Assembly: GCA_017985015.1 (NCBI GenBank)
Contig: JAGNYI010000028.1
Span: 1 to 41,232, forward strand
Direction: 5' to 3'
DNA: 41,232 bases
Source: Giesbergeria sp.
GTDB taxonomy: Bacteria; Pseudomonadota; Gammaproteobacteria; Burkholderiales; Burkholderiaceae_C
Below the pieces are notes generated by a model, which saw only the letters and a list, made by a program, of their open reading frames with translations, was not told the origin of the DNA and searched no databases. Shown here piece by piece: positions 1 to 41,232 of this stretch. Position numbers and translations under genes: made by a program. The stretch's first letter is position 1. Each line of letters begins with the position of its first letter.

Positions 1-49
1 CATCTGTGTGCTGCCCGGACCGTAAATCTGCGTAAAGAAGTGTGCGAAA

Positions 50-421
50 TCAGGCAGTCGGAAGGATTTTGCTGCGCTGCGCCCAGTCTGTGGGGTCAAA
101 CCCCGTGGTGATGTCGCCGTTCGGCCACTCAACCACGGGTCTGCGGATGGCGCTGGGATGTGCCAGCAGCAGTGCCTGCGCCTGTGTATCGCCCGTCACG
201 GCTGACTGCGCGGCGGGGGCCAACTGGCGCCAGGTGGTTCCCTTGCGGTTGACAAGCTCCTTGTGGCCCAGCGCCTTAAGCCAGCGCGCCAGCGCGTCTT
301 GCGGCACGCCGGACTTCTTGAAATCATGGAACTCGTAGGACACGCCCCGGCCAGACAGCCAGGCGCGTGCCTTGCGCACGGTATCGCAGTTGGAGAGGCC
401 GTAAAGCACAGGGTTTTTCAT
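50..421 (-). CDS. ArsC/Spx-family reductase-like protein (YffB type)
   Basis: This 123-residue protein reads MKNPVLYGLSNCDTVRKA at its start, the thioredoxin-like fold opening of the ArsC/Spx/YffB family with a single Cys in the NCDTVRKA motif (Cys12). The family contains glutathione-dependent arsenate reductase homologues, but YffB-type members are not proven arsenate reductases, so a general 'ArsC-family reductase' label is safest. Pro and Arg residues in the IRRPVVEWPNGD segment near residue 92 match the conserved cis-Pro region of the family. It is divergent from folC with under 50 bp between the starts. A CAT at 1-3 could be the start codon of another minus-strand gene running out of the window; in related genomes this neighbour is often a lysine-pathway (dap) gene, which cannot be checked here. 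Confidence 0.85.
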   Translation of the reverse strand: MKNPVLYGLSNCDTVRKARAWLSGRGVSYEFHDFKKSGVPQDALARWLKALGHKELVNRKGTTWRQLAPAAQSAVTGDTQAQALLLAHPSAIRRPVVEWPNGDITTGFDPTDWAQRSKILPTA

Positions 422-469
422 GCATCCATCATGGCCCAAACCGCGACTCGGAGGACAATCGCGCCCCGT

Positions 470-1828
470 ATGCCAGCAACTCCACCTCTTACCCTTCAGG
501 ATTGGCTCGCCCACTGCGAGCGCATCCATCCGCAGCAGATCGACCTGGGCCTGGAGCGCGTGCGCGCAGTGGCCGAGCGACTCAATCTGCATTTTGATTG
601 CCCCGTGATTACCGTCGCCGGGACCAATGGCAAGGGTTCGACCTGCGCCATGATCGAGGCGGTGGCGCTCCAGGCCGGCTACCGCACCGGCGTTTACACC
701 TCGCCGCACCTGGTGCATTTCGAAGAGCGCTGCCGCATTCATGGCGAATCGGTAAGTGCTTCTGAGTTGATAGCAAACTTTGAAGCTGTAGAGAGCGCTA
801 GAGGCCAAAATGGCCAAGAAATTTCGCTCAGCTACTTTGAATTCACGACGCTGGCCATCCTGCGCCTGATGAGTCTGGCAAAGCTGGACCTTGCCATTCT
901 GGAAGTCGGGCTGGGTGGCCGGCTGGATGCGACGAACATCGTGGATGCCGATTGCGCGGTCATTACCAGCATCGACATGGACCACACCGAATACCTCGGA
1001 CCTGACCGTGAAAGCATCGGGCGTGAGAAGGCGGGCATCATGCGCACCGGCCGCCCGGCCATCGTCTGCGACCCGATGCCGCCGCAGAGCGTGGTGGACC
1101 ATGCACGCGAAATTGGCGCTGACCTCTGGCGTTTTGGCCATGATTTCAACTTTTCCGGTGACAAGCAGCAATGGAACTGGGCTGGCCGGGGTCGCCGCTA
1201 TGCCGGCATGGCCTATCCGTCACTGCGCGGCGCCAACCAGCTGGTCAACGCCTCAGGCGCACTGGCGGCGCTTGACGCCCTGCGCGATCGGGTTCCGGTG
1301 ACGGCACAGGCCGTGCGCAATGGTCTGGGCATGGTCGAGCTGGCTGGGCGGTTCCAGATCGTGCCCGGCGAGCCGACGCTGGTGCTTGACGTGGCCCACA
1401 ACCCGCATGCTGTCGCGGCGCTCACGGCCAACCTGGATGCAATGCGCTTTCATCCGACGACACACGCCGTCTTCGGTGCCATGGCTGACAAAGACATCAA
1501 AGGCATGCTGGCGAGAATTGGCCTCTTGGTAGACCGCTGGTATTTCACCGATTTGCCCACTGCGCGTGCCGCCAGCGCCGCCGATCTCGCGCAACTCTGG
1601 GAAAGCTTGGCGGCCGGTCTGAGCAGACGAAAGGACATCCCAGTGAGCCTGCACGCAACGCCCCAGGAGGCGCTTGATGCGGCGGTGGCCGCGGCGGGAG
1701 CCACTGATAGAATCGTCGTTTTTGGCTCTTTCTACACGGTAGGCGGCGTCCTGGAGCATGGCACGCCCAAGTTGCAGGCCAAGCACCTTGGCTGGAGCAC
1801 CAGCAAAAGCGGTGTAAGCAAGCCTTAG
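470..1828 (+). CDS. folC: Bifunctional folylpolyglutamate synthase / dihydrofolate synthase
   Basis: FolC adds glutamate to dihydropteroate and to folates in the cytoplasm, using ATP. The ATP-binding loop VAGTNGKGST (residues about 49-58), the TSPHL motif (78-82), LEVGLGGRLDATN and the C-terminal VLDVAHNP substrate motif are all present, and 452 residues is a normal length. I chose ATG 470 because GGAGG at 450-454 lies upstream and the product then begins like relatives (MPATPPLTLQDWL); ATG 431 in the same frame is an alternative. Residues about 99-119 are encoded by a copy of the dispersed palindromic repeat (763-827), with rare ATA and AGA codons and about five extra residues (QNGQE) compared with E. 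coli FolC. It leads a tight run of genes to gltX. Confidence 0.95.
   Translation: MPATPPLTLQDWLAHCERIHPQQIDLGLERVRAVAERLNLHFDCPVITVAGTNGKGSTCAMIEAVALQAGYRTGVYTSPHLVHFEERCRIHGESVSASELIANFEAVESARGQNGQEISLSYFEFTTLAILRLMSLAKLDLAILEVGLGGRLDATNIVDADCAVITSIDMDHTEYLGPDRESIGREKAGIMRTGRPAIVCDPMPPQSVVDHAREIGADLWRFGHDFNFSGDKQQWNWAGRGRRYAGMAYPSLRGANQLVNASGALAALDALRDRVPVTAQAVRNGLGMVELAGRFQIVPGEPTLVLDVAHNPHAVAALTANLDAMRFHPTTHAVFGAMADKDIKGMLARIGLLVDRWYFTDLPTARAASAADLAQLWESLAAGLSRRKDIPVSLHATPQEALDAAVAAAGATDRIVVFGSFYTVGGVLEHGTPKLQAKHLGWSTSKSGVSKP
763..827 (-). repeat. Dispersed palindromic repeat, copy 1 (inside folC)
   Basis: On the minus strand this reads TTTGGCCTCTAGCGCT, then an AGCT block, then GCTATCAACTCAG. 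It matches the order GGCCTCYAGCGCTTA...AGCTATTNATTCAGG shared by five other copies in the window. It lies wholly inside folC and is translated without breaking the frame. The segment is more AT-rich than its surroundings. Confidence 0.7.
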
Positions 1829-1842
1829 TTTTCTACCCATTC

Positions 1843-2655
1843 ATGGCATTTTTCAAGATTCGCTGGCCCGGGCAACAAGCTGCAGAGGGCAAGCCTGCCA
1901 AGGTTGCACGGGCAGTGCGCGGCGAAACCGTAGAAGTCATGCGCCGGCGTGCCCGGCACCGCTTGATTGGCGCCGCCTTGCTGGTGCTGCTCGGGGTGGT
2001 GGGTTTTCCGCTGGTCTTTGACACGCAGCCACGTCCTGTTCCGATCGATACGCGCATTGAAATTCCGGACCGCGACAAAGTGGCTCCGCTGGTAGTTCCG
2101 GCACCAGCGGCCTCAGGAACGGCGTCGGTGGATGCTCCCGCCGCAGCGGAATCTGTTTCCAAGCGTGAGCCCGAGCCAAAAGTTGCCGTGCTTCCTCAGG
2201 AGAAGGCGCCTGCACCTGCTGCCGCGGTTGTGCCGCACAAGGAGCCATCCCCTGCGGCTTTTGTAGAGGCGCGCCCGCAGCCGCTCCATACCAAGCCCGA
2301 GGCGAGCACATCGACGCCGCCCCAGGTGGCGTCGCTGAGTGAAGCCGAGCGCGCACGTGCCTTGCTCGAAGGGCGGTCGGGCAAAACACCGGCAGCGGCT
2401 TCGCCCGCCCCAGTGGCGGCTGGAGGGGAGCGTTTCATCGTTCAGGTGGGCGCTTTTTCCGAGGAATCCAAGGTGCGTGAGGCGCGGCAAAAGCTCGAGC
2501 GTGCGGGTTTGACGACCTACACCCAGGTGGTTGAAACCAAAGACGGCAAGCGAACACGGGTGCGTGTGGGCCCTTTTCAGGGGCGCGCCGAAGCGGAAAA
2601 GGCCACAGCCAAGATCAAAGGCCTTGGCTTGCCGGCTTCCATCCTGAGTCTGTGA
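1843..2655 (+). CDS. SPOR-domain protein, DedD-like
   Basis: A 270-residue single-pass inner-membrane protein. A basic cytoplasmic N-terminus (RRRARHR, residues 34-40) is followed by one hydrophobic segment at about 41-58, then a Pro/Ala-rich periplasmic linker, then a SPOR domain at about 196-270 that begins FIVQVGAFSEESKVREA and ends LGLPASILSL. SPOR domains bind denuded-glycan peptidoglycan at the septum, so a cell-division role like that of DedD is expected; this is family knowledge. It starts 14 bp after folC and its stop is followed at once by cvpA, the usual order folC-dedD-cvpA-purF in gamma- and betaproteobacteria. Confidence 0.88.
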   Translation: MAFFKIRWPGQQAAEGKPAKVARAVRGETVEVMRRRARHRLIGAALLVLLGVVGFPLVFDTQPRPVPIDTRIEIPDRDKVAPLVVPAPAASGTASVDAPAAAESVSKREPEPKVAVLPQEKAPAPAAAVVPHKEPSPAAFVEARPQPLHTKPEASTSTPPQVASLSEAERARALLEGRSGKTPAAASPAPVAAGGERFIVQVGAFSEESKVREARQKLERAGLTTYTQVVETKDGKRTRVRVGPFQGRAEAEKATAKIKGLGLPASILSL

Positions 2656-2672
2656 GGACGGCGCTGCCCAAC

Positions 2673-3185
2673 ATGCACGAAGTGCCTGCATTGCAATGGG
2701 CTGCCCTCGACTGGATCTTGCTCACCGTGGTCCTTGCGTCGCTCCTGCTGGGTGCCTGGCGCGGTCTGGTGTATGAGGTCTTGTCCCTGTTGGCTTGGGT
2801 GGCGGCATTTTTTGTTGCCCAGTGGTTCGCAGCGGACGTAGCTGCCTGGCTGCCCCTGGGTGATTCGGCGGAGCCTGTGCGGTACGCAGCCGGCTTCGTC
2901 GGGGTTTTTGTCGCGACCTTGTTTGCGTGCGGCATGGTGGCTTGGCTGGCGAAGAAGCTGATTGAAGCGGTGGGTTTGCGTCCGGTAGATCGGGTGTTGG
3001 GCGCTGTTTTTGGCGTCGTGCGGGCCGGTGTACTGCTGCTTGTACTGGGCGTGGTGGCCCAATTGACACCTATAGGGAAAACGGCTTGGTGGCTGGAATC
3101 GGCAAGCGCGCCGCGCATTGCGCAGATGCTGCAGAATTTGCGCCCCGCTTTGCCGGAGCAGTTCGGGAAAATGCTGCCTGCATGA
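2673..3185 (+). CDS. cvpA: CvpA family membrane protein
   Basis: A 170-residue integral membrane protein of the CvpA (colicin V production) family. About four hydrophobic segments are visible (WILLTVVLASLLLGAW, LSLLAWVAAFFVAQWF, AAGFVGVFVATLFACGMVAWLA, VVRAGVLLLVLGVVAQL). The family's molecular role is unresolved, although it is conserved next to purF. ATG 2673 was chosen, with GAGGA at 2654-2658 as a somewhat distant ribosome site. A GTG at 2652 overlaps the upstream stop and would add seven residues. An 80-bp gap separates it from purF. Confidence 0.85.
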   Translation: MHEVPALQWAALDWILLTVVLASLLLGAWRGLVYEVLSLLAWVAAFFVAQWFAADVAAWLPLGDSAEPVRYAAGFVGVFVATLFACGMVAWLAKKLIEAVGLRPVDRVLGAVFGVVRAGVLLLVLGVVAQLTPIGKTAWWLESASAPRIAQMLQNLRPALPEQFGKMLPA

Positions 3186-3265
3186 TATGCGGGGAGCGTG
3201 AGGTTGGCCATGCTGGCCGAGTGTGCGCAATGCGGGCCAAGGCCTGCGAACGGATGGAATGAGCT

Positions 3266-4771
3266 ATGTGTGGAATTGTCGGTGTCGTCAGTGGGGCTCC
3301 CGTCAACCAGCTGATCTACGACGCATTGCTGCTTTTGCAGCACCGTGGACAGGATGCAGCCGGCATCGTCACGCAGGAAGAGCGAAAGTTCTTTATGCAC
3401 AAGGCCAAGGGCATGGTGCGCGACGTGTTTCGCACCCGCAATATGCGGGCGCTTCCTGGAAACTCGGGCCTGGGTCAGGTGCGCTACCCGACCGCTGGCA
3501 ACGCGTTCAGCGAAGAGGAGGCGCAGCCCTTTTATGTGAACGCCCCATTTGGCATTGTGCTGGTGCACAACGGCAATCTGACCAATGCGGACGTACTGCG
3601 CGCCGAGCTGTTTTCGACGGACCACCGCCATACCAATACCGACAGCGATTCGGAGGTGCTGCTCAACGTCTTTGCCCATGAACTGGAACACGCCACCCGG
3701 GGCGTACCCTTGCAACCCGACAACGTCTTCAAGGCGGTCCGCGCGGTGCACAAAAGGGTTCGCGGCTCCTACGCCGTGATTGCGTTGATCGCGGGCCACG
3801 GACTGGTCGCTTTTCGTGACCCCTATGGCATCCGTCCGCTGTCGATGGGGCGCAGCGCCGAAGGTGCCGTTGTGTTTGCCAGCGAGTCGGTGGCCATCGA
3901 GGGCACTGGCCATGAATTTCAACGCGACGTGGCGCCCGGCGAGGCGTTGTTCGTCGATCTGGCCGGAAACCTCAGCGCGCAGCAGTGTGCCGAGACAACG
4001 CAACACTTTCCCTGCGTGTTCGAGTATGTGTATCTGGCGCGGCCCGATTCGGTCCTCGACGGTATTTCGGTGTACCAGGCGCGCCTCAATCTCGGCGCGT
4101 CTTTGGCCAAGCGGGTGGTTTCCACGGTGCCGCCCAGCGACATCGACGTCATCATTCCGATTCCCGAGTCGAGCCGCCCCAGCGCTACGCAGTTGGCTCA
4201 CCTCCTGGGTGTGCCGTACCGTGAAGGATTCGTCAAGAACCGCTACGTGGGACGCACCTTCATCATGCCTGGGCAGGAAGTGCGCAAGAAATCCGTGCGC
4301 CAGAAGCTCAACGTGATTGCCAGCGAGTTCAAGGGCCGCAATGTCTTGCTCGTGGACGACTCCATCGTTCGCGGCACCACCAGCCGCGAGATCGTGCAGA
4401 TGGCCCGCGAGGCGGGCGCACGCAAGGTGTACCTGGCGAGCGCCGCGCCTCCGGTGCGCTACCCGAATGTCTACGGAATCGACATGCCCACCAGCGATGA
4501 ACTGGTGGCCCATGGCCGCACGGTCGAAGAGGTGCGGGCCCTGATTGGATGCGACGCGCTCATCTATCAGGACGTGGACGCGATGAAAAAGGCCGTGGGC
4601 GCAGGCAACCCCGCTTTGTCGGGTTTTGATGCCTCCTGCTTCGATGGCATTTACGTGACCGGCGACATTGGGCCCGAGGATATTGCGCGCCTCAATGCGG
4701 GTCGCAAGGGCGGGGCCGAAGACGAAGAAGACGCCTCGCGACTGGCACTGCCTAATGCAGCGGCCGCTTAA
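3266..4771 (+). CDS. purF: Amidophosphoribosyltransferase
   Basis: PurF makes 5-phosphoribosylamine from PRPP and glutamine, the first committed step of purine synthesis. The product begins MCGIVGVV, so removal of Met exposes the catalytic N-terminal Cys of the Ntn-type glutaminase. The PRPP-binding loop VLLVDDSIVRGTTS is at residues about 360-373. The length of 501 residues is normal. The start is fixed by the need for Cys at position 2. It is the third step down the folC operon and is followed after 29 bp by metZ. Confidence 0.97.
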   Translation: MCGIVGVVSGAPVNQLIYDALLLLQHRGQDAAGIVTQEERKFFMHKAKGMVRDVFRTRNMRALPGNSGLGQVRYPTAGNAFSEEEAQPFYVNAPFGIVLVHNGNLTNADVLRAELFSTDHRHTNTDSDSEVLLNVFAHELEHATRGVPLQPDNVFKAVRAVHKRVRGSYAVIALIAGHGLVAFRDPYGIRPLSMGRSAEGAVVFASESVAIEGTGHEFQRDVAPGEALFVDLAGNLSAQQCAETTQHFPCVFEYVYLARPDSVLDGISVYQARLNLGASLAKRVVSTVPPSDIDVIIPIPESSRPSATQLAHLLGVPYREGFVKNRYVGRTFIMPGQEVRKKSVRQKLNVIASEFKGRNVLLVDDSIVRGTTSREIVQMAREAGARKVYLASAAPPVRYPNVYGIDMPTSDELVAHGRTVEEVRALIGCDALIYQDVDAMKKAVGAGNPALSGFDASCFDGIYVTGDIGPEDIARLNAGRKGGAEDEEDASRLALPNAAAA

Positions 4772-4800
4772 AGCATGCCTGCAATGAAAGAAAGCGCTTC

Positions 4801-6012
4801 ATGACGGCATTCGATAGCACCGGTTTGCACTCCGACACCCTGGCGGTGCGCCAAGCAGTACCGCGCAGCCAGTTTGGCGAGCATTCTGAAGCGCTGTACC
4901 TGAGCAGCAGCTTCGTCCAGCCCGACGCCGCCACCGCAGCGCGGCGCTTTGCCGGCGAGGAAGAGGGCTACACCTATACCCGCACGGCCAATCCCACGGT
5001 GACGAGCTTCGAGCAGCGGCTGGCGGCGATGGAGCGCACGCAAGCGGCGATTGCCACGGCCAGCGGCATGTCTGCCATCTTGCTGATGTGTCTTGCGCTG
5101 CTCAAGGCCGGCGACCATGTGGTGTGCTCACAGTCGATGTTCGGCTCCACCATGAAGCTCATAGGGGGTGAACTGGCACGTTTTGGGGTGCAATCTAGTT
5201 TTGTGCCGCAAACCGACGTTGCGGCTTGGCGTGCGGCCGTTCGACCGGAAACGCGGCTGCTCTTCGCCGAGACGCCGACCAACCCACTGACAGAGCTTTG
5301 CGACATTCGAGCGCTGGCGGACATCGCGCACGAGGCCGGCGTGCTTCTGGCGGTCGACAACTGCTTCGCCTCTCCAGCGCTGCAGCGCCCTGCTGAAATG
5401 GGAGCGGATCTGGTGATTCATTCAGGCACCAAGTTTCTTGATGGTCAGGGTCGTGTGATGGCAGGCGCAGTCTGCGGCCCGCATGCGCTGATTGACGAAA
5501 AGCTCGCGCCCTTGATTCGCAGCGCTGGCATGAACCTCTCGCCCTTCAATGCCTGGGTGGTGCTCAAGGGACTTGAAACCCTGTCCATCCGCATGCAGGC
5601 GCAATGCACCAATGCGCTGGGAATCGCAAGCTGGCTTGAGTCGCACCCCGCCGTGACGCGCACCTTTTATCCTGGCCTGGCTTCGCATCCGCAGCATGGG
5701 CTGGCCATGCGCCAGCAATCGGGTCTGGGTGGCGCTGTGGTGTCGTTCGTGGTCGGTGGCGAAGACGCTGCAGCCGCGCGTGCCAGAGCCTTTCATGTGA
5801 TCGATAGCACCCGCATCTGCAGCATTACAGCCAACCTGGGCGACACCAAGACCACCATCACCCACCCGGCAAGCACCTCGCACGGTCGCTTGACCGATGC
5901 GCAGCGCAGCGCTGCAGGCATCGGCCAAGGCCTGATCCGCCTTGCCGTCGGACTGGAACATATCGACGATTTGAAGGCCGACCTTGCGCGCGGCCTGGAT
6001 AGCTTGAAATGA
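4801..6012 (+). CDS. metZ: O-succinylhomoserine sulfhydrylase
   Basis: A 403-residue PLP enzyme of the Cys/Met-metabolism (gamma-family) fold that makes homocysteine directly from an activated homoserine and sulfide. The PLP lysine is Lys211 in [12 protein letters not shown], and the substrate-binding segments YTRTANPT and SGMSAI are present. The sequence QGRVMAGAV after the lysine and the position next to purF match MetZ better than MetB or MetC; substrate choice (O-succinyl or O-acetyl) cannot be settled from sequence. It overlaps gltX by 4 bp (ATGA), so the two are probably translationally coupled. Confidence 0.9.
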
Positions 6013-7430
6013 ACGAACAGAAAAAGAATTTTCCCGCAGCACAAGTGCGTACGCGATTTGCTCCTTCCCCCACCGGCTTCATCCATCTGGGAAATATCCG
6101 ATCGGCACTGTATCCCTGGGCGTTTGCACGATCCACCGGCGGGGATTTCATCCTGCGCATTGAAGACACCGACGTCGAGCGTTCCACGCAGGCTGCGGTG
6201 GATGTGATTCTCGAAGGACTCGATTGGCTGGGCATGGCCCCGGATGAGGGGCCGTTCTACCAGATGCAGCGCATGGACCGGTACCGCGAGGTGCTGGGAC
6301 AGCTCAAGGCCAGTGGCCATGTCTACCCCTGCTATATGTCGGTCCAAGAGCTCGATGCCCTGCGCGAGCAGCAAATGGCCAACAAGGAAAAGCCCCGATA
6401 CAACGGGCTGTGGCGCCCGGAGCCAGGCAAACAACTGCCTGATGTGCCGCAGGGTGTGCAGCCGGTGTTGCGCTTTCGCAATCCGCAGGGCGGAGTGGTG
6501 GCTTGGGATGACAAGGTCAAGGGCCGGATAGAAATCCGCAACGACGAGCTCGACGATCTGGTGATTGCCCGGCCTGACGGCACGCCCACCTACAACTTTT
6601 GCGTGGTGGTGGACGATATCGACATGGCGATCACGCACGTAATTCGCGGCGACGACCATGTGAACAATACCCCGCGCCAGATCAACATCTTCCTGGCCCT
6701 GGGTGCACAGCCTCCGGTGTATGCGCACCTGCCTACCGTGCTCAATGAACAGGGTGAGAAGATGAGCAAGCGCAATGGCGCCAAGCCTGTGACGCAATAC
6801 CGTGACGAAGGCTATCTGGCCGACGCCATGATCAACTATCTCGCACGCTTGGGCTGGAGCCATGGTGACGACGAGATTTTCACTCGGCAGCAGTTCATCG
6901 ACTGGTTCAATCTGGACCACCTCGGCCGCAGTGCAGCGCAGTTTGACGAAGCCAAACTGCGCTGGGTGAACGCCCAGCACATGAAGGCCATGGAAGACCC
7001 GGCCCTTGCAACGCTGGTGGCCGAGCAGTTGGCCAAACGCAGCACGCTCCATCTCGACCTGGCGCCGTTGCAGGCTTTCTGCGCCTTGTTCAAAGACCGT
7101 TGTGACACCACCGTGGCCCTGGCCGATTGGGCCGAGCGATTGCTGGGAGAAGAGGTTGCTGAAGCAACGCAGGAGCGAGCGCAATACGTGACGGATGCTG
7201 TGGCACCGGCGCTGGATGCATTGGCACAGGCGCTGGGTGAATGCGCCTGGGAGCGGCCGGCTATTGCAGCGGTCATCAAGAAAGTACTGGCCGATTTCGG
7301 GATGAAAATGCCGCAACTGGCGATGCCGGTCCGAGTTCTGGTGGCCGGCACGGCGCAGACACCCTCGGTGGACGCTTTGCTGGAGCTGCTTGGGCGTGAA
7401 AAAGTTGTTGCGCGCCTCAGAAAGCGTTAA
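6009..7430 (+). CDS. gltX: Glutamyl-tRNA synthetase
   Basis: A class I aminoacyl-tRNA synthetase that charges tRNA-Glu with glutamate. The HIGH-type motif is in [17 protein letters not shown] (residues about 18-34) and the second signature, KMSKR, is at 251-255. The 473 residues cover the catalytic core and the helical anticodon-binding domain. It overlaps metZ by 4 bp. A tRNA-Glu gene lies 170 bp downstream, so the synthetase and two copies of its substrate tRNA are neighbours. Confidence 0.97.
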
Positions 7431-7440
7431 AAAAGCTGTC

Positions 7441-7446
7441 TATAAT
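7441..7446 (+). promoter_or_regulatory. Probable -10 element of the tRNA-Ala-Glu-Asp array
   Basis: A perfect TATAAT lies 11 bp after the gltX stop and 49 bp before tRNA-Ala. No convincing -35 is seen at 16-18 bp upstream; TTGTTGCGC lies somewhat too far away. The placement still makes it the likely start of tRNA transcription. Confidence 0.55.
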
Positions 7447-7494
7447 TCAAGGCTCAGGTGATTGCTGCAGAAATGCAGTTGTTGCAGCGGTTTG

Positions 7495-7570
<76 letters not shown>

Positions 7571-7600
7571 AAATTTGTTGTCGGTTCGTTCCAAGGTTTT

Positions 7601-7676
7601 GACCCCATCGTCTAGAGGCCTAGGACATCACCCTTTCACGGTGAGTACCGGGGTTCGAATCCCCGTGGGGTCGCCA
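7601..7676 (+). tRNA. tRNA-Glu (anticodon TTC), copy 1
   Basis: Acceptor GACCCCA pairs with TGGGGTC. The anticodon arm is TCACC-CTTTCAC-GGTGA with anticodon TTC. The T-arm CGGGGTTCGAATCCCCG is complete and CCA is encoded. Confidence 0.97.
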
Positions 7677-7733
7677 AGTTGTAGCGCTTGGTTTGTTTGA
7701 ATTGCGGTTCAGACAAGCAAAAGCTGCCTGCCA

Positions 7734-7810
7734 GGAGTGGTAGTTCAGTTGGTTAGAATACCGGCCTGTCACGCCGGGGGTCGCGGGTTCGAGTCCCGTC
7801 CACTCCGCCA
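7734..7810 (+). tRNA. tRNA-Asp (anticodon GTC), copy 1
   Basis: Acceptor GGAGTGG pairs with CCACTCC. The anticodon loop in CCGGCCTGTCACGCCGG carries GTC. The T-arm GCGGGTTCGAGTCCCGT is present and CCA is encoded. Confidence 0.97.
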
Positions 7811-7814
7811 GTTT

Positions 7815-7855
7815 AAAACCCTTGCAGGTCGCAGGATGTGCAAGGGTTTTTCTTT
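7815..7855 (+). terminator. Intrinsic terminator after the first tRNA array
   Basis: A perfect 12-bp stem AAAACCCTTGCA / TGCAAGGGTTTT with a 12-nt loop, followed by TCTTTT. It lies between the two copies of the array, so the second copy needs read-through or its own promoter. Confidence 0.85.
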
Positions 7856-7884
7856 TGCCTGAAGCCAGGGGTGCAAGGAAGTTT

Positions 7885-7960
<76 letters not shown>

Positions 7961-7990
7961 AAATTTGTTGTCGGTTCGTTCCAAGGTTTT

Positions 7991-8066
7991 GACCCCATCG
8001 TCTAGAGGCCTAGGACATCACCCTTTCACGGTGAGTACCGGGGTTCGAATCCCCGTGGGGTCGCCA
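7991..8066 (+). tRNA. tRNA-Glu (anticodon TTC), copy 2
   Basis: Identical to the gene at 7601-7676, including the encoded CCA. Confidence 0.97.
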
Positions 8067-8123
8067 AGTTGTAGCGCTTGGTTTGTTTGAATTGCGGTTC
8101 AGACAAGCAAAAGCTGCCTGCCA

Positions 8124-8200
8124 GGAGTGGTAGTTCAGTTGGTTAGAATACCGGCCTGTCACGCCGGGGGTCGCGGGTTCGAGTCCCGTCCACTCCGCCA
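8124..8200 (+). tRNA. tRNA-Asp (anticodon GTC), copy 2
   Basis: Identical to the gene at 7734-7810. It ends 10 bp before a terminator. Confidence 0.97.
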
Positions 8201-8210
8201 TATCCTTTCC

Positions 8211-8243
8211 AAGCCGCCTGTTTTCGAGCAAGCGGCTTTTTTT
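8211..8243 (+). terminator. Intrinsic terminator after the second tRNA array
   Basis: Stem AAGCCGC / GCGGCTT around an 11-13-nt loop, followed by a run of seven T. It ends the tRNA transcript 45 bp before the EI24 gene. Confidence 0.85.
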
Positions 8244-8288
8244 GCGTTTGGCAGTTTCTGGGGCTCAATGTACGCAGGTGATGCACCC

Positions 8289-9185
8289 ATGTCTGCAGGT
8301 ATGCTCTCGGACATGGGGCTTCTGATTGACTCATTCTGGCGCGCGGCAGCGTATTGCCTGCGTCCGCGCGTCCTGTTTCTCTCATTGCTTCCTTTGCTCA
8401 TCGTAGGCCTTCTGGCGATGCTGCTGGGGTATTTTTATTGGACATCCGCAGTCACTGCGGTCGTAGGGTGGATCAACACTTCCGGCCTGATGGGGAGTTT
8501 GTGGAACTGGCTTTCCCAGTGGGGCGCCGGTGATATTCCTTCTGTCGTTGCGCCGCTGATTGTTCTGGCCGCGGTCGTCCCATTGGTGGTTGTCGTGTCG
8601 CTTCTGATCGTCTCAACCATGATGACGCCCGTGCTGGTAGCCTTGGTGGCCGAGCGGCGGTTTCCCGGGCTGGAGCGCAGGCGGGGCGCTTCGTTTTTTC
8701 GCAGTCTTCTGTGGTCGTTGTCGTCCATGCTGGTCGCGCTGCTCGCCATATTCGCGTCCATGCCTTTGTGGCTCGTTCCGCCGCTGGTGCTGGTGTTGCC
8801 ACCGGTTATCTGGGGTTGGCTGACCTATCGGGTAATGGCCTTCGATGCTCTGGCCGAACATGCCGATCGCGAAGAACGAAGCAATATCCTGGAGCGGCAC
8901 CGCATGGCCCTTCTCGCCATGGGTCTGATCAGCGGCTACCTGGGCGCAGCACCGGCGATCGTTTGGGCGTCTGGTGTCGTATTTGCCACAGCGTTTGTTG
9001 TGCTGATTCCATTGGGGATCTGGATCTATACGCTCGTCTTTGCGTTTTCGTCGCTCTGGTTTGCACACTATTGTCTGGCCGCACTCCAGGCGCTGCGTCA
9101 GCAAGGCAAACCGCCCACCGCCACGCCTGCTGCGCCGATTTACCCGCTACAACAACGCCTTGATCCAGGCACTCTCATTGAATGA
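8289..9185 (+). CDS. EI24-domain (CysZ-like) membrane protein
   Basis: A 298-residue multi-pass inner-membrane protein that begins MSAGMLSDMGLLIDSFWRAAAYCL. Hydrophobic stretches are at VLFLSLLPLLIVGLLAMLLGYFYW, VAPLIVLAAVVPLVVVVSLLIV, MLVALLAIFASMPLWLVPPLVLVLPPVIW and VFATAFVVLIPLGIWIYTLVF. This pattern and the opening match the EI24/CysZ family; CysZ is a sulfate permease, but most betaproteobacterial members are uncharacterised, so no substrate is claimed. ATG 8289 was chosen because AGGTGA at 8276-8281 sits 7 nt upstream; ATGs at 8268, 8301 and 8313 are in frame. Its stop overlaps the next gene by 4 bp. Confidence 0.8.
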   Translation: MSAGMLSDMGLLIDSFWRAAAYCLRPRVLFLSLLPLLIVGLLAMLLGYFYWTSAVTAVVGWINTSGLMGSLWNWLSQWGAGDIPSVVAPLIVLAAVVPLVVVVSLLIVSTMMTPVLVALVAERRFPGLERRRGASFFRSLLWSLSSMLVALLAIFASMPLWLVPPLVLVLPPVIWGWLTYRVMAFDALAEHADREERSNILERHRMALLAMGLISGYLGAAPAIVWASGVVFATAFVVLIPLGIWIYTLVFAFSSLWFAHYCLAALQALRQQGKPPTATPAAPIYPLQQRLDPGTLIE

Positions 9186-10006
9186 CACCCCTATTTGGCC
9201 TGATCGTCATTGGCGACGAAATTCTGTCTGGCAAACGCACTGATAAGCACCTTGCAAAAGTCATTGAAATTCTGGGCGAGCGGGGCTTGACGTTGAGCTG
9301 GGCCGAGTACGTGGGCGACGATGCTCCGCGTATCACGGCCGTGCTTCGGCGTGCGTTTGATTCGGGGGATGTGGTGTTTTGTACGGGAGGCATTGGCGCT
9401 ACGCCCGATGACCATACCCGGCAGAGTGCCGCACAGGCGTTAGGTGTGTGTGCCGTGCTGCATCCAGAAGCCCGCGCACTGATCGAAGAGCGCATGCGCG
9501 AAGGCGCGCGCGAGCGGGGTGAATCGTATGAGCCTGAGCGCTCCGACAATCTCCATCGCCTCAACATGGGAGTGTTCCCCGAGGGCGCTTCCATCATTCC
9601 GAATCCGTACAACAAGATTCCGGGCTTTGCCTGCAAGGGGCGGCTGACGCCAGGGGCTGTGTATTTCGTTCCAGGGTTTCCGGTCATGGCCTGGCCCATG
9701 GTGCAATGGGTGCTCGATACTTTCTATGCACGCTGGTTTCATCTTGCGGCAAGGACCGAGCATTCGGTGGTGGTCTTTGACAGCCAGGAAGCGCAGCTCA
9801 CCCCTTTGATGGAGAACCTAGAACGGCAGCATCCTGGCGTGAGCGTGTTCAGCCTGCCCAGCGTCGATCACCCTGTTCACGGACGCCATATCGAACTCGG
9901 GGTCAAAGGGCCGAGTGATCTGGTGCCTGCAGCCTGGGCAGATTTGCTTGCAGGATTGCACCAATTTGATGCAGATTTAGGCCCTGAAATGGTGCGAGAA
10001 ATGTGA
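9182..10006 (+). CDS. Molybdopterin-binding (CinA N-terminal-like) domain protein
   Basis: A 274-residue protein opening FGLIVIGDEILSGKRTDKH, the MoCF-binding/CinA N-terminal signature, with CTGGIGATPDDHT at about residues 66-78, the usual nucleotide/pterin-loop motif. The C-terminal nicotinamide-mononucleotide amidase domain of full CinA is absent, so it belongs to the single-domain group; its substrate is unknown to me. Translation is probably coupled to the EI24 gene through ATGA. It ends 163 bp before glnA. Confidence 0.85.
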   Translation: MTPLFGLIVIGDEILSGKRTDKHLAKVIEILGERGLTLSWAEYVGDDAPRITAVLRRAFDSGDVVFCTGGIGATPDDHTRQSAAQALGVCAVLHPEARALIEERMREGARERGESYEPERSDNLHRLNMGVFPEGASIIPNPYNKIPGFACKGRLTPGAVYFVPGFPVMAWPMVQWVLDTFYARWFHLAARTEHSVVVFDSQEAQLTPLMENLERQHPGVSVFSLPSVDHPVHGRHIELGVKGPSDLVPAAWADLLAGLHQFDADLGPEMVREM

Positions 10007-10027
10007 GTAGCTGAGAACGAGATATTA

Positions 10028-10044
10028 CGCACCAAAAACGTGCA
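10028..10044 (+). promoter_or_regulatory. NtrC-like binding site upstream of glnA
   Basis: CGCACCAAAAACGTGCA matches the NtrC consensus TGCACC-N5-GGTGCA at 10 of 12 fixed positions with the correct 17-bp span. It lies about 60-75 bp upstream of the -24 element, a usual enhancer distance. ntrB-ntrC are encoded 2 kb downstream. Confidence 0.65.
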
Positions 10045-10104
10045 ACTCAATGATGGAATCGGTGAGCCAGCGAACGATTGCGCAATCACAGCGATAGCCA
10101 TCGC

Positions 10105-10120
10105 TGGCATGCAATCTGCT
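10105..10120 (+). promoter_or_regulatory. Sigma-54 type -24/-12 promoter of glnA
   Basis: TGGCATGCAATCTGCT has GG at 10106-10107 and GC at 10118-10119, the correct 10-bp gap, and matches TGGCACG-N4-TTGC at most positions. The start of transcription would be near 10131, leaving a leader of about 38 nt to the glnA ATG. Confidence 0.7.
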
Positions 10121-10168
10121 TTTCAGAATCCAACCCCTTTCTTAACAGTGATTACCCAGGAGATTCGG

Positions 10169-11584
10169 ATGGCCAAGACCGTTGCAGACGTGATGAAGAT
10201 GGTGAAGGAAAACGAGGTCAAGTTTGTCGACTTCCGCTTCACCGATACCCGTGGCAAACAGCACCACACCACGGTGCCCGTATCGCACTTTGATGAAGAA
10301 AAATTTGCTTCTGGCCATGCGTTTGATGGTTCGTCGATCGCCGGCTGGAAGGGCATCGAAGCGTCGGACATGCAGTTGGTTCCCGATCCCTGTTCGGCCA
10401 ATATCGATCCGTTCTTTGAAGAAACGACGCTGATCATGACCTGCGACGTGATCGAGCCCAGCGATGGCAAGGCCTATGACCGCGATCCGCGTTCCATTGG
10501 CAAGCGTGCAGAGGCCTATCTCAAGGCGTCGGGTCTGGGCGATACAGCATTTTTTGGTCCTGAGCCTGAGTTTTTTATCTTCGATGGCGTGCGCTGGAGC
10601 AACGAGCCCGGCAATGTCAGCGTCGAAATCGACGAGTACGAGGCGCCCTGGAATACGGGTGCCAAGCTCGAAGGAGGCAATCGGGGTCATCGCCCCACAG
10701 TCAAGGGCGGCTATTTTCCTGTCCCTCCGGTCGATAGCACGCACGATATGCGCGCCGAAATGTCCCTCATCCTCGAATCACTCGGTATACCGGTCGAAGT
10801 GTTCCACCACGAAGTGGCAGGCGCCGGCCAGAACGAGATTGGTACCCGGTTCAGCACGCTGGTTGAGCGGGCCGACTGGACGCAGCTGCAAAAGTACGTG
10901 GTTCACAACGTGGCCAATGCCTATGGCAAGACGGCTACGTTCATGCCCAAGCCTTACGCGGGCGACAATGGATCGGGCATGCACGTGCATCAGTCGGTCT
11001 GGAAAGACGGAAAGAACCTGTTTGCGGGCGACGGCTATGCCGGCCTGTCGGACTTTGCGCTGTATTACATCGGCGGCATCATCAAGCACGCCCGCGCGCT
11101 GAACGCGATCACGAACCCGGGTACCAACAGCTACAAGCGCCTGGTTCCGCACTTCGAGGCGCCGGTGAAACTGGCTTACTCGGCCAAGAATCGCTCCGCT
11201 TCGATCCGCATCCCCTACGTGGCCAACCCCAAGGGCCGCCGTGTGGAGGCGCGCTTCCCTGATCCGCTGATGAACCCTTACCTGGGCTTTGCGGCACTGT
11301 TGATGGCGGGTCTGGATGGCGTGGAAAACAAGATCCATCCCGGCGAAGCCGCCACCAAGGATCTGTACCATCTCCCGCCCGAAGAGGACAAGCTGGTGCC
11401 CACGGTCTGCCACAGTCTGGATCAGGCACTGGAAGCGCTGGATGCAGACCGTGCCTTCCTCACCAAGGGCGGCGTTTTCAGCGACGCCATGGTAGATGCG
11501 TACATTGAACTCAAGATGGGCGAGGTCACGCGCTTCCGCCAGGCCGTCCATCCTGTTGAATTCGACATGTACTACTCGCTGTAA
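10169..11584 (+). CDS. glnA: Type I glutamine synthetase
   Basis: GlnA condenses ammonia and glutamate to glutamine with ATP, as a dodecamer. The 471 residues match the normal GSI length. [14 protein letters not shown] and [11 protein letters not shown] carry the metal and substrate residues, and the adenylylation site is Tyr400 in [10 protein letters not shown], so adenylylation control by GlnE is expected. ATG 10169 is preceded by AGGAG at 10158-10162; the frame is open further upstream but holds no better start. The upstream region has a sigma-54 promoter and an NtrC-like site. A terminator follows, so glnA is likely monocistronic. Confidence 0.98.
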
Positions 11585-11616
11585 GTGCAGCGCTCGATAG
11601 CGCAGCATCTAAATGA

Positions 11617-11637
11617 GGCGGCTTCGGCCGCCTTTTT
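11617..11637 (+). terminator. Intrinsic terminator after glnA
   Basis: Stem GGCGGC / GCCGCC closed by a TTCG tetraloop and followed by TTTTT, starting 32 bp after the glnA stop. Confidence 0.9.
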
Positions 11638-11717
11638 CCATTGAAATGTTGTGGGGGTGCCCACTTGCACGCTGCCTGGGCTCCTGAGGGACGTTGCCCG
11701 TGCTGATCGCCCGCGGG

Positions 11718-11747
11718 TTGAAGGCTGTCGGTGTTTTGGGCGATACT
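11718..11747 (+). promoter_or_regulatory. Possible promoter of the DUF4124-like gene
   Basis: TTGAAG and GATACT are separated by 18 bp. The -10 ends 6 nt before an in-frame ATG at 11754 and 36 nt before the start chosen for the gene. Confidence 0.4.
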
Positions 11748-11783
11748 GGCCGCATGCTGCGCCCTATGCGCATGGGTCTGCCT

Positions 11784-12290
11784 ATGAAAAAGATTTCCTT
11801 CTCCCTGCTTTCGTCCTGCCTTGGCCTGGCATTGGCTGTACCGGCCGCGTTCGCGCAAAACCGCATCTACCGCTGCGGCAATGAATACACCAACAATGTT
11901 GCGGTGGCCAAAGAGCGCAACTGCAAGGTGGTGGAGGGCGGAAACATCACCGTGGTCGAGGGCACGCGTCCGGCTGGCGGAAGCGGTGGTGCAGCACCAA
12001 AGGCGGCAACTTCGCCCCCATCGGCGCCGCGCGTAGATGCCAATGACCAGCGTGCTCGCGACGCGGATGCACGCGCCATTCTGGAATCCGAGCTCAAGAA
12101 AGCCCAGGCGCGCGTGGCCGAAACCAAGCAGGAATACAACGACGGTGCTCCACAGCGCAATGCCCTCGATCTGCGCAACCCGCAGAAGTACATGGAACGC
12201 ACCGCAGAGCTGAAAGCCGCGCTGGCGCGTGCCGAAGCCGATGTGGAAGGTATCCGGCGCGAAATCGAGCGCCTGCCTGTGGTGCGCTAA
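11784..12290 (+). CDS. Secreted DUF4124-like protein
   Basis: A small exported protein. It starts MKKISFSLLSSCLG with a typical signal peptide ending near VPAAFA, giving a mature form that begins QNRIYRCGNEYTN. The N-terminal part, with conserved Cys in YRCG and RNCK, resembles the DUF4124 domain; the C-terminal half (about residues 85-165) is charged and probably helical or coiled-coil (EKKAQARVAETKQE-like pattern, RAEADVEGIRREIERL). Its function is unknown. In-frame ATGs at 11754, 11766 and 11772 could also be used. It is followed without a gap by the GTG of ntrB, so it is probably co-transcribed with the nitrogen regulators. Confidence 0.75.
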   Translation: MKKISFSLLSSCLGLALAVPAAFAQNRIYRCGNEYTNNVAVAKERNCKVVEGGNITVVEGTRPAGGSGGAAPKAATSPPSAPRVDANDQRARDADARAILESELKKAQARVAETKQEYNDGAPQRNALDLRNPQKYMERTAELKAALARAEADVEGIRREIERLPVVR

Positions 12291-13370
12291 GTGCGGGTCC
12301 GTGGGGCCGCGCCGCGCAGCCCTCCATCGTTCCAGGCCTTTGACCTGCTCTCGGTGCTGGTGGCCGTGTTGCACGCCGACGGTTCGGTGTGGTACGTCAA
12401 CGCGGCGCTGGAACAAGCCTTGGGCGCATCGCGGCGCAGCTTGGTCGGGGGCGACTTCAGCCAGTTCTTTACCGAGCCCGCGCTGATCCAGACCGCGCTG
12501 GCCGGGGCTCACAGCAATGATTTTGCGGCCCTGCGCTTCGAGGCGCTGCTGCGGCGACCGCACCAGGACAGTATTCCTGTGCACATGAACTTTGCCACGG
12601 GCGAGCTGCGCGAGCAGATCGTGGTGGAGCTGTGGCCGCTGGAGCAGCAGGTGCGGCAAGACCGAGAGGAGCGATTGCTGGAGCAGGCACAGGCCCACAA
12701 GGAGCTGATTCGCAATCTGGCGCACGAAATCAAGAACCCGCTGGGCGGTATCCGCGGCGCTGCGCAGTTGCTTGAGCTTGAACTGCAAAGTCCAGAGCTG
12801 AGCGAATACACCGAGGTCATCGTGCACGAGGCCGACCGACTGCAAAGCCTCGTCGACCGCCTGCTGGCCCCGCACCGGCACCCGCACCAGGTGGGCGACG
12901 TCAACATTCACGAGGTATGCGAACGCGTGCGGTCGCTGATCCTCGTGGAATACCCGCAGGGTCTGCGGATCCAGCGCGATTACGACACTTCCATCCCCGA
13001 GTTTCGTGGCGACCGTGCTCAGCTGATCCAGGCGGTGCTCAATATCGTGCAGAACGCGGCTCAGGCGCTGCTGCCGGCCATGGCGCAAGGCAATGCCTGT
13101 ATCACGCTGCGCACCCGCGTAGCGCGCCAGGTCACTTTTGGACGGCAGCGCTATCGCCTGGCACTGGAATTGCATGTCATCGACAACGGGCCTGGCGTGC
13201 CCGACGCCATCCGGGAAAGAATCTTCTATCCCCTGGTATCGGGACGCGAGGGCGGCTCGGGGTTGGGGCTGACGCTGGCGCAGACATTTGTGCAGCAGCA
13301 CCATGGTTTGATTGAATGCGAGAGCGTGCCCGGTTGCACCGATTTTCGTATGCTCATTCCGCTTCCCTGA
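12291..13370 (+). CDS. ntrB: Nitrogen regulation sensor kinase NtrB
   Basis: A 359-residue soluble histidine kinase with no membrane segment. A PAS domain lies at about 15-125 (VLHADGSVWYVNAALEQALGAS), the phosphoacceptor His145 is in NLAHEIKNPLGGIRGAAQLL, and the ATPase part has the N-box VLNIVQNAAQALL, the G1 box VIDNGPGVP and the G2 box GSGLGL. NtrB phosphorylates or dephosphorylates NtrC according to PII state. The start is GTG 12291, immediately after the preceding stop, so translation is likely coupled. ntrC follows after 33 bp. Confidence 0.94.
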   Translation: MRVRGAAPRSPPSFQAFDLLSVLVAVLHADGSVWYVNAALEQALGASRRSLVGGDFSQFFTEPALIQTALAGAHSNDFAALRFEALLRRPHQDSIPVHMNFATGELREQIVVELWPLEQQVRQDREERLLEQAQAHKELIRNLAHEIKNPLGGIRGAAQLLELELQSPELSEYTEVIVHEADRLQSLVDRLLAPHRHPHQVGDVNIHEVCERVRSLILVEYPQGLRIQRDYDTSIPEFRGDRAQLIQAVLNIVQNAAQALLPAMAQGNACITLRTRVARQVTFGRQRYRLALELHVIDNGPGVPDAIRERIFYPLVSGREGGSGLGLTLAQTFVQQHHGLIECESVPGCTDFRMLIPLP

Positions 13371-13403
13371 GGAACGACGACAGCCAACGGGGAATGAATG
13401 CTT

Positions 13404-15005
13404 ATGAAGCCGATCTGGATAGTAGATGACGACCCTTCGATCCGCTTCGTGCTCGAAAAGGCCCTGGCGCGTGAGGGTTTGAGCACGCGCAGCTTCAGCC
13501 ATCCGCGCGAAGTGCTTGATGCGATGGCCGCCATCGCCCAAGGCGTGGAAGACCAGCCGGGTCCGCAGGTTCTGGTCAGCGACATCCGCATGCCCGGGGG
13601 CTCGGGGCTGCAGTTGCTCGAAAGTGTGCAGGCGCTGCAACCGGGCCTGCCGGTCATCATCATGACGGCGTATTCAGACCTCGACAGCGCCGTTTCGGCC
13701 TTCCAGCGTGGGGCCTTCGAATACCTTCCCAAGCCCTTTGATCTGCCCAAGGCGGTGGAGTTGATCCGCCGCGCGGTTCAGGAAAGCCAGCGCGAGGACG
13801 TTGCGCAAGACACTGCTGAACTCGCGCCCGAGATGCTGGGCCAGGCAAGCGCCATGCAGGACGTGTTTCGCGCCATCGGGCGCCTGAGCCAGAGCCAGGT
13901 CACGGTGCTGATCACCGGTGAATCCGGCTCGGGCAAGGAACTCGTGGCGCGGGCGCTGCACAAGCATTCGCCCGTTGCGCAAGGCCCGTTCGTCGCCATC
14001 AACACGGCGGCCATTCCCAAAGATTTGCTGGAATCCGAACTCTTTGGTCACGAGCGCGGTGCGTTCACAGGGGCCCAGACGCAGCGGCGCGGACGTTTTG
14101 AACAGGCCGAGGGCGGCACCCTGTTTCTCGATGAAATCGGCGACATGCCCTTCGACCTGCAAACGCGCTTGTTGCGGGTGCTCTCTGACGGACAGTTCTA
14201 CCGCGTCGGCGGTCACAGCGCGGTAAAGGCCCACGTGCGCGTCGTCGCCGCCACACACCAGAACCTGGAGCAGCGCGTCAAAGAAGGGGCTTTTCGCGAA
14301 GACCTGTTTCACCGACTCAACGTGATCCGCTTGCGCCTGCCCGCGCTGCGTGAGCGGCGCGAGGACATCCCCATGCTCACGCGCCATTTTCTGCAGGTGA
14401 GCGCACGCCAGCTGGGTGTCGAGCCGAAGCGAATTTCCGAGCCGGCCCTTGCGCGTCTGGCTGATTTCGACTTTCCGGGCAACGTGCGGCAGTTGGAGAA
14501 CATCTGCCATTGGCTCTCGGTCATGGCGCCGGCTCAGGTCGTTTCGCTGCAAGATTTGCCGCCGGAAGTGCTTGCCAGTCCTGCGCGGCCTGCGCTGAGC
14601 GGCGAGACAGCGGCCACCGCTTTGCGCGCCTCCGTCTCTGCGGACGACTCCCGGCCGGCTGGTCTGCACGCCTCAGCGCTGCATGCTCCGCAGGCAGTGG
14701 CTGCCGAGAGCACGGCCGGTGCGCAAACCGTTCGTGCCTTGCCTGCGGCGAGCCCTGGAGTGGAAGGCGGCTGGGAACAGGCGCTGGCCCTCGAAGTCCG
14801 CGCCTTGCTGGCCGCTGGCAGCAACGAGGTCTGGGACCGGCTTTCGCAGCGCTTTGAATCCTGCCTGATTGCCGGCACGCTGGACGCCACCCACGGACGG
14901 CGCATGGAGGCCGCGCAGCGCCTGGGCATTGGGCGCAACACCATTACGCGCAAGATTCAGGAATTGGGCCTAGATCACAAAAATATGAATGAAAATGGCC
15001 TGTAG
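13404..15005 (+). CDS. ntrC: Nitrogen regulation response regulator NtrC
   Basis: A 533-residue sigma-54 enhancer-binding protein. The receiver domain opens with [11 protein letters not shown] and has its phospho-Asp at Asp60 ([11 protein letters not shown]). The AAA+ domain has Walker A GESGSGKE (172-179) and the sigma-54 loop GAFTGA (219-224). An Ala/Ser-rich linker of about 70 residues precedes a Fis-type helix-turn-helix ([22 protein letters not shown]). ATG 13404 is chosen over ATG 13398 because GGGGAA then sits 9 nt away. The last six codons and the stop come from a palindromic repeat that begins at 14992, so the tail HKNMNENGL is likely an addition to the ancestral end. Its likely targets include glnA. 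Confidence 0.95.
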
Positions 15006-15046
15006 CGCTTACCCCATAAGGGTTTTAAGCTATCGATAATATAGTA
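14992..15046 (+). repeat. Dispersed palindromic repeat, copy 2 (end of ntrC)
   Basis: AAATGGCCTGTAGCGCTTA, CCCCATAAGGG, then AGCTATCGATAATATAG. It matches the family core and supplies the ntrC stop codon (TAG at 15003-15005). The rest of the 181-bp gap to the next gene shows no ORF or clear promoter. Confidence 0.75.
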
Positions 15047-15186
15047 ATAAGGTGCGTCGTCGAAGATGCTGAAATGCCCGAGATGTCATGCGCAAAGGTC
15101 CTACACGCTAGCGCGCAGGGCGCGCACCCAGGCGAGGCTGTACCACTCCCAGAATGGCTCCATTGATTCAACCCAAGGAGCTAGAC

Positions 15187-16116
15187 ATGTCTGATCTGAA
15201 CGATGCGAACCGCGATCCCATTACGAATGAGCCAGGCGCCCACCCTGTAGGCACGGGCCTGGGAGCGGTTGTGGGCGGCGCCGCTGCTGGAGCCGCTACG
15301 GGCGCCTTTGGCGGCCCGGTGGGCGCAGCCATCGGAGGCGTGGTGGGTGCTGTGGCAGGCGGTTTGGCCGGCAAGGCCGCGGCCGAAGCCGTGAACCCCA
15401 CAGCCGAAGAAGCCTATTGGCGCGAAGCCTATCGCGACGAAGACTATGTCACGCAAGAGCGGACGTACGATGACTATCACCCTGCCTATGCCCTCGGCTG
15501 GCAATCCGTGGGGCTTTACGAAGGGCCTTTTGAAACAGTGGAGCCGCAGCTGCGTGACCGCTGGCTCACGGATCGCGGCACGTCCTCACTGGAATGGCCT
15601 GAAGCCCGCCACGCTGCACGCGCTGCGCGCGAGCGCGTCGAAGCGGTCGGCACGGTCTCGGGTACCCTGGACAACGACGATGTGGTGGACGTGCTCAACG
15701 AGCTGCTGGAAACCAGCCGCAATGGCGAATACGGTTTTCGTACCGCGGCAGAACACGCCGATTCGGCCGACGTGAAAGCGCTCTTGTCGCGCCGCGCCAC
15801 CGACTGTGCGTCGGCTGCCGCCGAGCTGGAACAGACCATTCGCCAGTATGGCGGCGACCCTGCCGACGGCGGCACCATGGCTGGCGCGATGCACCGGGGC
15901 TGGGTAGCGGTCAAGACGGCGCTTTCCACCATGGACGACAAAGCGGTGCTGCAGGAATGCGAGCGTGGAGAGGACTCGGCCGTTGCGAGCTACCGCAAGG
16001 CCTTGAAGAAGCCGTTGCCCGCCACGGTACGGGATCTCGTCTCGCGCCAGGCGAGCGGGGCCCAGCGCAATCATGACGAAGTCAAGGCCATGCGCGACCG
16101 CTTTGCCAACGCCTAA
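15187..16116 (+). CDS. Glycine-zipper plus PA2169-type helical-bundle protein
   Basis: A 309-residue two-part protein. Residues about 20-65 form a glycine zipper (GAVVGGAAAGAATGAFGG and repeats of GxxxG), a segment that could insert in or lie on a membrane. Residues about 165-305 match the PA2169/DUF2383 family of four-helix bundles (VVDVLNELLETSRNGEYGFRTAAEHA, RRATDCASAAAELEQTI, AGAMHRGWVAVKTALS, ECERGEDSAVASYRKAL), a ferritin-like fold often linked to stress. The middle part, with EEAYWREAYRDEDYV and ALGW, is typical of related stress proteins. The start has AAGGAG at 15175-15180, 6 nt upstream. Its function is not established. Confidence 0.8.
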   Translation: MSDLNDANRDPITNEPGAHPVGTGLGAVVGGAAAGAATGAFGGPVGAAIGGVVGAVAGGLAGKAAAEAVNPTAEEAYWREAYRDEDYVTQERTYDDYHPAYALGWQSVGLYEGPFETVEPQLRDRWLTDRGTSSLEWPEARHAARAARERVEAVGTVSGTLDNDDVVDVLNELLETSRNGEYGFRTAAEHADSADVKALLSRRATDCASAAAELEQTIRQYGGDPADGGTMAGAMHRGWVAVKTALSTMDDKAVLQECERGEDSAVASYRKALKKPLPATVRDLVSRQASGAQRNHDEVKAMRDRFANA

Positions 16117-16152
16117 GTGCGCCAGACCCATAGCGGTACCGCTGTAGCAGAG

Positions 16153-16176
16153 CCGGCCCCAAAGGCCGGTTTTTTT
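16153..16176 (+). terminator. Intrinsic terminator between the stress protein and mfd
   Basis: Stem CCGGCC / GGCCGG with loop CCAAA and seven T. It ends the plus-strand transcript exactly at the stop codon of the convergent mfd gene. Confidence 0.9.
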
Positions 16177-19100
16177 CAGGTCGGCCCGATAGGAGCACCC
16201 AGATTGCGCAAGAGGTCTCGCACCAGTTGCGCGCGCGCAGGCGCATCCGGCAGCTCGCGTTCGATACGCAGTTTTTCGTTTCCAGCCAGCTTGATGTGGC
16301 GGTTCTTCTGCACCAGGTCAATCACGCGCATCGGGTCCACTGGCGCGCCGGGTCGGAAGCTGATGGTGGTCACCGTCGGCGCCGAGTCCACCTTGAGCAC
16401 GCCATAGGGCTGTGCCAGCACGCGCAGCCGGTGCACATCGAACAAGGTCTGCGCCTGGGGCGGCAGTTTGCCGAAACGATCGACGATTTCTTCCAGCAAG
16501 CCATCGATCTGATCGGGCGTGCGCGCGGTCGCGAGCTTTTTGTAAAACGACAGGCGCAGGTGCACGTCGCCGCAGTAGTTGTCAGGCAGAAGCGCTGGCG
16601 CATGCAGATTGATGTCGGTCGTCACGTTAAGGGGAGCAAGTAAGTCAGGTTCCTTGCCCGCCTTGAGGCTTCGCACGGCTTCTCCCAACATTTCGTTGTA
16701 GAGCTGAAAGCCGATTTCCATCATGTTGCCGCTCTGGTTCTCGCCCAGCACCTCGCCCGCGCCACGGATTTCCAGGTCGTGCATGGCCAGGTAGAAGCCA
16801 CTGCCGAGTTCTTCCATCGCCTGAATGGCGTCCAGCCGTTGCTGCGCTTGCTTCGTGAGGCTTTCCACGTCGGGCACCATCAGGTAGGCATAGGCTTGGT
16901 GGTGGCTGCGGCCCACGCGCCCGCGCAGCTGGTGCAGCTGCGCCAAACCGAACTTGTCGGCGCGGCTCATGACAATGGTGTTGGCCGTCGGAACGTCGAT
17001 ACCGGTTTCAATGATGGTCGAGCACAGCAACAGGTTGTAGCGTTGGGCGACGAAGTCGCGCATCACGCGCTCGAGTTCGCGCTCGGGCATCTGGCCATGC
17101 GCGACGGCAATGCGTGCCTCCGGCAAGATTTCTTCCAGCTTCTGGCGCCGGTTCTGGATGGTTTCGACCTCGTTGTGGAGGAAATACACCTGCCCGCCGC
17201 GCTTCAATTCACGCAAGACAGCCTCGCGAATCACACCCGTGCCCTCGCTGCGCACAAAGGTCTTGATCGCCAGGCGCCGCTGCGGCGCCGTGGCGATGAC
17301 CGAGAGGTCCCGCAGGCCTTCGAGCGCCATTCCCAGCGTGCGGGGAATGGGCGTAGCCGTGAGCGTCAGCACGTCCACCTCGGCGCGCAACTGCTTCATC
17401 TGCTCCTTGTGGCGCACGCCAAAGCGGTGCTCCTCGTCAATGATGAGCAGTCCCAGGTTATGGAACTTGGTGGATTCGCTCAAAAGCTTGTGCGTGCCGA
17501 CGACGATGTCTACCGTGCCATCCGCGATGCCTTTGAGCGCTGCCGTCACTTCCTTGCCGGACCGAAAGCGAGAGACTTCGGCCACTTTCACAGGCCACTT
17601 GCTGAAACGGTCAATCAGGGTCTGAAAATGCTGCTCGGCCAGCAGCGTGGTGGGCGCCAGAAACGCCACCTGGCGCCCGCCGGTCACGGCGATGAAGGCC
17701 GCGCGCAAGGCGACTTCGGTTTTTCCAAAACCCACGTCGCCACACACCAACCGGTCCATGGGGCGCGGACTGATCATGTCCTGAATGACGGCGTGGATGG
17801 CGGCGTTCTGGTCTGCCGTTTCCTCAAAACCGAAGTCGTTGGCGAACTGTTCGTAGTCTGGCGCGTTGAAGCGGAACGCGTGGCCTTCGCGCGCCGCGCG
17901 GCGGGCGTAGATGTTGAGCAACTCGGCCGCGCTGTCGCGCACCTGTTCCGCGGCTTTGCGCCTGGCCTTGTCCCACTGGCCGCTGCCCAGCTTGTGCAGC
18001 GGCGCTTCGTCCGCCGCGACGCCGGTGTAGCGGCTGATGAGCTGCAACTGGCTCACCGGCACGTAAAGCACCGCTTCGCTCGCGTATTCAAGGTGCAAAA
18101 ACTCCTGCAGCGCTGGCGTGCCGTCGGGGTTCTTGTTGCCCACGTCCATGTTCACCAGGCCGCGGTAACGTCCAATGCCGTGCGCACTGTGCACCACCGG
18201 ATCGCCCAGGCTTAGCTCAGAGAGGTCTTTGATGAGGGCTTCGACATCGCTGACTTGCTCTTGCTTGCGCCGGCGCCGGGCTGTGGCGGGGGTCGAGAAC
18301 AGCTCGGTTTCGGTAACGAAATCAATGCCTTGCTCCACCCAGGCAAAGCCTTCGGCCAGGGCCGCGGTGGCAATGCCTATGGATTCGTCGCCTGCCTGCT
18401 CGAATTCGGCGAGCGAATCGAAGCTGGGCAGGTCAATGCCGCCGGCGCGCAGAAAGTCGAGCAGGCTCTCGCGCCGGCCAGCGCTCTCGGCCAGTACCAG
18501 CACCCGGTGCGGACCCGCGGCCACATGGGCTTGCAGGCGTGCCAATGGTTCCGGAGCCCCCCGCACCACCGAGATATCGGGAAGGCGTTGGAAGACGGCG
18601 CTGTCCTGCACATCCTCCACGCCGGTGCGCAAGGCCAGCTGTGCATATTCGCGGGCCTCTGTGTAGAACTGGTCTGCGCCGAGGAACAACGCCTCGGGAG
18701 GCAGGGCAGGGCGCTCGGGGTCGCCCTGCACCAGTCGGTAGCGCTCGCGGGTGTCCTGCCAAAAACGTTGAAAGGCTGGCTCAAGGTCACCATGCAATAC
18801 CACCGTGGCGTTGTCGCCCAGGTAATCGAACACCGTGGCGGTCTGCTCAAAGAACAGCGGCAGGTAGTACTCGATGCCGGCAGTGGCCACGCCCTGGCCC
18901 ACGTCTTTGTAGATGCGGCTCTTGGTGGGGTCGCCTTCGAGCACTTCCCGCCAGCGGCTGCGAAAGCGCGCTCGTGCGTCGTCGTCCATGGGAAATTCGC
19001 GCCCCGGAAGCAGACGCACCTCAGCCACGGGGTAGAGGCTGCGCTGACTGTCGGGGTCGAAGGCGCGCAGCGAGTCGATCTCGTCGTCAAACAAGTCCAC

Positions 19101-19652
19101 CCGGTAGGGCACCGCGGAGCCCATCGGAAACAGGTCGATCAACCCGCCGCGCACCGCGTATTCGCCGGGGCTGACCACCTGGCCCACGTTGGCGTAGCCG
19201 GCCAGCGTCAACTGGGCGCGCAGCTTGGCTTCGTCCAGCTTTTGGCCGAGTTTGAAGTGAAAGGTGTAGCCCGCCAGAAACGATGGCGGAGCCAGCCGGT
19301 ACAGAGCGGTGGTGGCGGGCACCAGCACCACGTCCGCGCCGGTATCGCGGTCGCGCTGGCTGATGCGCCACAGCGTCGCCAGGCGCTCGCTGATCAGGTC
19401 CTGGTGCGGTGAGAAGCTGTCGTAGGGCAGGGTTTCCCAGTCGGGAAACAAGGCGCAACGCAAGTCGGGCGCGAAGAAAGCAATTTCATCGAGCAGGCGG
19501 CGCGCGTCAGACGCGTCGGCTGTGACGATGGCGGTGACGCCGTTCTGGCCGCGCTCGCGTTCGGCAAGCCGCGCGAGCAGCAAGGCGTCGGCGCTGCCGG
19601 GAGGTCGGGGCAAGCCAAAGCGCTTGCCAGGAGAGAGTTTGGGGAGTTGCAT
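16176..19652 (-). CDS. mfd: Transcription-repair coupling factor
   Basis: Mfd removes stalled RNA polymerase from damaged DNA and recruits UvrA. The 1158 residues contain the UvrB-like N-terminal part (FPDWETLPYDSFSPHQDLISERL), the polymerase-interaction domain (LGDPVVHSAHGIGRYRGL), the helicase with Walker A GDVGFGKTE (near residue 636) and Walker B IIDEEHRFGV, helicase motif VI in QLRGRVGRSHHQAYAYLM, and the C-terminal TRCF domain. ATG 19652 gives the usual opening MQLPKLSPGKRF; a start at 19703 would add 17 unlikely residues. It is divergent from ispD with 91 bp between. uvrC, its partner in excision repair, is also in the window. Confidence 0.97.
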   Translation of the reverse strand: MQLPKLSPGKRFGLPRPPGSADALLLARLAERERGQNGVTAIVTADASDARRLLDEIAFFAPDLRCALFPDWETLPYDSFSPHQDLISERLATLWRISQRDRDTGADVVLVPATTALYRLAPPSFLAGYTFHFKLGQKLDEAKLRAQLTLAGYANVGQVVSPGEYAVRGGLIDLFPMGSAVPYRVDLFDDEIDSLRAFDPDSQRSLYPVAEVRLLPGREFPMDDDARARFRSRWREVLEGDPTKSRIYKDVGQGVATAGIEYYLPLFFEQTATVFDYLGDNATVVLHGDLEPAFQRFWQDTRERYRLVQGDPERPALPPEALFLGADQFYTEAREYAQLALRTGVEDVQDSAVFQRLPDISVVRGAPEPLARLQAHVAAGPHRVLVLAESAGRRESLLDFLRAGGIDLPSFDSLAEFEQAGDESIGIATAALAEGFAWVEQGIDFVTETELFSTPATARRRRKQEQVSDVEALIKDLSELSLGDPVVHSAHGIGRYRGLVNMDVGNKNPDGTPALQEFLHLEYASEAVLYVPVSQLQLISRYTGVAADEAPLHKLGSGQWDKARRKAAEQVRDSAAELLNIYARRAAREGHAFRFNAPDYEQFANDFGFEETADQNAAIHAVIQDMISPRPMDRLVCGDVGFGKTEVALRAAFIAVTGGRQVAFLAPTTLLAEQHFQTLIDRFSKWPVKVAEVSRFRSGKEVTAALKGIADGTVDIVVGTHKLLSESTKFHNLGLLIIDEEHRFGVRHKEQMKQLRAEVDVLTLTATPIPRTLGMALEGLRDLSVIATAPQRRLAIKTFVRSEGTGVIREAVLRELKRGGQVYFLHNEVETIQNRRQKLEEILPEARIAVAHGQMPERELERVMRDFVAQRYNLLLCSTIIETGIDVPTANTIVMSRADKFGLAQLHQLRGRVGRSHHQAYAYLMVPDVESLTKQAQQRLDAIQAMEELGSGFYLAMHDLEIRGAGEVLGENQSGNMMEIGFQLYNEMLGEAVRSLKAGKEPDLLAPLNVTTDINLHAPALLPDNYCGDVHLRLSFYKKLATARTPDQIDGLLEEIVDRFGKLPPQAQTLFDVHRLRVLAQPYGVLKVDSAPTVTTISFRPGAPVDPMRVIDLVQKNRHIKLAGNEKLRIERELPDAPARAQLVRDLLRNLGAPIGPT

Positions 19653-19731
19653 GCACGCGGGCGAAAAGACCGCACCAGGCCCCCGGTGGCGCCAGGCAGG
19701 CAACCACCCGGCGTGGCGGGAAGCGCAATTC

Positions 19732-19737
19732 TAGAAT
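19732..19737 (+). promoter_or_regulatory. -10-like box adjacent to the ispD start
   Basis: TAGAAT ends 6 nt before the ispD ATG and no Shine-Dalgarno sequence lies between. A start of transcription at +7 would be the A of ATG. No good -35 is seen. Confidence 0.45.
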
Positions 19738-19743
19738 GCGCCC

Positions 19744-20598
19744 ATGACCGATGTCTTTTCCTCCCCCGGTTTGTGGCCGGTGTCTTCGCCGAGCCCGCAG
19801 CTGGCGCCTGCGCCCTGCAGCTTCTGGGCGCTGCTGCCGTGTGCCGGCACGGGCGCGCGCGCTGGAGCCGGGGCGCAAGGCGATGCGGCTTTGCCCAAGC
19901 AGTACCGGCCGGTGGCCGGCCGGCCGCTGGTACTGCACACGCTGGCGGCTTTTGCCGGGGTTGAGCGCTTGCGCAGCACGCTGGTGGCCGTTGCGCCGGG
20001 CGACATATTTTTCGACAACCACCCGGGCACTGGCTATTTCGCTGTGGCTTGCGGCGGTCCAAGTCGGGCCGACACCGTGCGAGGCGGCCTGCGTGCACTG
20101 GCGGAGCGCGGTGCACAGGAGCGCGACTGGGTGCTGGTGCACGACGCAGCGCGTTGTCTGGTGAGCACCGAGCAGATCAATTCCTTGATCGATGCGTGTA
20201 TGGGCGACCAGGTGGGTGGCCTTCTGGCGCACAAGCTGGCCGATACGCTCAAGACCGCAAGTGCCGGGCCGGGCGGTATCCGGGTGGTTTCAACGGTGGA
20301 TCGGGGCGACAAATGGCTGGCACAGACGCCGCAGATGTTCCGCTTGGGGCAGCTCGCCAAGGCTCTGGAGCAATTTGGCTCAATAGCCACCGATGAGGCC
20401 AGCGCCATGGAGGCCATGGGCGAGCACCCCAAGCTGGTGCCTGGCAGCGCCCTTAACTTCAAGGTCACTTTTCCTGAGGATTTCGCCCTGGCCGAAGCGG
20501 TGCTCGCGCAGCGCATGCACGCAGGCACCTTGGCACGCTTTGGCGGCATGCAGGGGCAAAGCGCCGCCGATGGCGATATTGCGAGGAGCACCACATGA
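19744..20598 (+). CDS. ispD: 2-C-methyl-D-erythritol 4-phosphate cytidylyltransferase
   Basis: IspD makes CDP-methylerythritol from CTP and MEP in the non-mevalonate isoprenoid pathway. The nucleotide-binding loop is [20 protein letters not shown] (about residues 35-54), and the later motifs [25 protein letters not shown] and [11 protein letters not shown] are present. At 284 residues it is longer than E. coli IspD (236) because of an N-terminal Pro/Ser-rich piece and a C-terminal tail. It overlaps ispF by 4 bp (ATGA). A -10-like box lies directly before its start. Confidence 0.95.
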
Positions 20599-21083
20599 GC
20601 ATGAACATGCGCATTGGCGAGGGCTGGGATGTACATGCCCTGGTGCCGGGGCGCGCGCTGGTCATTGGCGGCGTCACCATTGAACACCCGCTCGGCCTGC
20701 TAGGGCATTCGGATGCCGACGTGCTGCTGCATGCGATTACCGATGCCATTCTTGGCGCTGCCGCGCTGGGCGATATCGGCACACATTTTCCCGATACCGA
20801 TCCCGCCTTCGGCGGCGCCGATTCGGAGCGCTTGTTGGCCGAGGCCGCGCGGCGGGTGCGGGCCGCCGGCTACGATTTGGGCAATATCGACTGTACTGTG
20901 ATAGCGCAAGCACCGCGCCTGGCGCCGCACCGGGACGTCATGCGCGAACGCATTGCGGCCGCCCTGGGCATATCGGCAGGTCAGGTGAACGTCAAGGCAA
21001 AGACAGCCGAGCGCCTTGGGCCGGTAGGGCAGGGCTTGGCGATCGAAGCGCGCGCGGTAGCGCTTATTTTCAGATCTTCGTAA
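20595..21083 (+). CDS. ispF: 2-C-methyl-D-erythritol 2,4-cyclodiphosphate synthase
   Basis: IspF cyclises CDP-ME 2-phosphate and releases CMP. The zinc-binding Asp and His are in GEGWDVHAL (residues 8-16), with a further His in [16 protein letters not shown]. The C-terminal motif [15 protein letters not shown] is complete. The 162-residue length is normal. Its start overlaps the ispD stop and its last 14 bp overlap the convergent sensor-kinase gene. Confidence 0.97.
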
Positions 21084-22545
21084 CCCGCGGCGGAAGTTTT
21101 CGCTTGACCAGGGGCCGCTGCAGTCGCTGGTGTGCTTCGGTTCCCTCTGCAGTACTTGCGCGCTGCAGTTGAACGTGGGCCACCAGGCCACCGGATGCTG
21201 CATTGGCCAGTGCGAAGATGCCACCCATGCGCTGAATGGTCTTGTCGACGATCGACAGCCCCAGGCCGGCCCCTGCGGCTGCGGTGCGCGCCGAGTCTCC
21301 GCGAAAAAAGGGTTTGGTCAGGTTCGCTAACTGCTCGGGCGGCACGCCCGATCCATGGTCGCGCACCTTGAGAAGCACCCACTGCTCGCGGCCTTTGGCC
21401 GCAATTTCTACGTGAGCGACTTCGGTTTCCGCAGTTTTTCCGTAGCGGCGCGCATTTTCCAGCAGGTTTGACAGGATGCGGGCCAGCTCCACTTCGTCCG
21501 CCAGTACGTTGAGGTCTTCAGAGACATCCATGGTGATCTGCAGTTCCCTGTGGTCCTGCACGGCGTACACACAGGAGGCCACCACGCCGCGCAGGTTCAC
21601 CGGCGTCAGCGTGACATGGTCGGGGCGCGCGTAGTCGAGAAACTTGTCGATGGTGGCATCGAGCTGGACGATGTCCGCCACCATGTGTTCGCGCGCGATT
21701 TCGTCGGATACGCTCATTTCTGTCTCCAGTCGCAAGCGTGCCAGGGGCGTGCGCAGATCGTGCGAAATGCCGGCGAGCATGACCGCGCGGTCCTGCTCCA
21801 GCTTGGCAAGCTTTTGCGCCATGCGGTTGAAGCCGATGTTCACCTCGCGAATCTCGCTGGTCACAGCCTCTTCGTCGAGTCGGCTGGCAGCAAAGTCGCC
21901 GTCGCGCACGCGGTTGGCGGCAAAAGACAGGCGTTTGAGCGGCTGGTTGATCAGCCGGGCAATCGCCGCCGCCCCGGCGAGCGACAGGACGCCGGCGGTC
22001 ACCAGCCAGATCAGCCAGGTGCGCCCACCCGCCGGTGTGAAGCGCGAGCGATCCATCAAGAGCCAATTGGCATCGCCGTTGATGGTGAAACCCACCCACA
22101 GGCCCTTTTCTCCGTTGACGCTTTGCGCCACGATGGCGCCCTGGCCCAGTCTGCGCGTGAGCTCCTCCGTCAGGCGCAAACCAAGGTCGGTGTTGTCCAG
22201 CAGCTCAAACCGGTCGCCTGGCTCGCGCGGCAGGATGCGCACGCCCTCCTGGTCGGCCATGGTCTTGATGAGCGAGACGCGTGCAATCGCATCGGCATGC
22301 ACCAGGGCGGCGCGGCTCAAATTCACAAGGGATGCGATCTGCTGGGCGGTATGCAGGGTGCGTGGCTCGAATTCGAGCGCGCGCAAGGTTTGCAGCCACG
22401 CCAGGATGCTGCCGAACAGCAACACGCTGAGCAAAAAGAAGGTGCGCCAGAAGAGGTTCAGTTCGACGCGCTTGCGCGGTGCGGCTGCGTCCTGCGCCTC
22501 CAGAGGCGCAGGATTCGTGACTTCCGTGTCAGCAGTGTGGGGCAT
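21070..22545 (-). CDS. EnvZ/RisS-type membrane sensor histidine kinase
   Basis: A 491-residue kinase with a first membrane helix at about 29-51 ([17 protein letters not shown]), a periplasmic domain, a second helix at about 176-198 ([20 protein letters not shown]), HAMP, the phosphoacceptor His262 in [16 protein letters not shown], and an ATPase domain with [21 protein letters not shown] and GAGLGLSI. The partner regulator is encoded just upstream. It resembles the Bordetella/Burkholderia RisS and E. coli EnvZ proteins; the stimulus is unknown. Its 3' end overlaps that of ispF by 14 bp. Confidence 0.9.
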
Positions 22546-22610
22546 GGGCAGTATCGGTAGTACGGCCGGGGACGAATGCAGGAGCGCTGGCGTCGCAGGC
22601 CGGGCGGCTC

Positions 22611-23345
22611 TCAGCCGGCACCATCGGGCACGAATACGTAGCCCACACCCCAGACGGTCTGGATGTAGCGTGGGGCCGCCGCGTCTTCTTCAATGAGCTT
22701 GCGCAGGCGCGACACTTGCACGTCCAGGCTGCGGTCAAAGGGCTCGAACTCGCGGCCGCGCGCCAGCAGGGCCAGTTTTTCGCGCGACAGCGGCTGGCGC
22801 GGGTGCCGCACCAAAGCCTTGAGCATGGCGAATTCGCCTGTGGTCAGCGGCAGCTCTTCCCCGCTTTTTTGCAGGGCCCGTGTGCCCAGATCAAAGGTGA
22901 AAGGCCCAAAGCTGACGGTCTCGTTGTCGCCCGATGGTGCGCCGGGCGCCTCTTGAGCGGGTCGGCGGCGCAGCACAGCGTGAATACGGGCGAGCAGCTC
23001 GCGCGGGTTGAAGGGCTTGCCCAGATAGTCGTCGGCCCCCACTTCCAGACCGACGATTCGGTCAACGTCTTCCCCCTTGGCGGTCAGCATGATGATGGGC
23101 GTGCGTTCGTTGGCGGCGCGCAGCCGACGGCAGATCGACAGGCCGTCTTCGCCCGGCATCATGAGATCGAGCACGATCAAATCCACCGTGTCGCGCAGCA
23201 AGATGCGGTTCAGCGCCTTGCCGTCTTCGGCCAGGACAACTTCAAACCCCTCCTGGGTGAGATAGCGGCGCAGCAGGTCGCGGATGCGTGCATCGTCATC
23301 CACCACGAGCACCTTGTCGGTGCGTGCAGCGTTGGTTGTGGCCAT
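22611..23345 (-). CDS. OmpR/RisA-type response regulator
   Basis: A 244-residue regulator with a receiver domain (VLVVDDDARIRDLL; phospho-Asp60 in LIVLDLMMPGEDG; Lys in GKPFNPREL) and an OmpR-type winged helix (LTTGEFAMLKALV, RSLDVQVSRLRKLIE, IQTVWGVGYVFVPDG). ATG 23345 is chosen because GGAG lies 6 nt upstream; the longer open frame has no better site. It is followed after 65 bp by its cognate sensor kinase. Close relatives are named OmpR or RisA; the regulon cannot be told from sequence. Confidence 0.92.
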   Translation of the reverse strand: MATTNAARTDKVLVVDDDARIRDLLRRYLTQEGFEVVLAEDGKALNRILLRDTVDLIVLDLMMPGEDGLSICRRLRAANERTPIIMLTAKGEDVDRIVGLEVGADDYLGKPFNPRELLARIHAVLRRRPAQEAPGAPSGDNETVSFGPFTFDLGTRALQKSGEELPLTTGEFAMLKALVRHPRQPLSREKLALLARGREFEPFDRSLDVQVSRLRKLIEEDAAAPRYIQTVWGVGYVFVPDGAG

Positions 23346-23572
23346 GGTGACTCCTCGGTCCAATTTGTAACAACGGCCATTGTTACCAATTTGTGGCTCT
23401 AAAACCGACACGTTCGTCAGGGCTTGACCTTCGGTTACATGTTTTTCCCGCAGCGCACAGTTCGCTCGGTATGCGCTGGTCATTGGCGATGTCGGCTGAC
23501 AAAGAAAGGGCATCGGCGTGCGCTAAGGTGCATGCCCCTTTTCACTCCTTCCGTGCGTTGGCACGCCTGCCC

Positions 23573-24292
23573 ATGAAAATCACCCGCTCCTTGCTCGCTT
23601 GCGCCACGCTTCTTCTTGGTGTCTGCACAGTGGCACAAGCGCAGTCCAGCCTCACGCCGGCACCCCAGAACGTGGTGCAGCTCGAGGCGAGCGGCACGGT
23701 GGAAGTGCAGCAGGACGTGCTGGTGCTCACGCTGGGCACTGTCAAGGAAGGCAAGGATGCCGCGCTCGTCCAAACCCAGTTGCGCCAGGCACTGGATGCC
23801 GCTTTGCAGGAAGCGCGCCGCAGCGCCGAGCCGCAAAAGATGGAGGTGCGCACGGGCAATTTTTCGCTCTCGCCGCGCTATGCGCAAAACCAGCAGATCA
23901 CGGGTTGGCAGGGCACGGTCGAATTGGTGCTGGAGGGACGGGACTTTCCCCGCATCACCGGCGCCGCAGCGCGCGTGACCAGCATGACGGTCAGCCGCGT
24001 GGCCTTCGACCTGAGCCGCGAGCAGCGCGAGACGGTAGAGCGGGACGCACAACAGCAGGCCATCGCGCGCTTCAAGGCGCAGGCTGCGCAACTGAGCGCC
24101 GGTTTCGGCTTTGGCGGCTATGGCCTGCGCGAAGTGGCTGTGCACAGCAACAGTACGGCGCCGGGCCCACGTCCGCGCATGATGGCGATGGAAGCGCGCA
24201 GCGCCAGCGTTTCGTCCGATGCGCCGCTGCCCGTGGAGGCCGGCAAGGCCAGCGTGACGGTGACTGTCTCGGGCAGCGTGCAGATGCACTGA
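23573..24292 (+). CDS. Periplasmic SIMPL-domain (DUF541) protein
   Basis: A 239-residue exported protein with a signal peptide (MKITRSLLACATLLLGVCTVAQA) and one SIMPL/DUF541 domain over most of the mature part (VVQLEASGTVEVQQDVLVLTL near the start; GKASVTVTVSGSVQ at the end). The family includes BP26 and YggE; the latter is linked with oxidative-stress tolerance, but the biochemical role is unknown. A repeat copy with a 9-bp hairpin follows its stop and may act in transcription ending between this gene and the convergent dehydrogenase. Confidence 0.87.
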   Translation: MKITRSLLACATLLLGVCTVAQAQSSLTPAPQNVVQLEASGTVEVQQDVLVLTLGTVKEGKDAALVQTQLRQALDAALQEARRSAEPQKMEVRTGNFSLSPRYAQNQQITGWQGTVELVLEGRDFPRITGAAARVTSMTVSRVAFDLSREQRETVERDAQQQAIARFKAQAAQLSAGFGFGGYGLREVAVHSNSTAPGPRPRMMAMEARSASVSSDAPLPVEAGKASVTVTVSGSVQMH

Positions 24293-24302
24293 AATTTTGA
24301 TA

Positions 24303-24360
24303 AAAATCGGGCTCTAGCGCTTATCCCATAAGCGCTGATAGCTATTATTTTGATAGTAAT
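24303..24360 (+). repeat. Dispersed palindromic repeat, copy 3 (intergenic)
   Basis: The most symmetrical copy: AGCGCTTAT-CCC-ATAAGCGCT at 24316-24336 forms a perfect 9-bp hairpin, preceded by AAATCGGGCTCT and followed by GATAGCTATTATTTTGATAG. It fills most of the gap between two convergent genes. Confidence 0.8.
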
Positions 24361-24375
24361 GGCTGCTGCAGTGAC

Positions 24376-25158
24376 CTATTGCGCCGCCCAGCCGCCATCC
24401 ATATTCCAGGCCACACCGCGAACGTTGTTGGCCGCGGGGGAGCAGAAGAACAGCGCCAATTCGGCCAGCTCTTCGGGGGTGGTGAACTGCATCGATGGTT
24501 CCTTCTCGCCCAGCAGCTTCTTCTTGGCGTCTTCGTTGGACAGGCCATGTTCGGCCGCCTTGGCGTCCACCTGCTTTTGCACCAGCGGCGTCAGCACCCA
24601 GCCCGGGCAAATGGCGTTGCAGGTGACACCAGTGGTGGCCGTCTCCAGCGCCGTGACCTTGGTCAGGCCGACGATGCCGTGCTTGGCCGCCACGTAGGCC
24701 GATTTTTGCGCGGACGCTACCAGGCCATGGACCGAGGCGAGGTTGATGATGCGGCCCCAGTTGGACGCTTTCATCGCTGGCAGCGCCAGGCGCGTGGTGT
24801 GGAAGGCGCTGGTGAGGTTGATGGCAATGATGGCGTCCCAGCGCTCGACCGGGAAGTCTTCAATGTTCGCTACATGCTGGATGCCGGCGTTGTTCACCAG
24901 AATCTCCACAGCGCCAAGTTCGCGCTGGCAGGTGGCCATCATGTCTTCGATATCGGCCGCGCGCGACATATCGGCACCGTGGTAGGCCACCCGTGCGCCT
25001 GCTGCCGCGCCAGCCGCCAGCACTTCGGCGCGTGCGCCTTCGCTGTCGCCAAAGCCGTTGAGCATGACGTGGGCGCCATTGCGAGCCATCGCCTTGGCGA
25101 TGCCCAGGCCGATCCCACTGGTGGAACCGGTGACGAGCGCTGTCTTTCCTTTGAGCAT
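24376..25158 (-). CDS. bdhA: 3-Hydroxybutyrate dehydrogenase
   Basis: A 260-residue short-chain dehydrogenase that interconverts 3-hydroxybutyrate and acetoacetate with NAD, used in breakdown of polyhydroxybutyrate. The cofactor loop GSTSGIG is at 11-17, NNAG at 89-92, and the catalytic Ser142, Tyr155 and Lys159 are in ASVHG and YVAAKHG. The segments NLTSAFHTTRLALPAMK and FFCSPAANNVRGVAWNMDGGW are close to known BdhA proteins. Start ATG 25158 has GGAG about 8 nt upstream. PhaR, encoded 6 kb away, belongs to the same storage metabolism. Confidence 0.9.
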   Translation of the reverse strand: MLKGKTALVTGSTSGIGLGIAKAMARNGAHVMLNGFGDSEGARAEVLAAGAAAGARVAYHGADMSRAADIEDMMATCQRELGAVEILVNNAGIQHVANIEDFPVERWDAIIAINLTSAFHTTRLALPAMKASNWGRIINLASVHGLVASAQKSAYVAAKHGIVGLTKVTALETATTGVTCNAICPGWVLTPLVQKQVDAKAAEHGLSNEDAKKKLLGEKEPSMQFTTPEELAELALFFCSPAANNVRGVAWNMDGGWAAQ

Positions 25159-25225
25159 GGGTTTTCTCCGAATGATTTACGATGCAACGCAGCAATTATT
25201 GTGCGAACTGACGCAGGCCACCTCC

Positions 25226-26161
25226 ATGATTGAACCTAGGCTGAACTACGTATCCTGTGCCGGCGCCGCAGCAGGCACGGCGGAGGACGGCCATCGCATG
25301 GCCTACTGGGAATGGAATGCCACGGGGAACCCGCAGCACCCGCATGTGGTGGTCTGTGTGCACGGTCTCTCACGCCAGGGGCGCGATTTCGACACTTTGG
25401 CGCGCGCGCTCGCCCCGTATGCCCGCGTGGTCTGCCCGGACGTGGTGGGGCGCGGCGAGAGCGACTGGCTCGCCGACCCCATGCAGTACGAGGTGCAGCG
25501 CTATGCAGGCGACATGCTGGCCATGCTCCAGCAGCTGCACCAACAGGCCCCCATCGACTCCCTGGACTGGGTCGGCACGAGCATGGGCGGCCTGATCGGC
25601 ATGGTGGTGTCCAGCCTGCCATCGGGCGTGTTGCCTGTGCCTGTACGCCGCCTGGTGCTCAACGACGTCGGGCCCGCCATTGAGTGGTCGGCGCTCGAGC
25701 GCATTGGTGAGTACCTGGGCGCGCCGCTGCGCTTTGATTCGCCCGAGCAGGCGGCTGCGCAGCTGTGGGCTACGTCCACCAGCTTCGGTCCGCACACACC
25801 TGTGCAGTGGATGGCACTCACGCGCCCTATGCTGCGCAAAACTCCGCAAGGGCAGTACCGCCTGCACTACGACCCGGCCATCGCGCAGCCCTTTGGTGCC
25901 TTGACGCGTGAGGCTGCCGAAAAGGGCGAAGCGCTGCTGTGGCAGCTTTATGACGCCATCGGTGCGCAGAGCCTGGTGCTGCGAGGTGCACAGTCCGATC
26001 TGCTCTCTGTTGCCACGGTGCAGGCCATGGCTTCGCGAGGTCCGAAGGCACGCTGCGTGGAGTTCGCTGGCGTCGGGCATGCGCCGACCTTGGTGGCTGC
26101 TGATCAGGTGGAAGCGGTCCGCCAGTTTTTGCTGGCGCCGCAGCAGCAAGGCAGTGCATGA
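25226..26161 (+). CDS. Alpha/beta hydrolase
   Basis: A 311-residue hydrolase of the alpha/beta fold. The nucleophile elbow WVGTSMGG places Ser119 as the catalytic residue. The oxyanion segment VCVHGLSRQGRDF (about 44-56), PDVVGRGESDW and the late His in VGHAPTLV complete the triad pattern. The substrate is unknown; esterase, lipase-like or C-C hydrolase activity are all possible. ATG 25226 was chosen for the usual opening MIEPRLNYV; ATG 25172 is in frame. It overlaps relA by 4 bp (ATGA). Confidence 0.83.
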   Translation: MIEPRLNYVSCAGAAAGTAEDGHRMAYWEWNATGNPQHPHVVVCVHGLSRQGRDFDTLARALAPYARVVCPDVVGRGESDWLADPMQYEVQRYAGDMLAMLQQLHQQAPIDSLDWVGTSMGGLIGMVVSSLPSGVLPVPVRRLVLNDVGPAIEWSALERIGEYLGAPLRFDSPEQAAAQLWATSTSFGPHTPVQWMALTRPMLRKTPQGQYRLHYDPAIAQPFGALTREAAEKGEALLWQLYDAIGAQSLVLRGAQSDLLSVATVQAMASRGPKARCVEFAGVGHAPTLVAADQVEAVRQFLLAPQQQGSA

Positions 26162-28371
26162 AAAACACGGTTGCTTTTACGCAGCGGGACGCGACTGGTG
26201 AGGCGACGGTTCCGGTGCTGGTTGCCGCCACCGCCGGTGCGGTGCCTGAGCAGGCAAACGCGCTGGCGCGTGCCCGTGCGTTTGCCGAACCGCTGATCGG
26301 AGGCGAATTGTTGGGGACCGGTGAAAACGCGCTGGAACATGCCGACGCGGTAGCTGCCATCCTCAGAGGCATTGGCGGCTCCGAAGCGATGCAGGCGGCA
26401 GCCTACCTGGTCCACACCTGCCCGCACCTCAACCGCCCGCGGGAGGTCATCGCCAAGGCTTTTGGCGACAACTTTGCGACCTTGGCGGTGGAAACCACAC
26501 AGCTCATGCATCTGCAGGAGCAGGCGCGCGAGGCGCGCGCACCCGACGATCCCGGCGAGCAGACCGAAAGCGTGCGCAAGATGCTGCTGGCATTTTCACG
26601 CGACCTGCGCGTGGTGATGCTTCGCCTGGCTTCGCGCCTGCAGACGCTGCGGTTTTATGCCGTGAGCAAGCGTCCGGTGTCGCCCTCCATCGCGCACGAA
26701 GCGCTGCACGTGTTTGCGCCCCTGGCCAACCGGCTGGGGATCTGGCAGTTCAAGTGGGAGCTGGAAGATCTGGCGTTCCGCTTTCTCGAACCCGAAACCT
26801 ACAAGGAAGTGGCGCAGCTGCTGGACGAGAAACGCATCGAACGCGAACTGTACGTGGAGCAGCTGCGCACCAGCGTCGAATCGGCCCTGCGCGCCCAAAG
26901 CATCAGCGCCACCGTGCAAGGCAGGCCCAAACACATCTACAGCATCGTCAAGAAGATGCGCGGCAAATCGCTCGCTTTCGAGCAGTTGTTCGATTTGCGC
27001 GCGCTGCGCGTGGTCGTCCCAACGGTGAAGGATTGCTACCAGGCGCTCAGTTGGGTGCACAGTCATTTCACGCCGCAGGTGGAGGAATTCGACGACTACA
27101 TCGCCAAACCCAAGCCCAACGGCTACCAATCGCTGCACACCATCGTGCGCGACGACTCTGGCAAGGCGATCGAGATTCAGATCCGCAGCCAGGCCATGCA
27201 TGCGCATGCCGAAAGCGGCGTGGCGGCGCACTGGGCCTACAAGGAAGCGGGCAGCAAGGGCTATGCGGGCGTGTCGGCCAGCAGCGAGTACGACGCCAAG
27301 ATCGCCGTGCTGCGCCAGTTGCTTGCGTGGGAGCGCGACTTCTCGGGGGCACCGCAGCACCGCCATCTGTTTGATGACCGCATCTATGTGCTGACGCCGA
27401 ATGCCGCCATCGTCGAGTTGCCACAGGGCGCGACGCCGGTGGACTTTGCCTACGCCGTACACACCAGCGTGGGTCACCGCTGCCGCGGCGCACGCGTCGA
27501 TGGCGCGATGGTGCCGCTCAACACCCCCTTGCAAAACGGCCAGACCGTGGAAGTCAGCACCGCCAAGGAGGGCGGCCCTTCGCGCGACTGGCTCAACGCC
27601 GAACTAGGCTATCTCACCAGCCATCGTGCACGCACCAAGGCACGTGCCTGGTTCAATGCGCTGGCACAAAACGAGACCATTGCACGCGGCCGCGAGGCCG
27701 TCGAGAAGCTGCTGCAGCGCGAAGGCAAGACTGCGATGCGGCTCGAAGAGCTTGCCAGCCAGCTGGGATTTCGCTCGGCCGACGCCTTGTTTGAGGTGGT
27801 GGGCAAGGACGAATTCTCGCTGCGCAATATCGAAGTGTTGCTGCGTCCTGCCGAGCCTGCGTCGACGCCTGACGACTACCTGCTGCTGAAAAAGGCGCGA
27901 GCGCCCGACAAAGCACCCAAGGGCGGTGTCCTGGTGGTCGGTATGGATTCGCTGATGACGCAGCTTGCACGCTGCTGCAAGCCCGCGCCGCCAGACGACA
28001 TCCGCGGCTTCGTCACGCGCGGCAAGGGTGTGAGCATTCATCGCGCTGATTGCCGCAATTTCCGTGAACTGGCAGCCCGCAGCAGCGAGCGCGTGATTCC
28101 TGTCGAATGGGGGGCCCCTCGGCCAAGTGCGAACGCAGCGTTCTATCCGGTTGACGTGGCTGTCGAGGCCAGCGATCGCCATGGCTTGCTGCGTGATATC
28201 TCTGAGGTGTTTGCCAAGGAAAAAATGAACGTGATTGGTGTGCAGACCCAGAGCATCAAGGGCACGGCCTGGATGACGTTTACGTTGGAAGTGTCAGACG
28301 CAGCCCGCTTGTCCAAGGTGTTGTCCGTGGTGGCCCAGGTGGGCGGCGTGCATTCGGCGCGCAGACGCTAA
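26158..28371 (+). CDS. relA: (p)ppGpp synthetase RelA
   Basis: A 737-residue long RSH protein that makes (p)ppGpp when ribosomes hold uncharged tRNA. The N-terminal hydrolase region lacks the HDVIED metal motif (AAYLVHTCPHLNRP stands in its place), and the synthetase has the EXDD signature EFDD at 310-313 with KPNGYQSLHT, both typical of monofunctional RelA and not SpoT. TGS (IYVLTPNAAIVELPQGATPVDFAYAVH), the zinc-finger-like region with CCKPAPPDDIRGFVTRGKGV, and the C-terminal ACT domain follow. Its start is coupled to the hydrolase gene. tRNA-Val lies 67 bp downstream. Confidence 0.96.
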   Translation: MKNTVAFTQRDATGEATVPVLVAATAGAVPEQANALARARAFAEPLIGGELLGTGENALEHADAVAAILRGIGGSEAMQAAAYLVHTCPHLNRPREVIAKAFGDNFATLAVETTQLMHLQEQAREARAPDDPGEQTESVRKMLLAFSRDLRVVMLRLASRLQTLRFYAVSKRPVSPSIAHEALHVFAPLANRLGIWQFKWELEDLAFRFLEPETYKEVAQLLDEKRIERELYVEQLRTSVESALRAQSISATVQGRPKHIYSIVKKMRGKSLAFEQLFDLRALRVVVPTVKDCYQALSWVHSHFTPQVEEFDDYIAKPKPNGYQSLHTIVRDDSGKAIEIQIRSQAMHAHAESGVAAHWAYKEAGSKGYAGVSASSEYDAKIAVLRQLLAWERDFSGAPQHRHLFDDRIYVLTPNAAIVELPQGATPVDFAYAVHTSVGHRCRGARVDGAMVPLNTPLQNGQTVEVSTAKEGGPSRDWLNAELGYLTSHRARTKARAWFNALAQNETIARGREAVEKLLQREGKTAMRLEELASQLGFRSADALFEVVGKDEFSLRNIEVLLRPAEPASTPDDYLLLKKARAPDKAPKGGVLVVGMDSLMTQLARCCKPAPPDDIRGFVTRGKGVSIHRADCRNFRELAARSSERVIPVEWGAPRPSANAAFYPVDVAVEASDRHGLLRDISEVFAKEKMNVIGVQTQSIKGTAWMTFTLEVSDAARLSKVLSVVAQVGGVHSARRR

Positions 28372-28412
28372 AAACACCCCGCCAGTGGGTCGGAAACGCT
28401 ACTTTTTGCTGC

Positions 28413-28418
28413 TACAAT
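28413..28418 (+). promoter_or_regulatory. Probable -10 element of tRNA-Val(GAC)
   Basis: TACAAT lies 20 bp before the tRNA and 41 bp after relA. The -35 region is not clear. Confidence 0.45.
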
Positions 28419-28438
28419 TTCATCTTTCGAAGACACTC

Positions 28439-28515
28439 AGGCGCGTAGCTCAGCTGGTTAGAGCACCACCTTGACATGGTGGGGGTCGTTGGTTCGAGTC
28501 CAATCGCGCCTACCA
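28439..28515 (+). tRNA. tRNA-Val (anticodon GAC)
   Basis: Acceptor AGGCGCG pairs with CGCGCCT. The anticodon arm CCACC-TTGACAT-GGTGG carries GAC. The T-arm TTGGTTCGAGTCCAA is present and CCA is encoded. Confidence 0.97.
28493..28506 (+). repeat. Left copy of a tRNA 3'-end repeat (possible att-like site)
   Basis: TTCGAGTCCAATCG, within the T-arm and acceptor stem of tRNA-Val, recurs exactly at 30992-31005. Integrases often use this part of a tRNA. Confidence 0.5.
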
Positions 28516-28573
28516 ATTAAATCAATCGATGACGCAAGTAGTCGGGTAATTTTTTTGGATCGGACGGAAAGTG

Positions 28574-28603
28574 AAAATAGCCCCGCCAGGGGCTATTTTT
28601 TTT
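28574..28603 (+). terminator. Intrinsic terminator after tRNA-Val(GAC)
   Basis: Stem AAAATAGCCCC / GGGGCTATTTT with a GCCA loop and eight T. Confidence 0.92.
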
Positions 28604-29343
28604 GCCTATTTGTCTTGGGCTTTGCTGTCGCTGAGAACTGGCGCGGCAAACAAAAAATGCCCAAGCGATCTGACGGACAATCAACGGGGGAAGTCGAGGT
28701 AAGGCTCGGACATGGCCTCATCGGGTGAGGAGTGTGCTGCTTGGATCGCAAGACAAGACAAATCGAATCGGAGTTCTCAGGGCTCCGATTGCGGCCTTGC
28801 AGCGGTTGCGGTCGGTTGTGGCCGCACCGTGACCTCGGCGTCATTGCCCAGCAGCGGTTACACAGAAGCCACCGCTCCCCCCATCCGACGGTCGGCTTCA
28901 AAAGCACAGCCGCCGTCAGAACCAATGCAGGCCATCAAAGACGCGTCCTGTTTCCGTTCCTATGGGTTGGGTGATTGGCCATGTATTCGTCCGGGATGCG
29001 ACATCCGAGCACCGCGTCCGGCGTCCCTTTTCCCCACGGCGGGCGCCAGCGATCCATTTTCAACGATTCAGACGACCTTCTTGGTGTTTTTGTTTACTCC
29101 TGTGTCAGCGATTGCAAACACATGCGCGTTGTTAGTCTTTCCGACGAAGGCACAAGGGGGCCTCGCCAACGGCTCCCGTATTCGAGGAGAATGCGGTGGC
29201 GTGCGCCGAGAAACCTGCCGGGCGCACCGGATCATGAACCGGTTTTTCACAATCGACTGTCATTGCCCAGCTCGTAGGCAATGAGCCCGCTTGAGCGGTT
29301 TTTCGACGAAGCTCAAGTTCTTTTTTCCATTTCCGCCTTAGCT
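28604..29343. other. 740-bp stretch with no convincing gene
   Basis: Several short open frames exist on both strands (for example minus 28593-28925 and plus 28712-29284), but none shows a recognisable domain, a ribosome site or the codon pattern of neighbouring genes. The composition is less GC-rich in parts. A weak hairpin CCGCT-TG-AGCGG followed by TTTTT is at about 29288-29304. I read it as decayed or non-coding DNA of an old insertion next to the tRNA. Confidence 0.5.
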
Positions 29344-29574
29344 ATGCCAACCAACACGACGCAAAAAAAGGACGCTGCACTTGACGATGTACTGAATCAG
29401 AACATCGAAGCGACCGAGCAAATCAAAGCTGCCGCCAACGAGTTGGGAGTGGTCCATGCCGTGCTGTCCACGCCGATTCCCCCGCAGTCGGCGGAGGGCG
29501 ATCTGGTGACCTGCCCCCTCTCAGCCGTACCAGCGTAATGGCAGCGAAGTCCGTCAACTTGGAGAATGACGGAC

Positions 29575-29841
29575 ATGAGAAAAAGTAGATTTACCGAAGA
29601 GCAGATCATCGGGTTCATTAAGCAGGCCGAGGCAGGCCTGCCGATAAAGGAGCTGTGCCGCAAAGGCGGTTTCAGCGACGCGACCTTCTACAAATGGCGC
29701 GCCAAGTACGGCGGCATGGACGTACCCGATGCGCGGCGGCTGCGTGAACTTGAAGCCGAAAACGGCAAGCTCAAGAAGTTGCTGGCCGAGGCGCACCTGG
29801 ACATCCATGCGCTCAACACCGCCTTCGGGGTAAAGCGCTAG
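29575..29841 (+). CDS. IS3-family transposase OrfA
   Basis: An 88-residue DNA-binding protein that begins MRKSRFTEEQIIGFIKQAEAG, with a helix-turn-helix (KELCRKGGFSDATFYKWRAKYGG) and a leucine-zipper-like helix (LRELEAENGKLKKLLAEAHLD). ATG 29575 has GGAG 10 nt upstream; ATG 29566 is too close to that site. An A-AAG slip sequence at 29832-29835, just before its stop, could allow -1 frameshifting into the orfB frame to give the full transposase. Confidence 0.9.
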   Translation: MRKSRFTEEQIIGFIKQAEAGLPIKELCRKGGFSDATFYKWRAKYGGMDVPDARRLRELEAENGKLKKLLAEAHLDIHALNTAFGVKR

Positions 29842-29873
29842 CCCCACAAGTCAAGCGTGCTGCCGTCGCCATC

Positions 29874-30710
29874 ATGATTAAGCAATGTGATGTGAGCGAA
29901 CGGCGCGCATGCACTCTTGTGGGGCTCTCCCGTGACAGCTATCGCAATCCACCCGAGGCAGATGCCATGACGCAAGAGCTCAGCAGCAAGATCGTTGAGA
30001 TCGCACATGCGCGTCGACGCTTCGGCTACCGGCGTATCCACGACATGCTGCGCCCACACTTCCCGGGCGTGAACCACAAGCGCGTCTACCGCCTTTACAG
30101 CGCCGCCAATCTGGCGGTGCGCAAGCGAAAGAAGGTCAAACGCCCCGTCAGCGAGCGAGTCCCGCTTCAATTGGCTAAATCGGTCAATGAGGTCTGGAGC
30201 ATGGACTTCGTCAGCGACAGCCTGAGTACCGGGCGGCGCATCAAATGCCTGACGGTGGCTGATGACTTCAGCCACGAGTGCGTGACCCTCTCGGTGGACT
30301 GGGGAATATCGGGCCAGTACGTGACGCGGCTCCTCGACCAGGCTGCTGTCTTCAGAGGCTATCCGCTGGCCGTGCGCACAGACAACGGCCCCGAATTCAC
30401 CAGCCGGGCCTTCATGGGCTGGGCACAAACCCATGGCATTGGCCACATCCTGATTGAGCCCGGCAGACCCATGCAGAACGGCTACATCGAGAGCTTCAAC
30501 GGCAAGTTCCGAGACGAGTGCCTGAACGAGCAATGGTTCGAGACACTGCAGCAAGCCAGATCGGCCATCACACTCTGGCGTCAGGACTACAACGAGGCGA
30601 GGCCTCACAGCAGTTGCGAACGAATGCCACCGGCGAAGTTCGCCGCGTTGCATCGCCAGCGCGCTGGCGATGCAACTCGATCCAGCTCAACGACCACCGA
30701 GATCCATTAA
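29874..30710 (+). CDS. IS3-family transposase OrfB (DDE integrase core)
   Basis: A 278-residue rve-type catalytic protein. The acidic triad is visible as Asp in VWSMDFVSD, Asp in VRTDNGPEF and Glu in NGYIESFNGKFRDECLNE, the last two separated by the usual DD(35)E spacing. An N-terminal HTH_21 region (RRRFGYRRIHDMLRP) is present. The open frame extends upstream to overlap orfA, so the protein is more likely made as an OrfAB fusion than from ATG 29874 alone. Confidence 0.93.
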   Translation: MIKQCDVSERRACTLVGLSRDSYRNPPEADAMTQELSSKIVEIAHARRRFGYRRIHDMLRPHFPGVNHKRVYRLYSAANLAVRKRKKVKRPVSERVPLQLAKSVNEVWSMDFVSDSLSTGRRIKCLTVADDFSHECVTLSVDWGISGQYVTRLLDQAAVFRGYPLAVRTDNGPEFTSRAFMGWAQTHGIGHILIEPGRPMQNGYIESFNGKFRDECLNEQWFETLQQARSAITLWRQDYNEARPHSSCERMPPAKFAALHRQRAGDATRSSSTTTEIH

Positions 30711-30991
30711 TCTTGCAACCTTGGACTTCCTCGTTATGAATGGCACGGTAGGAGGGGGCAGGTCACTGGAGGCTGCCGTCGAGCGAACGGAAGAGATTGA
30801 GCAGCAACTCAACGAGACCGCCGAGGCGCTGGACCGATCGAATGAATTGCTGCGCGAAATGGGTGCAAACCGCCATTCCAGCGCACCGACCGAGAGGTAG
30901 CCCGCACCCTGCCCCCGAAGGGTTTCAGATGGTTTCAGGAGGCTTATTGCTGTCGGCAATGGGCGCTGTGACGATATTTTCCCAGGCGTGA

Positions 30992-31005
30992 TTCGAGTCC
31001 AATCG
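30992..31005 (+). repeat. Right copy of the tRNA-Val 3'-end repeat
   Basis: TTCGAGTCCAATCG, identical to 28493-28506 of tRNA-Val, 2499 bp away. No tRNA can be folded around it, so it is a fragment. Confidence 0.5.
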
Positions 31006-31038
31006 GGTCGGGCGGAAATCAGAATGAAAAACAGAGGG

Positions 31039-31067
31039 GCCTAGGTGTCACACCTGGGCTTTTTTTC
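31039..31067 (+). terminator. Intrinsic terminator near the tRNA fragment
   Basis: Stem GCCTAGGTG / CACCTGGGC (one T-G pair) with a TCA loop and seven T. No gene directly precedes it; it looks like the terminator that once followed a tRNA or the split gene. Confidence 0.75.
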
Positions 31068-31081
31068 CTTTTATACGCGTC

Positions 31082-31363
31082 TCATTCTCTGGACCAATTG
31101 CGGACGGGCCGGGGCAAGTCGGTGATATCGACTCTCTTGAGGAAGAGCGGGTCGCTGTCGACCACGTCTTCGAGCGCGATGTCCTTAACGTCCGACCGGG
31201 TCTCCTCTTGCGGGGTTTTGGGAACGACAGCCACTTTCTTGCCTTGACTCGGATGTCGGGTTTGGGCATCGAGGCCACCCGAGGGGGAAATTGATCCAAT
31301 CTCTATGCTCGCTGGGTCTTGTCGGCTGGAGGGCAACCATCCAACGGGCGAAACTGCCGCCAT
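31082..31363 (-). CDS. Doubtful small hypothetical ORF
   Basis: A 93-residue open frame whose C-terminal half (KKVAVVPKTPQEETRSDVKD, VDSDPLFLKRVDITDLPRPV) has a protein-like composition, while the N-terminal half does not. No domain is recognised and the ribosome site is poor. It may be the remnant of a longer gene. It lies within the divergent region before phaR. Confidence 0.25.
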   Translation of the reverse strand: MAAVSPVGWLPSSRQDPASIEIGSISPSGGLDAQTRHPSQGKKVAVVPKTPQEETRSDVKDIALEDVVDSDPLFLKRVDITDLPRPVRNWSRE

Positions 31364-31454
31364 GCTCAGGGTATTCCTGCGCGTGGTCTGGTCGGGGGCT
31401 GCCTAGAATGTGTTGCAGTGCAATAGCGGGCCGGAGCCCTAAGGAATGTCTGAA

Positions 31455-31991
31455 ATGCCCGATCAAAAAGCCGCCCCCGCCAGCAAAGCGGCGGCGCGTG
31501 TCATCAAGAAGTATCCCAACCGGCGCCTCTACGACACCAATACGTCAAGCTACATCACCCTCTCAGAAGTGAAGCAGTTGGTCATGGAGCGCCAGTCGGT
31601 GGTGGTGCGCGATGCGAAATCGGGCGAAGACATCACGCGCAGCATCTTCCTGCAAATCATTCTCGAAGAAGAGGCGGGCGGGCGCCCCATGTTCACAGAG
31701 GCGGCGCTGGCCAACATCATCCGGTTCTACGGCCATGCCATGCAGGGTTTCATGGGCAGCTATCTGGAAAAGAACGTGCAGGCATTCACCGACATCCAGG
31801 CCAAGCTGGCCGAGCAGGCGCACGGCATGACGCCAGAGGCCTGGACGCAGTTCATGGGCGGCCAGGCGCCCATGGTGCCGGGCCTGATGGGCAACTACGC
31901 CGAGCAGTCGCGCACGTTGTTTTCTCAAATGCAGGAGCAGATGCAAAAGCAGACCGAGCAGATGCTCGGCGCCATGGGTTTGAAGCGCTGA
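31455..31991 (+). CDS. phaR: Polyhydroxyalkanoate synthesis repressor PhaR
   Basis: A 178-residue DNA- and PHB-binding regulator. The N-terminal PHB/PHA accumulation DNA-binding domain reads [20 protein letters not shown] (about residues 15-34), followed by [19 protein letters not shown]. The C-terminal Gln/Met-rich helix ([19 protein letters not shown]) is typical. PhaR represses phasin and PHB genes in the absence of polymer. ATG 31455 is preferred over ATG 31446 because AAGGA at 31441-31445 is then 9 nt away. Confidence 0.93.
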
Positions 31992-32025
31992 CGCGCAGTT
32001 CTTCTGCCGTTTTCTGTCGGTACAG

Positions 32026-32031
32026 GACAAT
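32026..32031 (+). promoter_or_regulatory. -10-like box adjacent to the rimO start
   Basis: GACAAT ends 6 nt before the rimO ATG. AGGA at 32024-32027 overlaps it and could instead serve as a ribosome site at 10 nt spacing. Confidence 0.35.
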
Positions 32032-32037
32032 ACGGGG

Positions 32038-33429
32038 ATGAACGACGTTGTTTCCCCACCCAAAATTCCCAAAATCGGCTTTGCCAGTTTGGGCTGCCCC
32101 AAAAATCTGACCGACTCCGAGCTGATCCTCACGCAACTGAGCGCCGAGGGCTACGAGACGTCCAAGACCTTCGAGGGCGCCGATCTGGTGATCGTCAATA
32201 CCTGCGGCTTCATTGACGACGCGGTGCGCGAGAGCCTCAACACCATTGGCGATGCGCTGGCTGAAAACGGCAAGGTCATTGTCACGGGCTGTCTGGGCGC
32301 GCGCCAAGGCGAGAGCGGCGGCAACTATGTGCAGCAGATGCACCCCAGCGTGCTCGCCGTGACGGGTGCGCACGCGACCCAGGAGGTGATGGATGCGGTG
32401 CACCGCAACCTGCCCAAGCCGCACGATCCCTTTGTCGACCTGGTTCCCGGCGCGTTTGGCGTGGCCGGCATCAAGCTCACGCCGCGCCACTATGCCTACC
32501 TGAAGATCAGCGAAGGCTGCAACCACCGCTGCACCTTCTGCATCATTCCGTCGATGCGCGGTGACCTGGTATCGCGCCCGGTGGGCGACGTGCTGGCGGA
32601 GGCCAAGGCGTTATTTGCCGGCGGCGTCAAAGAGCTGCTGGTCATTAGCCAGGACACCTCGGCCTACGGCGTGGACGTGAAATACCGCACCGGCTTCTGG
32701 GATGGTCAGCCGGTCAAGACACGCATGCTGGAACTTGTGCAAAAACTGGGCGAGATCGCCGAGCCCTATGGCGCCTGGGTGCGCTTGCACTATGTTTACC
32801 CCTACCCGAGCGTAGACGAAATCATCCCCTTGATGGCCACCGGCAAGGTGCTGCCGTACCTGGACGTGCCGTTCCAGCACAGCCACCCCGATGTGCTCAG
32901 ACGCATGAAGCGCCCTGCCAGCGGTGAGAAAAATCTCGAGCGCATCGAACGCTGGCGCGCCGCGTGTCCGGAAATCGTCATCCGCAGCACTTTCATCGCC
33001 GGTTTCCCCGGTGAGACGGAAGAAGAGTTCCAGCACCTGCTGGACTTCCTGCGCGAGGCGGAGATCGACCGCGCCGGCTGCTTTGCCTACAGCGACGTGA
33101 CGGGCGCTGCCGCCAACGAGCTGCCGGGCATGCTCCCCATTGAGCTGCGCGAAGAGCGCCGGGCGCGTTTCATGGCGGTGGCCGAAGAGGTGTCGATTGC
33201 CAAGCTGCAGCGCCGTGTGGGCGCAACCATGCAGGTGCTGATTGACCATGCGCCAGGCCTGGGCCGCAAGGGCGGCGTGGGACGCAGCTACGCCGATGCA
33301 CCCGAGATTGACGGCGTAGTGCACTTGCTGCCGCCCGAGAAAATAAGCAAACAGCTCAAAGTCGGTGAATTCACGCGCGCCCGCGTGGTGGGCGTGCAAG
33401 GGCATGATCTGGTGGCGCAGCCCATCTGA
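32038..33429 (+). CDS. rimO: Ribosomal protein S12 methylthiotransferase
   Basis: RimO adds a methylthio group to an Asp of ribosomal protein S12, using two iron-sulfur clusters. The N-terminal MTTase domain has Cys in LGCPKN, NTCGFI and TGCLGA. The radical-SAM cluster is C161-x3-C165-x2-C168 in GCNHRCTFC. The C-terminal TRAM domain ends [14 protein letters not shown]. The 463 residues are normal. The sequence [11 protein letters not shown] marks RimO rather than MiaB. Confidence 0.96.
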
Positions 33430-33452
33430 GCGGGACAGACCGCGCAGCAAGA

Positions 33453-33480
33453 AAAAAGGCTTCCCTCGGGAAGCCTTTTT
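33453..33480. terminator. Bidirectional terminator between rimO and efp
   Basis: AAAAAGGCTTCCC / GGGAAGCCTTTTT, a near-perfect inverted repeat with A and T runs on both sides, so it can serve rimO (plus) and efp (minus). Confidence 0.9.
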
Positions 33481-33497
33481 GTTGCGCCAGTCATGGC

Positions 33498-34052
33498 CTA
33501 GACGCGTTTGCGGTATTCGCCGGTGCGGGTGTCGATTTCAATCTTGTCGCCTTGCGAGACAAACAGCGGTACCGGCACTTCGAAGCCGGTGGCGATCTTG
33601 GCGGGCTTCAAGACCTTGCCGGACGTGTCGCCCTTGACGGCGGGCTCAGTCCATGTCACTTCGCGCTCGACGCCCGTCGGCAGTTCGACCGAAATAGCCT
33701 TGCCGTCGTAGAACACAACTTCTGCAGTCATCCCGTCTTCCAGATAATTCAGTGCGTCGCCCATGTTCTCGGATTCGACTTCGTACTGGTTGTACTCGGG
33801 GTCCATCCAGACGTACATTGGGTCGGCGAAGTACGAATACGTGCAATCCTTTTTGTCGAGGATGACCTGGTCCATCTTGTCGTCGGCCTTGAACACGACT
33901 TCGGTACCGAAGTTGCCGATCAGGCTCTTGAGTTTCATACGCACGGTGGCGGCGTTGCGACCGCCGCGTGCATATTCGGCTTTCAGGACAACCATCGGGT
34001 CCTTGCCGTGCATGATGACGTTGCCGGCGCGGATTTCTTGAGCGATTTTCAT
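33498..34052 (-). CDS. efp: Elongation factor P
   Basis: EF-P rescues ribosomes stalled on polyproline. The 184 residues form the three usual beta-barrel domains. The tip of the first loop reads [11 protein letters not shown], placing Arg32 at the modified position; Arg32 EF-Ps are rhamnosylated by EarP, encoded directly upstream on the same strand. The opening [20 protein letters not shown] and the end [14 protein letters not shown] match the family. A 139-bp gap separates it from earP. Confidence 0.97.
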
Positions 34053-34191
34053 AGCGGTTTGCTGGGTTTGGGCCGCTCAATGCGAGGCGTCAGCGTGCCG
34101 GAAGGCAGCCGCGCCGGAGCATGTTCCGCGGCGGGGAATGCGCGGCGCCGGAGCAAAATGCGGCCGGCCCGATTGCGCAAAGCCTGCGATT

Positions 34192-35331
34192 TTAGCGTTT
34201 GCTAGCGCAAAAACCCAGTAGCTGGCTCAACAAATCGTTTTGCACGAGCAAATGTTCGCGCGCAGCGCGAATGCAAATGCCCCAGTTCGTCAGTGCCTCA
34301 GCGTCCACTTTCGGCAGCGCTCCGGGTGCCAGGCCGTTCCACACCCAATGGAAATGGCGCAGGCTGGGCGGTGCCTGCAGCCAGTCGAGAAACGCGTCCA
34401 GTTTGGGTCCATGCGCGCCGTCGTCCTGCGGGTAGATGTGCCACACCAGCGGCTGGCCCGCCCACAGCGCGCGCACCAGCGAATCTTCACCCCGCACAAA
34501 ATTCAGATCGCAGGCCCAGAGCAGCTCGTCGTACGCTGGCTGGGGGCATGCATCCATATTCAAAATATGTAGCTGCTCAGGCATACCAGATAAGCGCTGG
34601 AGGCCAATTTTGTCTGAAATTTCTTGCATGGCCACTTGCACGGCGCGCTGCGCACGGCCGGGCGTGACCAGCAGGCGGGTGGGCGCTGTTGCCCCGCTCG
34701 CGCATTGCTGCAGCCAGTCGCATAGCGCTGGCGGTTCGTAGCAAAACAGCGAAACCCAGCGCGGCTCTTGCGCCGGTGCGTCGCCCCCCTGTTGGTGTCG
34801 CCAGGCGCCGCGATCAAAGCGCTGCACGCGGTCCATCAAGCCCCGTTCCCGTAGCAAGCCGCCGGTGTCCTTGCCAAAGCCGGGGTAATAGAACCACTTG
34901 GTCCAGCCAGCCGCCGGCCCGTGCAGGATCGGGCTGGGCAAGCCATGGTGGCGCGGCACCCAGGATTCCGCCGAGAGGTATTCCAGATTGATCCATACTG
35001 GCTTTTTGGCGCCAGCGCTTACCCGGTCTGCGCATGCAGCTATGAAGTCAGGAGCAATCTCGCAACCAAAGGCTTCCACCAGCACGTCGCTGGGTGGTTC
35101 GTTTGCAGCAGAAAATGCACCCCAACTGCGCACTTCAACGCCAGCGGCGCCGCTTGGGGCCATCCAGGCCAGCGCGGATGCATCGTCCACCCACAGGCGC
35201 ACGCTCTGGCCAGCGGCGGCCAACTGGCTGGCCAGGCGCCAGCACACGCCGATGTCGCCAAAGTTGTCGATCACGCGGCAGAACACATCCCATTGCCAGG
35301 GGGGAACATTGTGGGAGGGCGGGGCGCTCAT
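34192..35331 (-). CDS. earP: EF-P arginine rhamnosyltransferase EarP
   Basis: EarP (formerly DUF2331) transfers rhamnose from dTDP-rhamnose to Arg32 of EF-P. The 379 residues show the signature N-terminus [20 protein letters not shown], the segment [20 protein letters not shown], and the catalytic region [26 protein letters not shown] 35331 is chosen ([14 protein letters not shown]); a start at 35388 is in frame. Two repeat copies lie within it: one encodes about [20 protein letters not shown], the other about [18 protein letters not shown]. Both use AT-rich or rare codons and fall in places where relatives have shorter loops. The dTDP-rhamnose genes are not in the window. Confidence 0.93.
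34556..34622 (-). repeat. Dispersed palindromic repeat, copy 4 (inside earP)
   Basis: On the minus strand it contains AATTGGCCTCCAGCGCTTAT, 20 nt identical to copy 6, then CTGGTATGCCTGAGCAGCTA. It is fully translated as part of earP. Confidence 0.8.
35002..35056 (+). repeat. Dispersed palindromic repeat, copy 5 (inside earP)
   Basis: TTTTTGGCGCCAGCGCTTAC, then GCAGCTATGAAGTCAGGAGC. It follows the family order. It is in the opposite orientation to copy 4 relative to the gene and is also translated. Confidence 0.7.
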
Positions 35332-35337
35332 GCGTGA

Positions 35338-35343
35338 ATTGTC
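35338..35343 (-). promoter_or_regulatory. -10-like box adjacent to the earP start
   Basis: GACAAT on the minus strand ends 6 nt before the earP ATG; no ribosome site lies between. It shares a 55-bp divergent region with the uvrC box. Confidence 0.45.
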
Positions 35344-35374
35344 CACAGCTTGCGTGGGCTGCAAGCCAAGTTTG

Positions 35375-35380
35375 CACAAT
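35375..35380 (+). promoter_or_regulatory. -10-like box adjacent to the uvrC start
   Basis: CACAAT ends 6 nt before the uvrC ATG, with TTGCGT 19 bp upstream as a possible -35. Confidence 0.45.
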
Positions 35381-35386
35381 AGCGCC

Positions 35387-37378
35387 ATGTCCGAAGTGCA
35401 TTCCGAAGAACTGCTGGCCCAGGTGGCCGCGCTGCCGCCGCTGCCCGGTGTGTACCGTTATTTCGATGCGGATGGGGGGTTGCTGTACGTGGGCAAGGCG
35501 CGCAACCTGAAAAAGCGGGTGTCGAGCTACTTCACCAAGACGCATGGCGGTACGCGCATCGGCCACATGGTGGGGCGCATCGTGCGCATGGAGACCACCG
35601 TGGTGCGCTCGGAGGCTGAGGCGCTGCTGCTGGAAAACAACCTCATCAAGACGCTTCAGCCCAAGTACAACATCCTGTTTCGGGACGACAAGAGCTACCC
35701 GTACCTCAAGATCACCGGCGTCGCCGCGAAAGACGGCACGGGGGACGACCCGAGCCAGCGCTTTCCGCGCCTGGCCTACTACCGCGGCAGCACCGACAAA
35801 AAGCACCGCTACTTCGGCCCCTACCCGAGCGGCTGGGCGGTGAAAGAAACCATCCTACTTTTGCAAAAAGTGTTTCGCCTGCGCACCTGCGAGGACACGG
35901 TGTTTGCCAACCGCACACGCCCCTGCCTGCTCTACCAGATCAAGCGCTGCAGCGCGCCCTGCGTGGGCCTGATTTCGCCTGAAGCCTACGCGGTGGATGT
36001 GGCCCACGCCGAAGCCCTGCTGCGCGGCGAAGCGGGGGCGGTGATGGAGGCTTTGCAGCACAGCATGCTGGCGCACGCCGAGCGGCTTGAGTTTGAGCAG
36101 GCGGCGGAGGTGCGCAACCAGATCACGGCGCTCTCGCGCGTGCTGCACCAGCAATCGGTGGAGACAACGAGCGACAAGGATGTGGACATCCTCGCCGTGC
36201 GCGTACAGGGCGGGCGCGCCTGCGTCAACTTGGCCATGGTGCGCGGTGGTCGGCATTTGGGCGACCGCGCTTACTTTCCGGTGCATGTGGACGATGCTGC
36301 CGCGTTGCAGGAAGCGCGTGCCAAGGCAGCGGATGCCGAGGACGTGGATGCAGGGCAGGGCGCCGACGACGACGACGTTGGCCCGGCGCTGCCGGTGGAG
36401 GCCTTGGTGCTCCAGGCCTTCATCGCCCAGCACTACCTCGACGTACCCGTGCCGCCCGTGCTCGTCACCAGCGAACCGGTGGAGCGCAGCCTGCTCGACG
36501 CGCTGGGCGTGCAGGCGGGTGTGCGCATTGCTGCTGTGCACCAGCCGCGCGAGCAGCGGCGCGCCTGGCTGGATATGGCGCAGAACAACGCGCAACTGCA
36601 GCTCGCGCGCCTGCTTGCCGAAGAAGGCTCGCAGCAGGCGCGCACCCGCGCGCTGGCGCAGGCGCTGGATGTGTCGCAGGACGATCTGGACATACTCCGC
36701 ATTGAATGTTTCGACATTTCGCACACGGCGGGCGAATCCACCCAGGCGTCGTGCGTGGTGTTTCAGAACCACAAGATGCAAAGCAGCGAGTACCGCCGCT
36801 TCAACATTGATGGCATCACCGGAGGTGACGACTACGCCGCCATGCGCCAAGTGCTGCAGCGGCGTTACAGCAAGGTCGCTGAGGCGCAGCGCGAAGCGGG
36901 CGGTGCCGAGCTCGCGCCGGGCAGTGCGCGCCTGCCCGACCTGGTGCTGATTGATGGCGGCAAGGGCCAGGTCAGCGTGGCGCGCGAGGTGTTCGCCGCG
37001 CTGGGCCTCGATATCTCGCGCATCGTCGGTGTCGAGAAGGGCGAGGGACGCAAGGTGGGCCTGGAAGAGCTGGTGTTTGCCGACGGGCGCGAGAAGGTCT
37101 ACCTCGGCAAGGACTCGGCTGCGCTGATGCTGGTCGCCCAGATCCGCGACGAAGCACACCGCTTTGCCATCACCGGCATGCGCGCGGCCCGTGCCCGCGT
37201 GCGCACGGGGGGCAGCCGGTTGGAAGACATTGCGGGCGTGGGCCCGAAGAAACGTGCGCGCTTGCTGCAACGGTTTGGCGGCGTGCGCGGCGTGGCCGAG
37301 GCCAGCGTGGCCGATCTGTGCACTGTGGATGGCATCTCACTCGAACTGGCGCAGGAAATCTACCGCGCGCTGCGCTGA
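35387..37378 (+). CDS. uvrC: Excinuclease ABC subunit C
   Basis: UvrC makes both incisions in nucleotide excision repair. The GIY-YIG nuclease is at the N-terminus ([27 protein letters not shown]). The UVR motif follows at about 210-245 ([17 protein letters not shown]), then the RNase-H-like nuclease ([25 protein letters not shown]) and a helix-hairpin-helix pair ([18 protein letters not shown]). The 663 residues include an acidic insert near 325-330 ([10 protein letters not shown]). ATG 35387 is chosen; the open frame extends about 490 bp further only as an antisense shadow of earP. Confidence 0.96.
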
Positions 37379-37442
37379 GGCATGGCCATCGTTGACGATC
37401 GATTCAAGCGGCGGTGAGTCCGTAGCCTGCCCCTGCGCGTGA

Positions 37443-37448
37443 CACAAT
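37443..37448 (+). promoter_or_regulatory. -10-like box adjacent to the pgsA start
   Basis: CACAAT ends 7 nt before the pgsA ATG with no ribosome site between. Confidence 0.4.
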
Positions 37449-37455
37449 CGGCGCC

Positions 37456-38022
37456 ATGTTCTGGACCATTCCCACCATCATGACCTGGACGCGCATCGTC
37501 GCGATACCGTTGATCGTCGGGGTGTTTTACCTGCCGCTGGCCGAAGAGTCGCGCAATCTGATTGCCACGGTGATGTTCGTGGTCTTCGCCGCCACCGACT
37601 GGCTCGACGGCTTCTTGGCGCGGCGGTTGAACCAGACCTCGGCCTTTGGCGCCTTCCTGGACCCTGTGGCCGACAAGTTTCTTGTTGCTGCATCGCTCCT
37701 GGTGCTGGTGCATCTGCAGCGTACCGACGTGTTTGTCGCGCTCATCATCATCGGACGGGAGATCGCCATCTCGGCGCTGCGCGAGTGGATGGCGCAGATT
37801 GGCGCTTCGCGCAGCGTGGCTGTGCACATGTTGGGCAAACTCAAGACCACAGCGCAGATGGTGGCGATTCCGTTTTTGCTCTACGACGGACCGCTGCCCG
37901 CAGGCCTTGACTCCGGCGTGGTGGGGCTGTGGCTGATCTGGATCGCGGCCGTGCTCACCGTCTGGTCCATGGTGTATTACCTGCAAAAGGCCTTGCCTGA
38001 AATCCGCGCTCGCGTGAAGTAA
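37456..38022 (+). CDS. pgsA: CDP-diacylglycerol-glycerol-3-phosphate 3-phosphatidyltransferase
   Basis: PgsA makes phosphatidylglycerol phosphate, the first step to phosphatidylglycerol, in the inner membrane. The CDP-alcohol phosphatidyltransferase signature D-x2-DG-x2-AR-x8-G-x3-D-x3-D is complete, with Asp48, Asp51, Gly52, Arg56, Gly65, Asp69 and Asp73. About four to five hydrophobic helices are visible. The opening MFWTIPTIMTWTRI and the 188-residue length are normal. A repeat copy begins 12 bp after its stop. Confidence 0.95.
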   Translation: MFWTIPTIMTWTRIVAIPLIVGVFYLPLAEESRNLIATVMFVVFAATDWLDGFLARRLNQTSAFGAFLDPVADKFLVAASLLVLVHLQRTDVFVALIIIGREIAISALREWMAQIGASRSVAVHMLGKLKTTAQMVAIPFLLYDGPLPAGLDSGVVGLWLIWIAAVLTVWSMVYYLQKALPEIRARVK

Positions 38023-38033
38023 AAAACTTGAAT

Positions 38034-38087
38034 CAATTGGCCTCCAGCGCTTATTGGAAAAGCGTTTAATGCTATTGATTCAGGAGC
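38034..38087 (+). repeat. Dispersed palindromic repeat, copy 6 (after pgsA)
   Basis: AATTGGCCTCCAGCGCTTAT, then TGGAAAAGCGTTTAATGCTA, then TTGATTCAGGAG. It starts 12 bp after the pgsA stop. The AGCGCTT...AAGCGTT arms can pair. Confidence 0.8.
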
Positions 38088-38328
38088 GATCTGCTTAAGC
38101 AACCTGTCGCTGTTTTGCCGACGACGGCGTAGGTAAGAATGTGATGCAACGATCGAACCTGCTTACGGGCTCTGGCTGCACATGCGCATGTCATCTGATG
38201 CAAGCCTTCGATGTCAATCAGGGAAGTTGCGCATATGTGGCCATTTGCGCTCGCAATCATGGAGGTGCCGGACAGACGTCCGAATGCGCATAGAATTCAG
38301 GCTCTTTGCGGGTTGCCTGCGGCCCGTA

Positions 38329-38357
38329 TTGACACCGTGAATTCTGGTGGTTTTAAT
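38329..38357 (+). promoter_or_regulatory. Sigma-70 promoter of the HU gene
   Basis: A perfect TTGACA -35 (38329-38334), a 17-bp spacer and TTTAAT -10 (38352-38357). Transcription from about 38364 gives a leader of about 130 nt. Confidence 0.75.
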
Positions 38358-38492
38358 CTGAATCGGCAGCACCGCGTGTGCTCAACCCGCCTCTCAAGCC
38401 GTCGAGCTCTGGCCGACGAATCTGGAGACCCGAGGCAGGCAACGGCCAGAAGACCAAGAGACAATCACCCCTATTTCCCCGAGAGGCTTCTT

Positions 38493-38765
38493 GTGAACAA
38501 AACCGAACTGATCGAGCACATCGCAAACAATGCTGACCTATCCAAAGCTGCTGCCGCGCGCGCGCTGGAGTCGACCATCGACGCGGTCAAGAAAACCTTG
38601 AAGAAGGGCGGCACGGTTTCACTCGTCGGTTTCGGCACTTTTGCTGTCGGCAAACGCGCCGCGCGCACCGGGCGCAATCCTCGCACCGGCGCTGCGATTA
38701 AAATCAAGGCTGCAAAGGTTCCAAAGTTCCGTCCAGGCAAGGCGTTGAAAGACGCATTGAACTGA
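38493..38765 (+). CDS. DNA-binding protein HU
   Basis: A 90-residue nucleoid protein of the HU/IHF family that binds and bends DNA as a dimer. It opens [20 protein letters not shown] and has the beta-arm signature [21 protein letters not shown] followed by [16 protein letters not shown]. The start is a GTG at 38493 with GAGAGG 6 nt upstream; upstream ATGs in the frame are not supported. The gene sits 16 bp before tRNA-Val(TAC), with no terminator between them. Confidence 0.95.
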
Positions 38766-38781
38766 CGCACAAATCAAGGTG

Positions 38782-38857
38782 GGGTGCTTAGCTCAGTTGG
38801 TAGAGCGGCGCCCTTACAAGGCGTAGGTCGGCGGTTCGAACCCGTCAGCACCCACCA
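38782..38857 (+). tRNA. tRNA-Val (anticodon TAC)
   Basis: Acceptor GGGTGCT pairs with AGCACCC. The anticodon arm GCGCC-CTTACAA-GGCGT carries TAC. CCA is encoded. It lies 16 bp after the HU stop. Confidence 0.97.
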
Positions 38858-38864
38858 CTGATTC

Positions 38865-38895
38865 AAAGGCGAACGCGAGTTCGCCTTTTCTTTTT
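38865..38895 (+). terminator. Intrinsic terminator after tRNA-Val(TAC)
   Basis: Stem AAAGGCGAAC / GTTCGCCTTT with a GCGA loop, followed by TCTTTTT. It would end an HU-tRNA transcript. Confidence 0.9.
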
Positions 38896-38914
38896 GTCAT
38901 TGAAAGACCGGCCC

Positions 38915-40843
38915 ATGTTTGAATCCATTCGCAAGCACTCGAAAATAGCGATGCTCGTGATGTTCTTGCTGATCATTCCGTCGTTTGTCCTTGTGGGCAT
39001 TGATTCCAAATATTTTTCCGGCAGCAGCCCCGTTGTGGCGCGGGTCGATGGTCAGGACATCACCCAGGCCGAATGGGACAACGCCCATCGCATCGAGTCT
39101 GATCGACTGCGTGCGCAGCAACCTGGCATCGATGGTGCCTTGCTGGATTCGCCGCAGGCCCGTTATGGCACGCTGGAGCGCATGGTCCGGGATCGCGTAC
39201 TACAAGCAGCCGCGAACAAGTTTCATCTTCAGCCCAGCAATGCCCGTCTTGCCAGCGCATTGCAACAAATCCCTGAGATCGCCGCATTGCACCGGCCCGA
39301 CGGCAGTCTGGATGCAGAGGCGTATCGCAAACTCGTTGCCACACAGGGACTGACCCCAGAAGGTTTTGAATCTCGGATGCGCTACGACCTGGCCGTAAAC
39401 CAGGTTCTGGGGGCCGTGGTCAATAGCAGCTTTGCAACGCCTGCACAGGCAGATGTGACGCTCGCTCCTTTGTTTCAGCAGCGAGAGATTCGGGTGGCCT
39501 ACTTCAAGCCAAAGGACTTTGCAGCGAAAGTGCAGGTCTCAGACGCTGATCTGGAAACCTACTACAAGGCAAATGCCGACCAATTCAAGGAGCCAGAGCG
39601 CGCCGACGTGGAATACGTCGTGCTTGACCTCGATGCAGCGCGTGCAGGCATCACATTGAACGAAGACGACCTCAAAACCTATTACAAGGAAAATTTGGCG
39701 CAGTTTTCCGGCAAGGAAGAGCGGCGTGCCAGCCACATCCTGATTGCTGCAGCCAAGGATGCGCCAACTGCCCAGCGTACGGCGGCCAAAGCGCGCGCTG
39801 AGGAGCTTCTGGCGCAAGTGCGCAAAGCTCCCGAGACGTTTGCCGACGTTGCCAAGAAGAATTCGCAGGATACGGGCTCTGCCAGTCAGGGTGGTGATCT
39901 CGGTTTCTTCGGTCGAGGTGCCATGGTGAAACCCTTTGAAGAGGCGGCCTTTGGCCTTGCAAAGAACGACATCAGCGATGTCGTTGAAAGCGACTTCGGC
40001 TACCACATCATCAAGCTCGTCGACATCAAGACTCCGCGCGTTCCCAGTTTTGAGGAAAAGCGTGCCGACATCGAGAATCTGCTCCGACAGCAGCAGTCCC
40101 AGCGAAAGTTCGCCGAAATGGCCGAAACCTTTACCAATATGGTTTACGAGCAGTCGGACAGTCTGGCGCCAGTGGTTGAAAAGTTCAAGCTCAAGCTGCA
40201 GACGGCAACCGGCATCACGCGCGAGCCGAGCGCGCAAGACAAAGGCGTGCTGGCCAACGCAAAGTTGCGTGCGGCACTTTTTTCGGCGGATTCGGTCGAG
40301 CACAAGCGCAATACGGAAGCCATAGAAATCGGCCCCAATCAGCTGGTTTCGGCCCACATCACGCGTTATGCCGCAGCGCGAACGCTGTCGTTTGATGAGG
40401 CACGCGACAAAGTGAGGGCACTGTTCATTGCGAAGAGATCTACAGAGCTCGCTCGTACTGAAGGCGAGGCCAAGCGCGCCGATTGGGCCAAGAATCCGAC
40501 GTCCGCTGGCAGTGCACTCTCTGCTGCCGTCGTGGTGTCGCGACAAGAAGTGCACGATCAAGCACGCGCTTTGGTGGAAAAGGTGCTGAGTGAAGATCCC
40601 ACCCATCTTCCCGCTTGGCTTGGTGTTGATCTGGGCGCACAAGGCTATGCGGTGACGGAGATCACGCGCGTCATCGAGAAACAGACGCCTCCCGAAAACG
40701 TCGCGGCGCAACGCCGTGAGCAATACGCTCAGTGGTTGACCAAGGCAGAAGCGCTTGCGTACTACGACTGGCTCAAGCAACGTTTCAAAGCCCAGATCAA
40801 GGTGCCGAGGCCGAGCGCCGATCTTGTCAGTGCAGTTGGCTAA
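38915..40843 (+). CDS. ppiD: Peptidyl-prolyl isomerase/chaperone PpiD (SurA_N type)
   Basis: A 642-residue inner-membrane periplasmic folding factor. [20 protein letters not shown] gives a short cytoplasmic tail and one membrane helix (about 11-31). A SurA-like N-terminal chaperone region follows, then a parvulin (Rotamase/PPIC) domain at about 270-370 ([44 protein letters not shown]), then a C-terminal helical part. PpiD helps proteins leaving the Sec translocon. ATG 38915 is chosen; no strong ribosome site is seen. tRNA-His lies 37 bp downstream. Confidence 0.93.
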
Positions 40844-40861
40844 AAAGAGAAAAATTCATCG

Positions 40862-40867
40862 TATACT
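40862..40867 (+). promoter_or_regulatory. Probable -10 element of tRNA-His
   Basis: TATACT lies 13 bp before the tRNA. TTGGCT is 20 bp upstream, which is a long spacer for a -35. Confidence 0.45.
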
Positions 40868-40880
40868 TCAAGGCTCTGCG

Positions 40881-40956
40881 GTGGCTGTAGCTCAGTTGGT
40901 AGAGTCCAGGATTGTGATTCCTGTTGTCGTGGGTTCGAGCCCCATCAGCCACCCCA
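40881..40956 (+). tRNA. tRNA-His (anticodon GTG)
   Basis: Acceptor GTGGCTG pairs with CAGCCAC. The discriminator is C and a G at 40880 can serve as G-1, both typical of tRNA-His. The anticodon arm CAGGA-TTGTGAT-TCCTG carries GTG, and CCA is encoded. Confidence 0.96.
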
Positions 40957-40965
40957 AGAATTTCT

Positions 40966-41003
40966 AAGCCTCTCTGTTCACCGACAGCGGGGCTTCTTTC
41001 TTT
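40966..41003 (+). terminator. Probable terminator after tRNA-His
   Basis: Stem AAGCCTCTCTGT / ACAGCGGGGCTT, 12 pairs with one mismatch and one T-G, loop TCACCG, followed by CTTTCTTT. Confidence 0.7.
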
Positions 41004-41232
41004 GGCGACTCTGGTGATCTCAAGCCTTGCTTTTGCAAGACACGGTCCATCCAGATGATGGTGCGCGCGTCCCGGCGTAAAAAATTTCCTCTCTTGTGCT
41101 GATTGCTATCGAAAACCCGTACTACAATGCGAGGCTCAGCTGGTGGCGGACATGATCTTACGGGGTCTAGGCGGTGCGGCTGGGGTGGGGTGATTGGGAA
41201 GTTGTTGAGGTTGGCGAAAAATTCTTTCGTAG
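41004..41232. other. Terminal region without a recognised gene
   Basis: No ORF of note. TACAAT at 41123-41128 is -10-like and could start an RNA or gene beyond the window; no matching -35 is seen. Confidence 0.35.

What the first reader, a model, noticed from the sequence alone, without database searches (positions are those of the whole stretch)
763..38087. A six-copy palindromic repeat family, three copies of which are translated inside genes
Segments at 763-827, 14992-15046, 24303-24360, 34556-34622, 35002-35056 and 38034-38087 share the order GGCCTCYAGCGCTTA, a variable inverted arm, then AGCTATTNATTCAGG. Copies 4 and 6 are identical over 20 nt. One copy is in folC and two are in earP, all without frame breaks, adding about 5-20 residues rich in codons unusual for this genome (ATA, AGA, ATT, TTA). 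The behaviour resembles protein-coding insertions of Rickettsia palindromic elements. The mechanism of spread is unknown; I recall similar sequences in Acidovorax-like genomes but cannot confirm a description.
Basis: partly seen in the sequence, partly recalled or inferred. Interest (0 to 1): 0.72.

Follow-up and report, generated by a model that had tools for sequence, protein, structure and literature searches.

The report
Genome-wide repeat written into genes
A 68-letter two-armed DNA motif occurs some two hundred times or more in this bacterium and also in many relatives, mostly just behind genes, and where it could be tested inside genes it sits on existing codons with little change of protein length, so it looks more like a DNA signal than an inserted parasite.

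Summary
The six segments are real. A model built only from copies outside the window finds all six (77.5, 52.2, 50.1, 38.7, 22.3, 18.8 bits). The family is large: one copy per 9 kb in held parts of the sister species S. hankyongi, none in 800 kb of an element-free congener, and matches in 40 of 126 family genera. Most copies lie beside gene 3' ends.

At ten in-gene sites comparable with the element-free congener, net protein length differs by -9 to +5 residues (median 0), not the +22 or +23 of a 68-bp insertion. In MurD the motif lies on conserved codons in 18 of 20 Simplicispira genes, in 9 of 17 element-bearing and 0 of 13 element-free genera.

Between orthologous copies conserved columns change little (5%), variable ones much (28-43%); the stem shows no covariation. 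I read it as a DNA-level recognition site kept by a trans factor; factor and function are not shown. The core was listed in 2017 for Acidovorax ebreus (PMC5217627).

The parts
749..831 (-). copy 1, weak, inside folC, read in the frame ..ESARGQN..; no added residues
   Evidence: R1 18.8 bits; matrix score 32.5; FolC same length in element-free G002, G005, G008; best matrix score in the folC stretch positive in 8 and negative in 12 of 20 congeneric loci
14972..15054 (+). copy 2, overlaps the 3' end of the ntrC-type gene; the motif's own TAG is the stop codon
   Evidence: R1 52.2 bits; sequence and translation
24284..24366 (+). copy 3, the most typical one, between two convergent genes, starting at the TGA of the left one
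   Evidence: R1 77.5 bits; stop codon at its edge; a copy lies at the same place in G007 (L023 row), only 66% like it
34548..34630 (-). copy 4, inside earP (site B), sense frame [22 protein letters not shown]
   Evidence: R1 38.7 bits; same site in Acidovorax 54.2 and Comamonas 44.2 bits; +5 residues against element-free G002
34982..35064 (+). copy 5, inside earP (site A), antisense to the gene, frame [14 protein letters not shown]
   Evidence: R1 22.3 bits; same site 47.5 and 42.5 bits in L169 and L171; -1 residue against G002
38014..38096 (+). copy 6, at the end of the reading frame 37456-38022 (pgsA type, name recalled)
   Evidence: R1 50.1 bits; a copy at the same place in S. hankyongi L165, 60.7 bits
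34192..35388 (-). earP, holds copies 4 and 5
350..1828 (+). folC reading frame as searched (true start lies further in), holds copy 1
   Evidence: ORF; matches in 22 of 24 genomes

Best explanation
The repeat is a DNA-level recognition site, about 68 bp long: two inverted half-sites that begin ATAAGCGCTAG, each followed outward by an A/T-rich segment about two helical turns from the centre and a second about one turn further. SHOWN: it is abundant; it lies beside gene 3' ends; nearly every place that could be compared in the sister species also holds a copy; its conserved columns resist change between such copies; and at the ten testable in-gene sites and in MurD it is realised by codon choice on existing protein sequence, not by a full-length insertion. 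INFERRED: a trans-acting DNA-binding factor reads it; while the factor is present, copies are kept, and near-matches in tolerant places (gene ends, loops, segments whose residues can be written in motif-like DNA) are drawn towards the consensus by substitution or templated overwriting; when the factor is lost, as may have happened in the G002/G005/G008 clade, all copies go. What the factor does (chromosome organisation, transcript ends, or DNA uptake) is not shown.
For: Abundance: 82 copies in 766,534 bases of G007 against 0 in 800,000 bases of G002; 191 places within 3 mismatches of the core in the own genome against 0 for the reversed pattern. No full-length insertion in genes: 10 comparable sites, net length -9 to +5, median 0; the four with matrix score 60 or more give 0, -9, +5 and -3. 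MurD: motif in 18 of 20 Simplicispira genes with no gap through the site, in 9 of 17 bearing and 0 of 13 free genera (Fisher p 0.003). GC3 inside 0.22-0.57 against 0.72-0.94 outside in the 18, but 0.65 and 0.87 against 0.69 and 0.71 in the two free species. Same codon for the same residue: MurD, the 18 bearing genes, 0.717 inside against 0.595, 0 of 193 windows as high; YhhN 0.774 against 0.693, 2 of 156; EarP site B in the genus 0.674 against 0.563, 15 of 388. Base-specific constraint: 26 pairs of copies at one place in G000 and G007, 4.6% change at columns conserved in 90% or more of copies, 43% at columns under 55%; in 11 strict pairs 5.0% and 28%, flanks 6%. DNA and not RNA: no covariation (80.4% of cells paired, 80.3% shuffled); columns 21 and 23 both A in 124 and both T in 18 of 148 copies, 6 otherwise. 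Shared places: of 33 testable places G007 has a clear copy at 28, a weak one at 3, an interrupted one at 2. Loss: G002, G005 and G008 have no match though nested among bearers in the EarP tree.
Against: No binding factor is identified. At about 76 bits over 83 columns the motif is long for a simple protein site and more like a copied element; half-sites alone are rare outside full copies (3 left, 17 right at threshold 22). Gaps with copies are longer than in G002 (23 gaps, median +44 nt, against +8 in 77 control gaps; p 0.01), as insertion there would give, though deletion in G002 would too. Six of the ten in-gene sites score under 40. Against Limnohabitans L206, EarP is about 3 and 12 residues longer at the two sites, and the TlyA-type protein is about 13-14 longer than three PDB homologues. 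With the two free species included, MurD codon conservation is 0.636 against 0.576 and 20 of 193 windows are as high. EarP site A shows none in the genus (0.525 against 0.568). Eight of the 26 pairs are no more alike (0.56-0.69) than two random copies (mean 0.65), so a shared place is not always the same copy; and pairs were kept only where G007 scored 60 or more. The loss is one clade, and its branch with G010 has mixed support (94/36).
Confidence: 0.55

Rival explanations
1. A selfish palindromic element of the MITE/RPE kind that once inserted widely, also in genes, and is now immobile; in-gene copies are tolerated peptides trimmed by deletions.
For: Discrete 68-bp unit with strong consensus; one frame of the minus strand of the consensus is open (my reading); gaps with copies are longer than in the element-free congener; TlyA-type protein 13-14 residues longer than PDB homologues; EarP 3 and 12 longer than in Limnohabitans L206.
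Against: None of 10 comparable sites carries the expected 22-23 extra residues; MurD none; no empty site among 33 places compared with G007, a close relative. Target duplications were not searched for; of transposases only Y1_Tnp was.
Confidence: 0.2
2. A REP/BIME family moved by a RAYT (Y1 transposase).
For: Palindromic, many copies, at gene 3' ends; a Y1_Tnp match in 20 of 24 Simplicispira genomes.
Against: Y1_Tnp matches occur in all three element-free species and not in G003 (99 matches of R1, 99% complete); in the 12 loci read there is no R1 hit but one of 17.9 bits (the own genome's gene was not among them).
Confidence: 0.07
3. An RNA hairpin at transcript 3' ends (terminator, exonuclease stop).
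For: Median 3 nt (G000) and 4.5 nt (G007) from gene 3' ends; convergent gaps enriched, divergent ones depleted; one copy (L012) is a near-perfect hairpin with A and T runs on its sides.
Against: No covariation (low power); conserved flanks outside the stem; A and T tracts interchangeable; copies inside reading frames of MurD, YhhN, EarP.
Confidence: 0.13
4. Chance resemblance of unrelated AT-rich segments.
Against: 0 matches in 800 kb of G002 against 54-97 in 766 kb of G007 at the thresholds tried; no position at 10 or more in G002 while copies 1 and 5 are above 30.
Confidence: 0.03

Closest known systems
GCTTAT(N)5AAGCG motif of Acidovorax ebreus TPSY (PMC5217627; passages and section 13 read)
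   Same: Same core, 114 copies, 107 between genes, 5 in genes, close to gene ends, 4 between divergent genes
   Different: Only the spaced word pair was listed; in the parts read no flanks, relatives, in-gene analysis or mechanism
Uptake signal sequences of Pasteurellaceae (PMC1626085; passages and section 7 read)
   Same: Core with AAGCG (Apl type ACAAGCGGT, here ATAAGCGCT), two AT-rich segments about 12 positions apart, strong consensus, no orientation bias, in-gene copies shown not to be insertions by the same kind of gap test
   Different: About one copy per 9 kb instead of one per kb; 68-bp inverted pair instead of a 9-bp core; mostly outside genes instead of 65% inside; uptake not tested
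Rickettsia palindromic elements (PMC10969869, passages; original papers not read)
   Same: Palindromic repeat read in frame within unrelated genes
   Different: RPEs are about 150 bp and described as integrated into the genes; here no full-length gain of residues
REP/BIME with RAYT (PMC2817692 listing only; PMC12306157 passages)
   Same: Short palindromes near gene 3' ends in high copy
   Different: No link to a RAYT found, asymmetric conserved flanks, in-gene copies
Beta-proteobacterial repeat element BRE (PMC3110155; passages and section 14 read)
   Same: Betaproteobacterial short repeat, some copies in coding sequence
   Different: BRE in Bordetella is about 69% G+C, often in tandem, at most 29 copies per genome; this motif is about 40% G+C and dispersed; sequences were not compared

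Membership tests
Rickettsia palindromic element | In-frame presence in unrelated protein genes | tested here: met
   earP x2, folC, murD, YhhN family, TlyA type, UvrD type, HrpA type and others
Rickettsia palindromic element | Inserted segment that lengthens the host protein | tested here: not met
   net -9 to +5 residues at 10 sites; MurD 0; weaker contrary signs at EarP against Limnohabitans and TlyA against PDB homologues
REP with RAYT | Cognate Y1 tyrosine transposase flanked by the repeat | tested here: not met
   no link in the 12 loci read; own genome's gene not read
REP with RAYT | Short palindromes outside genes, near 3' ends, over 100 copies | tested here: met
DNA uptake signal sequence | Core plus two AT-rich segments about one helical turn apart | tested here: met
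   AT-rich columns 9-14 and 21-25, and 64-67 and 75-77, beside core AAGCG
DNA uptake signal sequence | Arises by substitution in place, not by insertion | tested here: inconclusive
   in genes no full-length insertion; between genes the gaps are longer
DNA uptake signal sequence | About one short copy per kb, single sites common | tested here: not met
   one per 9.3 kb, half-sites rare outside full copies
DNA uptake signal sequence | Promotes uptake of DNA by competent cells | not testable with these tools
   needs a bench assay
Structured RNA / terminator | Compensatory changes in the stem | tested here: not met
   80.4% paired against 80.3% shuffled; 5 pairs with both sides changed against 4.4; only 'further pair types' is high (8 of 500 shuffles); power is low since the arms vary little
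Any Rfam family | Match over the gathering score | tested here: not met
   window: nine tRNA hits only

The most novel reading that the evidence does not exclude
This is an uptake-signal-like sequence in Comamonadaceae-type bacteria, outside the Pasteurellaceae and Neisseriaceae: a pair of inverted AAGCG half-sites with AT-rich segments one helical turn apart, spread and kept by preferential uptake and recombination, so that it is written into genes such as murD without insertion and vanishes when the lineage loses the receptor or competence.
Probability: 0.18. Interest if true: 0.88.

Novelty: new variant of a known kind. Interest (0 to 1): 0.68.

Why it matters
Short bacterial repeats are usually explained as inserted selfish DNA or as hairpins in RNA. 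Here a repeat of about 68 bp, at one copy per 9 kb, lies on conserved codons of MurD and other genes with little or no change of protein length, and its base sequence is held across species and genera. That makes a DNA-level function directly testable: find the protein that binds it, and ask what the three congeners without it have lost. It also warns that AT-rich 'repeat-derived peptides' in genes need not be insertions.

Tried and rejected
RAYT/REP link: not found. RNA hairpin with covariation: not supported. Chromosome-arm or strand polarity as for KOPS-like sites (KOPS recalled): in G004, 148 copies, no strand pattern (permutation p 0.34), spacing as for uniform placement. Short uptake-like half-sites on their own: few, and no other 8- or 10-mer stands out strongly outside copies. 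My early view that FolC copy 1 is chance (E 0.04) was given up after the matrix control; it stays the weakest member. A suspected second repeat in G002 (29 GGCCTCTAG) looked like ordinary scattered sequence in a genome that does not avoid CTAG. Rfam: only tRNAs. Literature: nine searches gave the A. ebreus core (PMC5217627) and nothing in their listings on its in-gene nature; subscription journals are mostly not held. PMC3733652 was searched for five genus names and 'betaproteobact' and held none.

Rows dropped and limits: one of 15 alignments (36% identity, taken as a paralogue, +21) was left out and four rows repeating a gene already counted were merged; 20 of 35 in-gene hits had no spanning orthologue in the 800 kb held. 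In one search, 26 of the 33 places were used; left out were three with a G007 score under 60 (L053, L130, L112) and the four window rows. In one search three or more of the 23 gaps are one place seen in two genomes, and two such rows (-955, -953) were kept. One search tested 33 of 154 copies, since only 766 kb of G007 was held. In one search the 'with-hit' EarP rows are chosen by similarity to the motif and are not used as evidence; the 18 MurD genes are likewise chosen by bearing the motif, so the figure for all 20 is given too. One search scored 150 of 1,559 candidates, at most 114 and at most 15 per genome, so those counts are lower bounds. The 30 genera were picked by me from the genomes (17 bearing, 13 free). 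L136 gave the same copy as L024, so the matrix and one search count one copy twice. Gene calls come from my own codon-usage caller trained on 13 window ORFs.
Full report
What was checked. The six segments were lined up in one orientation. A covariance model R1 was built from 13 copies found elsewhere in the same genome, none from the window. R1 finds all six in the window; the only two other hits with E up to 10 are the opposite strand of copies 3 and 6. The two weakest, copy 5 (22.3 bits) and copy 1 (18.8 bits), are marginal by that model alone. A weight matrix from 149 loci (148 distinct copies; of the window only copy 3) gives them 31.0 and 32.5, while in 800 kb of the element-free congener G002, both strands, one position reaches 0 and none reaches 10.

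What genome it is. The own genome (3.37 Mb, 110 contigs) has 191 places within three mismatches of AGCGCTTATNNNATAAGCGCT and none for the reversed pattern; the 150 candidates that the search scored, of 1,559, all match at 41 bits or more. An unbiased count comes from 766,534 bases of G007: 82 copies at matrix score 55 or more, 97 at 35 or more; G002 has 0 in 800,000 bases at either level. In the genus 20 of 23 other genomes have 33 to 114 matches (114 being the cap) and G002, G005 and G008 have none; 16 genomes of other families in the order have none. In the family 77 of 299 genomes and 40 of 126 genera have matches.

Anatomy. The consensus is AAATTTTNAGTNAAATTGGCCTCTAGCGCTTATNNNATAAGCGCTAGCAGCTATNAATTTAATAGCA, capitals here including columns conserved in only half of the copies. 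Read outward from the centre, both halves begin ATAAGCGCTAG and then carry AT-rich segments at columns 21-25 and 9-14 on one side and 64-67 and 75-77 on the other, about 20-22 and 31-33 positions from the centre. Columns 21 and 23 are both A in 124 and both T in 18 of 148 copies, 6 otherwise, as expected of an A-tract read in double-stranded DNA and not of an RNA. The stem shows no covariation beyond shuffles (80.4% of cells paired against 80.3%); power is low because the arms hardly vary.

Place. Of 149 loci in the own genome, 47 copies lie between convergent genes, 80 between co-oriented ones, 7 between divergent ones, 10 inside genes and 5 at edges; other gaps of 30 nt or more in the same loci are 10 convergent, 67 co-oriented and 29 divergent. 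Eight of the 10 are truly internal; two lie 4 and 10 nt from a gene's end. The median distance to a gene's 3' end is 3 nt (157 of 174 distances within 60 nt), and often the stop codon is part of the motif's edge; copy 2 of the window is such a case. G007 agrees: 48 co-oriented, 20 convergent, 11 inside, 2 divergent, 1 edge; median 4.5 nt, 54 of 88 distances within 20 nt. In the complete genome G004 148 copies are spread evenly with no strand pattern.

Age and constraint. For 33 of 154 copies an orthologous place lies in the held parts of G007. Twenty-eight have a clear copy, three a weak one, and two are interrupted by another small element inserted at the motif's CTAG. In 26 pairs with a G007 score of 60 or more, columns conserved in 90% or more of copies differ in 24 of 520 cells (4.6%), and columns conserved in under 55% differ in 123 of 286 (43%). 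In the 11 pairs with both flanks well aligned the figures are 11 of 220 (5.0%) and 34 of 121 (28%), with flanks at 6%. Plain decay would change all columns alike. Eight of the 26 pairs are only 56-69% alike, as two random copies are (mean 65%): there the place is shared, but the copy may have been remade or replaced.

Inside genes. Copies lie in MurD, a YhhN-family protein, a TlyA/FtsJ-type methyltransferase, a UvrD-type helicase, an HrpA-type protein (DUF3418), a protein without a Pfam match (L060), two UvrA-like reading frames (named from recall, not scanned), EarP (two) and FolC. The question is whether they were inserted. FolC: the same length and closely similar residues in G002, G005 and G008, which have no motif. 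EarP: -1 and +5 residues against G002. Taking all in-gene matches in the held sequence, 15 of 35 have an orthologue in the held part of G002 that spans the site; after leaving out one paralogue and four repeats of a gene, 10 sites remain, with net lengths 0, -9, 0, 0, 0, 0, +5, -1, +1, -3. Six of them score under 40; the four at 60 or more give 0, -9, +5 and -3. A 68-bp insertion would give +22 or +23. A gap test of this kind was used to show that Haemophilus uptake signals are not insertions (PMC1626085, section 7). Contrary signs: EarP is about 3 and 12 residues longer at the two sites than in Limnohabitans L206, and the TlyA-type protein about 13-14 longer than three PDB homologues, though several dozen residues shorter than in most congeners.

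MurD is the clearest case. In 18 of 20 Simplicispira murD genes found, own included, the motif is present at 23 to 58 bits; the two without it are G002 and G005 (G008 and three others gave no murD match). The proteins align without gaps through the site. GC3 inside is 0.22-0.57 against 0.72-0.94 outside in the 18, and 0.65 and 0.87 against 0.69 and 0.71 in the two. Where two of the 18 share an amino acid they share the codon in 71.7% of comparisons inside and 59.5% outside, and none of 193 windows is as high; with all 20 genes it is 63.6% and 57.6%, and 20 of 193 windows are as high. Over the family, 9 of 17 element-bearing genera and 0 of 13 element-free ones have the motif there (Fisher p 0.003). 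Bearing genera show no added residues at the site; six free genera have two residues more just upstream of it and another (G067) has a four-residue gap at its upstream edge. In the codon rows shown, the conserved Glu of GGEL is kept at the cost of a motif base.

Both EarP sites are old: at E up to 1, R1 finds site A in 15 and site B in 10 of 80 loci, among them Acidovorax, Paracidovorax, Comamonas and Rhodoferax (site A up to 47.5 bits, site B up to 54.2) and, weakly, Polaromonas (19-21 bits); the Limnohabitans and Curvibacter loci have no hit at all. In the EarP tree without the two sites, the element-free Simplicispira clade is nested among bearers (29-row clade 98/91), so loss is likelier than never having had it; its branch with G010 has mixed support (94/36). 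The YhhN site is present in all 14 congeneric genes found, 32-64 bits.

Results against the reading. Gaps with copies are longer than their counterparts in G002 (23 gaps, median +44 nt; 77 control gaps of 60 nt or more, median +8; p 0.01), so between genes insertion, or deletion in G002, has taken place. EarP site A shows no synonymous conservation in the genus. Half-sites alone are rare. The information content is about 76 bits, high for a protein site. The loss is one clade. No factor is known.

Mechanism. Shown: many copies at shared places, base-specific constraint, gene-end placement, presence in genes without full-length insertion. Inferred: a trans-acting factor that reads double-stranded DNA, and spread into genes by substitution or templated overwriting. 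Not shown: the factor and its job. An uptake-signal-like role fits the architecture and the gap test but not the low density and the scarcity of single half-sites; I give it 0.18.

Novelty. The core pair GCTTAT(N)5AAGCG was listed for Acidovorax ebreus in 2017 with 114 copies (PMC5217627). I found no paper on the full motif, its spread over the family, or its insertion-free presence in genes in the listings of the nine searches named. I file it as a new variant of a known kind.

Noticed in passing
L130 and L112 orthologues in G007 (C13 near 88799, C1 near 140106): A small element of about 165 bp with terminal inverted repeats (GAGCCTCTGCACGAATCG) has inserted inside two copies of the motif at a CTAG, which is doubled.
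   Followed up: partly
G007 and G002 stretches; loci of 24 Simplicispira genomes: CTAG is strongly avoided in element-bearing Simplicispira (0.28 of expectation in G007, 0.20 in the own genome, copies masked) but not in G002 (0.89); in G007 156 of 542 CTAG counted on both strands lie in the motif. Two small samples depart (G011 3 seen, 0.89; G019 1 seen). Loci without hits in other genera still avoid CTAG (0.39-0.44), so only the G002 clade seems to have lost both together.
   Followed up: partly
L288-L309 (TlyA-type gene): Most congeners have a long acidic linker of several dozen residues (..DDSDDAK..) where own, G007, G012, G010 and one of two G018 loci have a short version carrying the motif.
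   Followed up: no
window 7495-8197: A block of three tRNA genes is present twice in tandem.
   Followed up: no
window 29874-30710: IS3-type transposase reading frame (from its sequence, family recalled).
   Followed up: no
L012 (same place as L107), own genome C23 near 119260: One copy is a near-perfect long hairpin with A and T runs on its sides, shaped like a two-way terminator.
   Followed up: no
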